Shown one piece after another: positions 1-64,000 of a stretch of DNA of 64,000 nt. Position 1 is the first letter of the stretch, and each line of letters begins with the position of its first letter. The stretch comes from Marinifilum sp. N1E240. Its GTDB lineage: Bacteria; Bacteroidota; Bacteroidia; Bacteroidales; Marinifilaceae. A model generated the notes under the pieces. That model did no database searches and was not told the DNA's origin. It saw only the letters and a program-made list of their open reading frames with translations. The stretch covers positions 310,001 through 374,000 of the forward strand of contig NZ_WHKF01000002.1 of the NCBI RefSeq assembly GCF_009295825.1. The letters are read 5' to 3'. The position numbers were made by a program, and so were the translations under genes.

Positions 1-1436
1 AATTTGGGTTCATTAAGATATCCTTTAACGGCTTTTAAGTAGGTATTGCGTTTTTTCGATGGATACATTAAGGTGTAGAAACTACTATCGTTTTTGGTAA
101 TTTTTAAAGAATTTACAGGTAATTGCTGAAATTGATCATCGCATTTGTAATCCCATAACTCTTCAATGGTTTTATTTTTAAAATCAATTTTATAAAGATC
201 AGCATAAAACTCTTTACCTAAGATTTGTTTTCCCATTGAATTACCCAATCCTCCAAATAGATAACCAATTGAAGAATCTTGATTGCCAAGACCAAACGAT
301 GCCAAATATCTTGGCTCAATGGTGTCACCAGCAAATGTAAGTTCTTGCCAGGATTGCTTTTGTTCATCAAAAGATTGAATAAGATTGTAGTATGAGTAGT
401 ACCCATAGCCACAAAGTGTAGTTATTTGGTTGGTAATTGGGTGAATTAGTTTGTTGTGATGCCAAAATTTTGGAACATCATCCTCACTACACTCAATGTT
501 ATTAGCCCATTGTTTTTTTTCAGGGAAATATCTTGATATTTTATCCTTATTAAAACTGTAACTGGTTAATTGATTGTTAATGTCATAAATGGTTTGTTGC
601 GAACTTTCAAGAGAAGGAAAACCTACATTTTCTGTTTTATTAATAAGTGTTTTGCTTTCTAAGTTGTAAGAGGTAATTTTACCGTTAAATTGTATAAAAT
701 CAATTGATTCTGTTTTTTCGTTATATGCGAAAGCAGTAACTCTGTCAAAAGAGAAACTGTTTACTTTTGCCCATTTATTGTGATAATCAACAACCCAGTC
801 AGGATTATATAACTTAGCTGTTCTGCTCGATAAAACATCTCTTAATATATTTTTTGAAGTTTTTTTGAAGGGCCAAAGATGTTTTGGAGATCCGTCGATT
901 CTTATGCCTAAATCTTTTATAGAAATTGAAGGAACTTCATCAATGAAAAACCCATATTTATTTATAACTCCTAATGAAAGAGCAAAATCAGAGTTTTGCT
1001 CAAATTGTATTGATGATTGAAGAGTTTTATTTCCGAATTTGAGATTAATTTGATGATTAATAGCATCAATATGTAGCTCAAAATCAACCCAACGGTTGTT
1101 TGGGATATTTAATTCTTCAAGGTTAATATGGAATTTTGTTTCGCGTTTGTTGTGTATCACAAAAAGGTCAGGTGACCTAAAGTTAACCTGAATTAAATTG
1201 TCGCTTTTTGATTCTTTAAGTGATAAAATATCCCCATAGTGTGTTTCTGTTTCTCGAAATGAGATTTGAAAGTGAATTGTAAATTCAGAAGAGTAAGAAA
1301 TATTATTTTGGTGAGTTAAATCAATTCCAGTTCTACTTTCTTTGCTTACTTCATTGGATTTGAAATAAATACCGTGATCGGCGTAAAGATCGGATATGAA
1401 TAATAGTAGGATTATTAAGCAATTAATTAATCGCAT
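1..1436 (-). CDS. LamG/Kelch-like exported sensor or regulator, partial (C-terminus off the left edge)
   Basis: An open frame of 478 codons runs leftward from ATG at 1434-1436 with no stop before the window edge, so the C-terminus is missing. Residues 1-20 form a signal peptide (MRLINCLIILLLFISDLYA). Residues about 30-170 look like a concanavalin/LamG beta-sandwich, and from about 230 on there are Kelch-type beta-propeller blades (for example YLFGGLGNSMGK and LCGYGYYSYY). The gene is divergent from the SusC/SusD operon, a usual place for the regulator of such a locus. Some Bacteroidota regulators join an exported propeller to a membrane helix and a cytosolic LuxR-type DNA-binding domain; this could be one, but the part that would prove it lies outside the window. 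It could instead be a secreted glycan-binding protein. The reading frame is certain, the function is not. Confidence 0.75.
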   Translation of the reverse strand, partial: MRLINCLIILLLFISDLYADHGIYFKSNEVSKESRTGIDLTHQNNISYSSEFTIHFQISFRETETHYGDILSLKESKSDNLIQVNFRSPDLFVIHNKRETKFHINLEELNIPNNRWVDFELHIDAINHQINLKFGNKTLQSSIQFEQNSDFALSLGVINKYGFFIDEVPSISIKDLGIRIDGSPKHLWPFKKTSKNILRDVLSSRTAKLYNPDWVVDYHNKWAKVNSFSFDRVTAFAYNEKTESIDFIQFNGKITSYNLESKTLINKTENVGFPSLESSQQTIYDINNQLTSYSFNKDKISRYFPEKKQWANNIECSEDDVPKFWHHNKLIHPITNQITTLCGYGYYSYYNLIQSFDEQKQSWQELTFAGDTIEPRYLASFGLGNQDSSIGYLFGGLGNSMGKQILGKEFYADLYKIDFKNKTIEELWDYKCDDQFQQLPVNSLKITKNDSSFYTLMYPSKKRNTYLKAVKGYLNEPK

Positions 1437-1736
1437 TACTTCTAAAGAGGCTAGGTTAATAAATAAAAAAAGTTGTAAGAATCAAATATATCTAATTCTT
1501 TGTAGACTATAAAATTCATGAGCTAAAAATAGTGATAAAACCTCTATAAATACTGGCTTTTCGGAAAAATCAAGTTACTGTAAAAAATGATTTATAAAAT
1601 TATTTTTAATTCTTACTTCTTTGCATGCATTCATATTCCCAAGTGTATAGGTAAAAGTATGCTCTTGTAAGATTCTAACTTGAAATGTTAAAAAATATTA
1701 ATTCCTCGTAACGTACGGGCTATCAGTTTTGTAGGG

Positions 1737-1807
1737 TTTGATTAATGCTTTAATCAGTTGCATTAATTCAATATTAATCGTGAATTAATACGTTTGCGCT
1801 AATATTG
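1737..1807 (+). promoter_or_regulatory. ATTAAT-box operator array plus -7 promoter element of the SusC operon
   Basis: Four ATTAAT boxes start at 1741, 1762, 1773 and 1784, so they are spaced by about two, one and one helical turns. Two perfect inverted repeats are present: TGATTAA/TTAATCA (1739-1756) and ATTAATTC/GAATTAAT (1762-1789). They are followed by TAATATTG at 1800-1807, seven of eight bases of the Bacteroidota -7 element TAnnTTTG. The same array recurs at 19008-19078 in the same register. No good -33 TTTG is present at the right distance, as would be expected for an activator-dependent promoter. The predicted start of transcription is near 1814. Confidence 0.6.
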
Positions 1808-1865
1808 GTTTCAGAAAAAATTCACATGATTTTTTTGTTCATTGTATAATTAATAATTACTAACT

Positions 1866-4800
1866 ATGAAGAAATGCTATTTACGAAATCTTCATTCAAG
1901 CTTAGCCAACCCATTAAGCTTTGGAAGAAAGATTGGAAGTCTAGCGTTAATGTTTGCTGTAATGGTTCTTCCATTAGCTGCAAATGCAAACGTTGACAAA
2001 GTGTCCGATGACAATTCAGCAATTGCTGTTCAAAAAACTGTTACGGGTACGGTAACTGAAGAATCAGGAATGTCATTACCTGGTGTATCTGTTGTTGTAA
2101 AAGGTACTACTGTTGGGACAGTAACAGATGTTGAAGGAAATTTTGAAATCGCTGTTGACAATTCAGGAATCTTGGTGTTTAGTTTTGTTGGTATGACAAC
2201 ACAAGAAATTACGGTTGGTTCGCAATCAGTAATTAATGTTGTTATGGCAGCTGATGCTCTACAGGTAGACGAAGTTATCGTTACTGCTTTAGGTATTAAA
2301 AGAGAGAAGAAGGCTATCGGTTATGCTGTTCAAGATGTAAAATCTGAAGTTTTAACTCAAACGGGTAGTTCAGATTTAGCTACATCTTTACAAGGTAAAG
2401 TTGCTGGGGTACAAATTAGCCAGTCAGGTGGTGGTGTTGGTGGTACATCTAGAATTGATATCCGTGGATCTAGTTCATTGCTTGGAAATGATGAGCCATT
2501 ATGGGTTGTTGATGGTGTGCCGTTTAGTAATGGAAATAGTCGCGATGGTAGCGTTTGGGGTGGAACATCTCGCGCAGGTGGTGCTTTTGATTTGAATCCT
2601 GAGGATATCGAATCAGTTTCGATTTTGAAAGGACCTAATGCTGCTGCTCTTTATGGTGAGCGTGGAGGTAATGGTGTTGTATTGGTTACCACTAAAAAAG
2701 GAACAAGAGGTCAAGGATTAGGTATTTCTTACTCGGGGAGTTATACAATTTCGGAGGCTGCTTATATGCTTGATTTACAGAATAGGTATGGTCAGGGAAA
2801 TAATGGGGCATACGATAAGAATGCAACAGCTTCATGGGGACCTGAGATGAATGGTCAAATGTTAGAATCATGGACTGGTGAAAGTATTGCTTATGAAGCT
2901 CAGAAAGATCGTTTAAAAGATTTCACAAGAACCGGAACAAACCAAAAGCATAGTGTTGCTTTTACAGGGGGTAATGATGATGGAACTTATCGTGTTTCTT
3001 TGGGGAAAGATATCTTGAATGGGATTTATGAAGATCATAAGGTGGAAAAATTAACCTTTGATTTAAGAGCTGATTACGATATCAACAAGTGGTTAAATGT
3101 AGATACTAAAATCTCTTTCTTTAATACAAAAGGTAATGAACGACCTGAAATAGGAAATTATAGTTACGTTTCTTATTTCAATAGCATGCCTATGAATATC
3201 CGCAATAAAGATTTAGATCCTGGTTATAATATTATTGGAGGACAGCATGTTGAGAAGTTGTATACTACAGCAAATGCGAATTATAGAAATCCATATTTTC
3301 TTCAGGCTCAAACAACCAATAAAGATGAGAAGAATAGAACTTTTGGTTACGTAGCTGCTAATATAAAATTAACTTCTGATTTAAAAGCGAAGTTTAAGTA
3401 TGGTATGGATAACTATAGTTTTGAAGCATTGGAAGGCTATTTGTATGCTGATAATGTTGATGCTAGTAGACCAAATTATAATCCTTCTCAATTGAATTTT
3501 AAAGAGGAGAATTATGAATTTTTATTAAGTTATAACAAGGAGATTAATGAAGACTTTACTATCGGCTTAAATTTAGGAGCTAATAGTATGAAAAGTAGAA
3601 TTAAAGAGTTGTCCTCAACATCTGGTAGATTAACTTCTGAGAATGATTTCTTTTTGGGAGCAGGATCAAACATTAAATCAGCAGAAAGAATAACGAAGAA
3701 AGAAGTTCGTTCAATTTATGGATTTGGTCAGGTTGCATACAAAAACATACTATTCCTTGATTTTACAGCTCGTAAAGATTGGTCTTCTACTTTAACTTCG
3801 AAAACTATTGATATGGATAATGGATATTTTTATCCTTCGATTAGTTTAAGTGCATTGGTTTCTGATATGGTTGAAATGCCAGAGTGGATCTCTTTTGCAA
3901 AAGTAAGAACTTCTTGGGCAAGATTAGGAAAAGCAACAGATCCTTACTTGGCAGCCGGTCAGGCATTTACTATCGGTAATTGGAATTATAATCTATCTAC
4001 AGGAAATGTGCCAGAACAAGGAGTTCAGCAAGGTCTTAAGCCAGAGGAATCAGATTCTTATGAGATTGGCTTTGATTTGAGAATGTTCCAGAATAGAATA
4101 GGAATTGATTTTACTTATTATAATGAGGTAACAAAGAATCAAATTGGATATTTAGAGGCTGTTCAAAGTACTGGTTATTCTGAAATTTTATCAAATATTG
4201 GTGAAGTTCTGAACAAAGGTTTTGAAGTAATGGTATCTACTGTACCTGTTAAAACTAATGATTTAACGGTTGGACTGAATTTCAACTTTGCTAAGAATAA
4301 AGGTACACTCGAAAAACTTAGAGATGAAGTGCCAAGAGTTGATCATGGTATGGGAGTTTATTCGTATTTAAAGCAGGATCTAGGACAAATTGTTGGTAGT
4401 ATATATGATCGTAATGAAAATGGTGATATTATTATTGACGAGAATGGTTTAATGACTACAGCGCAGGGAGATAATCATGTAATTGGTAATTTACAGCCAG
4501 ATTGGACTGGCTCTATTAATCTGAGCGTTGATTATAAAGGATTATATATGTCAGCTTTAGTTTCTGTTCAGCAAGGTGGCGATATTCTTTCTTCATCGGA
4601 AAGAAGTGCGGTAAGTGCTGGTACTGCAGATAGAACTAATGTTAACAATCGTATTGCTCTATTTGCAGATGGTGTTACAATGGACGGAGGTTCAAATACT
4701 ACGATTATTTCAGCTGAGGAATATTGGAGACAATTATCAAAAGTTGATGAAGAATTCATTTATGATGCTTCTCATATGAAATTAAAGGAGTTGGCTATTG

Positions 4801-5024
4801 GTTATAACCTTCCAAAATCAATTTTGAGTAAAATTCCTCATAATCCAATTAAATCTGCAAGAGTTTCATTGGTAGGTAGAAACTTATTCTATTTCTATAA
4901 AGATACTCCGGGAACTGCACCAGATGCAAGTGCTTACAGTACTGAATATGCTGCGCAAGCGTTTGATTTCTCTCCGGTTCCAGCAACCAGAACTTACGGA
5001 TTTTCGCTTAATGTTGGATTTTAA
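1866..5024 (+). CDS. SusC/RagA-family TonB-linked outer membrane transporter
   Basis: The 1052-residue protein imports oligosaccharides across the outer membrane with energy from TonB. The signal peptide ends near residue 41 (ANA). A carboxypeptidase-regulatory-like beta domain follows at about 58-130 (TVTGTVTEESGMSLPGVSV). The plug domain is at about 135-275 (starting VDEVIVTALGIKREKK), then a 22-stranded barrel ending in an aromatic-rich C-terminus (YGFSLNVGF). The length is typical for SusC. The SusD partner starts 18 bp downstream, so the two are certainly co-transcribed and should form the usual pedal-bin complex. The neighbouring alpha-mannosidases point to alpha-mannose-containing glycans as substrate; this is inferred from context only. 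The operator array at 1737-1807 should control it. Confidence 0.96.
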   Translation: MKKCYLRNLHSSLANPLSFGRKIGSLALMFAVMVLPLAANANVDKVSDDNSAIAVQKTVTGTVTEESGMSLPGVSVVVKGTTVGTVTDVEGNFEIAVDNSGILVFSFVGMTTQEITVGSQSVINVVMAADALQVDEVIVTALGIKREKKAIGYAVQDVKSEVLTQTGSSDLATSLQGKVAGVQISQSGGGVGGTSRIDIRGSSSLLGNDEPLWVVDGVPFSNGNSRDGSVWGGTSRAGGAFDLNPEDIESVSILKGPNAAALYGERGGNGVVLVTTKKGTRGQGLGISYSGSYTISEAAYMLDLQNRYGQGNNGAYDKNATASWGPEMNGQMLESWTGESIAYEAQKDRLKDFTRTGTNQKHSVAFTGGNDDGTYRVSLGKDILNGIYEDHKVEKLTFDLRADYDINKWLNVDTKISFFNTKGNERPEIGNYSYVSYFNSMPMNIRNKDLDPGYNIIGGQHVEKLYTTANANYRNPYFLQAQTTNKDEKNRTFGYVAANIKLTSDLKAKFKYGMDNYSFEALEGYLYADNVDASRPNYNPSQLNFKEENYEFLLSYNKEINEDFTIGLNLGANSMKSRIKELSSTSGRLTSENDFFLGAGSNIKSAERITKKEVRSIYGFGQVAYKNILFLDFTARKDWSSTLTSKTIDMDNGYFYPSISLSALVSDMVEMPEWISFAKVRTSWARLGKATDPYLAAGQAFTIGNWNYNLSTGNVPEQGVQQGLKPEESDSYEIGFDLRMFQNRIGIDFTYYNEVTKNQIGYLEAVQSTGYSEILSNIGEVLNKGFEVMVSTVPVKTNDLTVGLNFNFAKNKGTLEKLRDEVPRVDHGMGVYSYLKQDLGQIVGSIYDRNENGDIIIDENGLMTTAQGDNHVIGNLQPDWTGSINLSVDYKGLYMSALVSVQQGGDILSSSERSAVSAGTADRTNVNNRIALFADGVTMDGGSNTTIISAEEYWRQLSKVDEEFIYDASHMKLKELAIGYNLPKSILSKIPHNPIKSARVSLVGRNLFYFYKDTPGTAPDASAYSTEYAAQAFDFSPVPATRTYGFSLNVGF

Positions 5025-5042
5025 TTGATAAAGAAATTAGTT

Positions 5043-6605
5043 ATGAAAAAAATTAATATAATATTATTCGCATTAGGGTTAATTATCCTGGGTAGTAGTT
5101 GCTCCGATGATTTCGGAGATATCAACACCCCTTCTGATGCAACAACGTCGGTAGAGCCTAAGTTTTTATTTAATCCATTGGTTCAGGCTGTATTTGATAA
5201 TTATCAACGTAATGTAAACCTTTATCCTGACTTGTATTCTCAGTATTGGGCGAATACTGTTTCTGGATTCGGTTCGCCACGTTACGAATATGTTGATGGA
5301 TGGATAGGGAATCAATGGAAAGAGCATTATACAAAAGATTTACGTCGTGCGAATTCAATTCAGGATCTTTACGGTGAAGATCCAGCATATGTTGATGCTG
5401 TAGCTATTAAAGAAATTTGGATGTGTTACTGGTGGTCTAGAATGACTGATACTTACGGTGATATACCTTATTTTAATACGAATTTAGCAGAAGCTGTTCC
5501 TTACAATAGCCAGCAGGAAATTTATACTGACTTGTTTGCCAGATTGGATGCTGCAATTAATGCAATTACTGGTAATGTAGATCAATATAAGTATGATGAT
5601 GGTTATGATTTGATATATGATGGAGATGTAATGCAATGGCAAAAATTTGGTAACTCATTACGTCTAAGATTGGCAATGCGTATTTCGAATGTTGATCCTA
5701 CAAAAGCTCAAGCAGAAGCTCAAGCAGCTGTTAGCGGTCCAGGTGGATTGTTGGCTAGTAATGATGATGTTGTAAGAGTACCTATGTGGAGTCAAGGGTG
5801 GTATGATTATTTACACCAAATGGCATGGAATTGGAACAATATCCGTATGTCAAAAACCTTCTCAGATTGCATGTATGATCAATCTACTGCAGGGGAAGAT
5901 CCTCGTGCACCAAAGTGGTTTGCATACCAAGTAGAAGGTGAGCCAGTAACAAAAGAAGTAGCAGGTTTTGATCGATACAATGGAATTGAGAATGGTTATA
6001 ATCTTGTTCCAAGTAATTCTGATGAGAATTTTGCAACAATAAATTTGGAAGGTGGATACATCGATTTCGTTGGTAATGGTGCAGAAGATGCAATGTATTG
6101 TCCAGTAATGTTTTATTCTGAAGTTCTGTTTTTACAATCAGAGGCGGCAATGAGAGGTTATATTTCTGGTGATGCTAATGCATTATATGTAGAAGGAGTT
6201 CAGGCGTCTATGGATTATGTTGGTGTTGACGCAACCGCAGCAAGTGATTATATTGCCGGCTTGCCAACTCTTTCAGGTGCTACCGAAGCTTCATTGAAGC
6301 AGTTAATTACACAAAAATGGGTTGCTAATTTCCCTAATGGAGTTGAGGGATGGGCTGATTTCCGTAGAACGGATTACCCTGATGTTACTCTTCCAAAAGA
6401 TGGTGTAAGCGGTAGTTCAACAGTGGCTTCTGGTACTTGGGTAAAAAGAGTTCGTTACCCAGATAATGAGCATTTACAAAATCAAGCTAATATGCCTTCT
6501 TCTCAAAATACATTGGATACCGATAGAATGGATATCCGAGTATGGTGGGATACTACTAATACCAAAGATAAAGATGGTAGTGGTTTAATGAATAGCAATT
6601 TGTAA
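5043..6605 (+). CDS. SusD-family surface glycan-binding lipoprotein (SusD-like_2 type)
   Basis: The 520-residue lipoprotein starts at ATG 5043; an upstream TTG at 5025 would break the signal peptide and is rejected. The type II signal ends in LGSSC at residue 20, and the acidic SDDFGD after the cysteine matches the Bacteroidota lipoprotein export signal for surface display. The start of the mature protein (DINTPSDATTSVEPKFLFNP) and the tryptophan-rich helical body resemble the SusD-like_2 family rather than classical SusD. It should cap the SusC barrel and bind the incoming glycan. It sits between susC and the LamG lipoprotein (23 bp downstream) in one operon. Confidence 0.93.
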   Translation: MKKINIILFALGLIILGSSCSDDFGDINTPSDATTSVEPKFLFNPLVQAVFDNYQRNVNLYPDLYSQYWANTVSGFGSPRYEYVDGWIGNQWKEHYTKDLRRANSIQDLYGEDPAYVDAVAIKEIWMCYWWSRMTDTYGDIPYFNTNLAEAVPYNSQQEIYTDLFARLDAAINAITGNVDQYKYDDGYDLIYDGDVMQWQKFGNSLRLRLAMRISNVDPTKAQAEAQAAVSGPGGLLASNDDVVRVPMWSQGWYDYLHQMAWNWNNIRMSKTFSDCMYDQSTAGEDPRAPKWFAYQVEGEPVTKEVAGFDRYNGIENGYNLVPSNSDENFATINLEGGYIDFVGNGAEDAMYCPVMFYSEVLFLQSEAAMRGYISGDANALYVEGVQASMDYVGVDATAASDYIAGLPTLSGATEASLKQLITQKWVANFPNGVEGWADFRRTDYPDVTLPKDGVSGSSTVASGTWVKRVRYPDNEHLQNQANMPSSQNTLDTDRMDIRVWWDTTNTKDKDGSGLMNSNL

Positions 6606-6628
6606 TAATCCTAAATCTTTAAGAAGAA

Positions 6629-8488
6629 ATGAAAGTATTTAATATAAATATTAAAATGTGGTCTTTCATAGCTGCGTTAGTAATGGCTTTTGCTTTTACA
6701 AGTTGTGATGATGACGATAAAGTGGGTGGTTTTACTTCTGCCTCACTGGACACCTTAATCGCTGAAGCGGAAAATTTAATCGCTAATAGCGAAGAAGGAA
6801 TTAATGCTGGTGATTACCAGCCAGGTTCTATTGAAACATTGCAAAGTGTAGTAACATGGGTTCAGTGGAAAATAGATAATGCTAAATCTCAAAGCGATCT
6901 TGATGATGCAACTGTAAAGTTACAGGCATCGATTAATAATTTTCTTGCGAGTACTGTTGCAGTAGCAATGCCTTGGATTCAGCAGGAAAATGATACATGG
7001 ATTCAGATTTCGGATAATATTAAGCCTGTTTTTAACGAAAGTTTTACTATTGAAACTCAGATTTATGTTGTTGACTTAACACAAAAAGGTTACTCAAACA
7101 ATATTTTTGCTACTGAGCAAGATGGTCCTGATAGTGGTTTTGTTATTCGTTATTTTAGCGATGGTGTTATTCACCTTAATGTGGGTACTGCTGATGGTTG
7201 GAGAGATGTTAAAACTGCTGCTGGTGTTATGAAAGCAGGTGAGTGGATGCATATTGCCTTTGTAAACGAAATCACAAGTCAAAAGCTATACGTTAATGGT
7301 ACTGAAGTTTTATCACAAACTGAGACATATTTACCAGGTGCTGATAAAAGTTTTGTTCTTGGTAATGGACCAACTTGGACAGATCGTATTGTAAATGCTT
7401 TGATGAAAGACGTAAGAGTATGGAAAGGTGCACGTTCTGCTTCAGAGATTGCTGATAATAAAACAGCAACATTAAATGGAACAGAAGAAAATCTTGAAAT
7501 GTTCTTGCCATTAAGTGCAGATTTAGGTTCAGAGTTTAAGGATGTAACTGGTAATTACACTGCGAAATTTCAAGGAAAAATTGAATGGGTTGCTGAACCA
7601 CCAGTAATTGTACTTGATAAGACTGGTCTGGAAACTGCAATTGAAGAAATGGAAGCTTTCAAAGCTGAGATTGTAGAAGGTGATCAGGATGGAGATTATC
7701 CTGTTGGAACAATTGCTTATATCGATGAGTTAATTGTAAATGCTAATACTGTATTAAGTGAAGCTACTCAGCAAGCGAAATTGGATGATATGATTAAAAC
7801 TTTATCATCTAAGATTAAATTGATTAATTCAATGTTAGTTGCAGATACGGATGGTGTTTTAATTGATCGTGACAATGCTGATGCAGTTGGTTTTAGAATT
7901 ACGCCTAACTATACACCTCAAGGTGACTATACAGTAGAATTTAATGTGAAAGTTAAATCTCTATTTGGATATGGTACTGGTGAGTTCTTCAATAATGGTA
8001 ATTATGGTATCTGGGTATATGGTTACGATGAGTTAACTGAGGAGAATGTATTGAACTCAGGTGGACTTTGGAACTTTACAAACGCAGGTAGCGGATGGCA
8101 AGGACCTAAAGCAGATCCTCTTTCAATGAAGACAGGAGAATGGCAACATGTTGCTATTGTTCATGACAATACTGCCAGAACTACAACTTTATTCGTAGAT
8201 GGTGAAGAAAAAGGTGTTCAAACTGATATTGGAGCTCCAGAAGTTTCAGGTTGGGGTGAAATGTGGCTTGGTAATGGCTGGGGTAAAATGGATGGTTATA
8301 TGAAAGACTTCCGCTTATGGGATGTTGCTCGTGACGCTGCAGATTTAGATGCAGACATCGATGGTACTGAAACTGGATTAAATGTTTACTTCCCATTAGA
8401 TAAAGTTAATGGTGTGAAGTTCTCAGATAAAACAGGAAATTATCAAGGTGATATGAGAGGAATCTCATGGAATACTGTTGAAGATTAA
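6629..8488 (+). CDS. Surface glycan-binding lipoprotein with duplicated FIVAR-like/LamG modules
   Basis: The 619-residue lipoprotein has a type II signal ending in FTSC, followed by four aspartates (DDDD), a strong surface-export signal. It is built from two copies of the same two-part module. Each copy is an acidic helical FIVAR-like segment (about 40-113 and 332-405), then a LamG/concanavalin beta-sandwich (about 115-325 and 408-617). In both LamG copies the phrases GEW-x-H-(V/I)A and MKD-(V/F)R-(V/L)W recur in the same places. The position right after SusD matches that of surface glycan-binding proteins in other loci. No catalytic motif was seen, so binding is the likely role. A terminator follows at 8505-8526. 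Confidence 0.85.
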   Translation: MKVFNINIKMWSFIAALVMAFAFTSCDDDDKVGGFTSASLDTLIAEAENLIANSEEGINAGDYQPGSIETLQSVVTWVQWKIDNAKSQSDLDDATVKLQASINNFLASTVAVAMPWIQQENDTWIQISDNIKPVFNESFTIETQIYVVDLTQKGYSNNIFATEQDGPDSGFVIRYFSDGVIHLNVGTADGWRDVKTAAGVMKAGEWMHIAFVNEITSQKLYVNGTEVLSQTETYLPGADKSFVLGNGPTWTDRIVNALMKDVRVWKGARSASEIADNKTATLNGTEENLEMFLPLSADLGSEFKDVTGNYTAKFQGKIEWVAEPPVIVLDKTGLETAIEEMEAFKAEIVEGDQDGDYPVGTIAYIDELIVNANTVLSEATQQAKLDDMIKTLSSKIKLINSMLVADTDGVLIDRDNADAVGFRITPNYTPQGDYTVEFNVKVKSLFGYGTGEFFNNGNYGIWVYGYDELTEENVLNSGGLWNFTNAGSGWQGPKADPLSMKTGEWQHVAIVHDNTARTTTLFVDGEEKGVQTDIGAPEVSGWGEMWLGNGWGKMDGYMKDFRLWDVARDAADLDADIDGTETGLNVYFPLDKVNGVKFSDKTGNYQGDMRGISWNTVED

Positions 8489-8504
8489 ATCTTATCAAAT
8501 ATTG

Positions 8505-8526
8505 GGAGCCGTTGTAAGGCGGCTCC
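8505..8526 (+). terminator. Terminator of the SusC-SusD-LamG unit
   Basis: A 7-bp perfect stem GGAGCCG/CGGCTCC with an 8-base loop is followed by TATTTTCTG. It lies 16 bases after the LamG lipoprotein stop codon. It probably ends or weakens transcription before the two GH92 genes, so binding proteins may be made in excess over enzymes. Confidence 0.65.
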
Positions 8527-8723
8527 TATTTTCTGTTAAATTATTAAAATAATAGTCTACCCTTATCAAGTTTAGGCTGTTTATATAATTTCAAGGTATG
8601 CTTCCGCCTTAAAGAGAAGGATTTTTTATAGCCTTTTTAATAAAAAAGGTGTATTAGATTGAATATTCGAAAGCCAAGAGCTTCAATATATATGCTTAAA
8701 ACTAAACCAGAAAGTACAACCAA

Positions 8724-11006
8724 ATGCGAAACTTTAAATTAATTAAATCATTAGGCTTATCTCTCTTAAGCGGTGCTCTATTAGCATCATGTCAGTTTCT
8801 TGGAGGAGAAGATAATAATAGTGATGGTTTAACCAAATATGTAGATCCATATATTGGTTCAGGAGGTCATGGACATGTATTTGTAGGAGCTAATGTTCCT
8901 TTTGGTGCCATTCAGGCCGGACCAAGTAATTTTCATAAAGGATGGGATTGGTGCTCTTCTTATCATTATTCGGATAGTATTGTGAAGGGATTTTCACATC
9001 TGCATTTGAGTGGAACGGGTTGTACTGATTTGGGTGAGTTTTTAATAATGCCAGCAGTTGGAGAATTGAAAATCCATCCTGGTAGCCAGGAAGATCCTGA
9101 AAAAGGATATGCTTCTTACTATAGTCATGACTCAGAAAAGGTGGAACCAGGTTATTATAAGGTTCACTTGGATACGTATAATGTGGATATTGAGATGACA
9201 ACTACTGAGCGTGTTGCCTTACATCAAATAACATATCCAAAATCAGATCAGTCAAGACTAATAATTGATTTAAAAGAAGGTAATGGGGATAAAGCAACAG
9301 AAACTTTTTTCCATAAAGTTAATGATACAATTGTTGCTGGTTATAGATTTTCACAAGGATGGGCTGCTGATCAACGCGAATATTTTGCAATGATCATTTC
9401 AAAGCCAATTGATGATATTACTGTATTTGATGGAGATAATAAAAAAGATGGTGATGCGGCTAAAGGAAGTGCTGTAAAAGCTTTTTTAAATTTTAAAACA
9501 AAGGCATTTGAAAAAGTACTAGTAAAATTTGGTATGTCTCCAGTTAGTATGGAGAATGCACTTGCTAATATTAAAGCTGAAATGCCGAGTTGGAATTTTA
9601 ATGAGGTGTTGACTCAAAATAAAGCAAAGTGGAATAAGGAATTATCTAAAATCGAGATAAAAACAAAGGATGAAAGTGCGAAAAAAGTATTTTATACAGC
9701 AATGTATCATACACTAATTGCACCTAACTTGTTTAATGATGCCAATGGTGATTATCGCGGTGTTGATAAAAAAGTATATGATAAAGCTAATTTCACAAAT
9801 TATACATTGTTTTCATTATGGGATACATATCGTACAGCACATCCATTATATACATTAACGCAGAAAGATCGTGTTCCGGATATGATCAATTCAATGCTGG
9901 CTATTTATAAGCAGCAAGGGAAGTTACCAGTTTGGCATTTAAGAGGAAACGAAACCAATACGATGGTTGGTTATAGTGGAGTACCGGTTGTTGTAGATGC
10001 GTGCCTAAAAGGATTCAAAGGAATTGATCTTGAATTGGCTTACGAAGCGGTTAAAACTACCGCTATGGGCGATTTCGAACCTGGTGTAAAGGAGCTACAA
10101 AAATATGGATACATTCCTTGTGATATGATGCATGAATCAGTGGCAAGCGCCATGGAATATGCAATTAGTGATTGGGGAATAAGCATGTTGGCAGAGAAGT
10201 TAGGTAAAACTGAAGATGCCGCTTATTTTAAAGAAAGAGCAAAAGCTTACCAAAAATATTTTGATCCAAAGGATAAATTCATGAAAGGTCGCATGAAAAA
10301 TGGAAGTTGGAGAACACCATTTGATCCATATTCTGCTCAACATAGAGTAAATGATTATTGCGAAGGGAATGCATGGCAATATTTGTGGTTGGTACCACAA
10401 GATCCCGAAGGATTAATCAAGCTTCTAGGTGGAGAAAAACCTTTTGTAGCAAAGCTGGATAGTTTATTTAGTATTTCATCGGATTTGGAACATGGAGCTT
10501 CTGCTGATATCACTGGTTTAATCGGTCAATACGCTCATGGTAATGAGCCAAGTCATCATATTACATACCTGTATGCATATGCTGGTGAACAGTACAAAAC
10601 AGCAGACAAGGTTAGGTATATACTAAATGAATTGTATACAGATCAACCTGACGGTTTATGTGGAAATGAAGATTGTGGACAAATGTCTGCATGGTATGTA
10701 ATGTCTTCAATGGGTTTCTATCCAGTTAATCCAAGTAATGGAGCTTATGTGTTTGGAAGTCCACTTTTTGACGAAGCAAGCATTGTTTTATCCGAAGAAA
10801 AGAATTTTACAATAATTGCTAAAAATAATAGCAAGAAAAATATCTATATTCAATCTGTAAAACTAAATGGTATTGATTATAAAAAATCGTTTATCACCCA
10901 TAAAGATATCCTTAAAGGAGGAGTTTTAACTTTTGAAATGGGAGAGAAACCAAATGAAAATTTTGGAAAAAACCCTCAGGATAGACCAAAATCAATCATG
11001 TATTAG
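8724..11006 (+). CDS. GH92 alpha-mannosidase, lipoprotein (first copy)
   Basis: The 760-residue exo-acting, calcium-dependent alpha-mannosidase has a lipoprotein signal ending in LLASC. The GH92 N-terminal domain starts with YVDPYIGSGGHGHVFVGANV. The (alpha/alpha)6 catalytic domain contains CEGNAWQYLW (its Glu is the probable general acid), HGNEPSHHITYLY in the substrate pocket, and GNEDCGQMSAWYV, which carries the probable base aspartate. The length is normal for GH92. The residues after the lipid cysteine are not strongly acidic, so the enzyme may face the periplasm. It lacks a close promoter match and lies 217 bp after the terminator of the previous unit. Linkage specificity cannot be read with certainty; the GNEPSHH loop is the form I associate with alpha-1,2-mannosidases. 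Confidence 0.95.
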   Translation: MRNFKLIKSLGLSLLSGALLASCQFLGGEDNNSDGLTKYVDPYIGSGGHGHVFVGANVPFGAIQAGPSNFHKGWDWCSSYHYSDSIVKGFSHLHLSGTGCTDLGEFLIMPAVGELKIHPGSQEDPEKGYASYYSHDSEKVEPGYYKVHLDTYNVDIEMTTTERVALHQITYPKSDQSRLIIDLKEGNGDKATETFFHKVNDTIVAGYRFSQGWAADQREYFAMIISKPIDDITVFDGDNKKDGDAAKGSAVKAFLNFKTKAFEKVLVKFGMSPVSMENALANIKAEMPSWNFNEVLTQNKAKWNKELSKIEIKTKDESAKKVFYTAMYHTLIAPNLFNDANGDYRGVDKKVYDKANFTNYTLFSLWDTYRTAHPLYTLTQKDRVPDMINSMLAIYKQQGKLPVWHLRGNETNTMVGYSGVPVVVDACLKGFKGIDLELAYEAVKTTAMGDFEPGVKELQKYGYIPCDMMHESVASAMEYAISDWGISMLAEKLGKTEDAAYFKERAKAYQKYFDPKDKFMKGRMKNGSWRTPFDPYSAQHRVNDYCEGNAWQYLWLVPQDPEGLIKLLGGEKPFVAKLDSLFSISSDLEHGASADITGLIGQYAHGNEPSHHITYLYAYAGEQYKTADKVRYILNELYTDQPDGLCGNEDCGQMSAWYVMSSMGFYPVNPSNGAYVFGSPLFDEASIVLSEEKNFTIIAKNNSKKNIYIQSVKLNGIDYKKSFITHKDILKGGVLTFEMGEKPNENFGKNPQDRPKSIMY

Positions 11007-11087
11007 CAATTTAATACGAATGATTAGTTCAATATAGATTTAAATAAAACTGAAACACAAATCAGTTAATAAACAAGACTCAATAAA

Positions 11088-13385
11088 ATGATGAGAATTC
11101 GAATTCTGTTAGTAATGGTCGTTGCATTGTTTGCAGCTTGTGTCGGAGAGAAGAATATTCAGGAGCAAACCATTTCAAGTGTTGATTTAGCAAATCCTTT
11201 AATGGGAACTGATTCAGAACATGCATTGTCAAATGGAAATACTTACCCTGCAATTGCTTTGCCATGGGGAATGAATTTTTGGACTCCACAAACAGGAAAA
11301 ATGGGTGATGGTTGGTGTTATGCTTATGATGCAAAAAAAATCAGGGGAATAAAACAAACTCATCAGCCAAGTCCTTGGATTAACGATTATGCAGCATTTT
11401 CGTTGATGGCAGTAACGGGAGAATTAAAATATAAGGAAGATGAAAGAGCTTCATGGTTCTCACATAAAGCAGAAATTGCCAAACCATATGAATACAGTGT
11501 GTATTTGGCAGATTATGATGTTACAGCAGAAGTGACACCTACCGAACGTGCCGCAATGTTTCGATTTACTTTTCCTGAAAATGAATCATCTTATATTTTG
11601 TTAGATGGATTTTTTAAAGGATCAGAGGTGAAGATCATTCCTGAAGAAAGAAAAATTATTGGTTATTGTCGTAATAATAATGGTGGTGTTCCTGATAATT
11701 TTCACAATTATTTTGTAGCTGAATTCGATAAGGATTTTGAATTGATTCATACTTGGAGTGGTGATAAATTAACTGAAAATTCTAAATCGGCAACAGGAGA
11801 ACATGTTGGAGCCGTAATTGGTTTTAAAACCAAGAAAGATGAAGTAGTGAATGTAAGAGTTGCTTCTTCTTTTATTAGTCCAAAGCAGGCTCAACTAAAT
11901 TTAGATAGAGAAATTGGAGCAAAGAATTTCAATCAGTTAAAACAGGAAGCAAAAGCGGCTTGGGAAAAAGAATTTGCCCGAATTAAGGTTGAAGGAGGAA
12001 CGGATGATCAATTAAAAACATTCTATTCTTGTTTGTATAGAGTATTGTTATTCCCACGTAAGTTTTACGAAATTAATGATAAAAATGAAGTAGTTCATTA
12101 TAGTCCATACAATGGTGAGGTACTGCCCGGCTACATGTTTACAGATAATGGCTTTTGGGATACGTTCCGGGCAGTCTTTCCATTTTTTACACTAATGTAT
12201 CCTGATTTGAACGCTCAAATTATGGAAGGATTAGCCAATACTTATAAAGAAAGCGGATGGTTACCTGAATGGGCAAGTCCAGGACATCGCGGTTGTATGA
12301 TTGGTTCTAATTCGGCATCGCTTATTGCTGATTCATATTTAAAAGGAATTCGTGGTTATGATATAGAAACCTTGTATGAAGCAATTCTTAAAAACACCAA
12401 TGGATACAATAAAGAAGTAACTTCGGTTGGACGTTATGGTGCGGATTATTACAATGAGTTAGGTTATGTGCCTTACAATGTTGGAATAAACGAAAATACT
12501 GCTAGAACCCTAGAATATGCTTACGCAGATTTTTGCGTTTGGAAACTCGCTCAGGAATTAGGAAGACCACAAGAAGAAATTGATTTGTTTGCCAAAAGAG
12601 CACAAAATTTTAAAAATGTATTCGATAATGAATCCGGTTTAATGCGTGGTAAAAATGAAGATGGAACATTTCAATCTCCATTTAATCCTTTGAAATGGGG
12701 TGATGCATTTACAGAAGGAAATAGTTTACACTACACATGGTCAGTATTTCAGGATGTAAATGGATTGATTGATTTAATGGGAGGAAAAGACAAGTTTATT
12801 TCTACTCTTGATGGAGTGTTTGAAATGCCACCTAAATTTGATAATTCATACTACGGAGGAACAATTCATGAAATTCGTGAAATGCAAATCGCTAATATGG
12901 GGAATTATGCTCATGGTAATCAGCCAATTCAACACATGATTTATCTGTACAATTATGCAGGTCAGCCATGGAAAGCTCAGGCTAGGGTTCGTGAAGTGAT
13001 GGATAAGTTATATACACCGCAAGCAGATGGTTATTGTGGTGATGAAGACAATGGACAAACCTCGGCATGGTATGTGTTTAGTTCTATGGGATTCTATCCT
13101 GTTTGTCCGGGAACCGATGAGTATGTGTTTGGTTCACCATTATTCGATAAAATAACTTTGACATTAGAGAATGGAAAAACCTTTACAATTTCAAGCTCTA
13201 ATAACTCTAAAGAGAATGTGTTTGTGAATGACTTACAGTTTAATGATAAAGTATATGACGCTAATTTTATTAAACATGATGATATTCAAAAAGGTGGCAA
13301 GTTAAACTTTGAAATGTCAAACAAACCAAATAAGAAAAGAGGAATTGGTGATGATAGTTCACCGTATTCAATGAGTAAAGAATAA
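11088..13385 (+). CDS. GH92 alpha-mannosidase, lipoprotein (second, divergent copy)
   Basis: The 765-residue GH92 enzyme has a lipoprotein signal ending in LFAAC. It keeps the fold signatures VDLANPLMGTDSEH and GDEDNGQTSAWYVFSSMGFY. The pocket loops differ from the first copy: TEGNSLHYTWSVF replaces the EGNAWQY form, and HGNQPIQHMIYLY replaces HGNEPSHH. The loss of the pocket Glu (E to Q) suggests a different linkage from the first copy, perhaps alpha-1,3 or alpha-1,6; this is an inference. It lies 81 bp after the first GH92 and is probably in the same transcript. A terminator follows at 13437-13468. Confidence 0.94.
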   Translation: MMRIRILLVMVVALFAACVGEKNIQEQTISSVDLANPLMGTDSEHALSNGNTYPAIALPWGMNFWTPQTGKMGDGWCYAYDAKKIRGIKQTHQPSPWINDYAAFSLMAVTGELKYKEDERASWFSHKAEIAKPYEYSVYLADYDVTAEVTPTERAAMFRFTFPENESSYILLDGFFKGSEVKIIPEERKIIGYCRNNNGGVPDNFHNYFVAEFDKDFELIHTWSGDKLTENSKSATGEHVGAVIGFKTKKDEVVNVRVASSFISPKQAQLNLDREIGAKNFNQLKQEAKAAWEKEFARIKVEGGTDDQLKTFYSCLYRVLLFPRKFYEINDKNEVVHYSPYNGEVLPGYMFTDNGFWDTFRAVFPFFTLMYPDLNAQIMEGLANTYKESGWLPEWASPGHRGCMIGSNSASLIADSYLKGIRGYDIETLYEAILKNTNGYNKEVTSVGRYGADYYNELGYVPYNVGINENTARTLEYAYADFCVWKLAQELGRPQEEIDLFAKRAQNFKNVFDNESGLMRGKNEDGTFQSPFNPLKWGDAFTEGNSLHYTWSVFQDVNGLIDLMGGKDKFISTLDGVFEMPPKFDNSYYGGTIHEIREMQIANMGNYAHGNQPIQHMIYLYNYAGQPWKAQARVREVMDKLYTPQADGYCGDEDNGQTSAWYVFSSMGFYPVCPGTDEYVFGSPLFDKITLTLENGKTFTISSSNNSKENVFVNDLQFNDKVYDANFIKHDDIQKGGKLNFEMSNKPNKKRGIGDDSSPYSMSKE

Positions 13386-13436
13386 AGTATAAAAAGCTAT
13401 TTCAGAAATGAATTGTTATATATCACTTTAAGATTA

Positions 13437-13468
13437 AAAGGCTTGCGATTAACTAATTGTAAGCCTTT
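13437..13468 (+). terminator. Terminator after the second GH92 gene
   Basis: AAAGGCTTGC pairs with GTAAGCCTTT (one G-T pair) across a 12-base loop and is followed by GCTTTTGCG. It separates the GH92 pair from the GH125-GH65-GH97 operon. Confidence 0.6.
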
Positions 13469-13520
13469 GCTTTTGCGTTAAACATCCTGATTAACAGACC
13501 ACAAATAAAACTCAAACAAG

Positions 13521-14948
13521 ATGAAAAGACGAACTTTTTTAAAGAACTCACTACTATTTACCGGCGGTTTAAGTTTGGTAGGAACTCAAGGTTTTGCAAT
13601 TACCAATGATTTAAAATATACCTCAAATAGACCCGAATTTGCAAAACGAAATTTTGTGAGCACTGCTGTTGATAGTAAGATTAATGAGATAAAAAAGACA
13701 ATATCAAATAAAGAGTTGGTTTGGATGTTTGAGAATTGCTTCCCGAATACACTCGATACTACAGTTACCTATTCTGAAAATTCCGGTAAACCCGATTCTT
13801 TTGTTATTACCGGGGATATTCATGCAATGTGGTTGAGAGATTCAACGGCTCAGGTTTGGCCATATTTGCCATTGGTAAACGAGGATGAAAAATTACAAAA
13901 ACTATTTCAAGGTTTAATCAATAGACAAACTAAATGTGTTAACATCGATTCTTATGCAAATGCTTTTAATAAAGGGGCAGACGGTTCACATTGGGAGAGT
14001 GATCACACCGATATGAAACCGGAATTACATGAACGTAAATGGGAAATCGATTCTCTTTGTTATACCATAAGATTGGCATATAATTACTGGAAGAAAACTG
14101 GAGATACATCATGTTTTGACTCAGAGTGGGTGACTGCTTCGAAAGCCATTGTGAAAACTTTTAAGGAACAACAAAGAAAAGAGGATCAAGGTCCATACAG
14201 ATTCTCAAGAACTACCAGCAAATCAACCGATACGCTTCCAGGAAACGGTTATGGAAATCCAATTAAACCTGTAGGCTTAATTGTTTCTTCATTTAGACCA
14301 TCCGATGATGCGACAATTTTGCCATTTTTAATTCCATCGAATTATTTTGCTGTGGTCTCATTAAAGCAAATGGCTGAGATACTTACTCATTTGAATATTG
14401 AGAAAGAATTGGCAGAGGCGGCAATAGCGATGTCAATCGAAGTAGAGGAAGCACTTAATAAATATGCGAGCTCAAATCATTTAAATATGGGAGAAACATT
14501 GGCTTTTGAAGTGGATGGCTTCGGAAATCAAATCTATATGGATGATGCGAACATTCCTAGCTTACTTTCTTTACCATATTTGGGTGCGATAAATGCTAAG
14601 TCATCTCTTTATCAGAATACAAGAAAATTCATTTTAAGCGAGAATAATCCATGGTTTTTTGTTGGTAAATATGCCAAAGGGATTGGTGGTCCTCACGTTG
14701 GTGTGAATATGATTTGGCCAATGAGTATCATAATGCGCGCCATGACTTCTGATAATGATGATGAAATTGTGGGTTGTCTTAAGACATTAATAAGAACTCA
14801 TGCAGATACGGGTTTTATGCATGAAACATTCCATAAAGATGATCCGAAGAACTTTACAAGATCGTGGTTTGCTTGGGCAAATACCCTGTTTGGTGAATTG
14901 ATTTTTAAAATTTACAATGAAAAACCAGAAATACTTAAACATGTATAA
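13521..14948 (+). CDS. GH125 exo-alpha-1,6-mannosidase
   Basis: The 475-residue protein starts with MKRRTFLKNSLLFTGG, a twin-arginine-like export signal, and is probably periplasmic. GH125 (formerly DUF1237) signatures are clear: DIHAMWLRDSTAQVWPYLPL near residues 96-115, WEIDSLCYTIRLAY with Asp177 as probable general acid, GGPHVGVNMIWPMSIIMRA, and MHETFHKD with Glu435 as probable base. Known GH125 enzymes remove non-reducing alpha-1,6-mannose from N-glycans, so it complements the GH92 enzymes. Its stop overlaps the start of the GH65 gene by 8 bp, showing translational coupling. Confidence 0.94.
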   Translation: MKRRTFLKNSLLFTGGLSLVGTQGFAITNDLKYTSNRPEFAKRNFVSTAVDSKINEIKKTISNKELVWMFENCFPNTLDTTVTYSENSGKPDSFVITGDIHAMWLRDSTAQVWPYLPLVNEDEKLQKLFQGLINRQTKCVNIDSYANAFNKGADGSHWESDHTDMKPELHERKWEIDSLCYTIRLAYNYWKKTGDTSCFDSEWVTASKAIVKTFKEQQRKEDQGPYRFSRTTSKSTDTLPGNGYGNPIKPVGLIVSSFRPSDDATILPFLIPSNYFAVVSLKQMAEILTHLNIEKELAEAAIAMSIEVEEALNKYASSNHLNMGETLAFEVDGFGNQIYMDDANIPSLLSLPYLGAINAKSSLYQNTRKFILSENNPWFFVGKYAKGIGGPHVGVNMIWPMSIIMRAMTSDNDDEIVGCLKTLIRTHADTGFMHETFHKDDPKNFTRSWFAWANTLFGELIFKIYNEKPEILKHV

Positions 14949-16986
14949 ATTGAATATTAAGTTTAGAAGAATTTTTTTGTTTTTGATCTGTGTAAACTAT
15001 ATCAGTGGTCTTACAGCTCAAAATCAATTTGGAGATGAGTGGAATATAGTTACCAATGATTATTCAAATTATACAGGAATATCTGTTGCAAATGGTCGAA
15101 TAGGATTACTACCATCTGAACATCCTGGCAAAACAAAAGCGATTGTTTTGAATCATGTATTCGATAAGGAATCGAAATTTGGTGTTAGTAAGGTTTTGTT
15201 GGGTATTAATTTTTCAAACCTTGAAATTATCATTTCAGGAGATACTTTGAAAACGGAAAATTGCTCCAAGTGGAAACAGACCTTGGATATGAAGAAGGCT
15301 GCATTTATAACTACATGTAGATTTAAAGATTATGCAGATTTTTCTTTTACAACTTATGCTTTACGAGGAATGCCATATTCAGGAATGATAGATGTTGATG
15401 TAGTTTCGTTAAAGAAAAATATTAGAATTCGGGTAGGTGGGCAAATTATTTGTCCAAAGGAATATAAGGATGTAGTATCCGGGTATCGCGTTATGCAGGA
15501 TTTGGATGCAAGAATGCCGATTTTACAAACTGTAGCGGATAGTCCTTTTGGGAAACACCATCTGGCTACTACAGCATCGTTTATTTTTGAAGAAGAAACT
15601 CCTGATTTAAAACATCATATTAAAGATTCTCTGCATCATGAATTGAGTTTTACACAAGATCTGAGAAAAGGGGAAACCTACCAATTTGCCTGGGCTGGTG
15701 CAGTTTGTACCACACAGGATTTTTATGACCCTAAGAGTGAATCGGAACGAATGGTTGTTTTTCAGTTGCTTGGAAATAAGAAAGCTGTTTTAGAGAGACA
15801 TCTGGAACTTTGGAATGATTTGTGGGAAGGTGATATAATTATTGAAGGAGATTTAGAATCGCAACAAGATGTTCGTCTGGCCTTGTATCATTTGTATTCT
15901 TTTGCACGAGATGATTCAAATTTGAGCATTGCTCCAATGGGTTTATCGGCACAGGGATACAATGGTCATGTATTTTGGGATACAGAGTTATGGATGTATC
16001 CACCATTATTGATCTTTAATCAGGATATTGCAAAATCTCTTTTAAATTATCGCTTTGATAGATTGGATATGGCTAGGAAAAAAGCTGTGAATTTTGGTTA
16101 TAAAGGAGCTATGTTCCCATGGGAATCGGATGAAACAGGAGAGGAAGCAACACCAACCTGGGCTTTAACTGGAACGTTTGAGCATCATATAACTGCGGAT
16201 ATTGGAATTGCATTCTGGAACTATTTTCGAATGACTGGTGATAAAAAATGGCTTTCAACTATAGGTTATCCAATGCTAAAAGAGGTCGCAGATTTTTGGG
16301 TAAGCAGATCTGTTAGAAACGAAAATGGGACTTACTCTATAAACAATGTAGTTGGAGCTAATGAGTTTTATCATCATGCTAATGATAATGCTTTTACTAA
16401 CGGATCGGCAAAAACCGCATTGCAATATGCAAATAGAGCAGCAAGAATTTTAGGCATAGATTCAAATGAAAAGTGGTCCGAATTAGCAGAATCATTAAAT
16501 TTTCATTATTTCCCAAATGGAGTTCTGAAAGAGAACAAAACTTACGATGGTGAAATTATCAAACAGGCGGATGTAAATCTTTTGGCTTATCCACTTTCGG
16601 TAGTTAAAAATCTGGACGACATCAAAAGCGATTTGAATTATTATGAATCTAAACTGGCTCCGGAAGGACCAGCGATGTCTCATTCAGTTCTATCTGTTCT
16701 TTATGCTCGATTGGGTAATCCAGAAAAAGCATTTGAATTATTCAAGCGTGCCTATATACCAAATAAACGAGCACCATTTGGAGCTTTATCTGAATCTGCA
16801 TATAGTAATAATCCGTATTTCGCAACAGGAGCGGGAGGAATGTTACAAGCTGTAATTTTTGGTTTTGGTGGATTGCATTTGACGGATAAAGGTATTGTAC
16901 AGAAAAATCCATGTTTGCCAAAACAATGGAAAAAATTAACAATTAAGGGAGTAGGTCCTGAATTAAAAACATTTGAGGTTAAATAA
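14941..16986 (+). CDS. GH65 alpha-glucosidase (probably hydrolytic, alpha-1,2-type)
   Basis: The start ATG at 14941 (MYKLNIKFRR) gives a clean signal peptide ending in GLTAQ; an ATG at 14917 lies inside GH125 and is less likely. The (alpha/alpha)6 catalytic domain has GHVFWDTELWMYP and the acid motif GANEFYHHANDNAFTN with Glu475. Many GH65 enzymes are phosphorylases, but here the base position is occupied by a Glu (Glu618 in GALSESAYSN). The Glu475/Glu618 arrangement resembles the hydrolytic Flavobacterium kojibiose (alpha-1,2-glucose) hydrolase as I remember it. An exported enzyme would have no phosphate sugar to save, which also favours hydrolysis. It is coupled to GH125 (8-bp overlap) and lies 2 bp before GH97. 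Confidence 0.88.
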   Translation: MYKLNIKFRRIFLFLICVNYISGLTAQNQFGDEWNIVTNDYSNYTGISVANGRIGLLPSEHPGKTKAIVLNHVFDKESKFGVSKVLLGINFSNLEIIISGDTLKTENCSKWKQTLDMKKAAFITTCRFKDYADFSFTTYALRGMPYSGMIDVDVVSLKKNIRIRVGGQIICPKEYKDVVSGYRVMQDLDARMPILQTVADSPFGKHHLATTASFIFEEETPDLKHHIKDSLHHELSFTQDLRKGETYQFAWAGAVCTTQDFYDPKSESERMVVFQLLGNKKAVLERHLELWNDLWEGDIIIEGDLESQQDVRLALYHLYSFARDDSNLSIAPMGLSAQGYNGHVFWDTELWMYPPLLIFNQDIAKSLLNYRFDRLDMARKKAVNFGYKGAMFPWESDETGEEATPTWALTGTFEHHITADIGIAFWNYFRMTGDKKWLSTIGYPMLKEVADFWVSRSVRNENGTYSINNVVGANEFYHHANDNAFTNGSAKTALQYANRAARILGIDSNEKWSELAESLNFHYFPNGVLKENKTYDGEIIKQADVNLLAYPLSVVKNLDDIKSDLNYYESKLAPEGPAMSHSVLSVLYARLGNPEKAFELFKRAYIPNKRAPFGALSESAYSNNPYFATGAGGMLQAVIFGFGGLHLTDKGIVQKNPCLPKQWKKLTIKGVGPELKTFEVK

Positions 16987-16988
16987 TT

Positions 16989-18995
16989 ATGAATAAGGTA
17001 ATAATTGCAATACTGGTATTACTATTTTTTAGTGCTTGTGGTACGATAGACCATGCAGATCTAAAATCACCTGATGGTAATATTGGTTTTGAGTTGAAAG
17101 TTAATGAGAGTGGACAAATGTATTATACTGTTCATGTTGAAAACAATGAAGCTATTACATCTTCAAGGCTGGGACTAATTTTAAAAAGTGATTCTATTTT
17201 TAGCAATGGATTAAAGATTACTGAGATCCAAAGAGAGACTAAAAATGAAGAATGGAAGCCTGTTTGGGGACCTAATCATACGATTGTGGAAAACTACAAT
17301 GAAATGATAGTATCCATGAGAAATCATGATAATAAAGAATTGAATTTGTATGTTCGGTTATTTGATGATGGATTAGGGTTTAGATATGAAATACCGAAGC
17401 AGAAAGGAACTGACAGTATTAATATCATTAATGAATTAACGGAGTTCAACATTACAAATAATGGAACTGCATGGACTATTCCAGCCAATTTCGAAAGCTA
17501 CGAAATGCTTTATAGAACCACTAAAATTGATGAGGTGAAGAATGCCAATACTCCTGCAACTTTTAAGACTGTTGATGGTAACTATATAAGCATTCATGAA
17601 GCCAATCTTACTGATTATGCCGGAATGACATTGAAAAATACTGGAGAAACACATTTCCAGGCGAACCTTGTGCCTTGGCCTGATGGAATTAAGGTGAAAG
17701 CAAAAGGGGCAATTATCTCTCCATGGAGAACCATTACAATTACTAAGTCGGCTGCAGGTTTGGTTGAATCCAACTTAATTCAGAATTTAAATGAACCATG
17801 TAAATTAGAGGATACCTCTTGGATTCAGCCAATGAAATACATTGGAATTTGGTGGGGAATGCATTTGGGAGTTGAAACCTGGACAATGGGACCTAAGCAT
17901 GGAGCTACCACTGAGAATATGAAAAGATATATTGATTTTGCTTCAGAAAATGGAGTTCATGCAGTTTTAGCAGAAGGTTGGAATACTGGTTGGGAAAATT
18001 GGGGAAAACCCAGAGCTTTCGACCAACAAACACCTTATGCCGATTTTGATTTCGACGAATTGGTGAAATATGCAAAATCAAAGGATGTAGAATTAATAGG
18101 TCATCACGAAACAGGAGGCGATTACATTTTTTATGAAGAGTGCATGGAAGATGCCTTTGCTAAATTGCATGATAATGGAATTAGAACTTTAAAGACTGGT
18201 TATGCTGGTCCAATTCCAAATGGACACTTTCATCACGGGCAAAAAATGGTACAACATTACAGAAAGGTTGTTGAAACAGCTGCCAAATATCACTTGATGA
18301 TTGATGCGCATGAACCAATAAAGGCTACAGGAATTAGTCGTACTTATCCAAACATGATGACTCGTGAAGGTGCTCGTGGAATGGAGTGGAACGGATGGAG
18401 TGAGGGAAATCTACCAGAGCATCATGTAATTTTACCATTTACCAGATGTTTGGGAGGTCCTATTGATTACACTCCTGGAACATTCGATATTCTGTACAAA
18501 AACAGAAAAGAGTACATCCAATGGAATAGTAATGACAAAGGAAATAGTCGTGTGAATACGACTCTGGCAAAACAGCTAGCACTTTGGGTTTGTTTGTACA
18601 GTCCATTGCAAATGGCTTCTGATTTGGTAAGCAATTACGAAGATCAGCCAGCATTTGAATTTTTCGAGAAACTACCGGCAGATTTTGATGAGTCGAAGGT
18701 TCTTCTTGCTGAAATTGGAGATGTTTATTCTGTAGCCAGACGAAAAGGAGACAACTGGTATATTGGAACAATCACAGATGAGAACAGTAGAAATGTGGAA
18801 ATTGATTTGTCCTTTTTAAAGGATGGCAAAAAATATATGGCTAGTATTTTTGCTGATGGAAAGGATGCAAGTCTGGAAAACAATCCAACGGATATTGAAA
18901 TTACGGAGTTAACTGTTGATTCTAAAAGCAAATTATCTGTAAAAATGATAGAGAGTGGAGGACAGGCAGTTGTAATTGCTCCAATTGAGAATTAA
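16989..18995 (+). CDS. GH97 alpha-glucosidase, inverting type, lipoprotein
   Basis: The 668-residue lipoprotein has a signal ending in FFSAC. An N-terminal beta-sandwich (about 25-270) precedes a TIM barrel and a C-terminal all-beta domain. Three glutamates mark the inverting (SusB-like) GH97 subgroup: Glu374 in GHHETGGD, Glu442 in DAHEPIKATGISRTYPN and Glu466 in ARGMEWNGW. Their spacing (68 and 24 residues) matches the catalytic Glu set of SusB. Retaining alpha-galactosidases of this family use an Asp nucleophile elsewhere. SusB-type enzymes cleave alpha-linked glucose, so with GH65 it gives the locus two alpha-glucosidases. It is the last gene of the GH125-GH65-GH97 operon. Confidence 0.94.
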   Translation: MNKVIIAILVLLFFSACGTIDHADLKSPDGNIGFELKVNESGQMYYTVHVENNEAITSSRLGLILKSDSIFSNGLKITEIQRETKNEEWKPVWGPNHTIVENYNEMIVSMRNHDNKELNLYVRLFDDGLGFRYEIPKQKGTDSINIINELTEFNITNNGTAWTIPANFESYEMLYRTTKIDEVKNANTPATFKTVDGNYISIHEANLTDYAGMTLKNTGETHFQANLVPWPDGIKVKAKGAIISPWRTITITKSAAGLVESNLIQNLNEPCKLEDTSWIQPMKYIGIWWGMHLGVETWTMGPKHGATTENMKRYIDFASENGVHAVLAEGWNTGWENWGKPRAFDQQTPYADFDFDELVKYAKSKDVELIGHHETGGDYIFYEECMEDAFAKLHDNGIRTLKTGYAGPIPNGHFHHGQKMVQHYRKVVETAAKYHLMIDAHEPIKATGISRTYPNMMTREGARGMEWNGWSEGNLPEHHVILPFTRCLGGPIDYTPGTFDILYKNRKEYIQWNSNDKGNSRVNTTLAKQLALWVCLYSPLQMASDLVSNYEDQPAFEFFEKLPADFDESKVLLAEIGDVYSVARRKGDNWYIGTITDENSRNVEIDLSFLKDGKKYMASIFADGKDASLENNPTDIEITELTVDSKSKLSVKMIESGGQAVVIAPIEN

Positions 18996-19007
18996 TTTAC
19001 CTTTTCA

Positions 19008-19078
19008 TTTGATTAATGATTCATTTGATGGATTAATCTAAATATTAATCATCATTTAATCATAAAGGGCTTAATTTG
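19008..19078 (+). promoter_or_regulatory. Second copy of the ATTAAT-box operator with -7 element
   Basis: TTTGATTAATG (19008-19018) and AATATTAATC (19041-19050) occur with the same 22-base spacing as at 1737-1779. Further boxes are ATTAAT at 19032 and ATTTAAT at 19054. TTAATTTG at 19071-19078 matches seven of eight bases of TAnnTTTG and lies 63 bases from the array start, the same distance as in the first copy. It should drive the GH92-MFS-symporter-GH130 operon from a start near 19085. Confidence 0.6.
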
Positions 19079-19101
19079 AATTATAGATTAGAAATTAGAT
19101 A

Positions 19102-19143
19102 ACCGATCGGGAAAGAGCTTGGCTAGCGAAAATCCCGTTCGGT
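19102..19143 (+). ncRNA. Leader hairpin upstream of the third GH92 gene
   Basis: ACCGATCGGGA (19102-19112) pairs with TCCCGTTCGGT (19133-19143) with one mismatch and a 20-base loop, followed by ATGTTTTTAAC. It lies in the predicted 5' leader, about 118 bases before the start codon. It could be a weak terminator/attenuator, an mRNA stabiliser, or the terminator of a small leader RNA. Function unknown. Confidence 0.4.
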
Positions 19144-19261
19144 ATGTTTTTAACAACCACGAACTCAACAAAACCTAAATTGATGAAACGAACATGAATT
19201 TTAACATTCTAAATTACATACAAGAGAATGATTAAAATTTATTGAGAGTTCCATCTGGTAA

Positions 19262-21517
19262 ATGAATATAAATTTTAAACAGATGAAGCGCTTATTAGGA
19301 ATTTCACTTCTATTTTTACTTTGTACAAATGGCTTTAGCCAATACACAGAATACGTCAATCCCTTTATTGGAACTACTAATTTTGGAACAACGAATCCTG
19401 GTGCTATAGTGCCTCGAGGAATGGTTTCAGTTACTCCGTTCAATGTTTCAGGATCCGATATCAATACTTGGGATAAAGATGCCCGATGGTGGTCTACACC
19501 ATATTCCTGGGACAATACTTTTTTGACAGGTTTCTCGCATGTAAATTTGAGTGGCGTTGGTTGCCCTGATTTGGGAGTTATTCTTTTGATGCCGACAACA
19601 GGAGAGGTAAATGCAAATCACAAGGAATACGGATCAATTATGAAAAATCAGGAGGCTACTCCGGGTTATTATGCTACGGATCTTGAAAAGTATGATATTA
19701 AAACCGAATTGAGTTCTACTCTACGAAGTGGAATTAGTCGATACACTTTTCCAGAAGGGAAATCGAATATCCTTTTGAATTTGGGATTAGGATTGACAAA
19801 CGAATCGGGAGCAAAAGTTCGAATTGTAAACAATCGAGAGATTGAAGGCTCTCGAATGACAGGATCCTTTTGCTATAACGATGGATCGGAAAGAACTGTT
19901 TATTTTGTTGCAAGATTTAGCAAGGAAGCTGAAGAGTTTGGAACATGGAAAAAGATGCCTGAAATGCAGGCTGAATCAGCTTGGAGTGATACGGATGGTC
20001 AATTCAAGTACTACCCAAATTTCTCTCAGGAAATGTATGGTGATGAAGTTGGAGCATTTTTCACTTTCAATACCAAAGAGCAAGAACAAATTCTTGTAGA
20101 AGTTGGTGTTTCCTATGTAAGTATTGAAAATGCAAGATTAAATTTGGAAACAGAATCGAACAATTTTGATTTTGAAAAGACAAGAACACAAGCTGAGCAG
20201 GAGTGGAATGATATACTTGGTAGAATCAAGGTAGAAGGTGGAACCGATGATCAGAAAACCATTTTCTATACTGCATTGTATCACACTCAAATTCATCCGA
20301 ACATCATTAACGATGTAAATGGACAATATCCGGCAATGGAATCTTACGAGATTAAAGAAACCAAAGACTGCAATCGTTATACGGTGTTTTCATTGTGGGA
20401 TACCTATCGAAATTATCATCCATTAATGGCTTTGATATATCCAAAAGAACAATTGGATATGGTTCGCTCTATGGTTGATATGTACAAAGAGAGTGCTTGG
20501 TTGCCAAAATGGGAATTGAATTCTATGGAAACTCATGTAATGGAAGGCGATCCGTCCATTCCTGTAATTGTAGATACTTATTTACGAGGATTGACTGATT
20601 TTGACGTGGAAGCTGCCTATGAAGCCATGTACAAATCGGCAACAACCGAAGGAAAGAATAACAAGCTAAGACCAGATATCGATCATTATTTGGCGGAAGG
20701 ATATGTGCCAATTCGCGAGGAATTTGACAATTCAGTATCGCATGCATTGGAATATTATATTGCTGATTGGAATTTAGCACAATTCGCTAAAGCTTTGGAT
20801 AAAAAAGCTGATTACAAGAAATTCTTGAATCAATCTATGGGATACAAGGAGTATTTCGATAAAGAATTCCAAATGATTCGACCTAAAATGGAGGACGGTA
20901 CCTTCCTAAAGAATTTTAATCCTAAACAAGGAGAGAATTTTGAACCTTCGCCAGGATTTCATGAAGGAACAGCCTGGCAGTATACTTTCTGTGTTCCTCA
21001 TGATGTTTACGGATTGAGTAAGCTAATGGGCGGAAAGCGAAATTTCGTGAACAAATTGCAGAAGGTATTCGATGAGGATTTGTTTGATATGGCAAACGAG
21101 CCTGACATTCATTACCCGTTCTTGTTTAACTATTTTAAGGGAGAAGAGTGGAGAGCACAGAAAGAGGTGCGAAATTTAATTGATACCTATTATAAGAATG
21201 CTCCTGATGGTATTCCTGGTAATGACGATTGTGGTACTTTATCTGCATGGATTGTTTATGCTATGACAGGAATGTATCCTGTTTGCCCAGGCGATATGAA
21301 TTATGCTTTAACTGCTCCAGTTTTCGATAAAATCACTATTGAATTGGATCCTGAATTTCATAATGGAAAAACATTTGAAATTCTTACTCACCGTAAGAGC
21401 AAAGATGATTTGTTCATTGAAAAAATGATGATGAATGATAAGAAGCAAAACTCTTATTTCATTAATCACAAAACAATAACTGAGGGAGGGAAATTGGAAT
21501 TTTTTCTTAAAAAATAA
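19262..21517 (+). CDS. GH92 alpha-mannosidase, periplasmic (third copy)
   Basis: The 751-residue GH92 enzyme has an ordinary signal peptide ending in NGFSQ with no lipid cysteine, so it should be soluble in the periplasm. ATG at 19283 (MKRLLGISLL) is an equally good or better start. Signatures are YVNPFIGTTNFGTTNPGAIV, FHEGTAWQYTFCVPHD with the probable acid Glu, NEPDIHYPFLFNYFKGEEW, and GNDDCGTLSAWIVYAMTGMY with the probable base Asp. The pocket loop (ANEPDIHY) differs from both other GH92 copies, so a third linkage preference is likely. It heads the operon with both inner-membrane transporters and GH130, which suggests that it releases the sugars which those transporters carry. Confidence 0.94.
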   Translation: MNINFKQMKRLLGISLLFLLCTNGFSQYTEYVNPFIGTTNFGTTNPGAIVPRGMVSVTPFNVSGSDINTWDKDARWWSTPYSWDNTFLTGFSHVNLSGVGCPDLGVILLMPTTGEVNANHKEYGSIMKNQEATPGYYATDLEKYDIKTELSSTLRSGISRYTFPEGKSNILLNLGLGLTNESGAKVRIVNNREIEGSRMTGSFCYNDGSERTVYFVARFSKEAEEFGTWKKMPEMQAESAWSDTDGQFKYYPNFSQEMYGDEVGAFFTFNTKEQEQILVEVGVSYVSIENARLNLETESNNFDFEKTRTQAEQEWNDILGRIKVEGGTDDQKTIFYTALYHTQIHPNIINDVNGQYPAMESYEIKETKDCNRYTVFSLWDTYRNYHPLMALIYPKEQLDMVRSMVDMYKESAWLPKWELNSMETHVMEGDPSIPVIVDTYLRGLTDFDVEAAYEAMYKSATTEGKNNKLRPDIDHYLAEGYVPIREEFDNSVSHALEYYIADWNLAQFAKALDKKADYKKFLNQSMGYKEYFDKEFQMIRPKMEDGTFLKNFNPKQGENFEPSPGFHEGTAWQYTFCVPHDVYGLSKLMGGKRNFVNKLQKVFDEDLFDMANEPDIHYPFLFNYFKGEEWRAQKEVRNLIDTYYKNAPDGIPGNDDCGTLSAWIVYAMTGMYPVCPGDMNYALTAPVFDKITIELDPEFHNGKTFEILTHRKSKDDLFIEKMMMNDKKQNSYFINHKTITEGGKLEFFLKK

Positions 21518-21551
21518 AAAACATAACATTCTAATATTAGTAATAAAATAG

Positions 21552-22844
21552 ATGTCAAAAACGAATAAAATACAAAAACACCCAGCTACTTGGATTCCAA
21601 CTGCATATTTTGCGATGGGTTTACCCTTTATTGCTATAGCTCAGGCTTCAGTGCTGATGTTTAAGAGTTTTGGAGTATCCGATTCTTTAATTGCATTTTG
21701 GACTTCACTTATCATGTTACCCTGGACATTAAAGCCGTTATGGAGTCCAATGTTAGAAATGTTTAAAACAAAAAAGCACTTTGTAGTTGCAACCCAACTT
21801 GTAACAGGCTTATCATTTGCTCTGGTGGTGATGACTTTACCATTAGATAGTTTTTTTACATATTCTATTGCTTTGTTAGCAGTTGTTGCCTTTAGTGGTG
21901 CAACACACGATATTGCTACTGACGGAGTTTACCTGAGTGTTTTATCAGGGAAAGAACAAGCAAAATATATTGGATGGCAAGGAGCTTCGTATAATTTGGC
22001 GAAAATCTTAACTGCTGGTGCTTTTGTTTATTTAGCAGGTGTTCTTGAGGAACGCTTTGGAGTACTACATGCGTGGATGGTTGTTATGGCTACCTACTCG
22101 ATAATTATGATTTCGTTAGCATTGTATCATATTAAAATGTTACCATCGGGAGGAAATGCAAGCAGTGAGGTTACTTCATTCAACGAGGGATTTAAAACTT
22201 TGTGGGATGTTATCAAAACCTTTTTCCAGAAAAAATATATTGGTTGGTTTATTTGCTTCATTATTGTATATCGTTTTACCGAAGGTTTTGCTATTAAAAT
22301 TGCCCCTTTGTTTTTTAAAGCAGCAATCGAAGATGGAGGTTTAGGGCTTAGTACTTCACAAATTGGACTTATTTATGGTGTCTTTGGTTCTGCAGCTTTT
22401 GTTTTGGGTTCAATTTTAGCAGGTTATTATATTTCAGCAAGAGGCTTAAAAAAATCTTTATTTACATTGGTTTGTATTTTTAATGTCCAATTTATTATTT
22501 ACGCTCTATTGGCCATTTATCGCCCGGAGAGTTTATTTTTAATTGGATCAGCTGTTGTTGTTGAATATTTTGTTTATGGTTTTGGTTTTGTGGGTTTAAT
22601 GCTGTTTATGATGCAACAGGTTGCTCCAGGAAAATATAAGATGGCTCACTATGCATTTGCTACTGGAATCATGAATTTGGGTATTATGATACCGGGTATG
22701 GTAAGTGGTTTTATGAGTGATTGGTTGGGTTATAAATTGTTTTTTATATGCATTCTCGTTGTTATAATTCCATCTCTTCTGGCAGCAAAATATGTCCCTT
22801 TTGTTCATTCAGAAGAAAGCGAAGCTGATGAAAATGAAAAATAA
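21552..22844 (+). CDS. MFS permease, AmpG/PAT-like
   Basis: The 430-residue inner-membrane protein has about 12 hydrophobic segments. The start, PTAYFAMGLPFIAIAQASVLMFKSFGV, and the loop LIMLPWTLKPLWSPMLEMF resemble AmpG and its relatives in the PAT branch of the major facilitator superfamily. AmpG carries an amino-sugar disaccharide across the inner membrane. In this operon, ending with a Man-GlcNAc phosphorylase, the natural guess is uptake of Man-beta-1,4-GlcNAc or a related short oligosaccharide; this is inference from context. It lies 34 bp after GH92 and 16 bp before the symporter gene. Confidence 0.85.
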   Translation: MSKTNKIQKHPATWIPTAYFAMGLPFIAIAQASVLMFKSFGVSDSLIAFWTSLIMLPWTLKPLWSPMLEMFKTKKHFVVATQLVTGLSFALVVMTLPLDSFFTYSIALLAVVAFSGATHDIATDGVYLSVLSGKEQAKYIGWQGASYNLAKILTAGAFVYLAGVLEERFGVLHAWMVVMATYSIIMISLALYHIKMLPSGGNASSEVTSFNEGFKTLWDVIKTFFQKKYIGWFICFIIVYRFTEGFAIKIAPLFFKAAIEDGGLGLSTSQIGLIYGVFGSAAFVLGSILAGYYISARGLKKSLFTLVCIFNVQFIIYALLAIYRPESLFLIGSAVVVEYFVYGFGFVGLMLFMMQQVAPGKYKMAHYAFATGIMNLGIMIPGMVSGFMSDWLGYKLFFICILVVIIPSLLAAKYVPFVHSEESEADENEK

Positions 22845-22860
22845 ATTTTATTTTTAGTAA

Positions 22861-24723
22861 ATGAATTTATCTACACTCGATCTATCCATAATTGTAGGAT
22901 ACATTATCTTAACCATTTTCATAGGTTATTTTCTTTCTAATAAAGCATCAAAAAATCTTTCCAATTACTTTTTGGGAGGAAATAAAATACCATGGTATAT
23001 GCTTGGAATTTCCAATGCATCAGGCATGTTCGACATTACTGGAACCATGTGGACGGTTACCATTTTGTTTGTTTATGGTTTAAAATCGGTTTGGATTCCC
23101 TGGCTTTGGCCCGTTTGGAATCAAATTTTTTTAATGATGTTCCTGGCAGTTTGGCTGCGAAGGTCGAATGTAATGACAGGTGCCGAATGGTTAAAAACCA
23201 GATTTGGAAATGATAGAGGATCACAATTATCACATTTAATAGTAGTACTGTTTGCGATTGTCAGTGTTATTGGATTCATCACCTACGGATTTGTTGGCGT
23301 TGGTAAATTTGCTCAAACATTTTTCCCTTGGGATTTAAAAACTCAAATTTCAGGATTAATAATTAGTTCTGAACACATGTATGCCATTGTAATAATGGGT
23401 ATAACAACACTTTATGTGATTAAGGGAGGAATGTATTCAGTTGTATTTACCGAGGTACTTCAATTCCTGATTATGACCATTGCCTGTATTCTAGTTGGTG
23501 TAATTGCGATTTCATTGGTAACACCCGAACAGGTGACAGCAGCTATTCCTGCAGGTTGGAAAGATGTTTTCTTTGGCTGGAACCTGGATCTGAATTGGGA
23601 TCATATTATACCAGCAGTTAACAACAAGATTGATACAGATGGATATTCACTATTCTCGGTATTAATGATGATGATGATTTTTAAAGGAATGTTGGTAAGT
23701 ATAGCTGGTCCTGTTCCGAGTTATGATATGCAACGAATTTTATCAACTGAAACTCCAAAGGATGCTGCGAAGATGAGTGGTATTGTTTCCTTGGTATTGT
23801 TTATTCCTCGTTATTTAATGATAGCTGGTTTAGCAGTTTTGGCACTGGTTTATTTGGCGCCAGAGTTTAATAAAATGGGCGATAATATCGATTTTGAAAT
23901 GGTATTGCCTTATGCCTTAAATAATTTCATCCCAACAGGAGCCAAAGGATTATTACTTGCAGGTTTAGTTGCAGCATTCATGTCAACATTTGCAGCAAAT
24001 GTAAATGCTGGTCCGGCTTATATTGTTAATGATATTTACAAGAAGTTTATCAATCCGAATGCATCGCAAAAAAAATACATTAGAATGTCTTATTTGGCAT
24101 CTTTTGCTGTAGTTGCAATAGGTATTTTCTTTGGTTTTTTTGCTGAAAGTATCGATACTGTAATGAAATGGTTGGTAGGTGCTTTATTTGGAGGATACAC
24201 AGCATCGAATTTATTGAAATGGGTTTGGTGGAGATTTAACGGATATGGTTACTTCTCGGGAATGGTAGCAGGTTTGTTAGCTTCTCTAATTGCACCCTTG
24301 GTTTTTTCTGAAGTATCACCAATATATGCTTTCCCATTTATTTTCTTGTTTGCATTTGCGGCATCAATAATTGGAAGTTTGGTAACCAAACCTGAGCCCG
24401 ATGAGGTGTTGATAAAATTCTACGATAGTGTTCGCCCTTGGGGTTTTTGGAAGCCTGTTTATCTGAAATTGAAAGAACAGAAACCAGAAGCTAAACCAAA
24501 TAACAATTTTTGGAGAGATATGATGAACTGTACCATTGGTACGGGGTGGCAGATGATGCTGGTATTGATACCAATATTTCTTGTAATTGGTGAGTACATG
24601 TCCATGACTTGGGTGATTTTAATATTTATTGTATCAAGTATAGTACTGTATTTTACCTGGTACAAGAAATTGGAAGATTATCCTTTAGATTACAAGTTGC
24701 CAATTAAGGAAAATAAAGAATAA
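22861..24723 (+). CDS. Sodium:solute symporter (SSS family), probable sugar uptake
   Basis: The 620-residue protein has about 13-14 membrane segments. It begins LDLSIIVGYIILTIFIGYF and has FLGGNKIPWYMLGISNASGM, the region of the SSS family that forms the first core helices and sodium site. It belongs with SGLT-like sugar transporters. In this locus free mannose and glucose from the exo-glycosidases are the expected cargo. The long C-terminal extension (KPEPDEVLIKFYDSVRPWGF and two more helices) is common in Bacteroidota members. It lies 16 bp after the MFS gene and 38 bp before GH130. Confidence 0.9.
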   Translation: MNLSTLDLSIIVGYIILTIFIGYFLSNKASKNLSNYFLGGNKIPWYMLGISNASGMFDITGTMWTVTILFVYGLKSVWIPWLWPVWNQIFLMMFLAVWLRRSNVMTGAEWLKTRFGNDRGSQLSHLIVVLFAIVSVIGFITYGFVGVGKFAQTFFPWDLKTQISGLIISSEHMYAIVIMGITTLYVIKGGMYSVVFTEVLQFLIMTIACILVGVIAISLVTPEQVTAAIPAGWKDVFFGWNLDLNWDHIIPAVNNKIDTDGYSLFSVLMMMMIFKGMLVSIAGPVPSYDMQRILSTETPKDAAKMSGIVSLVLFIPRYLMIAGLAVLALVYLAPEFNKMGDNIDFEMVLPYALNNFIPTGAKGLLLAGLVAAFMSTFAANVNAGPAYIVNDIYKKFINPNASQKKYIRMSYLASFAVVAIGIFFGFFAESIDTVMKWLVGALFGGYTASNLLKWVWWRFNGYGYFSGMVAGLLASLIAPLVFSEVSPIYAFPFIFLFAFAASIIGSLVTKPEPDEVLIKFYDSVRPWGFWKPVYLKLKEQKPEAKPNNNFWRDMMNCTIGTGWQMMLVLIPIFLVIGEYMSMTWVILIFIVSSIVLYFTWYKKLEDYPLDYKLPIKENKE

Positions 24724-24761
24724 AAAGAGATTGAAAAAATAAAAGATATAAACGAAATAAG

Positions 24762-25730
24762 ATGACTAGTAAAGCTAATATGCCTTGGGAAGACAGACCG
24801 AAAGGTTCTGCAGATGTGATGTGGAGATATTCTCAGAATCCTGTAATAGGGAGGTATGATATTCCATCATCTAACAGTATTTTTAACAGTGCTGTTGTGC
24901 CTTTTGAAGATGGTTTTGCAGGTGTTTTCCGTTGCGATAACAAAGCGGTTCAAATGAATATTTTTGCCGGTTTTAGTAAGGATGGAATTAACTGGGAAAT
25001 CAATCATGAGCCGATTGAAATGGAAGCTGGTAACACCGAGATGATTGAATCGGATTACAAATACGATCCTCGTGTTTGTTGGATTGAAGATCGCTATTGG
25101 ATTACTTGGTGTAATGGTTACCACGGACCAACAATTGGAATCGCTTATACTTACGATTTTAAAACTTTTCATCAGTGCGAAAATGCCTTTTTGCCTTTTA
25201 ACAGAAATGGTGTTTTATTTCCGGAGAAAATTGATGGAAAGTATGCAATGCTGAGTCGTCCTAGTGATAATGGTCATACTCCTTTTGGTGATATTTACGT
25301 TTCCTATAGTCCTGACATGAAATATTGGGGAGAGCATCGTTGTGTAATGAAAGTATCCGATTTTACGGATAGTGCATGGCAGTGTACTAAAATTGGTGCG
25401 GGATCTGTACCTATTCGCACCAAGGAAGGTTGGTTGATGTTTTATCACGGAGTAATTAATACTTGCAATGGATTCCGTTATTCAATGGGAGCGGCGCTTC
25501 TCGATCTTGAAAATCCGGATAAGGTATTGTATCGCTCAAAACCATATTTATTGGCTCCAGCGGCTCCTTACGAGCTAATGGGTGATGTTCCGAATGTGGT
25601 TTTCCCATGTGCTGCACTTAACGAAGAAAATAAAGTAGCAGTTTACTACGGAGCAGCCGATACGGTTGTTGGTATGAGCTTTGGTTACATGGATGAAATC
25701 ATCGATTTTATAAAGAAGAATTCATTATAG
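24762..25730 (+). CDS. GH130 beta-1,4-mannosyl-GlcNAc phosphorylase (GH130_2 type)
   Basis: The 322-residue cytosolic protein has no signal peptide and shows a five-bladed propeller pattern. Asp102 in [10 protein letters not shown] is the probable proton donor; [20 protein letters not shown] and [13 protein letters not shown] are typical of the short GH130_2 group. GH130_1 mannosylglucose phosphorylases are about 390 residues long. GH130_2 enzymes split Man-beta-1,4-GlcNAc, the core of N-glycans, with phosphate to give mannose 1-phosphate and GlcNAc. This is the strongest pointer that the locus targets N-glycans rather than plain mannan. Last gene of its operon; a strong terminator follows. 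Confidence 0.92.
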
Positions 25731-25750
25731 TTAAGATAGATTAGTTGAAT

Positions 25751-25787
25751 AAAAAAGGATGAAGCCAAGTGGTTTCATCCTTTTTTT
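25751..25787 (+). terminator. Terminator of the GH92-MFS-SSS-GH130 operon
   Basis: AAAAAAGGATGAAGCC pairs with GGTTTCATCCTTTTTT over an AAGT loop, followed by T residues. It lies 20 bases after the GH130 stop and marks the end of the glycan locus. The A/T symmetry could let it work in both directions. Confidence 0.9.
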
Positions 25788-25847
25788 ATAGAGGTATGAT
25801 CCCATACAATAAATATCTACTAGGTGTAGTTGCTTTGAGCGTGTTTT

Positions 25848-25952
25848 GTCAGCCTGCCGTAAGGCGTGTTACTTGGTAAAAATAAAGATTTAACAAGGAT
25901 CAGGCTGACTTGATTCTTTTGTTTACTTTTCTCATCTAAGGAGAAAAGTAAA
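25848..25952. repeat. Structured intergenic element with two perfect inverted repeats
   Basis: The 363-bp gap 25731-26093 has no gene. Between the two terminators lie GTCAGCCTG (25848-25856) with CAGGCTGAC (25901-25909), and TTTACTTTTCTC (25922-25933) with GAGAAAAGTAAA (25941-25952). The first pair also encloses a short GCCTgccgtAAGGC hairpin. This pattern resembles a dispersed intergenic repeat of the lineage; no second copy was seen in the window. Confidence 0.5.
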
Positions 25953-26054
25953 AGCCATACGGCTTGAGTAAATAGAAAATTACTCAGCACAGTGAGAAAA
26001 TCAGAATATCTTTACTAATACGCTTTAGGGGATATTGTTATTTACTCTAAAAAG

Positions 26055-26082
26055 AAAGGTTTCACAAAATAGTGAAACCTTT
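26055..26082 (-). terminator. Terminator of rlmF
   Basis: AAAGGTTTCAC (26055-26065) and GTGAAACCTTT (26072-26082) form a perfect 11-bp stem with a six-base loop, 12 bases past the rlmF stop. On the minus strand it runs into TTTCTTTTTAG. Confidence 0.85.
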
Positions 26083-26093
26083 TATAATATAAA

Positions 26094-27080
26094 TTAGTCC
26101 TTTTTCTTTGGCTTCACATTCCACCTTGTGTTTTTCCATTCCTGTTGTTCTTCTTTTGTTAGGAATGTCCAGGCAACAATTCTACTTGTTTTATTTCCTT
26201 GCCCCATCGGAATGGTTTCTACTTTAACCGCATTTACATCTTTAAGTGCTTGGTATACCTTTTTTAGGTTAGATTCCTTCGAGATTAAACTTGAAAACCA
26301 GAAACACGATTTTGCAAATTTCTTACTCTGATTAACCATATTTCTAACAAATCTGGTTTCTCCACCATCGCACCACAATTCATTGCTCTGACCTGCAAAA
26401 TTCAGGCTTGGTTGGCTTACCTTTTCGGATGATAGGTTTCTTGTTTTTCTCATGGTTCCTTCCAAGGCATCTTTTGCAGAGGCATGAAACGGAGGATTAC
26501 AAATAGATATATCTACCAATCCACCTTTTGGAATTACACCATAGAAAAAGTCTTTAGGATTTTCCTGTAGAATACACTTCACTTTTCCTTTCAAAGATTC
26601 ATTCGAGTTGACAATATTTTCTGCTGATTTTAAGGCAATAGGATCAATATCGGCACCAATAAAGGACCAGGCGTATTCACTTGTTCCAATAATAGGATAA
26701 ATACAATTTGCCCCAACACCAATGTCTAAACAAGTAATTTTATCTCCTGTTGGTATTTTCCCGTAATTGTTCTGGCGCAACAAATCGGCAATGTGATGAA
26801 TGTAATCTGCTCTTCCAGGAATAGGAGGGCACAGATAGTTTTCAGGAATATCCCATGTGCTTAGTCCGTAAAAATGGATTAAGATTGCCTTGTTTAGCAT
26901 TTTAACAGCATCAGGATTTGCGAAGTCTATCGACTCATCCTCATACTTATTTAATATCACAAAAGGCTTTAATTCGGGACAGCTTTCCACCAACTTTTTC
27001 AAATCGTATCGTTCACGATTTTTATTTCTTTCGTGCAATCTCGACTTTACTTTAGGATGTTTTTTCTTCTTATCTAGCAT
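26094..27080 (-). CDS. rlmF: 23S rRNA (adenine(1618)-N(6))-methyltransferase RlmF
   Basis: The 328-residue protein uses S-adenosylmethionine to methylate A1618 of 23S rRNA. The lysine/arginine-rich N-terminus (LDKKKKHPKVKSRLHERN) suits RNA binding. SAM-binding motif I is LDIGVGANCIYP (118-129) and the catalytic N6-adenine motif is NPPF at 195-198. RHERN-type start, length and the phrase YGLSTWDIPENYLCPPIPGR are characteristic of RlmF (YbiN). It stands alone with its own terminator. Nothing odd was seen. Confidence 0.94.
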   Translation of the reverse strand: MLDKKKKHPKVKSRLHERNKNRERYDLKKLVESCPELKPFVILNKYEDESIDFANPDAVKMLNKAILIHFYGLSTWDIPENYLCPPIPGRADYIHHIADLLRQNNYGKIPTGDKITCLDIGVGANCIYPIIGTSEYAWSFIGADIDPIALKSAENIVNSNESLKGKVKCILQENPKDFFYGVIPKGGLVDISICNPPFHASAKDALEGTMRKTRNLSSEKVSQPSLNFAGQSNELWCDGGETRFVRNMVNQSKKFAKSCFWFSSLISKESNLKKVYQALKDVNAVKVETIPMGQGNKTSRIVAWTFLTKEEQQEWKNTRWNVKPKKKD

Positions 27081-27306
27081 GGATTGTAATCTCTTATTTG
27101 AATCCGCTAAATTAGAACATTAATGGCAGAAAATCGCTTTTCTTTTGTTTTTGAAGTTGTGTTTTTTAGGCAGTATCAATTTAAGAAGCTTTGTTAAACT
27201 CAAAATAAGGTCTCAAATTAATTTCTGTCCGGTAAATGTTTATAACAATCTTTTAGATATCTTTTTTCTACTTGTGATTGCTTTAATAATTCAATTATTT
27301 TAATCA

Positions 27307-27924
27307 CTAAGCAAAAATAAAGAAGTAAAAAGAAGTTAATGTAAAAGGCAAACTAAGCAACGTGAGTATTATGAAGTTTTTCATACTTGAAGGTTGGTTC
27401 TCTTCACAGTATTGAGGATTTTCTTCCTTCATTTTCTTTTTAATAAAAGCAGTGAAGGTATCATCAGCCATTATTCTTTTTTGAGATTGGGTGGGTATAA
27501 AACAAATTCTCTTAGTATCTCCCGACTTTTGATCAAAATACTTAATGGTCATGAACCAAGGACCTGCCAAATCGAATTTGGAAACATATTTGATTTCAGA
27601 ATACGGAATTAATTTTCTTTCGCGACCTTTAATTAATAAGCCCTTATCAGATGTAGAAATACTTTTTAATCTGAATGGTATTTGTATAAAAAAAATAGAG
27701 AGCCATATTAACATTATTCCAAATGCAATTCTAACACCATCTGGTGCTTCACCTACAAAATTGTGTACTAGAAAGGAGGCACCAAAACCAAAAACAAATA
27801 AAAGTGGAAAAAAATATTTAAAGAAAACGGTTTGTTTCGAGCTTGCGTACATAAGTTTAGGTTTTATAGGTTTATAATTTGGCGTAGGATATAAAGTTAT
27901 ATTTTTATTATTGATAAGCTTCAT
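27307..27924 (-). CDS. Membrane protein of unknown function with PH-like middle domain
   Basis: The 205-residue protein has two close hydrophobic helices (about 33-50 and 63-82), then a soluble segment of about 90 residues, and a C-terminal hydrophobic helix (about 185-204). The soluble part (LKSISTSDKGLLIKGRERKLIPYSEIKYVSKF, quoted in pieces: GLLIKGRERKLIPYSEI, YVSKFDLAGPWFMTI) has the look of a bacterial PH-like domain found after two membrane helices. I do not recognise a named family. It is monocistronic as far as can be seen, with 226 bp to rlmF and 787 bp of repeat-rich DNA upstream. Confidence 0.8.
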   Translation of the reverse strand: MKLINNKNITLYPTPNYKPIKPKLMYASSKQTVFFKYFFPLLFVFGFGASFLVHNFVGEAPDGVRIAFGIMLIWLSIFFIQIPFRLKSISTSDKGLLIKGRERKLIPYSEIKYVSKFDLAGPWFMTIKYFDQKSGDTKRICFIPTQSQKRIMADDTFTAFIKKKMKEENPQYCEENQPSSMKNFIILTLLSLPFTLTSFYFFIFA

Positions 27925-28140
27925 TTATGCAGATGAAAAATACATAATTAGGAAAATAATTAATTTCTATTTGATTACTGGAGAGGAATTAATAGGTAAA
28001 GTTTATGATTTGATTCTTTATTTTTAATTATCAATAATTTTTTAGCCAAATACCTAAAACTTTTAGTCCTAATCAAGCATCGAAGTGCGATGAACTGTGC
28101 CTGTTTTAGGTAATTTATTAAAATTTTTAACTGTAAGTGT

Positions 28141-28475
28141 GTTTTTACCCTCGATTGATGTGCCTGTACCCATGAAATTCGTGCCTCGAGGCTTGATTTT
28201 CGAGTCTTTACCTATGAAAATCAAAGCTCGAGCTATGATTATCAATCCTAAACGGATGATTTGCATTCTTCTACACTTGAAATCGATGCTTCTTTTAAAG
28301 ATTCTTTGGTTTTACTCTTGATTTTCGAGCCTTTACCTATGAAAATCAAAGCTAAAGGCATGATTTTCAATCCTAGACCTATGTTGAACATTCTTCCAAA
28401 CTTGAAATTGATGTCTTTTTTTAAGATTTCTGTATTTGACCTTTAATCTTTAAGTCTCGACTTATGAATTTCATA
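28141..28475. repeat. 125-bp tandem repeat, non-coding
   Basis: Two adjacent units, 28192-28316 and 28317-28441, start with CTTGATTTTCGAG and share CTATGAAAATCAAAGCT and most of the remaining sequence (roughly 80 percent by eye). A degenerate part-unit lies on each side (28141-28191 and 28442-28475). The period of 125 is not a multiple of three and the frames break between units, so it does not encode a repeat protein. Unit function unknown. Confidence 0.8.
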
Positions 28476-28527
28476 CTTTTTTAAGTGCAGAGTATAGGGC
28501 AATTTAATTTGAGGGTATCACTTTATG

Positions 28528-28589
28528 TGATGCTCTCAGCTGGCACAAGAAACAACAAATTGATACACTCACTTAAAGTGAGAGCATCA
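28528..28589. repeat. Inverted repeat with nested hairpins downstream of asnB
   Basis: TGATGCTCTCA (28528-28538) and TGAGAGCATCA (28579-28589) are perfect complements. Each arm borders a smaller hairpin: ATCACtttatGTGAT before the left arm and CTCACTTaAAGTGAG overlapping the right arm. The set could fold into a branched RNA or cruciform. With the tandem repeats it fills the 787-bp gene-free stretch 27925-28711. Confidence 0.6.
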
Positions 28590-28661
28590 AACAAAACAGG
28601 AGCATCAAAATCAAAAGCCACTACTGACAATCATTCGGTTTGCTATTTAGACCATCAAAAA

Positions 28662-28689
28662 AAGAGGCTCCCCAAATGGAAAGCCTCTT
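28662..28689 (-). terminator. Terminator of asnB
   Basis: On the minus strand AAGAGGCT and AGCCTCTT form an 8-bp stem with a 12-base loop, followed by a run of T residues. It lies 22 bases past the asnB stop. Confidence 0.88.
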
Positions 28690-28711
28690 GCTAAATGTAT
28701 AAATGAAATAT

Positions 28712-30403
28712 TTATTCAGTTACCTTATTCTTTTTCTCCTCGTATGCATCGTTATGGACGGTATTTACTGCACGTCCCGAAGGATCGGCATTGTTTTGGA
28801 ATGAAGCATCCCAAGCCAGAGCCTCAGCAGTACTACAAGCAATTGATGGGATAGAAGGAACGCAAGCTGCAGCGGTATCCGAAGGGAAATGCTCCGAGAA
28901 GATCACACGGTAGTAGTATTCCTCTTTCGACATAGGAGGATTAACCGGGAATCGGAATGCGGCGTTAGCCAATTGCTCATCAGAAATTTCAGTATTGGCA
29001 ATCTCTTTCAAAGTATCAATCCAATTGTAACCAACACCATCAGAGAATTGTTCTTTTTGTCTCCAAGCAACTTCTTCAGGTAAATAATTTTCAAAAGCTT
29101 TACGAATCACCCACTTTTCCATTTTTCCATCCTTTGCCATTTTATCCTCAGGATTAATTCTCATGGCAATATCAAGGAACTCCTTATCCAGGAATGGAAC
29201 ACGACTTTCAACTCCCCAGGAAGCCATAGACTTATTGGAACGCAGGCAATCGAACAGGTGAAGTTTATCTAATTTTCGTAAACATTCGGTATGAAATTCT
29301 TTAGCATTTGGAGCCTTATGAAAATACAAATATCCGCCAAACATTTCGTCGGCACCTTCGCCCGAAAGAACCATTTTAATTCCCATCGATTTGATCACAC
29401 GAGCCATCATATACATTGGAGTAGAAGCACGAACGGTGGTTACGTCGTAGGTTTCCAAATGATAAATTACATCGCGAATGGCATCTAAACCTTCCTGTAC
29501 TGTAAATGTAACTTCGTGGTGAACGGTCTCGATATAATCAGCAACTTTTCGTGAAGCAGCCAAATCGGGAGATCCTTCCAACCCAATTGCAAAAGAGTGC
29601 AACTGTGGATACCAGGCATCTTGCTGATCACCTGATTCTACACGTTTTGCTGCATATTTTTTAGCAATGGCAGAAATTACCGATGAATCCAATCCTCCAG
29701 AAAGTAAAACACCATAAGGAACATCAGACATCAACTGACGATGCACTGCATCTTCCAATCCCTTACGAAGAGCCTCCATATCTGTCGTATTGTCTTTTAC
29801 TTTCTCGTAATCCATCCAATCACGCTGATACCACTCTTTCACTTCACCATCCTTACTATACAAGAACTTACCCGGAAGAAATTCTTCAATCTTGTTGCAG
29901 TATCCTTCCAAAGCCTTTAATTCTGAAGCCACATAGAAGTTACCATGTTGATCCCACCCTTGATACAAGGGAATAATTCCCATGTGATCGCGACCTATTA
30001 AATAGCAATCGTTTTTTTTGTCGTAAAGTGCAAAGGCAAAAATCCCATTCAATTCGTCAATAAAATCAATTCCTTTTTTATCATACAAGGCAAGGATAAC
30101 TTCGCAATCAGATTTGGTTAAGAACTCATAGGATCCGTTCATCTGATTTCGAATGTCCATGTGATTATAGATTTCACCATTTACAGCCAGTGCCAAATTA
30201 CCATCCTTGCTGTACAAAGGTTGTCCTCCCGACTGAGGATCTACAATCGATAGTCTCTCGTGAGACAATATTGCTTTTTCATCACAAAATACTCCTGACC
30301 AATCTGGTCCGCGGTGACGAATTTTCTTAGACATTTCCAAGACCTGAGGGCGTAGCTCTTGTGCGTCTACCTTCAAATCAAAAACTCCTACGAATCCACA
30401 CAT
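28712..30403 (-). CDS. asnB: Asparagine synthetase B (glutamine-hydrolysing)
   Basis: The 563-residue enzyme makes asparagine from aspartate, ATP and glutamine. It begins MCGFVGVFD; Cys2 becomes the N-terminal nucleophile of the glutaminase domain (about 2-190). The synthetase domain carries the ATP pyrophosphatase loop LLSGGLDSSVISAI near residue 235 and VLSGEGADEMFGGY near 350. Length and order match bacterial AsnB. It is monocistronic, with a hairpin in its leader (30431-30455) and a strong terminator behind. Confidence 0.96.
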   Translation of the reverse strand: MCGFVGVFDLKVDAQELRPQVLEMSKKIRHRGPDWSGVFCDEKAILSHERLSIVDPQSGGQPLYSKDGNLALAVNGEIYNHMDIRNQMNGSYEFLTKSDCEVILALYDKKGIDFIDELNGIFAFALYDKKNDCYLIGRDHMGIIPLYQGWDQHGNFYVASELKALEGYCNKIEEFLPGKFLYSKDGEVKEWYQRDWMDYEKVKDNTTDMEALRKGLEDAVHRQLMSDVPYGVLLSGGLDSSVISAIAKKYAAKRVESGDQQDAWYPQLHSFAIGLEGSPDLAASRKVADYIETVHHEVTFTVQEGLDAIRDVIYHLETYDVTTVRASTPMYMMARVIKSMGIKMVLSGEGADEMFGGYLYFHKAPNAKEFHTECLRKLDKLHLFDCLRSNKSMASWGVESRVPFLDKEFLDIAMRINPEDKMAKDGKMEKWVIRKAFENYLPEEVAWRQKEQFSDGVGYNWIDTLKEIANTEISDEQLANAAFRFPVNPPMSKEEYYYRVIFSEHFPSDTAAACVPSIPSIACSTAEALAWDASFQNNADPSGRAVNTVHNDAYEEKKNKVTE

Positions 30404-30430
30404 AAAAAATCTGTTTAATAGTTACTTAAT

Positions 30431-30455
30431 AAGCTCCGAATTTAGTTCGGAGCTT
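30431..30455. repeat. Perfect inverted repeat upstream of asnB
   Basis: AAGCTCCGAA and TTCGGAGCTT are perfect complements around TTTAG, 28 bases upstream of the asnB start. On the minus strand it is not followed by a T run, so it is a poor terminator of the gene before it. An operator or leader hairpin is possible. Confidence 0.5.
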
Positions 30456-30572
30456 GGTTAATTTTGGTTTATAATCTGAAAATACAATTTTCATTTTATA
30501 ATCTACCATGTTTTCAGTGTGTTATCGTTTGCGAAACGGGAAAATAATTATTTCAATAATAAAATGAAGATT

Positions 30573-32687
30573 TTACCACTCAATTTCTAATTGTTTACCC
30601 TTAGGTGAATTTTTGAAATGAATTAGGAGAGTTTGACTCTTTTTATTCCATTTACCAATTACTGTTTCACCATCAATTTTAATCAGCCTTGGTTCTTTTG
30701 GAAGATAAATTTGGGCGATACCATTTACCCCTTCAGGTCCTTTTAGCGTGCAATTATATGAAGATTTAGTATTGCTCTCCTGAGTTGCTCTTGCAGATCC
30801 TGCAAGCAGTCTGCTGGGTTGAGAGTTTGCCTTATTTAAATCGAAAAGGTAAGCTGCTTCTCCTGGTGCCAGATCTCTTGATTCTATGATTTCTAATTTT
30901 GATGAGAATAAATCGATGTAGTGACCCCTTATTTTCAAAGGAGTGCTGTCTACACTTTCAGTCATGGTATAAATTATTCGATAAGCACCACGTTGCAAAT
31001 CGAAATGATTTTTCTCATGCCATTCTGATTTTCTCTTTTTAGAGTTCCAAACATTTTTCACAATTTGAATGATTTCTGCATCATTATCCTCCAAAATAAA
31101 ATCTTTAGGATTCTTTTTGATATATAAGAATTGTCCTTTGCCGAGTTGCTGATTCTCATAAGTATCTTCGGCATTTAAGTCCTTTAAAAGGTGCTCTAGA
31201 GGAGAACTGAATCCTTCCTTATTCCACCATTGATTGCTATTGTTGAAAACATCTTTATTGGTCCCGAAATAAATCAGACTACCTCCATTATTCACCCAGT
31301 TTGCAATGGTTTTATGATATTCTTTCGACAAAGGTTTCAGGTTTTCATAGGATAACAAAAGCAGTTCTGTATCATCTAAAGCCTCTGAGTTTACCATATT
31401 TTCAATAAACTTTACCTTAGCAGGAACACCATGCTTTACCAATGGAAGTGCCATACCATAAAAATTAGCAATTCTAGGGTCGGAATAATTATCCTTTTTC
31501 CAAGGCGTTTGAAATTGGATAGTATTTGAAATGGCAACAGTTATTCCTTTCGTTCCATTTACCAATTCATCCGATTTTTCGAAATGATTTAAAGAGTTTA
31601 CCTCAATCAATACTTGTGTTGCATAATCTTTAGGCATTACAGTTTTCCCTCCACTTTCCGAAGGGTATTTAGCATCGAAAATTCTTGATGGCCATGGCAT
31701 CACTTCGTATTGATTCACTTGTGGAAAAAGTAATTGGGCTACAAAATTTTTCTGATAATTCTCTCTATAGTCAGTCCATGTATGGTTTGGATCATCTTCA
31801 ATAGGATCAGTTAAAAAGATCATTTCCTTACTATTCTGATCGGTTAGAGCCAATAGACTGGTATATTCTAAAAATGCATTTTCGAAAGTGCGTTCGGCAT
31901 ATTTACCTTTGTAATAAATTGGAGTGCGAGCAGTTCCTGTCCAAACCTGTCCAATATAACCATCGATACTTTCAATCTTATTAAATTCAATCTCGGGACT
32001 AATGATATTCCAAAGACTGTAATTTAAAATAGAGTGGGTAGGAACATAGCATTTAATATCAGGATTTAAATTTTTCGCGTATTTATACAGCTCTTCTATG
32101 TGTTTTTTATAGAGTTGAGTTTTTAGAATTCCTGTTCTCAACATGTTCTCAGGAGACGAATGCTGATCTTGCCAAGGCTGATTGAAAAAATGATTCCATT
32201 CTGATTTAAAAGCCTCACTATAGCCACCTCTGGTAAATATCTCAGGTTCTTCGATATAAAATCCTTTGGTTCCAGCATCTAGAGCTGTTTTTATAAACGA
32301 TTTAAAATAATTGGTGTAAGCTTTATTAGGAATGAAGTAGGGGATATGAGCTCCGTGTAAAACATCTTCTCCATTTTTTGTTTTCTGAATGATTTCAGGA
32401 TGAGGCTGTCCATCGAAATCGCCATTCAATAAATCTTTGTTCTCTCCCCAGGATGCGCTAAACATGCTATGAGTTTCGTATCCACGATCTTTCCATGTTT
32501 TGGCTTTTATTTGGTAATTATTTGTATTTCCATACACCATCACCACATCTGAGTTGATGTCAATTTCTGGTCGCCAATCCGAAGAAGTTTGAAAATAAGT
32601 TTTGTTAATTTTTGAATTTTGTTTTTTCTGTGTAGTACACGCAGATAGTAAAGCCAGGCAACAAATTGCCAATTGATAGATTCTCAT
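30573..32687 (-). CDS. Orphan lipoprotein with GH42-like architecture, function unknown
   Basis: The 704-residue lipoprotein has a signal ending in LLSAC followed by TTQKKQ, so it should face the periplasm. The first about 400 residues read like a TIM barrel: FYIEEPEIFTRGGYSEAF and MIFLTDPIEDDPNHTW put acidic residues at strand ends. A middle part (ELLLLSYENLKPLS, WVNNGGSLIYFG) resembles the glutamine-amidotransferase-like domain after the barrel of GH42 beta-galactosidases, and an all-beta C-terminus follows. Size and order fit GH42-like enzymes. I cannot assign a family or name catalytic residues with confidence. It stands alone between asnB and the thioredoxin-like gene. Confidence 0.7.
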   Translation of the reverse strand: MRIYQLAICCLALLSACTTQKKQNSKINKTYFQTSSDWRPEIDINSDVVMVYGNTNNYQIKAKTWKDRGYETHSMFSASWGENKDLLNGDFDGQPHPEIIQKTKNGEDVLHGAHIPYFIPNKAYTNYFKSFIKTALDAGTKGFYIEEPEIFTRGGYSEAFKSEWNHFFNQPWQDQHSSPENMLRTGILKTQLYKKHIEELYKYAKNLNPDIKCYVPTHSILNYSLWNIISPEIEFNKIESIDGYIGQVWTGTARTPIYYKGKYAERTFENAFLEYTSLLALTDQNSKEMIFLTDPIEDDPNHTWTDYRENYQKNFVAQLLFPQVNQYEVMPWPSRIFDAKYPSESGGKTVMPKDYATQVLIEVNSLNHFEKSDELVNGTKGITVAISNTIQFQTPWKKDNYSDPRIANFYGMALPLVKHGVPAKVKFIENMVNSEALDDTELLLLSYENLKPLSKEYHKTIANWVNNGGSLIYFGTNKDVFNNSNQWWNKEGFSSPLEHLLKDLNAEDTYENQQLGKGQFLYIKKNPKDFILEDNDAEIIQIVKNVWNSKKRKSEWHEKNHFDLQRGAYRIIYTMTESVDSTPLKIRGHYIDLFSSKLEIIESRDLAPGEAAYLFDLNKANSQPSRLLAGSARATQESNTKSSYNCTLKGPEGVNGIAQIYLPKEPRLIKIDGETVIGKWNKKSQTLLIHFKNSPKGKQLEIEW

Positions 32688-32777
32688 CTATTTGAAATTA
32701 AATGTTATAATTTTGGCTTTTGGAAGGAGTGTAAATATAATAGTATTCGAATAGATCTACAAATTAGGTTAAAAAGA

Positions 32778-32801
32778 AAAGGACACTGAAAAGTGTCCTT
32801 T
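32778..32801 (-). terminator. Terminator of the thioredoxin-like gene
   Basis: AAAGGACAC/GTGTCCTTT, a perfect 9-bp stem with loop TGAAAA. On the minus strand it is followed by TCTTTTT; it overlaps the gap just after the stop at 32805. Confidence 0.88.
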
Positions 32802-32804
32802 GTG

Positions 32805-34232
32805 CTAATTTTCTTTTAATTTGTTATCGAGAAATGTTTTCAAATTGTCAACATCTAATCTTTTTGCAATAATCTTTTTATCCTTATCAAGTAAATAGAT
32901 GATAGGAGTACTGTACACATCGTAATAGATTCGGAAATTGGTTTGAAATTGAGGGTCGTAACAGTTGATAAAATCGTATAATTCGTAGCTATCAATTGCT
33001 TCTGCCCATAGTTCTTTTTGATCCTGAGTGCATACAGCAAAAACCTTTATTCCTTTATCTTTGTACTTATCAAGAATTTCTGTTTTTAAACGGGGAGTTA
33101 CTTTTTTGCAATGACCACAATCTGGTTCCCAAAAATAAAGAACTGTGTATTTGGCATCAACTTCGTGAAGACGAACAAATTCTCCTTCGGGCGATTCCAT
33201 CAATAAATCTTGCGATTTCATACCCAGCAAATTGAATTGTGTTTTAATTACTTTCTCACGAATTTGTGCCATTAAAGTTGAATCAGCCCAACTAGCTTGT
33301 CCGCTCAAGTAGTATTTCTTTGCCAACTTTACAAAAGCTGCATCCATTCCCATAATCTTACTTTTTACTGCATAGTTTAAGGAGTATTGGGTTAGGTATT
33401 GAAAAAAGATACTATCCGATTTAGCTTGTTCAATAATCTTAACGGATTCTTTAACGATACTATCTGGACTTTGAACCAATATCTTCTCATAAAAGAATTG
33501 CAATTTGTTCTTTAAAATAGGTGTTCTCAAAAAGCGATTATCAGCAAAGTTTACATGATCGAAGTAATGATCTTTATTGTATAAATAAGATTTGCGTTGG
33601 ATTTCCTTTTCTCTGTTTGGTGTCGATTCAGGAATATCTTTTGAGAAATCGGGAACCTTAGGAGAAAGTGTAAAGTTTGCAAAGAGGCTAACAAATGAGT
33701 TTGGATAATCAAGTTTTAATTGATTGATGTATTGATGTACTGCTATATCAGCATCTTTATAGGCTTTCTTGTATTTTTCTTTTGCAGCATCATTATTCCC
33801 TGCTTTTTTATATTCTTCCTGTAATTGCTTCGATTTTGCATTTTGCGATTTCATAAAAACTTGAAAATTATGAAATGCATTGGTTTCTTCGGCATCTTTA
33901 ATTTTGATACTACCAATAAAGTCTTTAGGATCAGCTGATATGGAAAATATTTGATCTTGTCCGATTAGTAAATCAAAATATTTCTGACTTGGTAAATAAA
34001 TTACATAAATACCTTGTTCAAGTACTTTATCTTTAGAAAAAGTTCCTGCACCATTAATCAATTGAGTGGTGTCATCAGCAAAAATTCTACCATCGAAATA
34101 ATGAGCCAAATAGGCTGATGAATCCATACAATTCTCTAATTGAATAGAGATATTATAACTTTGTGCAGTAATTTTATCTGAAGCGCAAAGGCTGACAATC
34201 AGAAAAGTAAGAGATATAAAAATATGTTTCAT
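32805..34232 (-). CDS. Exported TlpA/thioredoxin-like protein with long N-terminal domain
   Basis: ATG at 34232 (MKHIFISLTF) gives a signal peptide ending in KITAQ; an upstream ATG at 34256 is less likely. The 475-residue protein has a DUF4369-like beta domain at about 25-120, a helical middle region (DUF5106-like) and a C-terminal thioredoxin fold. The redox motif is Cys372-Gly-His-Cys375 in FWEPDCGHCKKV. The cis-proline loop is YSTPIIYLLD. Such proteins reduce or rearrange disulfides in the periplasm of Bacteroidota. The partner is unknown. It is monocistronic. Confidence 0.87.
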   Translation of the reverse strand: MKHIFISLTFLIVSLCASDKITAQSYNISIQLENCMDSSAYLAHYFDGRIFADDTTQLINGAGTFSKDKVLEQGIYVIYLPSQKYFDLLIGQDQIFSISADPKDFIGSIKIKDAEETNAFHNFQVFMKSQNAKSKQLQEEYKKAGNNDAAKEKYKKAYKDADIAVHQYINQLKLDYPNSFVSLFANFTLSPKVPDFSKDIPESTPNREKEIQRKSYLYNKDHYFDHVNFADNRFLRTPILKNKLQFFYEKILVQSPDSIVKESVKIIEQAKSDSIFFQYLTQYSLNYAVKSKIMGMDAAFVKLAKKYYLSGQASWADSTLMAQIREKVIKTQFNLLGMKSQDLLMESPEGEFVRLHEVDAKYTVLYFWEPDCGHCKKVTPRLKTEILDKYKDKGIKVFAVCTQDQKELWAEAIDSYELYDFINCYDPQFQTNFRIYYDVYSTPIIYLLDKDKKIIAKRLDVDNLKTFLDNKLKEN

Positions 34233-34327
34233 TATAAAATTGCAATTGATAAGCATAATATTCCGGGGAAATTACAAAACTTTTTTGAATTACACTCTTC
34301 TCTTAACGATTCCCTAACAAAAGAAAA

Positions 34328-34349
34328 GGCTGCCAGAATTGACAGCCTC
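34328..34349 (-). terminator. Terminator of the peroxiredoxin gene
   Basis: AGGCTG/CAGCCT with additional inner pairing (CA/TG), followed on the minus strand by TTTTCTTTT. It lies 7 bases past the stop. Confidence 0.75.
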
Positions 34350-34355
34350 TTAAAA

Positions 34356-35090
34356 TTAATGAGCTACAGGTTCTTTTTTTAATATTGTATTGAGAATATC
34401 TTCTTTACTTAGTTTTTTAGTGCAGAAGAACCAATCGTAACAGTGTACATCTTCGTCGGCATTTTCCATTCTGGTTTTGGCAACACCACATGAACCTGCA
34501 GGTGGAACAATTACCTCTTCACCTGGTTGCCAATCGGCTGGGGTAGCAACTGAGAATTTATCTGCGGTTTGCAGAGCAATTAATACTCTGTAAATTTCAT
34601 CGAAGTTTCTACCTAAACTTAACGGATAGTAGATAATGGTTCTGATAATTCCGTGTGGATCTATAAAAAATACGGCTCTTACTGCTTTTGTACTGTCTTC
34701 GCCAGGTTGTATCATTCCATATTTATTGGCAACATCCATTTTAATGTCTTCAATTAATGGAAACTGAACTTCGATATCTTTCATTCCCTTGTATTCAATT
34801 TTCTCTTTAATGGTTCTTAACCAGGCAATATGACTGTACAAACCATCTACCGATAAACCAACCAACTCACAATTGGCTTCATTAAATTGATTTTCCATTT
34901 TTGAGAAGGTCATGAACTCTGAAGTACAAACTGGTGTAAAATCTGCAGGATGACTGAAAAGGATTACCCACCTTCCTCGATAATCATTTGGGAAGTGAAT
35001 GTCACCTTGAGTGGTTATTGCTCTAAATTCCGGAGCTTTATCTCCAATTCTAGGCATAGAAACTTTACTTAGTTCTCTGTTTTCTTCCAT
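34356..35090 (-). CDS. Peroxiredoxin, AhpC/TSA family, Prx6-like
   Basis: The 244-residue thiol peroxidase has GDKAPEFRAITTQGD at its start and the peroxidatic cysteine Cys55 in HPADFTPVCTSEF. It extends past the usual 2-Cys length with a C-terminal dimerisation domain (VIVPPAGSCGVAKTR, WFFCTKKL). This resembles the Prx6 or archaeal-type long peroxiredoxins. Extra cysteines near the C-terminus could act in resolution. It is cytosolic with no signal peptide, and detoxifies hydrogen peroxide or organic peroxides. It is probably transcribed alone. Confidence 0.92.
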   Translation of the reverse strand: MEENRELSKVSMPRIGDKAPEFRAITTQGDIHFPNDYRGRWVILFSHPADFTPVCTSEFMTFSKMENQFNEANCELVGLSVDGLYSHIAWLRTIKEKIEYKGMKDIEVQFPLIEDIKMDVANKYGMIQPGEDSTKAVRAVFFIDPHGIIRTIIYYPLSLGRNFDEIYRVLIALQTADKFSVATPADWQPGEEVIVPPAGSCGVAKTRMENADEDVHCYDWFFCTKKLSKEDILNTILKKEPVAH

Positions 35091-35308
35091 GGCTTAAAGT
35101 TTGTGTTTATTGATTATTCTTGATTTTGGAATCAGGTTTGGATTCAGAGAAATCCAATTGTTAGGTTTCGTTTGTTGAAACCATAGGGAGTACAGATGCT
35201 ATTTATCTGCCGAAGTATATTAAAGTTACTTCATTGACGCACCTATGTCAAGCAAAAAACACTGGAAAAACTTTATTTTAAATGAGTTTTATTAAAGAGT
35301 AGAGCAGA

Positions 35309-35692
35309 TTACTGTTTAGTTACTGAAACAGGATTAATATCAAGCCATTGATATGCTTCGTTTTCGGAATGGAATACTTTGGCATTTTGAATTCGTACTT
35401 GAATTTCAAAAAGCATTGCCATTGGCGTATCATATGATTCACTTACAATGATTGCACATTTGTTTAAAATTGGACTGTATTTTTCGTATTCATTAATATA
35501 ATCATCCAGATCTTTAATATTTAGAAGAACTTTTGCTTGTGTAAAATCGGAGATAACATTGTAGGTTTCATCAAATAGCTGATCATTCCTCGTACTCAAG
35601 GTGTGCTGAATCAGATCATTCCATTTGAAATAACCATAGTAATATTCCTTGATTAATTTAAGTTCCTGTATAATTTTGTATTTGAACTTCAT
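35309..35692 (-). CDS. Small protein of unknown function, SpoIIAA/STAS-like
   Basis: The 127-residue cytosolic protein starts MKFKYKIIQELKLIKEYYYG and has alternating strands and helices (TYNVISDFTQAKVLLNIKDL, KCAIIVSESYDTPMAMLFE, AKVFHSENEAYQWL). The pattern and the closing EAYQWL recall SpoIIAA-like/STAS proteins of Bacteroidota. No function is known to me. It lies 53 bp downstream of the FRG gene on the same strand and may be its operon partner. Confidence 0.75.
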   Translation of the reverse strand: MKFKYKIIQELKLIKEYYYGYFKWNDLIQHTLSTRNDQLFDETYNVISDFTQAKVLLNIKDLDDYINEYEKYSPILNKCAIIVSESYDTPMAMLFEIQVRIQNAKVFHSENEAYQWLDINPVSVTKQ

Positions 35693-35745
35693 ATTGTGGC
35701 TTTTAAATAAATATATGAAGTTCAGCTAAATCGAGCAAAAAAGTT

Positions 35746-36579
35746 TTACCGATGATTGGTTTTAGTACTCGAAGATTTTTTGCTTTTGATCTCTTTAGGC
35801 GAATAATGTCTGGTTAGCCATTTGCTTAAGCCATCCATACCAGGAAAAAGTACTCGTTCGTTAATGTTCACCTGATCGAGTTTATCTCTTATTTCCCATT
35901 TCATTTCTGAAGGAATACGAATTCTGAAATACAGATCGGGTTTGTCGGCAAGCCATTCATTTAAAATGGCATTGGAATGGGACATAAATGTGAATATCGC
36001 ATATTGATTCACAATTCTATCGTCAAGAGATGGAGGTTCGAAGGCAACTACAAAGTCACTTTGTTCTTTCGAAAGTTCCGTGATGTTTTGGTAGGTTTCT
36101 TTCAACATATCAATGGTAAAACTATTTGATCCAATTTCATTGAGTTTTTGTTGAAGATTATTGGGCAAATATTCTTTCAATCTTTCGTAGTTTAAAGCCC
36201 AAATTACTCCATCGCGATGAAATTTGTCAATTTCATAAGTAGCAAAGTGCAAGGCAACATATGGAGAATAAGTCCAATCCAGTAGTCTGGTTGGCAAACC
36301 ATGGTGTTGTGCCAATGCTAACCATTCCCAATCCGATTTGTTGTTAATATCGGGGCGTGAAGAGTATTTTTTGAAGTTTCTTAGTAAATGAAATTCTAAA
36401 TCCGGATAAGGTCCGTTCAATCGAATCAGCGAAGTTTTTAACTGATAGTGGAATTTGGAAAGTCCCCGGTAAATATATGGGGAGCGAGTACGGTTGATAT
36501 TGGTATTGTAAGAATCGGTAAATAATAAATCTTGCAATTCGGACCAGTTGGCGGGTACTATTTCTTGTTTTAATTCCAT
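35746..36579 (-). CDS. FRG domain-containing protein
   Basis: The 277-residue cytosolic protein shows the FRG domain at about 10-125: YIYRGLSKFHYQLKTSL, LALAQHHGLPTRLLDWTYSP and ALHFATYE are hallmarks. The family is named after its F-R-G residues (here Y-R-G). FRG proteins are often found near defence or toxin genes, but their reaction is unknown. Nothing else in this neighbourhood is defence-like. The 127-residue gene follows 53 bp downstream. No frameshift was seen and length is typical. Confidence 0.88.
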   Translation of the reverse strand: MELKQEIVPANWSELQDLLFTDSYNTNINRTRSPYIYRGLSKFHYQLKTSLIRLNGPYPDLEFHLLRNFKKYSSRPDINNKSDWEWLALAQHHGLPTRLLDWTYSPYVALHFATYEIDKFHRDGVIWALNYERLKEYLPNNLQQKLNEIGSNSFTIDMLKETYQNITELSKEQSDFVVAFEPPSLDDRIVNQYAIFTFMSHSNAILNEWLADKPDLYFRIRIPSEMKWEIRDKLDQVNINERVLFPGMDGLSKWLTRHYSPKEIKSKKSSSTKTNHR

Positions 36580-36800
36580 TTTTACGATAGATAGGTTTGC
36601 AATAATAAAGTTGCAAATAATCTCCTAATTGAATGTATACTTTAGCTTAAATTTTTGTGCAAAAAGCAATTGGTTAAAATTAGGTGGCAAATGGTAAAAG
36701 GAATGATTTTGTTGAAGATGTTTTTAGTCATACCCGACATTTTCAGCTTGCCTATAGTCGGAGCATGACAACATTTTTTTTTTAATATATTGTATAAGAA

Positions 36801-36825
36801 AAAGTTGCTCATTTTGAGCAACTTT
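36801..36825 (-). terminator. Terminator of the DUF4382 gene
   Basis: AAAGTTGCTCA/TGAGCAACTTT, a perfect 11-bp stem with a three-T loop, 20 bases past the stop. On the minus strand it is followed by TTCTTATAC. Confidence 0.85.
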
Positions 36826-36845
36826 AAATTTTATATTTACATCGA

Positions 36846-37643
36846 TTAATTCACCGCTGTTTCAATATCTATGGTTCCCACATCGGTAATGTTTTCGATA
36901 CTCACCGTAATATCTTCCACTTCTTTTTCAAGATATCCATCAATTGGTTCAATCGCCAATTTGTAAGTTCCGGCATTTAATCCTTTAATCAGGAAGTTTC
37001 CATTTTCTTCAGCAATAGTAGAAACAGTGTCTTGTCCAATAATTGCATGAATGCTTGGCTTCGCTTCTGCTGGAGAAATAATACCTGAGATAGCTCCCGT
37101 TGTAGCTTCATTAAATGTTCTGATTACAGGCTTTAATTTGTATTTACCATTTCCAGTTTCAACAATAGATCGTGCAGCATCAAAATCAATCCAAAGCTTG
37201 TATTCAATACCTGCAAGAAAATCATCATGAATTTGAAACTTAAGACCCGATGTTTGAGCCGATGGCGTATCTAAATCATAAGTCATACCATCAATAACAA
37301 CAGTATTGTTTTCTCCTAGAATCAAACGCATTTGAGAGACGGTGCCACTTGGTAGTTCCTGATCAACCAAAAGTGTATCTATACCATTATTGAATTGTAA
37401 TAGATCATAAACTCCCGGATTAATCAAATCCATTTCTTTCCACCCATTTTCTTCGTTTTCATTATTTGATGAGTGAAACTGAATTTGCTGAATATCGATA
37501 TTGACTTTATCGTATTGAGCAGGAGCATCAGTCAATCGTATCTTAACAGGGGTAGTTAATTTTACGTCATCATCCGAACATTGAACAAATGCAAATGCCA
37601 AAATCAAAAGGGTAAGAAAACCTAAAGGTCTTAAATTTTTCAT
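36846..37643 (-). CDS. DUF4382 surface lipoprotein with C-terminal carboxypeptidase-regulatory-like domain
   Basis: The 265-residue lipoprotein has a signal ending in FVQC and then SDDDVK, a surface-export signal. The DUF4382 domain covers about 30-170 (VKIRLTDAPAQYDKVNID, LLQFNNGIDTLL, SQMRLILGENN). A CarboxypepD_reg-like beta-sandwich follows at about 182-262 (GAISGIISPAEAKPS, GNFLIKGLNAGTYKLAIEP). Its biological role is not known; family members are often scattered alone in Bacteroidota genomes, as here. It is unlikely to belong to the efflux operon, which ends 300 bp upstream. Confidence 0.9.
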   Translation of the reverse strand: MKNLRPLGFLTLLILAFAFVQCSDDDVKLTTPVKIRLTDAPAQYDKVNIDIQQIQFHSSNNENEENGWKEMDLINPGVYDLLQFNNGIDTLLVDQELPSGTVSQMRLILGENNTVVIDGMTYDLDTPSAQTSGLKFQIHDDFLAGIEYKLWIDFDAARSIVETGNGKYKLKPVIRTFNEATTGAISGIISPAEAKPSIHAIIGQDTVSTIAEENGNFLIKGLNAGTYKLAIEPIDGYLEKEVEDITVSIENITDVGTIDIETAVN

Positions 37644-37864
37644 AGTATGTAATTATTAATTGATAGTTGTATAACGACAAAAAATGATATATGTTTTGTC
37701 ATTCCAGAACATAGAATATCAATAAATATGCCACTGAAACAGGATGAATCTATAACTCGGTTTAAACCAGAAGCATTGATAATAAAACAAAATAATTACA
37801 TGTTCCATGATAGGAATTTATGAGTAAATATTCCACAATTGTTCTGATTTTTCCACATAAAAGA

Positions 37865-37933
37865 GGGGTATTCTGTAACTATGATTCAGTTGTAAGTAAT
37901 CGTATGTAGTAAATAAATCATGTGGAATACCCC
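37865..37933. repeat. Long-loop inverted repeat after the metal-binding gene
   Basis: The gene-free stretch 37644-37944 contains GGGGTATTC (37865-37873) and GAATACCCC (37925-37933), perfect complements 51 bases apart, extended by one more A-T pair. It lies 12 bases past the stop of the MerP-like gene, so it may end the efflux operon transcript. The loop is long for an intrinsic terminator. Nothing else was recognised in the gap. Confidence 0.4.
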
Positions 37934-37944
37934 TTAACAGTTTC

Positions 37945-38280
37945 TTATCTGTCGTATTTGCAACATGAATGCAGCTTGTTGTATACGGCATCATCTGCTT
38001 TTGCCTTTTCAGTATCATAACCCACTTTAGCTATTGCTTTGTGAATTTCATCCAAATTGGTTATGTTGGTATCATAACTCAAAGTCATAACTTTCGTATT
38101 TTTATCCCAATCTGCAATTGCAACTCCTTCTACCAATTTGGCTGCAGTTTCAATTTTCTTTTCGCACATGCCGCAGTTTCCTGATACTTTAAAGCTTGTT
38201 TTCTTAGTTTCAGCATTTGCCGTAAACGAAAGTGCAAGCATTGAGATTACTGCAACTGCTAATAAAATTCCTTTTTTCAT
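37945..38280 (-). CDS. Exported heavy-metal-associated (MerP-like) protein
   Basis: The 111-residue protein has a signal peptide ending in TANA and one HMA domain (about 27-95). The metal-binding pair is Cys36 and Cys39 in SGNCGMCEKK. A C-terminal HSCCKYDR adds two more cysteines and a histidine. It should bind Cu(I) or a similar soft metal in the periplasm and hand it to the efflux pump encoded just upstream. It is the last gene of the operon, 28 bp after the adaptor gene. Confidence 0.92.
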   Translation of the reverse strand: MKKGILLAVAVISMLALSFTANAETKKTSFKVSGNCGMCEKKIETAAKLVEGVAIADWDKNTKVMTLSYDTNITNLDEIHKAIAKVGYDTEKAKADDAVYNKLHSCCKYDR

Positions 38281-38308
38281 TTTCTATTATTTAATAATTA
38301 TTACTTGA

Positions 38309-40084
38309 TTAATGTCTGTGCCCCTGGTGATTTTGTTTTGGTAAGACTTTAACGAGAGTGTCAGTAACTTCACCACAATGAAGCATCATATCTCCAAAAT
38401 ATGGATTCATAATTTTCTCTTCCAGACTTAACCAATATCCTCCCGTATCGTTATCAGCCATTGGACAGTATTGGATGTAAATCTTTTCTTCACCAGTTCC
38501 CAATGATTTGATGCTGGCAATCAATACCTCATTAAAAGGTTTAAATGCTTTTCTCTGCAATTCCATATCACTGTTTTTTACAATGTCAGCTAGGTGAACG
38601 TGAAGCATTTCATACTTTTCCTTCCAAAACTTGAGTGTTTTCCCTTTTATATTCACCTTTGAAGGTTCCATCTGCATTAATGCCTTCATGACCAGTTTGG
38701 CTGCATCATTACTTTCCTTTGCCTTGGTTTCCACCATAATGTCTTTCATTTTCAGGTAGGAATGTAGCAAAGACTTCAATTTAGCAGAGAAATTCTCGGT
38801 AACATACTGTTGTAATTGTGGTGCTCCTGGCTCACTTCCCGGACGATTCATCATGCTGTATTTGTTATTTAACTGGGCGGCTGCATCTATCGTAAATGTA
38901 CCTTTGCTAACCACTTCTTCACCTTCTTCAATTCCTTCTTTTAAGATGTAAGATTCACCCAATGATTCACCCAGTTCAACTTCGCGCATTTCAAATCCAC
39001 CATCAACTTTTACATAGGCAACCGATCGCTTCCCTGTCCACATTACAGATGATTTAGGAATAACAAGGGCTTCGTGAGTATGTTGCATGTCGGCATAAAC
39101 AATTCCAGATGCAAACATCTCCGGCTTAAGCAAATTTTTTGTGTTATTTGTTTCAGTTCTAAGCTTTACCACACGCTTTTTTGGATCAATTATCGGATCG
39201 ATATAAGTGATGATAGAATTGAAGACCTGAGAAGGAAAAGCCGAAACGGTAAACTCAATTTCATCACCTTTCTTTATGAATCCAAGATCTTTCTCATAGG
39301 CATCAAATTCAATCCAAACTTTATTAAGGTCAGCTATTTCAAACAGAATGCTACCTGCTTTAGCATAAGAGCCTTCAGCTATGTTTCGTTTGATCACATA
39401 ACCGGAAACATCCGCTTTAATTTCGAAATATTCACTTGGTTTTCCATTCTCTTTTATTTGATTGATCTCATCATTAGTCAGCTTCCAGTAGTTTAATTTC
39501 TGCTCGGCAGCTTTTACCAACTCCGGATACGTATCCTTAGTTTTTAGTGCTTGTAATAATTCTTGTTGGGCACTAATTAGTTTAGGAGCGTACACTTTTG
39601 CCAGAGTTTGTCCTTTGTAAACTTTTTCACCCTCAAAATTGACTAGGAGCTTTTCAATTCTACCATCGAAGTGGATGGCTTGTGAACTGATTTTACGTTC
39701 ATCAATAGTCACCTTTCCATTTAGGATTATCTCCATACTGCTTTTGCCACTTTCAATTCTCGTGGTTTGAACATTGGCAAGTTTCATAGCTGTTTCATTC
39801 ATTTTAATTACAGCTGGAGATGAGCTTCCTGATGAATTGTCCAGTGGAATTAAATCCATCCCACAAATTGGGCAATCGCCTTCATTTGGTTGTTGAATTT
39901 GCGGATGCATTGAACAAGTCCAAACACTTGCTTCTACTGATTCTTTCTCGTGATCATGTCCTTCATGCTGATGAGGTGTTTCAGCACTTCCTCCAAACAA
40001 TAACCAGCCCAGCAATAATCCTACAATCAGTACGATTAGTTTTTGCTGCCAGTTTTCTGATATGAATTCTAATATGTTTTTCAT
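38309..40084 (-). CDS. CusB-like periplasmic adaptor of a metal efflux RND pump
   Basis: The 591-residue protein has one N-terminal membrane helix (about 15-31), a His-rich stretch (HQHEGHDH, about 38-45) and a heavy-metal-binding domain (about 54-82) with Cys57, Cys71 and Cys74. The adaptor core follows: barrel-sandwich hybrid, helical hairpin and beta-barrel (ADLNKVWIEFDAYEKDLGF). The C-terminal part (about 425-585) is DUF3347-like, a feature common in Bacteroidota CusB. It links the inner-membrane pump to the TolC-like channel. Cus-type systems export Cu(I) and Ag(I); the exact metal is inferred. Confidence 0.93.
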   Translation of the reverse strand: MKNILEFISENWQQKLIVLIVGLLLGWLLFGGSAETPHQHEGHDHEKESVEASVWTCSMHPQIQQPNEGDCPICGMDLIPLDNSSGSSSPAVIKMNETAMKLANVQTTRIESGKSSMEIILNGKVTIDERKISSQAIHFDGRIEKLLVNFEGEKVYKGQTLAKVYAPKLISAQQELLQALKTKDTYPELVKAAEQKLNYWKLTNDEINQIKENGKPSEYFEIKADVSGYVIKRNIAEGSYAKAGSILFEIADLNKVWIEFDAYEKDLGFIKKGDEIEFTVSAFPSQVFNSIITYIDPIIDPKKRVVKLRTETNNTKNLLKPEMFASGIVYADMQHTHEALVIPKSSVMWTGKRSVAYVKVDGGFEMREVELGESLGESYILKEGIEEGEEVVSKGTFTIDAAAQLNNKYSMMNRPGSEPGAPQLQQYVTENFSAKLKSLLHSYLKMKDIMVETKAKESNDAAKLVMKALMQMEPSKVNIKGKTLKFWKEKYEMLHVHLADIVKNSDMELQRKAFKPFNEVLIASIKSLGTGEEKIYIQYCPMADNDTGGYWLSLEEKIMNPYFGDMMLHCGEVTDTLVKVLPKQNHQGHRH

Positions 40085-40126
40085 TTTTTATATTTTAAGT
40101 TTCAAGCCTCAAGTTCCAAGATTGGA

Positions 40127-41398
40127 CTATTTGACCTTTTGACTGTTCGACTTTTCCAGACTTTGATTGGCGTCTAGATATTTGAATTGTGCTAAACTTT
40201 TCTGAACCTTGATTTGCGCTTCAATTTGCTTTTGTTCGTAAATCCAAATCTTCTGCTGCATATTTAAAACCTCCTCGTACCTTTTGGTTGAGCTTTCGTA
40301 ACTACTTGATAAAATCTCATAGGATTGTTTGGCTTTGATTAGCAGGTTTTGATACAGTTCAGTATCTCTTAATCCAGATTTGTACAACTCAAAAGCCTTT
40401 TGTTTTTCCAAAACCAATTGATTCAATTCAGCTTGCTTTTCTTCTTCAAACTGTACTTGTCGCAGTTGAGTAACTTTTATTGCTGCTTTGTACTTCTTCC
40501 TGAAAATAGGAATACTTACAGATATCATTGGCATAATTGCATCTTGTCCGTTGTCTGCAAGATCCATGTCCGATCGTTTAGAAAGAATAGCGTAATCTAA
40601 ACCCAGTCCTAGTTTTGGCAGTCCATTTAGCTTGGATGCTTTTTCTGCATATTGTGCTGATTCCACAAGTTTGTTCCAAGAATTAATCCTGTTGTGATTT
40701 GAGAAATTAGTATCGTTCATATTAATTGCGGATGAAATCAGAAATGAATCATCACTTGGTGTAATTACTCCGGTCTTCTGATCTCTATTCAACAATTGAT
40801 TGAATGCAACAAGTTGTGTTTCACGTTTATCTTTGAACAATTCCAATTTTGAAATCAATTCTTCTTTTAGCATCTGAATGTATAAGACGTTCACCATATC
40901 GGTCTGATTGCTTTCGTAGCGACTCAAACTTTGCTTTTCCAATACACCCAGAATTTCAACTCTTTTTTGAGTAAAATGGATCTTTCTATCAGTAAGAATC
41001 AAATCTAACCATGCATTGGTTACTTTCATTTCCAAGGCTGATTTTGCATCCAGATATTTCAGGTAAACAGCATGTGCTTGCAGACTTGCTTGCTGCTCTT
41101 TTGCATTTAAAGTGCCAAACCAGGGAAACATCTGAGAAATGGATAATTTTGCTTTTTGAGCTCCAACTCTTGTCTCAATTGGCTGTATAAAAATGCCAGC
41201 CGAGAATGTTGGATCCGGCAATGCCTTTGCCTGTGGAACTCTCTCTAGTGCTTGCTGATATTTCAAATCCATTGCTTTTAAATTTGGATTATTTTCAATT
41301 GCAAACTCAATGTATTTCTGCAATTCTGGATATCCTTCCTGAGCAGAAGATTGCAAGCTCAAGAAACTGATAATTACAATTATTATAGAATATCTCAT
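40127..41398 (-). CDS. TolC-family outer membrane efflux channel (CusC-like)
   Basis: The 423-residue protein has a signal peptide ending in SSAQ and the long coiled-coil helices of TolC-like proteins (two repeats, about 30-215 and 225-415). NPNLKAMDLKYQQALERVPQ and TRVGAQKAKLSISQMFPWFG are typical of the metal-efflux branch in Bacteroidota. It should form the outer-membrane exit duct. The start overlaps the pump gene by 4 bp (ATGA), which shows translational coupling. Confidence 0.92.
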   Translation of the reverse strand: MRYSIIIVIISFLSLQSSAQEGYPELQKYIEFAIENNPNLKAMDLKYQQALERVPQAKALPDPTFSAGIFIQPIETRVGAQKAKLSISQMFPWFGTLNAKEQQASLQAHAVYLKYLDAKSALEMKVTNAWLDLILTDRKIHFTQKRVEILGVLEKQSLSRYESNQTDMVNVLYIQMLKEELISKLELFKDKRETQLVAFNQLLNRDQKTGVITPSDDSFLISSAINMNDTNFSNHNRINSWNKLVESAQYAEKASKLNGLPKLGLGLDYAILSKRSDMDLADNGQDAIMPMISVSIPIFRKKYKAAIKVTQLRQVQFEEEKQAELNQLVLEKQKAFELYKSGLRDTELYQNLLIKAKQSYEILSSSYESSTKRYEEVLNMQQKIWIYEQKQIEAQIKVQKSLAQFKYLDANQSLEKSNSQKVK

Positions 41399-44300
41399 GA
41401 CAAACCTCCTTCTTTTTTCAATTGAAATTCCTTGTACATGGAATACAAAACGGGAACAACAAAGAGAGTAATTAATTCAATTGCCATACCTCCAAAGGCT
41501 GGAATAGCCATTGGTATCATTACATCGGCACCTCGTCCGGTTGATGTTAAAATTGGTAACAATGCCAATAGTGTAGTTGCAGTGGTCATCAAACAAGGTC
41601 TGATTCGTTTTGATCCTGCTTCAATTACCGATTTGCGGATGTCAGCTTTGGTCTTAGGTTTGTTCTTTTTGAATACCTGTTCCAGATAGGATGCCATAAT
41701 AACACCATCATCGGTAGCGATACCAAATAGAGCAATAAAGCCAACCCAAACTGCAACACTTAGATATATTGGATGAACCTGAAAGAGTTCTTGCAGATTG
41801 ATATCGAAAATTGAAAAATTAAGGAACCATCCCTGACTGTACAACCATATCATGATAAAGCCACCTGCAAATGATACGGCAATACCGCTAAATACCATAA
41901 GAGTTGGTGCAATACCTCTAAATTGGAAATACAGAATTAGGAAAATGATGATGAGCACAACAGGAATAACAATTCCTAGCCGTTTCTCAGCTCTAATCTG
42001 ATTTTCGTAGTTTCCTGTGAATTGATAACTGATTCCAGCTGGAACTTTCAGCTCACCCTGATCAATTTTATCAGCGATATATTCCTGAGTAGCTTCAACA
42101 ATATCTACTTCAGAATAGCCTTCCTCTTTGTCGAAGATTACATATCCAACCTGGAAGGTATTCTCACTTTTTATGACCTGAGGACCCTGTACATATTCAA
42201 TTTTTGCCAAATCCTGTAATGGAACTGAATTGCCCCTTGTAGTTGGAATCAATATTTTTTGGAGCATGTCAGGATCGTTCCTTAATTCTCTAGGGTAACG
42301 AACTCGTATTGGATAACGTTCACGACCTTCAACCGAATTGGTCAAAGTCATGCCACCAATGGCAACCGAAAGATGTTTTTGTACATCTTCAACCTGAATG
42401 CCATAACGAGCAATGGCTGTTCTGTCGATATGAATCTCCAAATAAGGTTTTCCAACCATGCGTTCAGCAAAAACAGAGGCATCATTTACGCCAGGAATGT
42501 CTTTTACAAGTTTTTCTAGTTGCAGACCAAAACCTTCAATCTGTTTCAAGTTGTTTCCTGATACTTTAATTCCAATTGGTGCTCGCATTCCGGTTTGCAA
42601 CATCACCAGTCGGGTTTCAATAGGTTGCAATTTAGGCGCAGATGTAACACCTGGAATCTTTGTTGCATTCACAATCTCTTGCCATATGTCATCGGGTGAT
42701 TGAATGTGATCTCTCCACTGACGATAAAATTCTCCGAAATCATCTGGGATTAACTCACCCTTTTTATCTTTCAGATAATTGCCTTCATCATCTACAGCAA
42801 AACGAATTCGTTTCCCATATTGATCGGTTTTGTACTCACTTTTATAATTAATTACATTTTCGTACATGGAAATTGGCGCAGGATCAAGAGCGGACTCAAC
42901 TCGTCCTAGTTTACCAACCACCATATCAATTTCAGGGATACCAGCTACTGCCATATCCAGCAATCGTAAAACTCGTTTGTTCTCTTCTATTCCCGCATGT
43001 GGCATCGAAGTTGGCATCAATAGAAATGAGCCTTCATCCAAAGCAGGCATAAACTCTTTACCAATACCTGGATATTTATGGTACATGTTCTGCCACATTG
43101 AAGTTGAGGTGATATTCATCCCGATTTTATCCAATCCACGAGCTACAAAACCAAAGGTGTTTCCGAATCCTAACCAAATGATTATTCCCCAAAGAACTAT
43201 AAAAGATGGAATGGAAAGGAAAATGAATTTGTATTGAAGTGCCCAGCTCAAGATTCGTTGATAAAATCGTATAAAAACTAAAAATACGGACAACAGTAGA
43301 GCTATACTTAAAATTACAAATAAGAAGTTCGAGAATAAAGAATTGGAAGCTCCTAATGGCAACCATTCTCGAGCCAGCAGAAAGGAAACTGCAAATGCAA
43401 TTACCAGAAGGTTTGCCCAAAACAATTTCCGTTCATACTTAGAGTAAAATTGAGCCGTAAGGTTAATGCCTCCTAGTAAAATCAGGGTGATACCTATCCA
43501 AGCCGAAAATGCAAATAGGGTGTACATACCTACTAAAATTAGTAAGGCATTCGATGCTAACTTAATGTTTCTTTTTTTGGTGCGAATCGAAAACAACCAA
43601 TGAGCCATGGCAGGTAAAATAATAATGGCAACCGCTAAGGCTGAAAAGAGAACAAAGGTTTTGGTAAAAGCCAATGGTCGGAATAGTTTTCCTTCTGCCG
43701 CTTCCATCGAAAACACAGGAATAAAGCTCACAATGGTTGTAAGCACAGCTGTAATAACTGCTGGAGCTACCTCTATAGTTGCTTCATAAATTACTTCACG
43801 AATGTTTCTCTTCGATTTATTAAGATCTAAATGCCTGATCATATTTTCGGAGAGCACAATTCCCACATCAACAATGGTTCCTATGGCAATGGCAATCCCC
43901 GAAAGGGCAACAATATTTGCATCAACATGGAAATATCGCATCGCAATAAATGTCATCAGAACAGCTATTGGGATGAGCGAAGAAATCAGAATACTTGCGC
44001 GTAAATTCATCACCATAATAATGATGACTATGATGGTGATAATGATTTCCAATGTGAGTGCACTTTCCAGTGTTCCCAAGGTTTCATATATCAATTGAGT
44101 TCTATCGTAAAAAGGAACTACTGTTAGTTGTGAAATGGTTCCATCGTCCAATTCCTTCTGGGGAAGTCCAACCGATAACTCCTCGATTTTTGCTTTCACA
44201 TTATTGATTACTTCCAAAGGATTGGCTCCATAACGGGCAACCACAACGCCACCAACTACCTCGGCACCCATTTTATCGAGTGCACCACGCCTGTCAGATG

Positions 44301-45156
44301 GTCCATAGTTTACTTTGGCAACATCGCGAATGCGAACCGGTGTATTATCGCTCATGCTAACCACCGCCTCTTCGATATCCGATAGTTTTTTTACGTAACC
44401 TATTCCACGTACAAAGTATTCTGCCTGATTGATTTCTATGGTTCGCGCACCAATATCCAAATTGGATTTCTTCACAGCATTCATAATTTGCATGAGGTTG
44501 ACACCATGAGCTTGCATAGCTGTAGGATCTACATCAACCTGGTATTCTTTTACAAATCCACCTATGGAAGCTACTTCGGAAACGCCACTTGCAGATGCCA
44601 GCGCATATTTCACCTGAAAATCCTGAATACTCCGGAGTTCCTGTAAATCCCAACCACCTGTTACTTCACCATCGGGAGTTCTTCCTTCCAGTGTGTACCA
44701 GAAGATCTGTCCAAGAGCTGTAGCATCGGGTCCAAGAGTAGGCTGCACATCCGTTGGCAAAAGGTTTTGAGGTAAGGAATTCAGCTTTTCCAGTATTCTG
44801 GATCTACTCCAATAGAATTCGATCTCATCATCGAAAATGATGTAGATGCTCGAAAATCCAAACATGGAGGAAGATCGAATGGTCTTCACTCCCGGGATCC
44901 CCAGTAATGATGTTGTTAAAGGATAGGTGATCTGATCCTCTATGTCTTGAGGTGAGCGCCCCATCCATTTTGTAAATACAATTTGTTGATTCTCTCCAAT
45001 ATCCGGAATGGCATCAACTGCCACTGGATCTTTAGGAAGAAAATCAATTTTCCATGGGAATGGTGATGTAATCAATCCCCAGGTAATGAATACAACTAAT
45101 AGTATGGTCGTAATCAGCTTATTCTCTAAAAAGAATTTGATTGTCTTGTTTAGCAT
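41395..45156 (-). CDS. CusA/CzcA-family heavy-metal efflux RND pump
   Basis: The 1253-residue inner-membrane proton/metal antiporter has the usual 12 transmembrane helices and two large periplasmic loops. It starts with LFLENKLITTILLVVFITWG-like helix 1 (IKFFLENKLITTILLVVF). Helix 4 holds IAIGTIVDVGIVLSENMIRHL (quoted in part: GTIVDVGIVLSENMI), with Asp and Glu in the proton relay region of the heavy-metal RND family. It is about 200 residues longer than E. coli CusA. Much of the extra length is a hydrophobic insertion at about 510-700 with additional helices, a form known in Bacteroidota. Copper or silver is the likely substrate given the adaptor and HMA neighbours. Confidence 0.94.
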   Translation of the reverse strand: MLNKTIKFFLENKLITTILLVVFITWGLITSPFPWKIDFLPKDPVAVDAIPDIGENQQIVFTKWMGRSPQDIEDQITYPLTTSLLGIPGVKTIRSSSMFGFSSIYIIFDDEIEFYWSRSRILEKLNSLPQNLLPTDVQPTLGPDATALGQIFWYTLEGRTPDGEVTGGWDLQELRSIQDFQVKYALASASGVSEVASIGGFVKEYQVDVDPTAMQAHGVNLMQIMNAVKKSNLDIGARTIEINQAEYFVRGIGYVKKLSDIEEAVVSMSDNTPVRIRDVAKVNYGPSDRRGALDKMGAEVVGGVVVARYGANPLEVINNVKAKIEELSVGLPQKELDDGTISQLTVVPFYDRTQLIYETLGTLESALTLEIIITIIVIIIMVMNLRASILISSLIPIAVLMTFIAMRYFHVDANIVALSGIAIAIGTIVDVGIVLSENMIRHLDLNKSKRNIREVIYEATIEVAPAVITAVLTTIVSFIPVFSMEAAEGKLFRPLAFTKTFVLFSALAVAIIILPAMAHWLFSIRTKKRNIKLASNALLILVGMYTLFAFSAWIGITLILLGGINLTAQFYSKYERKLFWANLLVIAFAVSFLLAREWLPLGASNSLFSNFLFVILSIALLLSVFLVFIRFYQRILSWALQYKFIFLSIPSFIVLWGIIIWLGFGNTFGFVARGLDKIGMNITSTSMWQNMYHKYPGIGKEFMPALDEGSFLLMPTSMPHAGIEENKRVLRLLDMAVAGIPEIDMVVGKLGRVESALDPAPISMYENVINYKSEYKTDQYGKRIRFAVDDEGNYLKDKKGELIPDDFGEFYRQWRDHIQSPDDIWQEIVNATKIPGVTSAPKLQPIETRLVMLQTGMRAPIGIKVSGNNLKQIEGFGLQLEKLVKDIPGVNDASVFAERMVGKPYLEIHIDRTAIARYGIQVEDVQKHLSVAIGGMTLTNSVEGRERYPIRVRYPRELRNDPDMLQKILIPTTRGNSVPLQDLAKIEYVQGPQVIKSENTFQVGYVIFDKEEGYSEVDIVEATQEYIADKIDQGELKVPAGISYQFTGNYENQIRAEKRLGIVIPVVLIIIFLILYFQFRGIAPTLMVFSGIAVSFAGGFIMIWLYSQGWFLNFSIFDINLQELFQVHPIYLSVAVWVGFIALFGIATDDGVIMASYLEQVFKKNKPKTKADIRKSVIEAGSKRIRPCLMTTATTLLALLPILTSTGRGADVMIPMAIPAFGGMAIELITLFVVPVLYSMYKEFQLKKEGGLS

Positions 45157-45171
45157 GATTCTTTGAATTGG

Positions 45172-45270
45172 ACCTCATCCCCCAACCCCTTCTCCTAAAG
45201 GCGAAGGGGAGTAGTTCAATATTTTGTCCTATATGCTTCCCTCTCCTGTAGGAGAGGGTTAGGGTGAGGT
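45172..45270. repeat. REP-like palindromic element between the HYC_CC_PP gene and cusA-like gene
   Basis: ACCTCATCCCCCAACCCC at the left end is matched by GGGTTAGGGTGAGGT at the right end. Internal hairpins are CCCCTTCTCC..GGCGAAGGGG and CCCTCTCCTgtAGGAGAGGG. The G/C-rich sequence stands out from its A/T-rich surroundings. Elements with these words are common dispersed intergenic repeats in many bacteria. It lies inside the efflux operon, where it could set the ratio of the genes. Confidence 0.7.
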
Positions 45271-45349
45271 GTTATTATTGGATAAACCAAAAAAAATAAA
45301 CACAATGAGCCTACAGAATTAAAAGTAAAGCCCACATAAATTCAAAAAA

Positions 45350-45724
45350 TCATAAACGAAAAACCTGATTCAAGATGCACAAATCGGGCAGTGAAGGAGG
45401 AGAGGTGTCCTCAAGAATAAAATTATTGGTGATCAGTTGAGTGCTTTCAAAATCTATCAGTAAAGGAATACTTGAAAACAATAAATCCAATTGTGCCACT
45501 TCCGATAAATCGAAAGAAGAAGCTAAATAATCTGCTTCAACTTTAAGGTGTTCCGATTTTTCATCGCAACAGCCACATGGATTTTCACAACATGAATCTG
45601 CATCAACAAAAATAGCAGAGGAGTAGAGTTCGCCTCCGGAATAATGCTTATTGATACTCACTCCTGCCGTTGAGATTAGCAGAAGAAAGATCATGATAAT
45701 ATGTCCAAATTTCTTTGTTTGCAT
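45350..45724 (-). CDS. HYC_CC_PP-type small exported cysteine-rich protein
   Basis: The 124-residue protein has a signal peptide, then a HYSGGELYSS box (the family's HYC with Cys replaced by Ser) and DADSCCENPCGCCDEKSEH, and ends with SPPSLPDLCILNQVFRL. That order of motifs matches the HYC_CC_PP family, whose genes are often next to metal efflux systems in Bacteroidota. The cysteine cluster could bind copper; this is inference. It is the first gene of the efflux operon, with a well-placed promoter at 45748-45778. Confidence 0.82.
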   Translation of the reverse strand: MQTKKFGHIIMIFLLLISTAGVSINKHYSGGELYSSAIFVDADSCCENPCGCCDEKSEHLKVEADYLASSFDLSEVAQLDLLFSSIPLLIDFESTQLITNNFILEDTSPPSLPDLCILNQVFRL

Positions 45725-45747
45725 ATTTTGAGTGCATTATTCAATTT

Positions 45748-45778
45748 CAAAACTACATATTTATACTTAAATGACAAG
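45748..45778 (-). promoter_or_regulatory. Promoter of the metal-efflux operon
   Basis: On the minus strand CTTG (45778-45775), 19 bases, then TAGTTTTG (45755-45748) match the Bacteroidota consensus TTTG-N19-TAnnTTTG at 11 of 12 positions scored (3/4 plus 4/4 fixed T's with TA and G). The predicted start is near 45741, giving a leader of about 17 bases. No regulator gene is adjacent. Confidence 0.65.
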
Positions 45779-45959
45779 AAGTGGACTAATGTTTAACAAA
45801 GGATTAACATTGAATATATGATAATTCCGCAAACGTTTGAGTGTTAAAAAACTATAATTTAAGTTTGATACATCTGTTTCCCTACGGTATTCCTATTTGA
45901 TCTTCTTATACTTGTATTATCCCACTATAATATCAGTATTTTTATTACTTCAATTCGTT

Positions 45960-46436
45960 ATGAAAGAGATGAAAAAACTTGTCGAAAAGACAATGTTGGG
46001 ATTATTAGTGCTTTTTAGCATTGCCATTTGTATTCAGTTTGTTCTGGGAGTGTATATTATTCACAATGAACTTAACTTTCCTTTTAAAAGTGCTATTTCA
46101 TTCGGTTTTGTTATAAATGTTTTAGGATTAACTTTAATTACAGGTATATTACTAGCTGCAGAATTATTGTATCGAAGTAGAGTTAGTTACATTAAGCTGT
46201 TAGAGGATTTAGAGGAAAAGTTAAAAAAGTTTAGAAAAGCATATTTTTTTAGCATATTCTTAGCATGTATGGCAGGAGTTGCCTCTTTATTGGCTTACTT
46301 AATTACAAAAGATTTTTTTTGGTTCATTCCGTGGTTTATTACCTTGTATATTATTGGGAAGAATTTTCCATATAAAATCACCCTTCTTCAGGAAATGGAG
46401 ATCGAAAATGAAGATGAAAGAAGATTATTTCAGTAA
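45960..46436 (+). CDS. Small integral membrane protein, unknown function
   Basis: ATG at 45960 (MKEMKKLVEKTM) is preferred over a TTG at 45897. The 158-residue protein has four hydrophobic helices (about 13-33, 44-65, 92-113, 118-135) with a charged, probably coiled segment between helices 2 and 3 (LLEDLEEKLKKFRKAYF). The C-terminus is acidic. No family was recognised. It precedes the helicase gene by 113 bp and may be independent of it. Confidence 0.7.
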   Translation: MKEMKKLVEKTMLGLLVLFSIAICIQFVLGVYIIHNELNFPFKSAISFGFVINVLGLTLITGILLAAELLYRSRVSYIKLLEDLEEKLKKFRKAYFFSIFLACMAGVASLLAYLITKDFFWFIPWFITLYIIGKNFPYKITLLQEMEIENEDERRLFQ

Positions 46437-46518
46437 GTTATTTTTAGTTTTATTCTTTAGTATTACTCATTCTTTTGCATTTACCATTTATTCAGTCCTA
46501 ATATTGAATTGTTTCGCT

Positions 46519-46526
46519 TATCTTTG
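46519..46526 (+). promoter_or_regulatory. -7 promoter element of the DEAD-box helicase gene
   Basis: TATCTTTG matches TAnnTTTG fully, in the frequent Bacteroidota form TATCTTTGC. It gives a predicted start of transcription near 46533 and a leader of about 17 bases. No clear -33 element is present at 19-21 bases. Confidence 0.5.
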
Positions 46527-46549
46527 CGCATCATTTTAAATGAAGAGTC

Positions 46550-47671
46550 GTGAAAAATTTTAAAGAACTGGGCATCAGTAAGAATCTTGTTAAGGGATTG
46601 AATGATCTAAATATTATTGAGCCTACACAAATACAATCAGAAGTTATTTCGGTTTTAATGAATGCAAATACCGATTTAATTGGTCAGGCACAAACAGGTA
46701 CAGGTAAAACTGCTGCATTTGGATTGCCATTACTTCACAGAATTAGCCCTAAGTCGGATAAGGTACAAGGATTAATTCTTTGTCCTACTCGAGAATTGGG
46801 ATTACAGATTGCCAAGCAATTGTTTAAATTCACCAAATATACCGATAAGGTTTTTACCGAATGTGTTTATGGAGGTGAGCCGATAGAGAAGCAGATTAGC
46901 GCATTGCGTCGTCCTACTCAAATTATTGTGGCTACTCCTGGTCGTTTAATCGATTTGGTAAAACGCAAGGCAGTTGATTTGACTCATGTGAAAACCGTTG
47001 TTTTGGATGAGGCGGATGAGATGTTGAGTATGGGATTTAAGGATCAGTTAAACGAAATTTTAACTTATTTGTCGAATGTTGAGAACAAGTGGTTGTTTTC
47101 GGCGACCATGCCCGATGGAATCAAGCAAATTATCAAGCGTCAATTTTCTCCAAAAGCTCACAAAATTGAGGTTAGTGGTAGAAATGTGGTGAATAAAAAT
47201 ATCAAACACCAGTTTGTGCTTTGCGATGATGTAGAGAAGCTTTCTGTATTGATGCAGTTTTTGAAGGCAGATACCAAAGCCAGAGGTGTTGTGTTTTGCA
47301 AAACGAAAGAAATGGCTATCAAGTTGAATCAGCAATTGCAGGCGCAAAAAGTAAAAGCAGATGCCATTCACGGAGATTTAAAGCAGATTGAAAGAAACAA
47401 GGTGATGCGTGCTTTTAAAGGCGAAAAACTTAGAGTCTTGGTAGCTACCGATTTGGCTGCACGTGGAATTGATGTGGTAGATTTGGCATTTGTGGTACAT
47501 TACCAGTTGCCTGATAAGGAAGAATACTACACTCACCGCAGCGGACGTACTGCTCGTGCAGGTAAAGAAGGTGTTTCTTTGTCTATTGTTAATAGCAAAG
47601 AGATGAAAAGCATTCGCTATTTCCAAAAAGCACTAAATATTGGCTTTAGCCAGATTAGAGCTAGAAAATAA
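46550..47671 (+). CDS. DEAD-box ATP-dependent RNA helicase (GTG start)
   Basis: The 373-residue protein starts with GTG at 46550; the nearby ATG at 46540 is out of frame. All helicase motifs are present: Q motif, AQTGTGKT, PTRELG, TPGR, DEAD (in VLDEADEMLSMGF), SAT, ATDLAARGID and HRSGRTARAG. It ends soon after the second RecA domain, with no basic tail. It should unwind RNA in ribosome assembly, decay or cold adaptation; the exact subfamily is not clear. Its last 71 bp recur at 48923-48993, a sign of an insertion at the gene's 3' end. Confidence 0.95.
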   Translation: MKNFKELGISKNLVKGLNDLNIIEPTQIQSEVISVLMNANTDLIGQAQTGTGKTAAFGLPLLHRISPKSDKVQGLILCPTRELGLQIAKQLFKFTKYTDKVFTECVYGGEPIEKQISALRRPTQIIVATPGRLIDLVKRKAVDLTHVKTVVLDEADEMLSMGFKDQLNEILTYLSNVENKWLFSATMPDGIKQIIKRQFSPKAHKIEVSGRNVVNKNIKHQFVLCDDVEKLSVLMQFLKADTKARGVVFCKTKEMAIKLNQQLQAQKVKADAIHGDLKQIERNKVMRAFKGEKLRVLVATDLAARGIDVVDLAFVVHYQLPDKEEYYTHRSGRTARAGKEGVSLSIVNSKEMKSIRYFQKALNIGFSQIRARK

Positions 47672-47702
47672 TAAGCGGTACTAGTGCAACATTATAATTT
47701 AA

Positions 47703-47738
47703 ACAAACCCATCGAATTAATTATTCAGATGGGTTTGT
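47703..47738. terminator. Terminator between the helicase and the C39-like lipoprotein gene
   Basis: ACAAACCCATC/GATGGGTTTGT, a perfect 11-bp stem with a 14-base loop. It lies 31 bases past the helicase stop and 13 bases past the stop of the opposing gene, and could serve both. Confidence 0.8.
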
Positions 47739-47751
47739 AATTTAACTGTGT

Positions 47752-48765
47752 TTATCTTCCCCATGCATGTTCGATGGTTTTCGGATCAATACCAGCTTTA
47801 GTACCTCCGGCTGTTTTGTGTACAATAATGGCATACTTCCACCAGTTATTTGAAGCTCTGCTTATGTCATCAGTTCTATAATAACGATTAACACCTTTAT
47901 AGCTATTGTCGGAATATCTGGCTCCCCAACTATTTGGATCATAGGCCTCAAAATAATTTCTTGTATCGGTATAACGATATCCTTTTACAATAATAAAATG
48001 TCCCCAATCTGGTGATGTTTGATAATATTTGTCGATTCGATGATCCTGGTTTTGTTCTGAACTAACATGGTGCATATCAAGACAAAGAATCGCAATATCA
48101 CCTTTATTTAGATGGTATACTAAATCTTTGTAAGAGTCAAAATGAATGGTGGAGACGCTTGCTCCATTGTTTAAAAGATATTCGATTATATCACTAGTAT
48201 ACCACCAACCACCATCTGGATGGTATTTGGCTCTTGCATCTTCCGCGGTTTTGTTCCAATCTTTATTAACCCATTTTAGAGCCATATTTACACAAGAAGG
48301 TCCGCAGTTTTCATAGTTGTATTTACCAGTAGTTGCCTGATCAATGTACCATTCATAATCTACATCATTACTTAATCTATTTATTGATTGTGTACCTAAT
48401 CCCCATTCAATAATGTGGTCATTAAAGGCAGAAATATTAATGCTTTTTTGAAGTTTTTTATTAGAATGACCATCATCAATTATCAAATTTATTTCAACCT
48501 CAGAACTGGTATTTCTATCGGGAAATGTAAAATAAGATTGTATTTCATTACTACGATTAATGTAAATATCAGGATCGGTTGATTTCCATTGGAATTTTAG
48601 ATTTTTAGATACTTCTGATGAGGATTTGCTTGCGTCAAGAATTACTCGATCATTCATAGTTCTATAGGTAAAATCTATAGAAATTTTACTTTCCGGATCA
48701 TCTTCTTTTCCACAAGCAAAAAGTAGAAAGAACGAAAGGAACAAAGTAAGATATTTTAATTTCAT
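47752..48765 (-). CDS. Surface lipoprotein with PKD-like and C39-like cysteine peptidase domains
   Basis: The 337-residue lipoprotein has a signal ending in LLFAC and then GKEDDPE, an acidic surface-export signal. A PKD/Ig-like domain spans about 28-115 (KFQWKSTDPDIYI, VEINLIIDDGHSN). The C-terminal domain (about 135-335) resembles C39-like papain-fold peptidases: Cys154 in YENCGPSCVNMAL, His256 in DWGHFIIVKGY and Asp276 in AYDPNSWG would form the triad. It may cleave or bind external peptides; the target is unknown. It lies between the two copies of the helicase 3' end and was probably inserted there. Confidence 0.85.
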   Translation of the reverse strand: MKLKYLTLFLSFFLLFACGKEDDPESKISIDFTYRTMNDRVILDASKSSSEVSKNLKFQWKSTDPDIYINRSNEIQSYFTFPDRNTSSEVEINLIIDDGHSNKKLQKSINISAFNDHIIEWGLGTQSINRLSNDVDYEWYIDQATTGKYNYENCGPSCVNMALKWVNKDWNKTAEDARAKYHPDGGWWYTSDIIEYLLNNGASVSTIHFDSYKDLVYHLNKGDIAILCLDMHHVSSEQNQDHRIDKYYQTSPDWGHFIIVKGYRYTDTRNYFEAYDPNSWGARYSDNSYKGVNRYYRTDDISRASNNWWKYAIIVHKTAGGTKAGIDPKTIEHAWGR

Positions 48766-48834
48766 TTTTAGTTTGATTGATATGGTAGTTAAAGTGTTGA
48801 TTAATTAAATGTAATATAATGATAAATATAAAGA

Positions 48835-48852
48835 ATGTTTCTTAAGAAACAT
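48835..48852. promoter_or_regulatory. Perfect 18-bp palindrome upstream of the C39-like lipoprotein gene
   Basis: ATGTTTCTTAAGAAACAT is its own complement and lies 70 bp before the start of the lipoprotein gene. No T run follows, so an operator for a dimeric regulator is more likely than a terminator. No regulator is encoded nearby. Confidence 0.45.
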
Positions 48853-48922
48853 ACTTTTAGAATTATGTATTAATTTATATTTGAATGATAGCTAACATTG
48901 AGTCGTAATTTTATCGAACTCC

Positions 48923-48991
48923 ATGAAATGCATTCGCTATCTTCAGAAAGCACTAAATATCGGCTTTAGCCAGATTAGAGCTAGAAAATAA
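48923..48991 (+). pseudogene. Duplicate of the DEAD-box helicase 3' end (fragment)
   Basis: The fragment encodes MKCIRYLQKALNIGFSQIRA plus Arg-Lys and a stop, against MKSIRYFQKALNIGFSQIRA in the intact gene at 47603-47671. Over 71 bp (to 48993) there are 5 differences; two are silent third-position changes and two residues change, so it diverged as a coding sequence. Everything upstream of the helicase is missing. A terminator follows at 49066-49095, as after a real gene end. Confidence 0.85.
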
Positions 48992-49065
48992 TACAATTAT
49001 TCTATCCATTATCGGAGAGTAATTTATACTTTGGATATTAGGAATGTAATAAAGCCTTATACAAG

Positions 49066-49095
49066 AACCCATTGGAAAATATTTTTCAATGGGTT
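49066..49095 (+). terminator. Terminator behind the helicase fragment
   Basis: AACCCATTG/CAATGGGTT, a perfect 9-bp stem with a 12-base loop, followed by TTCTTTTTAG. It resembles the AACCCAT-type terminator after the intact helicase and may be the original helicase terminator. Confidence 0.75.
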
Positions 49096-49133
49096 TTCTT
49101 TTTAGTGAATGTTTAGTGTTGGTAGCCGTTAAT

Positions 49134-49211
49134 TCATAAAATGTCTTCTATTTGTTCATATTTAAATTGCCACCCTTTTTGATTTATTTTGGCGGGTTTT
49201 AATTTGGTTTT
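49134..49211 (-). pseudogene. Possible C-terminal remnant of a YfcH/TIGR01777-type epimerase gene
   Basis: The minus strand encodes KTKLKPAKINQKGWQFKYEQ, then IEDIL and a TGA stop. The K-P-x-K-I-x-x-x-G-[WF]-x-F-x-Y pattern close to a stop resembles the tail (DUF1731) of YfcH-like NAD(P)-dependent epimerases. No upstream part of such a gene is present: the next codon upstream is the stop of the broken membrane gene. Only 25 codons are left, so the match may be chance. Confidence 0.35.
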
Positions 49212-49757
49212 TTAAATTACAAATTTTTCATAGATTTCGGTTTTCTCCTTAGGTGGAGTGGATTCTTTCTCTTTGCCGAGAATTATTTCCTTATACAAAT
49301 CCCAAAACAGATACAGTAAAAACAGGGCTAAGATATTTACATATAAGAAATAAACTTTATCAGCAATATTGATCGAGAAATTAAATTGAGATGCAAGCGC
49401 AAAATCAAACCTGAAGTTTATTCCGTTTGTGAAATCAGGACCAAAGATCAGTTTTCCACCAGAGGAATATGTATAGGCATATCCTCCAAATCCAATTCCT
49501 ATAATTTGCAATGCTTGGTGTATCATTGAATAAATCAATCCTCTTTTATATTCATATCGCAATAAGATACTTCCGCATTTTATTGAGAAATAGTATAGAA
49601 ATATAGCTGTTATAAAAATAAGGAGAGCTCCACCACTGATGTTTTGCGTATTTAGTAATAGCCAACTAGTAATTCATAAGCCAGCTAAACCTCCAAGTAT
49701 CTGATAAATGGCAAGAATAATAATTGTAATTTTTGTGTTTTTAATTCTGTATTTCAT
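49212..49757 (-). pseudogene. Membrane protein gene broken by an in-frame TGA
   Basis: From ATG at 49757 the frame reads MKYRIKNTKITIIILAIYQI, LGGLAGL, then TGA at 49676-49674, and continues as ITSWLLLNTQNISGGALLIF through to a stop at 49212. Without the TGA it would be a 181-residue protein with about four membrane helices. The helix pattern is kept on both sides of the stop, so the mutation is probably recent, or a sequencing error. The part after the stop has a possible TTG start at 49562, but that would remove the first two helices. Family unknown. Confidence 0.75.
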
Positions 49758-49771
49758 GGTAAATCAAATAA

Positions 49772-50569
49772 CTAGTTTAGTATATTTTTTATTTCGGTTT
49801 TGAATTTCGAGTTATTATTAATTCCATTGTGACCTGCTCTTTTAAGAGTAATTAACCTATCAGTTGGTTTAATTATTTCTCTAAGAAGAATTGATGATTC
49901 ATAGGGAATAACAAGGTCATCTGTACTGTGGAAAATTACAATTGGCATACTGCAATTTTTTATGAACCTATCAGTTCGAAACTTGTATTTTAATAAAAAT
50001 GTTGGCAGGTATGGATATCTTCTTTTCATCATGTCTGTTAAACTTAGATATGGAGCTTGTAATATCAATAAGTTAGGTTTGTTGGTACTAGCTAGATAAG
50101 TGGCTATTCCAGATCCAATTGAGAAGCCCATAATACTAATTTTGGTTTCACTGTATCTTTCTTTAATTAGATTATAGGCTAATTGAGCATCAGAGAATAT
50201 TTGAGCCTGATTTTGAATTGATCCATCACTTTTACCAAAGCCTCTGTAGTCGAGCATGAATACATCATAATTCAGGTCGGTATAGGTTTTTGCTACAAGC
50301 TCCGACCTATAGATTGAGCCTGCATTACCATGTAGATAAAATATCAATCCTTTTGATTCTTTACTTTTAAATAAGAGCCCGTGAAGTGTTTTGAAATCTT
50401 CGGTTTTAATTTGAATTTCTTCGAAATTAATTTCAGATGTATGTTGATAATTTTTATTGAATTTTTGTGGGAAGAAAATTAACTTCTCTTGTACGAAATA
50501 AAATATTGCAAGAATAGCCACTATAAGAATACAAAAAGTCTTAATTGTTCTGAAAATAAATTTTTTCAT
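49772..50569 (-). CDS. Membrane-anchored alpha/beta hydrolase (Bem46-like)
   Basis: The 265-residue protein has an N-terminal membrane helix (about 10-27), then an alpha/beta-hydrolase fold. The oxyanion-hole region is FYLHGNAGS, the nucleophile is Ser150 in MGFSIGSG, the acid is Asp217 or Asp218 in HSTDDLV, and the base is His247 in RAGHNG. The arrangement and the QEKLIFFPQKF start resemble the Bem46/ABHD13-like group. Substrate is unknown; an ester or thioester is likely. It lies 14 bp upstream of the broken membrane gene and may have been co-transcribed with it. Confidence 0.88.
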   Translation of the reverse strand: MKKFIFRTIKTFCILIVAILAIFYFVQEKLIFFPQKFNKNYQHTSEINFEEIQIKTEDFKTLHGLLFKSKESKGLIFYLHGNAGSIYRSELVAKTYTDLNYDVFMLDYRGFGKSDGSIQNQAQIFSDAQLAYNLIKERYSETKISIMGFSIGSGIATYLASTNKPNLLILQAPYLSLTDMMKRRYPYLPTFLLKYKFRTDRFIKNCSMPIVIFHSTDDLVIPYESSILLREIIKPTDRLITLKRAGHNGINNNSKFKTEIKNILN

Positions 50570-51037
50570 GTGCTTTATTAATTTGTAGCCAGGATTTTGA
50601 ATGTAAATTCGAATTTATGCAAAGCACAACATTATCACAATTTAATTAACTGTTAAATGAAATATCATAGGTTATTTTAAAGCAATCTAAAATCACGAAT
50701 GATTATTGACACTGGGGACTTACCTAATTTAGTCTCTCTCTAAATTCTATCGATTGCATTTGTCAGAAATGTCTGTTCAAACTATGCGTTGGAGAGAAGT
50801 AAAGTAAACGTAATATTCAAGTTGCTAGGTAGGGTGTAGTATAAAAGAAGAGTTTATTATCTTGTATTTTTATTGTGAGGAAGTTCTTCTACTAATTAAA
50901 TTGCAATTTATCGTCCAAGTAAGATATCTATATGCTAAGATTTGTTGCTATTGATCTTAAAAATATTCTGTCTTTTATGGTTTGAGTTTGCAGTGATAAA
51001 TGGCTTGTACAATTAATTGTTATACAGCTTTTGACTG
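50570..51037. other. Gene-free stretch, nothing recognised
   Basis: About 470 bp of A/T-rich sequence between divergent genes. No ORF with a plausible start, no strong hairpin and no repeat was found. It probably holds the promoter of the hydrolase gene on the minus strand. Confidence 0.6.
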
Positions 51038-51068
51038 TTTGCATACATGCTTAATTTTTTTAGTTTTA
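51038..51068 (+). promoter_or_regulatory. Promoter of the DUF3360 permease gene
   Basis: TTTG (51038-51041), 19 bases, TAGTTTTA (51061-51068): both Bacteroidota promoter elements at the standard distance, with one mismatch in the last base. Predicted transcription start is near 51075, leaving a leader of about 63 bases. Confidence 0.6.
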
Positions 51069-51137
51069 CGGCGATTTTTTGCCCCTGAAAACGCGTAGGT
51101 AGCTGAATAGGGGTTTGTAAAACAAAAAACTCATAAA

Positions 51138-52592
51138 ATGACAAAAGAAAACCAAAATTCTTACCAATCCAAGCGTAAGAAATCCAAGGAATTCTCGAGT
51201 AGAGAAGAGTACCTGGAGCACGAATTGACCATCATGAATTTCAAAAGATGGAGGGTTCATTTACCATTTAGAGATTTCAATATTGAATTGGAAGATTGGG
51301 TGCCTGCATTAGCCGCTACCATTGGAAAAGTGGTAATGGTAACTGCCATGGTTGCCGTATTTGCAACACAGTTCGGTTTATCACCTGAATTCGTTGCGGA
51401 AAACGTTCGTTACGAATTGTTAATTGCCGGAGGTATTTTCGTACTTCTATTTTCAGCCATCTTAAATCCGAATGCCAACCTTGCTGGTACACACGGTCCT
51501 ATGATTCCGCTGATTCCGATTATTGCCGCCGCAGGTGGTCATCCGCTCGCGCTGGGTATTTTAATTGGTGTATTTGGTCTTGCCTTAAGTATCACAAAAG
51601 GTGGATCTATGTTAATGAAACTAACGGGTGTAGGAGTTCGTGGAGGACTCTTAATATATCTGGGAGCAGTTGGTCTGCTTAGTCAGATTACAAAGTTGGA
51701 AGCCTGGGCTTCGGCTGGCGATATAGGATATGTGTCCTTTGCTGTAATTGGAATTACCATTTTAATTTATGCATACTTGGCTAAGATCAACAAGCGTTGG
51801 TTGGCTATTCCATTGTGTTCGGCTATTGCAGGTATTGTTGCCTTTGCATTGGGTGCCGATTTTGCATTTACAACCAAGCCAGGATTACCTCACATGAACC
51901 CAATGTGGTGGTGGGGAGAAGATACAGGATGGCAATTGGGTCTACCAAATTTCGGTCACTTTGTTGCTGTTATTCCTTTTGCAATTCTTGCTGTAGCGAT
52001 GTGGTCGCCAGATTATTTGGGTCACCGTGTATTCCAGGAGTTGAATTATCCTAAAAAAGCGAAGAATGTATTGATGGATGTGGATGATACCATGACAGTA
52101 GCATCAGTTCGTCAGATGATTGGTACTGCTTTAGGTGGTGGTAATATTGCATCATCGTGGGGAACATATATGATTCCTGCTGCAATTGCCAAGCGTCCTA
52201 TTCCAGGTGGAGCAATCTTAACTGCTTTGCTTTGTGTGTTGGCTTCGGTATTTGGATATCCTATGGATTTAGCCATGTGGGAACCAGTTCTGCGTGTAGC
52301 CTTAATCGTAGGTGTATTCTTGCCATTGCTTGAGGCGGGTATGCAAATGGTTCGCAAGCACAAAGATTCACTAAGTGCGGGTACTTGTATCTTTGCATGT
52401 GCTTTCGTTAATCCTGTTTTCGGATGGGCATTCACCATGTTGCTTGACAATATGGGATTGATTGGTGATAGCGAGCGTGCCGCCGAGTTAAGTTTGAAAG
52501 AGAAATTGATTATTCCTGGCGCAATGTTTATTGTTTGTGTTGTTTCACTTGCATTGGTTGGACAGCTACCGGGAATCCCTGGTATTTTTTAA
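51138..52592 (+). CDS. DUF3360 family membrane permease
   Basis: The 484-residue inner-membrane protein has a basic N-terminal tail and about 12-13 helices. The phrases FRDFNIELEDWVPALAATIG, LAGTHGPMIPLIPIIAAAGG and AMWSPDYLGHRVFQEL are those I associate with DUF3360, a group distantly related to the SulP/xanthine-uracil permeases (the THGPM loop lies where those bind substrate). Substrate is unknown; an anion or small metabolite is possible. It has its own promoter and terminator. Confidence 0.85.
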   Translation: MTKENQNSYQSKRKKSKEFSSREEYLEHELTIMNFKRWRVHLPFRDFNIELEDWVPALAATIGKVVMVTAMVAVFATQFGLSPEFVAENVRYELLIAGGIFVLLFSAILNPNANLAGTHGPMIPLIPIIAAAGGHPLALGILIGVFGLALSITKGGSMLMKLTGVGVRGGLLIYLGAVGLLSQITKLEAWASAGDIGYVSFAVIGITILIYAYLAKINKRWLAIPLCSAIAGIVAFALGADFAFTTKPGLPHMNPMWWWGEDTGWQLGLPNFGHFVAVIPFAILAVAMWSPDYLGHRVFQELNYPKKAKNVLMDVDDTMTVASVRQMIGTALGGGNIASSWGTYMIPAAIAKRPIPGGAILTALLCVLASVFGYPMDLAMWEPVLRVALIVGVFLPLLEAGMQMVRKHKDSLSAGTCIFACAFVNPVFGWAFTMLLDNMGLIGDSERAAELSLKEKLIIPGAMFIVCVVSLALVGQLPGIPGIF

Positions 52593-52617
52593 TCGATATT
52601 AATTAGATCAATATATG

Positions 52618-52641
52618 ATGCCGTTCCGTTTGGGACGGCAT
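52618..52641 (+). terminator. Terminator of the DUF3360 gene
   Basis: ATGCCGT/ACGGCAT with inner TCC/GGG pairing and loop GTTT, followed by TTTTTTG. It lies 25 bases past the stop. Confidence 0.88.
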
Positions 52642-52686
52642 TTTTTGTGTGTAAAAATTGACTTAATGGTTTCTATTCGAGGCTAC

Positions 52687-52836
52687 GGTACTCTGTACCT
52701 ATGTCGATAATGGAAATGATTGGCTATAAATATTTCGGTGCGCTGCACCTTGTGTTTCATTTAAAAAAGATAAGCTGCAGAGCAGCGTAGTCTTTGTGGC
52801 GATGTAATTTAAATTTAGACAAAGGTGCAGAGTACC
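52687..52836. repeat. Cluster of four short palindromes with three-base loops
   Basis: GGTAC-TCT-GTACC (52687-52699), GGTGC-GCT-GCACC (52737-52749), GCTGC-AGA-GCAGC (52774-52786) and GGTGC-AGA-GTACC (52824-52836) are 5-bp stems around three bases, 37-50 bp apart. They fill the 352-bp gene-free gap 52593-52944. The shared design suggests one family of small repeats. Function unknown. Confidence 0.65.
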
Positions 52837-52944
52837 GCGGTATGATCAAAGTCTAAAGCTTAATTTTGTTTATACAAATGGCTATCCTTTCTACTAAAAT
52901 CCTTAAGTTTGATCGAAAATATACCGATACAAAATTATACACAA

Positions 52945-53259
52945 ATGGAAATCAAAAGAAACGAAACACAGTTGGTGTGTATTGCCAAATTTATAGCTAA
53001 AGAGGGAGAAGTAGATCAGTTGATTCAGAACTTACACGCATTAATTCCAATGACTTCGCAAGAGGGTGGATGCATTCGTTACGAGTTGAATCAATGTATC
53101 GATGAGCCAAATAGAATCACTTTTATCGAAAAGTGGTACGATCAGGTAACTTTTGATGCTCATTGCAATACGCCTTACATTGTAGAGTTCTTTAATGATG
53201 GAAAACCACATCATGTTGCGGAATTTGAAGTAACAATGCACAAGGAACTATTGCCTTAA
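52945..53259 (+). CDS. Antibiotic-biosynthesis-monooxygenase-fold protein (quinol monooxygenase-like)
   Basis: ATG at 52945 (MEIKRNETQLVCIAKF) is preferred over TTG 52909. The 104-residue protein has the dimeric alpha/beta ferredoxin-like ABM fold: VCIAKFIAKEGEVDQLIQNL, TSQEGGCIRYELNQCIDEPN, and FIEKWYDQVTFDAHCNTPYI. The last contains the conserved E-x-W and H-x-x-x-P-Y/H pattern of YgiN-type proteins. It probably oxidises a quinol-like compound or detoxifies a reactive metabolite; substrate not known. It stands alone. Confidence 0.9.
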   Translation: MEIKRNETQLVCIAKFIAKEGEVDQLIQNLHALIPMTSQEGGCIRYELNQCIDEPNRITFIEKWYDQVTFDAHCNTPYIVEFFNDGKPHHVAEFEVTMHKELLP

Positions 53260-53342
53260 AAAAGCGCCAAGTTACAAGCTCCAAGCTAAAAAATATAAAG
53301 AAAATATTATTCTTTAGAATGATGTAGATCTTATTTAGTGAT

Positions 53343-53381
53343 CTTCCCCTCGTTGGGGAAGTGCCGACAGGCGAAGGGGTG
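53343..53381. repeat. REP-like hairpin element
   Basis: CTTCCCC (53343-53349) pairs with GGGGAAG (53355-53361), followed by TGCCGACAGGCGAAGGGG. This wording (CCCC...GGGGAAGTGCCGACAGGCGAAGGGG, given here in parts) is a common dispersed intergenic element in Bacteroidota and shares GGCGAAGGGG with the element at 45172. Confidence 0.65.
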
Positions 53382-53415
53382 AAATCTGATTTACAATTGG
53401 ATTCATTTAAAAAAT

Positions 53416-53450
53416 AAAAGGGAAATCGGATGTTATCCAATTTCCCTTTT
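53416..53450. terminator. Bidirectional terminator before the acetate transporter gene
   Basis: AAAAGGGAAAT/ATTTCCCTTTT with an inner GGAT/ATCC stem and loop GTT, with T runs on both strands. It lies between converging genes, 26 bases past the acetate transporter stop. Confidence 0.85.
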
Positions 53451-53476
53451 TAATGCTTTATAATAAGTGAAGCTTC

Positions 53477-54049
53477 TTATTTAGCTGGTGCAATCCAAGG
53501 TTTACCAACCTTTAGAATTGTTTTTCCTGCAACATCGTTAATGATAATTGCTCCCATCATGTACCAAGCTGCAAGAGCACATGCAATTAGAACGTATGCT
53601 GCTGCGATATTCATGATAGGGAATCCAAAGTGTCCTAAATCCAAAAGAATGAAACCTACCATTAGAATGCTAAAAGTGGTTGCCATTGCCCCATGAATAA
53701 ATAGTGATGCAAACCATAAAATTAAAGTGAAGAATGTATATCCAATAAGGAAATATCCTACATCAGTACCTGATGATTTGTAAATTCCAAAGTGATTAAG
53801 CATCCATACAATACCAATACTTATCCAAAACGAACCGTATGCAGAGAACGCTGCAAAACCAAAGTTGTTACCGTTTTTGTGTTCTAATAATCCTGCGCAC
53901 AATTGTGCTATACCACCAAAAGCAAAACCTACTGCCAATACTGGACCTAATCCACACAATCCTAAGTTGTGTAATTGTAATAAAATGGTACTTAAACCAA
54001 ATCCTCCAAGTCCGACAACAGCCGGATTTCCTAATTTTACGTTGTTCAT
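53477..54049 (-). CDS. Acetate uptake transporter, SatP/GPR1/YaaH family
   Basis: ATG at 54049 (MNNVKLGNPAVVG) is chosen because the promoter at 54082-54114 leaves a leader of about 26 bases; an ATG at 54100 lies upstream of the -7 element. The 190-residue protein has six helices. The family signature NPAVVGLGGFGLSTILLQLHN lies at residues 8-28 and GGIAQLCAGLLEHKNGNNFG follows. It takes up acetate or succinate with protons. Acetyl-CoA synthetase at the right edge would activate the acetate. Confidence 0.92.
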   Translation of the reverse strand: MNNVKLGNPAVVGLGGFGLSTILLQLHNLGLCGLGPVLAVGFAFGGIAQLCAGLLEHKNGNNFGFAAFSAYGSFWISIGIVWMLNHFGIYKSSGTDVGYFLIGYTFFTLILWFASLFIHGAMATTFSILMVGFILLDLGHFGFPIMNIAAAYVLIACALAAWYMMGAIIINDVAGKTILKVGKPWIAPAK

Positions 54050-54081
54050 CGCTATAGTTAATTTTATCCTGATTGAGGCGG

Positions 54082-54114
54082 CAAAACTAACAAAATGCAT
54101 AGCAGGTATTTAAA
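54082..54114 (-). promoter_or_regulatory. Promoter of the acetate transporter gene
   Basis: On the minus strand TTTA (54114-54111), 21 bases, TAGTTTTG (54089-54082): a full -7 match and a three-of-four -33 match. Predicted transcription start is near 54075. Confidence 0.6.
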
Positions 54115-54281
54115 GCAGAATGTAGTTTAAAAACATGCCTACCCTGCAACATTTCTCTTTGAAAAATGTAAGTTCATGGATTACAGGGCTGTGATGCGCT
54201 CGTAAACGGAATGGCAATATAAGTATGTGTTGTATAATAGGACTTGTAATTGTGGGATTTCTAGAGTTTTAGATGTTTATG

Positions 54282-54306
54282 AAGTTCAGAATGCAATTCT
54301 GAACTT
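54282..54306 (+). terminator. Orphan terminator-like hairpin in a gene-free stretch
   Basis: AAGTTCAGAAT/ATTCTGAACTT is a perfect 11-bp stem with a three-base loop, followed by TTCATATT. The surrounding stretch 54115-54502 has no gene, so there is no obvious transcript to end. It might mark a small RNA on the plus strand; no promoter for one was recognised. Confidence 0.4.
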
Positions 54307-54502
54307 TTCATATTAAAAGTTTATTCTTGCTAAGATTTAATGGTTATTAAGGCAAACGGAAGTAGATGGATAAAATTCAGTGTTAAATTATCGTAAACAA
54401 TTGATTATACAATAAATGATATTTTGGTACTAATTTTGTTATTGCTAATTTAGATTAAATATACATAGTATTGTTATTCACTTCTAACCAATTAATTAAA
54501 AG

Positions 54503-55588
54503 ATGAAATTTAAAGTACTAATTACCTGTGTAGCTCTGTTAGCAACAAGTGTTTGTGTATCTGCACAGGCTAATCACAAAAGATTTCTGGTGAAATCGGG
54601 ACATATTGAAATGAAAGTAGTCGGAATATCGGAAGGTGTTCGTTCTATTTGGTTCGACGATTACGGAAGACAATATCGAGATGAGCTTAAAGTTATTACA
54701 ACAACTGAAATTTTTGGAATAAAAACGGTCGAAGAAGCTCACACATTAAAAATTGTAAATGGAGAAGATTTCTACTCGGCAGATTTAATTTTAGGTACAG
54801 GAACCAAACACTCCTATGGCATCCCTACAGAATTTTATCAAGCCTACGATCAAATGTCGGAATTTCAGAAGGATAAATTCGCGAATGAAATATTTAATGA
54901 TATTGGCGGAACAAAACTGGGAGTAGGAACAATGTTAGGACGCAAATGCGATATAATTAAAGTTTTGGGCGTAACAGAAACCATTTATAAAGGAGTTGCA
55001 TTACAGACAAAAGTAAGGATGTTGGGTAAAATTAATACCGAAACAGCTACTTTGTTTGAAGAAAATATTTCAGTGCCTTCATTTAAATTTTCGGCTCCTC
55101 AGGATATTGAATGGACAGATTTAAATGCGGTAGTAGATATTTATGCTGATTCTGATGATGATGATCAGGATTCATACCAGGACGATGATGAAGATATGAT
55201 CCCTGTAAGCTACTCTTTTGAGCGATTTAAAAAAGCAACTCAAGATATTGAATACGCCGGATTTAAAAAAGCAATGACTATGAATGTGGACGGTCAATAT
55301 ATGACTTCTTACATGAAGTCGATGAAAGAGAATTTCGTGATTGTGGCAAGTTCAATTGAAAATATGCATACTGATTCAGCAGCTGAAGGTATGGATAAAT
55401 ATCAGCATTTTAGTCACGATGGCCGTAAGATGCATTTTGGTGATGCCATTGATGAAGAAGAAGGAGAGATTGAGGGGAATGCTTTAATAATCGAGTATCC
55501 AAAAGAAGATATGATCATTTCAATTGTCAGTACTTACAAGTTAAGCAAAGGAGAATTGTTAAAGATTGCAGAGCAATTGAAATTTTAA
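54503..55588 (+). CDS. Exported protein of unknown function with acidic linker
   Basis: The 361-residue protein has a signal peptide ending in VSAQ. The N-terminal domain (about 22-215) is beta-rich (HIEMKVVGISEGVRSIWF). A very acidic linker at about 217-235 (DSDDDDQDSYQDDDEDM) joins it to a second domain of about 120 residues (FERFKKATQDIEYAGFKKAM). The linker may bind calcium. No family was recognised. It is monocistronic and ends in a terminator shared with the opposite gene. Confidence 0.8.
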   Translation: MKFKVLITCVALLATSVCVSAQANHKRFLVKSGHIEMKVVGISEGVRSIWFDDYGRQYRDELKVITTTEIFGIKTVEEAHTLKIVNGEDFYSADLILGTGTKHSYGIPTEFYQAYDQMSEFQKDKFANEIFNDIGGTKLGVGTMLGRKCDIIKVLGVTETIYKGVALQTKVRMLGKINTETATLFEENISVPSFKFSAPQDIEWTDLNAVVDIYADSDDDDQDSYQDDDEDMIPVSYSFERFKKATQDIEYAGFKKAMTMNVDGQYMTSYMKSMKENFVIVASSIENMHTDSAAEGMDKYQHFSHDGRKMHFGDAIDEEEGEIEGNALIIEYPKEDMIISIVSTYKLSKGELLKIAEQLKF

Positions 55589-55593
55589 AGTAT

Positions 55594-55626
55594 AACTCCC
55601 TGTCATCATAAATATGACAGGGAGTT
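55594..55626. terminator. Bidirectional terminator between converging genes
   Basis: AACTCCCTGTCAT/ATGACAGGGAGTT, a perfect 13-bp stem with a seven-base loop and a TTTTTATTT tail on the plus strand. Confidence 0.9.
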
Positions 55627-55631
55627 TTTAT

Positions 55632-57254
55632 TTATCTTCCTACAAGTTCCAATTCCTTGCTAGAGATTTCTCTCATCTCAATTTTTCGAATTTTACCGGT
55701 TACCGTTGTTGGAAATTCTGTAGTAAATTTGAAATATTTAGGAATTTTATAGGTTGCAATTTGTCCTTTGCAATACTCTCGAAGTTCTTCCTCACTGGCA
55801 GATTTTCCATCCTTAAATTTAATCCATGCCATTACCACCTCCCCATATTTGTAATCGGGAACACCTATTACATACACTTCGCTAATTGATTCGTGAGTGT
55901 GCAGATACTCCTCAATTTCGAAAGGTGAAATATTTTCTCCACCACGAATGATCATGTCTTTGATTCTACCCGTGATGCTAACATATCCATCTTTGTCCAT
56001 TGTGGCTAAATCACCGGTATGCATCCAACCTGCATCATCTATTACAGCATTGGTAGCTTCCTCGTTGTTCCAATATTTTAGCATCACAGAGTAACCTCTT
56101 GTGCAAAATTCGCCGCTTTCGCCCCGTTCAACTATTTTTCCGCTTTCAGGGTTTATTATTTTAATTTCCTGATGAGGATGAACACGACCTACTGTACCAA
56201 CTCTTTTATCGATTTTATCATTCACAAATGTTTGAGTGGAGACAGGAGATGTTTCGGTCATGCCATAACAAATGGCAACCTCTTTCATGTTCATTTTTTC
56301 CTGAACTTCACGCATAGCTTTTTCGGGACAGGAGGCTCCAGCCATAATTCCGGTTCGCAAGCTACTTAATGTGTAATTGCTAAAATTCGGATGTTCCAAT
56401 TCCGCAATAAACATTAAGGGCACTCCATAAAGTGAAGTACACTTCTCGTCTTGAACGGTTTTTAGTACTGTCTCAGATTCGAAAGCTTCACCAGGAATCA
56501 CCATTGTCGAGCCATGAGTAATGCAAGCTAAATTCCCCAATACCATTCCAAAACAATGGTAAAAAGGAACGGGAATGCAAACGCGATCTTTTTGGGTGTA
56601 TTTCAATCTTTCACCAATAAAATAGCCATTGTTCAAAATGTTATGGTGAGTAAGTGTAGCTCCTTTAGGAAACCCTGTAGTTCCCGATGTATATTGTATA
56701 TTTATTGGATCATCAAACTGTAGGCTTGATTCTATTGCATCTATTTCACCACTTGTAATTCTTTTACCAGCTTCGATTAAGGCTTGCCAATCGCGATCTA
56801 ATATTACGATTTGCTTCAAATGAATACATGATTTTCTTACTTCCTGAATGATTTCAAAGTAGTTGGTTTTTCTAAAATTCTTCGACATCAAAAGCAAGCT
56901 AATTTCGGATTGACGAAGTGCAAACTTAAGTTCTGATGCTTTGTATGCAGGATTTACATTTACCAATATGGCACCAATTCTTGCAGTTGCGAATTGAACA
57001 ATTACCCATTCGTAACGATTCGGAGACCAGATTCCAACACGATCGCCTTTTTTTACTCCAAAAGCCAGGAGTCCTTTCGCTACTTCTTCAATCTGATTCC
57101 AAAATTCGGAGTATGTGGCTCGGTAGTTTTGATAGGGTACTATTAATGCTTCATTATTTGGGTATAATTCAACTGTTTTTCTTAGTCTTTCTGTGATAGT
57201 TTCGCCAAGTAAAGGCACTTCTGAGCTCCCATGCTCGTAAGATTGTTTGTTCAT
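55632..57254 (-). CDS. Fatty-acyl-CoA synthetase (ACSF2/FadD-like AMP-binding protein)
   Basis: The 540-residue adenylate-forming enzyme activates a fatty acid with ATP and CoA. Signatures are [18 protein letters not shown] (AMP-binding P-loop), [12 protein letters not shown], the hinge region [20 protein letters not shown] and the C-terminal lysine in [10 protein letters not shown]. Its start, [20 protein letters not shown], and length are those of the ACSF2-type medium-chain branch. It stands alone. Substrate length cannot be read from sequence. Confidence 0.92.
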
Positions 57255-57578
57255 GTTTATGGTTTTTCAGGACAGGATACAATCCGCCCGTGATGTGATT
57301 TAAAAACATCAGTTATTAACTAAAAAACCATCTTTTGTTACTGGCTAGAATAAGCGCAGTTTTTGATTAGGAAATAATATAGTTGTTGTGTGGGGAATTC
57401 CCCGTTTAGGCGTGCAATTTATAAAAATAATGGCGATTTACGAATCCTACTATAATCAAGTTTAAAGATTAAAAATGATTCGTCTGATTCTCTGTGGTTA
57501 AGATGTGATGTTTAATGATGAACTTTATAAGTATAGAATTGTCTTTTAGTTGTAAATTGTATATAGAAAGGAAGAATC
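57255..57578. other. Gene-free stretch, nothing recognised
   Basis: The 324 bp lie between two divergent genes and should hold both promoters. No convincing promoter, repeat or hairpin was seen. Confidence 0.6.
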
Positions 57579-58364
57579 ATGGATTTTATTGCTGTTTGGC
57601 TCAGTGCTTTCCCATATTTATTTCTGCCACTGGTATTACTTTGGTTGTTTAGTGTTATTATAAAAAATGCTAGTATTATTGATCCGTTTTGGAGTATTGG
57701 CTTTCTAATTTTAAGCTTTCATTATTATTCGGTTACCGAATCGGTAGGTCTGAGATCGGAAATAGTCTTTGTATTAATTGTTCTCTGGGCAATTCGATTA
57801 AGTGGATATTTGTTGGTTCGTAATTGGGGGAAGGGTGAAGATTATCGTTATCAAAAGTTTCGAAAGGATTATGGAGAAAAACGATATTGGTGGTTTAGTT
57901 TCTTTCAGGTTTTTCTTCTTCAGGGGATTTTGTGTTGGATCATTTCCTTGCCTTTGCTAGCAGTTTTCTATTATACAATCGATACTGGTTTAATTTGGCT
58001 TGATTATATTGCATTGGCTTTGTTTGTTATAGGTTTTATTTTTGAATCGCTTGGCGATTTACAGTTATGGCTTTTTAAATCCAATTCAGATAACAAAGGA
58101 AAAGTTCTTCGTCATGGACTTTGGAAATATTCCCGGCATCCAAATTATTTTGGAGAGGCTGTAATTTGGTGGGGCATAGGACTGTTTTGCCTTGCAACGA
58201 ACACATATTTACCTTTAGTAGGAGTAATAGTAATGACTTACTTATTACTTAAGGTTTCTGGCGTACGTCTTTTGGAGAGAAGTTTATCTAAAACCAAATC
58301 GGGATATGGAAATTACATTGAAACAACAAGTTCATTTATCCCATGGTTTCCTAAAAAAAGCTAA
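57579..58364 (+). CDS. DUF1295 membrane protein (steroid 5-alpha-reductase-like)
   Basis: The 261-residue protein has seven hydrophobic helices. The family signature is in the second half: LRHGLWKYSRHPNYFGEAVIWWGIG at about 188-212 (read as LWKYSRHPNYFGEAVIWWG), where the arginine, histidine, asparagine and tyrosine bind NADPH in related reductases. It may reduce a double bond in a lipid or isoprenoid. DUF1295 proteins lack an assigned substrate in bacteria. It converges on the next gene, with 2 bp between stops. Confidence 0.9.
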   Translation: MDFIAVWLSAFPYLFLPLVLLWLFSVIIKNASIIDPFWSIGFLILSFHYYSVTESVGLRSEIVFVLIVLWAIRLSGYLLVRNWGKGEDYRYQKFRKDYGEKRYWWFSFFQVFLLQGILCWIISLPLLAVFYYTIDTGLIWLDYIALALFVIGFIFESLGDLQLWLFKSNSDNKGKVLRHGLWKYSRHPNYFGEAVIWWGIGLFCLATNTYLPLVGVIVMTYLLLKVSGVRLLERSLSKTKSGYGNYIETTSSFIPWFPKKS

Positions 58365-58366
58365 TC

Positions 58367-58834
58367 TTATTCTTCCCAAACTATGGTTTTGATATCCTCC
58401 CAAAAAGGACCAAATTGAATTTCTGAGATTTTACCATCATCAAACCACAGGTGAAGATTTTCCGACGTAAAGTATATTAGCTCATGTGTTGGAAATTCTT
58501 CAGAGTCTGCATTTTCAAATTCAGGCTTACCCAATTGAAAGTGCTCAATTTCATCAAGAAGCATTCTTTTGGGTAATCCAAGTTTAATAAAATTAAATAG
58601 GTGATAAGAATCCTTGTGAACAGAAATATAACTTAGTTTATCCTGATCGACAGATTCGAAAGTAAAACTTAAACCATGGCTATGATAGAATAAAGTAATA
58701 CTACTCTCCTCGGGTGATAGAGAATATTCTCCTACTTCATCAGCTTTGCCCAGTGTTTTTTCCACATCAGCCTGAATCATCCCAAATTCTACTCCAGCAA
58801 TTCCTTTGCCTAATATGATTTCATATTGATCCAT
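58367..58834 (-). CDS. Small cytosolic protein of unknown function with two similar halves
   Basis: The 155-residue acidic protein has an I-L-G-K-G-I-x-G-V-x-F-G-M-x-x-x-D-V-x-x-x-L-G-K pattern at residues 7-31 and a weaker version starting at about 82 (FIKLGLPKRMLLDEIEHFQL). Each is followed by three strands. It may thus be a tandem duplicate of an alpha/beta unit. No family was recognised. It is convergent with DUF1295 and has no operon partner; an immunity-type or regulatory role cannot be excluded. Confidence 0.75.
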   Translation of the reverse strand: MDQYEIILGKGIAGVEFGMIQADVEKTLGKADEVGEYSLSPEESSITLFYHSHGLSFTFESVDQDKLSYISVHKDSYHLFNFIKLGLPKRMLLDEIEHFQLGKPEFENADSEEFPTHELIYFTSENLHLWFDDGKISEIQFGPFWEDIKTIVWEE

Positions 58835-59073
58835 ATATTAATTTTCAAGAGGAGATCTTAAAACAAACTATTTTCATTATCAGAAAACAAAAAGTTTTAA
58901 GTGTGTGTGTTCAACTTTTACTTAAATCTATTTTTTGATTATTAAATATAGAACTTTTGAAAAAAAACAGACTTAAAATTGAAAATTGTTTTTTTAAAAT
59001 TTTCAAAAAACAGATTTGTATCAATATGATAATTGCATCTAAATAGTTCGAAAAACTTTAAGTATACAGTAAA

Positions 59074-60426
59074 ATGACTATTTTTACATCTTCAAAATCA
59101 AAACGTGTAAAAATGACAAAAGATTTTCGACCTACTGACTTTATACTGGAGTCGATGCAGACTGGAAAAAGATTTGCCGATGCAGGATGGACTCTTGACG
59201 CTCCTGGAGAAGATAAGCCATGCTTGGTTAGAGCAATTTACGATAAAAAACAATTAAATGTTAAAGATAACTCCCTGGGAATTTATAAATTTTCAGATTG
59301 GTTACCTATACATAAAACTCTTGAAGGCTCTTCAGCTCCTGCAACCTACAAAAGTGAAGGTTTGGCAAAGTATCTGGGCTTGAATAATCTTTACATTACT
59401 TTTAGTGGTTATTGGCCAGAGAAAGGTGCAAAGTTTAGAACATGTTCTTTTAAAGAAACTGAGGCTTATGCTGTTGGAGGTCGGTTAGAAGATAACAATC
59501 AAATATTGGTGGTTGCATCTGCAGGAAATACTGCACGAGCTTTTGCACGAGTTTGCTCCGATAATAATATTCCATTGCTTTTGTGCGTTCCTGAAGATAA
59601 TATTAATGCTTTGTGGTTTGATGAAGCAATAAAGGACAATGTACGTTTGGTGGCTACGAAATCGGGTAGCGATTATTTTGATGCCATTCATCTTTCAAAT
59701 ATTGCTTGTCAGTTAGATGGTTTTATTGCCGAAGGAGGCGCTAAGAATGTTGCTCGTCGTGATGGTATGGCTTGTACGGTTAATTCAGCAGTTACCGAGA
59801 TTGGAAAAATTCCTGATTATTATTTCCAGGCAGTAGGTTCCGGTACTGGTGCTATTGCAGCCTGGGAAGCTAATTTACGTTTTATCGAAGATGGTAGATT
59901 TGGCTCCAATAAGATGAAGTTAATGGTTTCTCAAAATACTCCATTCTTGCCAATGTATGATGCATGGAAAGAAGATTCGCGTGAAATGTTACCATTGGAT
60001 GATAATTTGGCTAGAAAGCAGGTTGAAGAAATTGTAGCAAAAGTATTGTCAAATCGTAAACCTCCATATTCGATTAAAGGCGGTTTGTACGATGCTATGA
60101 AAGATGCTGGCGGCGATGTTTTAAAAGCTACCAACGAAGAAGCTGCTGAAGCAGCAAAAATCTTTGAAGAAACCGAAGGTAACGATATTCATCCTGCAGC
60201 GGCGGTGGCAACAGCTACTTTAATAAAATATGCTCAGGAAGGGAAATTGGATAAAGATGCCTGTGTAATGCTTAATATTACAGGTGGAGGAGAGGAACGA
60301 TTCAAACGTGAGAAGGAAGTTTGTTATTTGAAACCTTCCCATGTTTTTGATATCAATCCGGATCTGAATGAGGTGAAGGAAGTGATGGCAAAACTATTTG
60401 AAATAGAAATTAGTGAAACATTATAA
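59074..60426 (+). CDS. Cysteate synthase (PLP-dependent, threonine-synthase-like)
   Basis: The 450-residue enzyme (or 437 from ATG 59113) is of the fold-type II PLP family. Lys127 in FRTCSFKETEAY should hold PLP, VVASAGNTARAFARV binds its ring, and LNITGGGEERF binds the phosphate. The overall wording, YKFSDWLPIHKTLEGSSAPATYKSEG and TFSGYWPEKGAKF, matches cysteate synthase, which makes L-cysteate from phosphoserine and sulfite. In methanogens this feeds coenzyme M; in Bacteroidota it feeds sulfonolipids (capnine). The threonine-synthase relatives differ in these phrases. It is monocistronic with its own terminator. Confidence 0.85.
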   Translation: MTIFTSSKSKRVKMTKDFRPTDFILESMQTGKRFADAGWTLDAPGEDKPCLVRAIYDKKQLNVKDNSLGIYKFSDWLPIHKTLEGSSAPATYKSEGLAKYLGLNNLYITFSGYWPEKGAKFRTCSFKETEAYAVGGRLEDNNQILVVASAGNTARAFARVCSDNNIPLLLCVPEDNINALWFDEAIKDNVRLVATKSGSDYFDAIHLSNIACQLDGFIAEGGAKNVARRDGMACTVNSAVTEIGKIPDYYFQAVGSGTGAIAAWEANLRFIEDGRFGSNKMKLMVSQNTPFLPMYDAWKEDSREMLPLDDNLARKQVEEIVAKVLSNRKPPYSIKGGLYDAMKDAGGDVLKATNEEAAEAAKIFEETEGNDIHPAAAVATATLIKYAQEGKLDKDACVMLNITGGGEERFKREKEVCYLKPSHVFDINPDLNEVKEVMAKLFEIEISETL

Positions 60427-60432
60427 ATATAG

Positions 60433-60455
60433 AAAGCAGGCTTTAAGCCTGCTTT
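60433..60455. terminator. Bidirectional terminator after cysteate synthase
   Basis: AAAGCAGGCTT/AAGCCTGCTTT, a perfect 11-bp stem with a one-base centre and a TTTTT tail; on both strands it follows a stop codon within 7 bases. Confidence 0.9.
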
Positions 60456-60456
60456 T

Positions 60457-60897
60457 TTAGTTTAGTAAAGCCTCAACAATTTCTATAGAATTTGTAATGC
60501 ATTTTTCGCAGATGTTTTTCTTGACTTGATTTTTCTTGGAATATTCCTGTCCTTCTTTGGTATTCAAATCACATTTAATAAGTTCTTTACAATCTAAAGA
60601 TTCGTGTTTTGTCAGAAATATCCGATTAAACTCCTGAATCATCGATCTATTATTGTCGGTCTGTAACCTGTGATTGGAATACTTTTCGCAATTGTGAATT
60701 CCAATAACCATAAAAGCACCTGTTACTGCTCCACAGGTTTTCTGTAATCTTCCCATGCCACCGCCAAATCCACTTGAAATTTGAAAGGCAAGATTTTCAT
60801 CTAATTTAAATTGTTCGGAATAAGCCAACAGAACTGATTGAGCACAGTTCATACCTGAATGAAAGGCTTCAATTGCTTTTGCTTTTTTTGAAATCAT
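60457..60897 (-). CDS. C_GCAxxG_C_C family protein
   Basis: The 146-residue protein carries the motifs which name the family: Cys18 in SGMNCAQSVL, KTCGAVTGAFMVIG with G-G-x-G before it, then Cys in HNCEKY, LDCKEL, KCDL and ICEKC near the C-terminus. The cysteines may bind a metal or a cluster, or work in redox; the family function is not established. It is cytosolic. It lies 76 bp upstream of the patatin-like gene's end, on the same strand. Confidence 0.92.
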   Translation of the reverse strand: MISKKAKAIEAFHSGMNCAQSVLLAYSEQFKLDENLAFQISSGFGGGMGRLQKTCGAVTGAFMVIGIHNCEKYSNHRLQTDNNRSMIQEFNRIFLTKHESLDCKELIKCDLNTKEGQEYSKKNQVKKNICEKCITNSIEIVEALLN

Positions 60898-60973
60898 CTT
60901 AGGGTTTTAATAGAGTTAATTGGGTAAAATATTGATTAATATAAATATAGGTTTATTATCTGATAATTTAAAT

Positions 60974-61723
60974 TTATTCAAATTTGGGAATGTCCAGATT
61001 TTTGGTGTAATCGTATCCTAATTTAAAGATTTCCTGAGCCTTATTTCCATTTAAAATTTCATAATTTCTCAGACCTTTAGGTTCTATTAGGAGTGAACAT
61101 TTTTCTTTGTGTCTGATCACATTAGAGTGAACTCCCAATTGAAAGGTTCTTGATGCCACCTGAACCAGATTATCAAATTTTTCAATTTTCTGGATAGGAC
61201 TAACATTTACGGCAATTATCACATCACATTTATTCAACAGGGGAGAAATGGGTAAATTGTCGAACAAACCTCCGTCAACATACATTTTATCATTTATTAA
61301 TACAGGCGAAAACAGAACAGGAATACTGACAGATGCTAGCAGATACTCTATTAAATCACCTTCCTTAATGTATTCAATACGTCCATCGTTTAGGTTAGAA
61401 ACAGCAATAAAAAGGGGAATTTTAAGATTTTCTATCAACTTGGTTTTAATGTGTTTCTTCACCTCTTTCTCCAATCCGTTAAGACTAAACAATCCATGTC
61501 GAGGATATTGCCATTTAGAATAGGCCATAACGCCTTTATTCTTAAGTGCTCGAAGAATTTTTGAATAGCTGAAACCTGAAGCTATGAAGGCACCAATTAG
61601 CGCGCCAGCACTAACACCAGATATTACATCTGGCTTAATGCCTTTTTCTTCGAGAGCTTTTAGCACTCCCAAATGAGCAAACCCTCTTGCTCCACCACCT
61701 CCTAAAGCAATTCCGATTTTCAT
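60974..61723 (-). CDS. Patatin-like phospholipase (RssA-like)
   Basis: The 249-residue cytosolic lipid acyl hydrolase has the glycine-rich oxyanion loop GGGGARG (8-14), nucleophile Ser38 in GVSAG and catalytic Asp150 in YVDGGLFDN. The length is that of RssA-type bacterial patatins with no membrane extension. It should release fatty acids from phospholipids or lysophospholipids. It may share a transcript with the C_GCAxxG_C_C gene downstream, 76 bp away. Confidence 0.93.
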   Translation of the reverse strand: MKIGIALGGGGARGFAHLGVLKALEEKGIKPDVISGVSAGALIGAFIASGFSYSKILRALKNKGVMAYSKWQYPRHGLFSLNGLEKEVKKHIKTKLIENLKIPLFIAVSNLNDGRIEYIKEGDLIEYLLASVSIPVLFSPVLINDKMYVDGGLFDNLPISPLLNKCDVIIAVNVSPIQKIEKFDNLVQVASRTFQLGVHSNVIRHKEKCSLLIEPKGLRNYEILNGNKAQEIFKLGYDYTKNLDIPKFE

Positions 61724-61759
61724 TTGTATTGGTTTATCGTAAAATTATTAGTTCTCAAA

Positions 61760-62695
61760 TTATTCCAAAGTAAATGCTGGGTTGTAAATTATTCCGATCA
61801 CATTATCCCACGGGTCCTTCACACTTGCCACCCATAATTCACCACCAACATTCATTGGCTTTTCATGTTCGGTTGCACCATTTTCAATTAACCTGGAATA
61901 ACTTTCATTTATATCATCTACACCCCAATAGGATAGAACATTTTCTGATTTTGGACTTGCAGATTCAGGTTCGGGCAGTAAGCCCAATTCATATCCACCA
62001 ATATTAAAACCTACATAAAAATCTTCAACAAAATATGCTTTAGCATCAAATGCTTGTTCGTACCACTCTTTTGCTTCGATCAAATTGGGTACTTTATAAA
62101 TTGTTGTTCTTAAGCCAAGGAATTCTTTTTTCATTTGTTTGGTTTTTTTGATCAATTTAAAAGAATCAAAATATTTTTGCATTTCGGCATTGTTATCTTT
62201 AGCCGTTTCAGTAATGGTTTGTATCATATACATATCATAACCAATAAGAAACATACGTGCCGTTATAATAGCATAGCCATTTCCATAGTCAATTTTAATT
62301 TCTTTACCGGGATACTTTTCATAGAAAACATCTTTTTCAGATATAAGTTTTCCATTTACATTTGTTACAGCTCCATGAATTGCTTCCTTATAAAAGGTTG
62401 GAAGGTTAGCAGTATCTTTATAACTTTCGTATTCTTTAGGATAAAGGGTATGATTGGACAGATATAAGAGTGTTGATTTATTGGTCTCCTTCGAATAATC
62501 AAGAATCTGCATTTTTATGAGCAATTGCCCAATTTCTGAAGGAATGGTTTTATTACTTGCCTTCGGTTGCGAAGGAAATTCAATGCTATAACCTTGTTCA
62601 GGTATTTGTAATTGATACCATTCATTTTGAGAAAATCCGCATAATGGAATAAGTAGTAAGAGAGTAATAAGAACTTTTTTCATTGATTTAGCCAT
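61760..62695 (-). CDS. Fusion of an exported beta-rich domain with a VOC (glyoxalase-like) domain
   Basis: The 311-residue protein starts with a signal peptide ending in GFSQ (ATG 62683 is an alternative start). Residues 24-180 form a domain beginning WYQLQIPEQGYSIEFPSQPK, typical of small exported Bacteroidota proteins, ending MQKYFDSFKLIKK. Residues 188-311 are a VOC domain starting MKKEFLGLRTTIYKVPNLIE with YELGLLPEPES and WDNVIGIIYNPAF. VOC proteins of this kind are normally separate and cytosolic. The join is A-rich (ATCAAAAAAACC then ATG), as a gap between two genes would be, so loss of a stop codon is likely. Confidence 0.8.
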   Translation of the reverse strand: MAKSMKKVLITLLLLIPLCGFSQNEWYQLQIPEQGYSIEFPSQPKASNKTIPSEIGQLLIKMQILDYSKETNKSTLLYLSNHTLYPKEYESYKDTANLPTFYKEAIHGAVTNVNGKLISEKDVFYEKYPGKEIKIDYGNGYAIITARMFLIGYDMYMIQTITETAKDNNAEMQKYFDSFKLIKKTKQMKKEFLGLRTTIYKVPNLIEAKEWYEQAFDAKAYFVEDFYVGFNIGGYELGLLPEPESASPKSENVLSYWGVDDINESYSRLIENGATEHEKPMNVGGELWVASVKDPWDNVIGIIYNPAFTLE

Positions 62696-62780
62696 GTGTA
62701 TTGGTAATTTAATCTATCACATTTAAGATAAATAAATGAGTTAAGAATAGCTATTATTTGCATCAATAATTCTAAAAAAA

Positions 62781-62805
62781 AGAGGCTATCATATTGATAA
62801 CCTCT
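62781..62805 (-). terminator. Terminator of acetyl-CoA synthetase
   Basis: AGAGGCTATCA/TGATAACCTCT with one mismatch and loop TAT, followed on the minus strand by a run of T residues, 7 bases past the stop. Confidence 0.85.
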
Positions 62806-62811
62806 AATTAT

Positions 62812-64000
62812 TTATTCCTTTACCTCTTCCAGTGCTCCGTTTATTATTTCTTCAACTACCGAAGTATCTAATAAAGTGGAAATATCTCCAAAGTTGGAGT
62901 AATCGCCTTGAGCGATTTTACGTAGAATTCTACGCATGATTTTGCCCGACCTGGTTTTAGGTAATCCTCTTACCAATAGTATTTTATCAGGCTTGGCAAT
63001 TGGTCCGATTATTTTTGTAACACCTTTACGGATACTTGTTTTGATACCTTCCTCGCCGCCAGTCGATAATTCTCCACACACCACAAAAGCATATATTCCT
63101 TGCCCTTTAATATCATGTGGATATCCTACAACGGCTGATTCATTCACCAATGGGTGCTCATTTATGGCATTTTCAACTTCCGCAGTTCCCATTCTGTGTC
63201 CAGATACGTTGATGACATCGTCAACCCGACCAAGAATTCGATAGTAACCATCTTCGTCTCTTTTTACGCCATCTCCCGAGAAATAAAGCTTGTCGAATGT
63301 ACTGAAATAAGTTTTTTTTAACCTTTCATGATCTCCCCAAATGGTGCGTAACATTCCAGGCCACGGATATTTTATACAAAGATTTCCTTCTACACTCTTG
63401 CCCGATAGTTCCTTTCCATCTCCATCCACTATTATGGGTTGAATTCCCGGTTGTGGTAGTGTTGCAAATCCTGGTTTGGTTGGAATAATTCCTGCAATTG
63501 GACTAATGGAAATACCACCAGTTTCGGTCTGCCACCAGGTATCAACAATAGGACAACGATTTTTCCCAATATGATCGTGATACCAGTGCCACGCCTCTTC
63601 GTTAATGGGTTCACCAACGGTTCCTAAAACTTTTAAAGTGCTTAAATCTTTGTTCTCAACATATTCTTGTCCCATTGAAATCAGAGAGCGAATAGCGGTA
63701 GGAGCAGTGTAAAATTGAGCAACTCCATATTTATTGACGATATCCCAATATCTTCCTGCATCAGGGTAGGTTGGAATTCCTTCGAACATCATAGTTGTTG
63801 CTCCATTTAGTAAGGGACCATAAACGATATAGGAGTGCCCAGTAATCCAGCCAATGTCAGCAGAACAGAAATAGACATCGCCATCGCTATACTGGAATAC
63901 ATTTTTGAACGTATAAGCTGAATAAACCATATAACCGCCACAAGTATGAACGATACCTTTGGGTTTATCGGTTGAACCGGATGTATAAAGAATAAACAAT
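62812..64000 (-). CDS. acs: Acetyl-CoA synthetase, partial (N-terminus off the right edge)
   Basis: The frame is open to the window edge, so only the C-terminal about 396 residues are seen. It has the ATP-binding loop [29 protein letters not shown], the adenylate region [20 protein letters not shown] with [13 protein letters not shown], and [11 protein letters not shown], whose lysine is the acetylation site in known Acs proteins. This is the AMP-forming enzyme that turns acetate, ATP and CoA into acetyl-CoA. It suits the acetate transporter at 53477-54049. Full Acs proteins have about 640-650 residues. Confidence 0.95.

What the first reader, a model, noticed from the sequence alone, without database searches (positions are those of the whole stretch)
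1866..25730. Candidate locus for glucose-capped high-mannose N-glycans
Seen: SusC/SusD, surface lipoprotein, three GH92, GH125, GH65, inverting GH97, AmpG-like MFS, SSS symporter, and short cytosolic GH130 with YKYDPRV. Known: GH92 and GH125 remove alpha-mannose, GH130_2 phosphorolyses Man-beta-1,4-GlcNAc, SusB-type GH97 and hydrolytic GH65 remove alpha-glucose. Inference: the combination would strip Glc1-3Man5-9GlcNAc chains such as precursors or unprocessed algal and fungal N-glycans. A combination of GH65 and GH97 with a GH92/GH125/GH130 set is not one I know as described.
Basis: partly seen in the sequence, partly recalled or inferred. Interest (0 to 1): 0.78.

Follow-up and report, generated by a model that had tools for sequence, protein, structure and literature searches.

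The report
Locus for digesting glucose-capped N-glycans
A bacterium of a marine family carries a conserved set of genes that looks built to import and dismantle the mannose-rich sugar chains of eukaryotic glycoproteins, including two enzymes that would first remove the glucose caps left on immature chains; if so, it is a food-gathering counterpart of our own cells' chain-trimming glucosidases.

Summary
Observation confirmed: twelve same-strand genes (1866-25730) encode SusC, SusD, a LamG lipoprotein, GH92a/b/c, GH125, GH65, GH97, two transporters and GH130. GH65 passes NCBIfam's kojibiose-hydrolase cut-off and keeps FjGH65A's catalytic and Glc-alpha-1,2-Glc-binding residues. GH97 resembles inverting alpha-glucosidases, GH130 Man-GlcNAc phosphorylases, GH92b the alpha-1,2-mannosidase BT3990. 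In 9 of 9 same-family genomes with a close GH65 it sits beside GH97 in the same locus. Five relatives (one without GH65) carry PNGase F inside the locus. Three flavobacteria have GH97-GH65 in large loci with close GH130, GH92, glycosylasparaginase-like and GH20 genes, two of them with PNGase F. A single clade for the GH65s of such loci is rejected (p-AU 0.005, group chosen after seeing the tree), which points to repeated recruitment. Not shown: any activity, or how this genome releases the glycan (no PNGase F, GH85 or PF00704 GH18 found). GH65 with GH97 is already known from branched-dextran loci. Verdict: a glucose-trimming variant of a known kind, the high-mannose N-glycan locus. N-glycan target about 0.9; glucose-cap removal about 0.65.

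The parts
3..1436 (-). N-terminal part of a divergent gene (841 aa in full, continues beyond the window): Kelch-like beta-propeller, then a TM segment and a winged-helix-like cytoplasmic end; probable regulator
   Evidence: Kelch hits; full gene L168:10915-13437; homologue next to susC in 9 of 9 same-family clusters; TM and winged helix read by eye from a homologue, not a Pfam hit
1866..5024 (+). SusC-like TonB-dependent outer-membrane transporter
   Evidence: TIGR04056 661.5 bits, cut-off 368
5025..6605 (+). SusD-like surface lipoprotein (true start probably an ATG a few codons in)
   Evidence: PF12741/PF12771; lipobox GSSC
6629..8488 (+). LamG_3 lipoprotein, probable glycan-binding protein
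   Evidence: PF13385 130.9 bits; lipobox FTSC
8724..11006 (+). GH92a, predicted alpha-1,3-mannosidase type (NED motif)
   Evidence: nearest PDB 7zgm 623 bits, the plant N-glycan alpha-1,3-mannosidase, closely followed by 6f91 and 6f8z; motif
11088..13385 (+). GH92b, predicted alpha-1,2-mannosidase (PW, HE, DED motifs)
   Evidence: nearest PDB 2wzs and the 2wvx/2ww1 sequence, 1144 bits; 2WW1 is BT3990; motifs
13521..14948 (+). GH125, predicted alpha-1,6-mannosidase
   Evidence: PF06824; nearest PDB 3on6 and 2p0v BT3781; family specificity from PMC10154615
14917..16986 (+). GH65, predicted hydrolytic alpha-1,2-glucosidase (kojibiose-hydrolase type)
   Evidence: NF053734 977.3 bits, cut-off 800; nearest PDB 7fe3 637.8 bits; nine FjGH65A site residues kept
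16989..18995 (+). GH97 lipoprotein, predicted inverting alpha-glucosidase
   Evidence: nearest PDB 5hqc/5hq4/5hqb, then 8wg0: 595-498 bits, against 216 for the retaining enzyme 5e1q
19262..21517 (+). GH92c, alpha-mannosidase of unsure linkage (NDD motif, altered loop)
   Evidence: PF07971; nearest PDB 6f8z BT3130 411 bits; MANEPDIH where GH92a has HGNEPSHH
21552..22844 (+). AmpG-like MFS transporter
   Evidence: PF07690, TIGR00901 126.6 bits below cut-off 350; absent from 4 of 9 related clusters
22861..24723 (+). SSS-family sodium:solute symporter
   Evidence: PF00474; in 9 of 9 related clusters
24762..25730 (+). GH130, predicted Man-beta-1,4-GlcNAc phosphorylase (subfamily GH130_2 by nearest relatives; subfamily name recalled)
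   Evidence: nearest PDB Uhgb_MP 4udg 514.5 bits, then 5ayd and TM1225 1vkd

Best explanation
This is a SusC/D-type utilization locus for high-mannose N-glycans of eukaryotic glycoproteins, with an added glucose-trimming step. Proposed working: the SusC/SusD/LamG proteins bind and import the oligosaccharide or glycopeptide. In the periplasm GH65 removes the terminal Glc-alpha-1,2-Glc cap and GH97 removes the Glc-alpha-1,3 units. GH92b, GH92a, GH92c and GH125 then strip alpha-1,2-, alpha-1,3- and alpha-1,6-mannose. The remaining Man-beta-1,4-GlcNAc crosses the inner membrane through MFS or SSS, and cytosolic GH130 phosphorolyses it to mannose-1-phosphate and GlcNAc, with the ROK kinase gene upstream a candidate for phosphorylating a product sugar. 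Shown by sequence: family membership, catalytic residues, conserved gene order, and N-glycan-specific neighbours in relatives. Inferred: linkage specificity, order of action, location, and the identity of the glucose-capped substrate.
For: GH65 is over the kojibiose-hydrolase cut-off and keeps the general acid and base, the replaced phosphate site and the W/E/T residues that bind kojibiose in FjGH65A. FjGH97A hydrolyses isomaltose, nigerose and kojibiose (PMC10316084); the second-closest distinct GH97 in the PDB, 8wg0, is that enzyme by recall, so a GH97 could take the two inner alpha-1,3 glucoses. GH130 is closest to Uhgb_MP. Nine of 9 same-family genomes with a close GH65 have SusC, SusD, GH92a/b/c, GH65, GH97, SSS and GH130 together. 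GH130 at 88% identity or more occurs in those 9 plus G421 out of 34; G407 has one at 64%. PNGase F lies in the locus of G398, G412, G423, G421 and Labilibaculum filiforme, and GH20 in G412 and G423. NORP129, NORP150 and Aquimarina sediminis carry GH97-GH65 with GH130 at 78-79%, GH92b- and GH92c-like genes, GH20, GH29 and a PF01112 glycosylasparaginase-like gene, with PNGase F in NORP129 and NORP150 and a phosphomannose isomerase gene in Aquimarina. The AU test rejects one clade for these GH65s (p 0.00495; group chosen after the tree), which points to at least two recruitments.
Against: No activity was measured. The window's genome has no match to PNGase F PF09112, GH85 PF03644 or GH18 PF00704. 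Its one PF16141 BT1044-like GH18 lies elsewhere, and its catalytic stretch reads DGVCFSYE, without the usual aspartates (by eye, motif recalled). G421 has the locus, with PNGase F and GH97, but no GH65. Nearly all of 86 GH65s compared keep the same pocket, and most lie in other settings, including loci with GH13, GH31 or GH66, so the pocket does not show an N-glycan substrate. L137, the GH65 closest to the window outside Marinifilaceae (66% over a partial ORF), sits by GH13 genes. A GH97 is on record as an alpha-galactosidase in alpha-mannan breakdown (PMC10154615). Mature glycoproteins mostly lack the glucose cap (established knowledge). The eukaryotic enzyme that removes the same alpha-1,2 glucose does not cut kojibiose (PMC8626586), so activity on kojibiose need not predict activity on the cap.
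Confidence: 0.65

Rival explanations
1. The locus degrades high-mannose N-glycans, but GH65 and GH97 handle a separate alpha-glucan (branched dextran or kojibiose-containing oligosaccharides) met together with the glycoprotein, or scavenge glucose from other imported sugars.
For: A GH65+GH97 pair is described in the F. johnsoniae branched-dextran locus (PMC10316084). GH65 relatives lie next to GH13, GH31 or GH66 in other genomes.
Against: No GH31, GH66 or GH13 is among the 12 window genes, and every ORF of at least 120 aa between SusC and GH130 in the stretches of the 9 related clusters read matches a window gene, PNGase F or GH20. GH65-GH97 stays inside the GH92/GH130 set in 9 of 9, and GH65s of such loci do not form one clade.
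Confidence: 0.15
2. The glucose removed is not the ER cap but another alpha-glucose decoration of glycoproteins, such as Glc-alpha-1,2-Gal on collagen hydroxylysine or an algal-specific glucosylation of oligomannose.
For: The animal hydroxylysine glucosidase is also a GH65 and is the third-best distinct protein in the PDB search. Marinifilaceae were predominant in deep-sea animal and plant tissue enrichments (PMC9765461, passages).
Against: The window GH65 keeps the kojibiose-type +1 residues, which PMC8626586 says differ between FjGH65A and the eukaryotic GH65 hydrolases. No beta-galactosidase family is among the 12 genes.
Confidence: 0.12
3. The target is an alpha-mannan (fungal or diatom) rather than an N-glycan.
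For: GH92 and GH125 are also core parts of alpha-mannan loci (PMC10154615; PMC6298971).
Against: No GH76, GH99 or sulfatase among the 12 genes. GH130_2-type enzyme, and PNGase F or glycosylasparaginase-like genes in related loci.
Confidence: 0.05

Closest known systems
B. thetaiotaomicron high-mannose N-glycan locus PUL72
   Same: SusC/D uptake and three GH92 alpha-mannosidases acting in sequence on high-mannose glycans (PMC11180146, PMC10154615; passages)
   Different: PUL72 is described as encoding four enzymes, a surface GH18 and three GH92. The window locus adds GH125, GH130, GH65 and GH97 and lacks a releasing enzyme of its own.
F. johnsoniae branched-dextran locus FjDexUL (FjGH65A, FjGH97A)
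   Same: Same two enzyme types side by side, hydrolytic kojibiose-type GH65 and an exo-acting GH97 alpha-glucosidase
   Different: FjDexUL has GH66 and GH31 dextranases and no mannosidases. The window locus has neither dextranase and has GH92, GH125 and GH130.
Group 2 (type II) PNGase loci of gut Bacteroides for plant N-glycans
   Same: Type II PNGase next to a GH92 alpha-1,3-mannosidase, with GH130, GH3 and GH29 among neighbours in some species (PMC9522356, passages); the G423 PNGase is nearest type II structures and window GH92a is nearest 7zgm
   Different: No GH65 or GH97 was mentioned in the passages read
ER glucosidases I and II (N-glycan quality control)
   Same: Would remove the same glucose residues, alpha-1,2 and then alpha-1,3
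   Different: Other enzyme families (GH63 and GH31, recalled); catabolic here rather than quality control

Membership tests
SusC/D polysaccharide utilization locus | Adjacent SusC/SusD pair with co-directional carbohydrate-active enzymes | tested here: met
SusC/D polysaccharide utilization locus | Linked sensor-regulator | tested here: inconclusive
   Divergent Kelch protein in 9 of 9 clusters; TM segment and winged helix read by eye only
High-mannose N-glycan locus (PUL72 type) | GH92 alpha-1,2- and alpha-1,3-mannosidases | tested here: met
   By nearest structures and motifs; linkage not assayed
High-mannose N-glycan locus (PUL72 type) | Glycan-releasing enzyme in the locus | tested here: not met
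   None among the 12 window genes; PNGase F inside the locus in 5 relatives
High-mannose N-glycan locus (PUL72 type) | Induction by high-mannose glycans such as Man8GlcNAc2 | not testable with these tools
   needs cultures
GH65 kojibiose hydrolase (NF053734, FjGH65A type) | Score over curated cut-off 800 | tested here: met
   977.3 bits
GH65 kojibiose hydrolase (NF053734, FjGH65A type) | General acid and base, replaced phosphate site, W391/E392/T407 | tested here: met
   E483, E626, P585, A586, F635, M341, W402, E403, T418
GH65 kojibiose hydrolase (NF053734, FjGH65A type) | Hydrolysis of Glc-alpha-1,2-Glc | not testable with these tools
   needs assay
Inverting GH97 alpha-glucosidase | Closer to inverting than to retaining members; catalytic glutamates kept | tested here: met
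   595-498 bits against 216; E at HETGG, HEPIK and GMEW conserved in 8 GH97s aligned, the last aligning with the residue changed in 5hqb; roles of these glutamates recalled, SusB numbering not mapped
GH130_2 Man-GlcNAc phosphorylase | Closest relatives Uhgb_MP and TM1225 over the whole length | tested here: met
GH130_2 Man-GlcNAc phosphorylase | Phosphorolysis of Man-beta-1,4-GlcNAc | not testable with these tools
   needs assay
Branched-dextran locus (FjDexUL) | GH66 and GH31 dextranases | tested here: not met
Yeast alpha-mannan locus | GH76 or GH99 endo-enzymes | tested here: not met

The most novel reading that the evidence does not exclude
Marine Bacteroidota evolved, at least twice, a catabolic counterpart of ER glucosidases I and II by recruiting a kojibiose-hydrolase GH65 beside a GH97 into N-glycan loci. 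This lets them eat immature, glucose-capped Glc1-3Man5-9GlcNAc chains from lysed algae, fungi or animals, a pool of N-glycans that loci for mature glycans cannot fully open.
Probability: 0.5. Interest if true: 0.68.

Novelty: new variant of a known kind. Interest (0 to 1): 0.52.

Why it matters
If true, precursor-type glucose-capped N-glycans are common enough in marine organic matter to be worth a dedicated, conserved pathway, and bacteria have their own enzymes for it. It would give a new biological role to the GH65 kojibiose hydrolases, so far tied to dextran, supply tools for trimming Glc3Man9 glycans, and offer a gene marker (GH65-GH97 with GH130_2 and GH92) for this diet in metagenomes.

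Tried and rejected
Considered and rejected: GH65 as a phosphorylase (phosphate-site residues replaced, hydrolase base present); GH97 as a retaining alpha-galactosidase, although a GH97 of that activity is on record in alpha-mannan breakdown: 216 bits to 5e1q against 595 to 5hqc, and 327 bits to the NCBIfam retaining model, cut-off 800; a dextran or starch locus (no GH66, GH31 or GH13); a yeast-mannan locus (no GH76 or GH99). A first wrong query (the GH94 family instead of GH130) told only where the window lies.

Led nowhere: literature searches for the combination (one search was for GH92 specificity) gave no listing or passage that describes GH65 in an N-glycan locus, or GH97 acting on N-glycan glucose; listings were capped, the library is open-access only, and passages of 11 papers were read. 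Searches for a releasing enzyme in the window's genome: no PF09112 (rang in 4 of the 10 genomes searched), no PF00704 (6 of 14 controls ring), no PF03644 (1 of 14 controls rings). One PF16141 protein without the usual catalytic aspartates was found, and four GH20 match pieces that look like three genes elsewhere. Structure prediction and fold search were not used: these families have solved members and model coordinates cannot be read in scripts.

L091 and L093 have the contig lengths of G402 and G423 and are not counted as extra genomes. Context labels in the tree come from blastp to a small reference set, so 'other' means that none of those references was hit. Support for NORP129/150 as sister to the Marinifilaceae clade is 86, not starred. 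The 12-row group given to the AU test was chosen after the tree was seen.


Full report
What is there. The stretch 1866-25730 holds twelve genes on the + strand, with gaps from 266 bases down to a 32-base overlap: SusC, SusD, a LamG_3 lipoprotein, GH92a, GH92b, GH125, GH65, GH97, GH92c, an AmpG-like MFS, an SSS symporter and GH130. Upstream, a divergent gene (3-1436, cut by the window edge) encodes a Kelch-type protein; a homologue has an outer propeller, then a TM segment and a winged-helix-like end, the last two read by eye. Beyond it the genome has ROK kinase, MFS and LacI genes.

What the enzymes are. GH65 scores 977 bits against the NCBIfam kojibiose-hydrolase model, cut-off 800. Its best PDB match is 7fe3, which I take to be FjGH65A, an inverting alpha-1,2-glucosidase: the code is recalled, and the residue numbers given for FjGH65A (PMC8626586, passages) all fit that chain with an offset of three. 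The general acid (E472), general base (E616), the replaced phosphate site (P575, A576, F625, M330) and the kojibiose-binding W391, E392 and T407 are kept, at window residues E483, E626, P585, A586, F635, M341, W402, E403 and T418. Across 86 homologues these residues hardly vary, so the pocket says alpha-1,2-glucosidase but not which larger substrate. GH97 is nearest 5hqc/5hq4 and then 8wg0, and far from the retaining enzymes (PspAG97A and FjGH97A are the recalled names of these entries). FjGH97A cleaves alpha-1,6 best, then alpha-1,3, and also alpha-1,2 and alpha-1,4 glucobioses (PMC10316084, passages). GH130 is nearest Uhgb_MP, 5ayd and TM1225, the GH130_2 set (subfamily name recalled). GH92b carries the PW, HE and DED motifs of alpha-1,2-mannosidases and matches the sequence of 2wvx/2ww1 (BT3990) at 1144 bits. 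GH92a carries NED and is nearest the N-glycan alpha-1,3-mannosidase 7zgm, by a narrow margin over 6f91 and 6f8z. GH92c carries NDD but has an altered loop, so its linkage is open. GH125 is nearest 3on6 and BT3781.

Conservation. Of 34 other same-family genomes searched, 9 have a GH65 at 73-79% identity. In 9 of 9 it lies in the same locus with SusC, SusD, GH92a, GH92b, GH97, GH92c, SSS and GH130, next to GH97 each time. LamG is missing in 1 of 9 (G416) and MFS in 4 of 9. GH125 is inside the locus in 4 of 9, just beyond the regulator in 3 of 9, and not seen in the stretches fetched for 2 of 9 (G425, G416). A close GH130 (88% or more) occurs in those 9 and in G421; G407 has one at 64%. G421 has the locus with PNGase F and GH97 but no GH65 and no SSS. 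The family is Marinifilaceae by inference: G423 contig 1 has the length and GH65 position of Marinifilum flexuosum NZ_RAPQ01000008.1.

Why N-glycans. PNGase F cuts N-linked glycans from asparagine (PMC9522356). It sits inside the locus, between GH92b and GH125, GH20 or GH65, in G398, G412, G423, G421 and Labilibaculum filiforme. The one compared with the PDB (G423) is nearest the type II enzymes 4r4z and 7zgn. G412 and G423 add GH20. Of the 80 named loci kept around GH65 relatives, 7 show GH92 genes in view, all titled Labilibaculum, Marinifilum or Marinifilaceae, and 2 more show GH125 (L095, L097). Reading further out, NORP129 and NORP150 (flavobacterial metagenome-assembled genomes) and Aquimarina sediminis carry long loci with GH92 genes, SSS (in view in NORP129 and Aquimarina), GH130 at 78-79% identity, a PF01112 glycosylasparaginase-like gene, GH20, GH29, GH92b- and GH92c-like genes, and GH97 with GH65. 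NORP129 and NORP150 also have PNGase F (Pfam-confirmed, without the type II N-terminal domain), GH38, GH123 and GH125; the PF01112 gene of NORP150 is split in two ORFs. In NORP129 a GH18 lies between GH125 and GH65; its DGIDLDWEYP stretch looks chitinase-like (motif recalled). In Aquimarina GH97-GH65 follow a phosphomannose isomerase, SusC/D, ROK and NagB/PIG-L genes, about 24 kb from the last GH92, in a same-strand run of genes of which one large ORF (1065 aa) was not assigned.

Evolution. In a tree of 86 GH65s the nine rows of the window's locus type form one group (99, starred) and NORP129/150 are its sister (86, not starred); Aquimarina's GH65 falls in another well-supported group. Holding all twelve together is rejected (p-AU 0.00495; the group was named after seeing the tree, so the p-value is indicative). 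This fits repeated recruitment of an alpha-1,2-glucosidase into N-glycan loci, which is easiest to explain if N-glycans with alpha-1,2-glucose are eaten.

How it would work. The only alpha-1,2-glucose on the standard N-glycan precursor is the terminal residue of Glc-alpha-1,2-Glc-alpha-1,3-Glc-alpha-1,3-Man (established knowledge). GH65 for the first and GH97 for the next two would clear the capped arm, the mannosidases would follow, and GH130 would split the last Man-beta-1,4-GlcNAc in the cytosol. Algal sources are conceivable: Euglena makes the Glc3Man9GlcNAc2 lipid precursor, a Glc3Man5GlcNAc2 precursor is known in a microalga, and Porphyridium, Phaeodactylum and Euglena display oligomannose glycans; the same review says that the glucoses are normally trimmed (PMC7773692, passages).

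What speaks against, or is open. No assay exists. The window's genome has no match to PNGase F, GH85 or PF00704 GH18. Its one BT1044-like GH18 lacks the usual aspartates. Release may therefore rest on a neighbour organism, on import of glycopeptides, or on an unrecognised enzyme. Most GH65 relatives sit in other loci, and the closest one outside Marinifilaceae (L137, partial) is next to GH13 genes, so the N-glycan role is a matter of context, not of the protein alone. ER glucosidase I does not cut kojibiose, a warning that the two activities need not go together. A GH97 alpha-galactosidase is on record in alpha-mannan breakdown, though the window's GH97 is of the other type.

Known or new. High-mannose loci with GH92 sets are known (PMC11180146, PMC10154615; passages), and GH65 with GH97 is known in branched-dextran loci. 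The union of the two was not found in the literature searches made, in an open-access library only. I file it as a new variant of a known kind. Eleven papers were read as passages only, none in full.

Noticed in passing
G421, L179:10066-10911; NORP129, L095:6429-7325; NORP150, L097:7714-8550: An endonuclease/exonuclease/phosphatase-family gene recurs in these N-glycan loci (between GH97 and GH125 in NORP129 and NORP150, before GH92a in G421); role unknown, perhaps a phosphodiesterase for phosphorylated glycans.
   Followed up: partly
window 19262-21517 (GH92c): GH92c keeps the acid and base motifs but has MANEPDIH where GH92a has HGNEPSHH, and is present in all nine related clusters; possibly a new GH92 linkage specificity.
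   Followed up: partly
G000:C11:1003092-1004042 (L182): A BT1044-like GH18 next to SusC/D in the same genome has DGVCFSYE in place of the usual DxxDxDxE; perhaps a glycan-binding pseudo-enzyme.
   Followed up: partly
L179-L180 (G421): A natural variant of the locus with PNGase F and GH97 but no GH65, useful as a control for which glucose residues each enzyme removes.
   Followed up: yes
L035 and L036 (G412, G423): The first search counted one in-frame TAA within the GH65 match of both genomes; the ORFs there start after the match begins, so it probably lies in the aligned N-terminal extension.
   Followed up: no
L188 (G000:C32:376000-395900): A second locus in the same genome with three GH92-like genes, GH3-like and GH97-like genes and a weak SusC-like match, and GH20 pieces a few kb away.
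   Followed up: no
window 35746-36579: Gene with an FRG domain, unrelated to the sugar locus.
   Followed up: no
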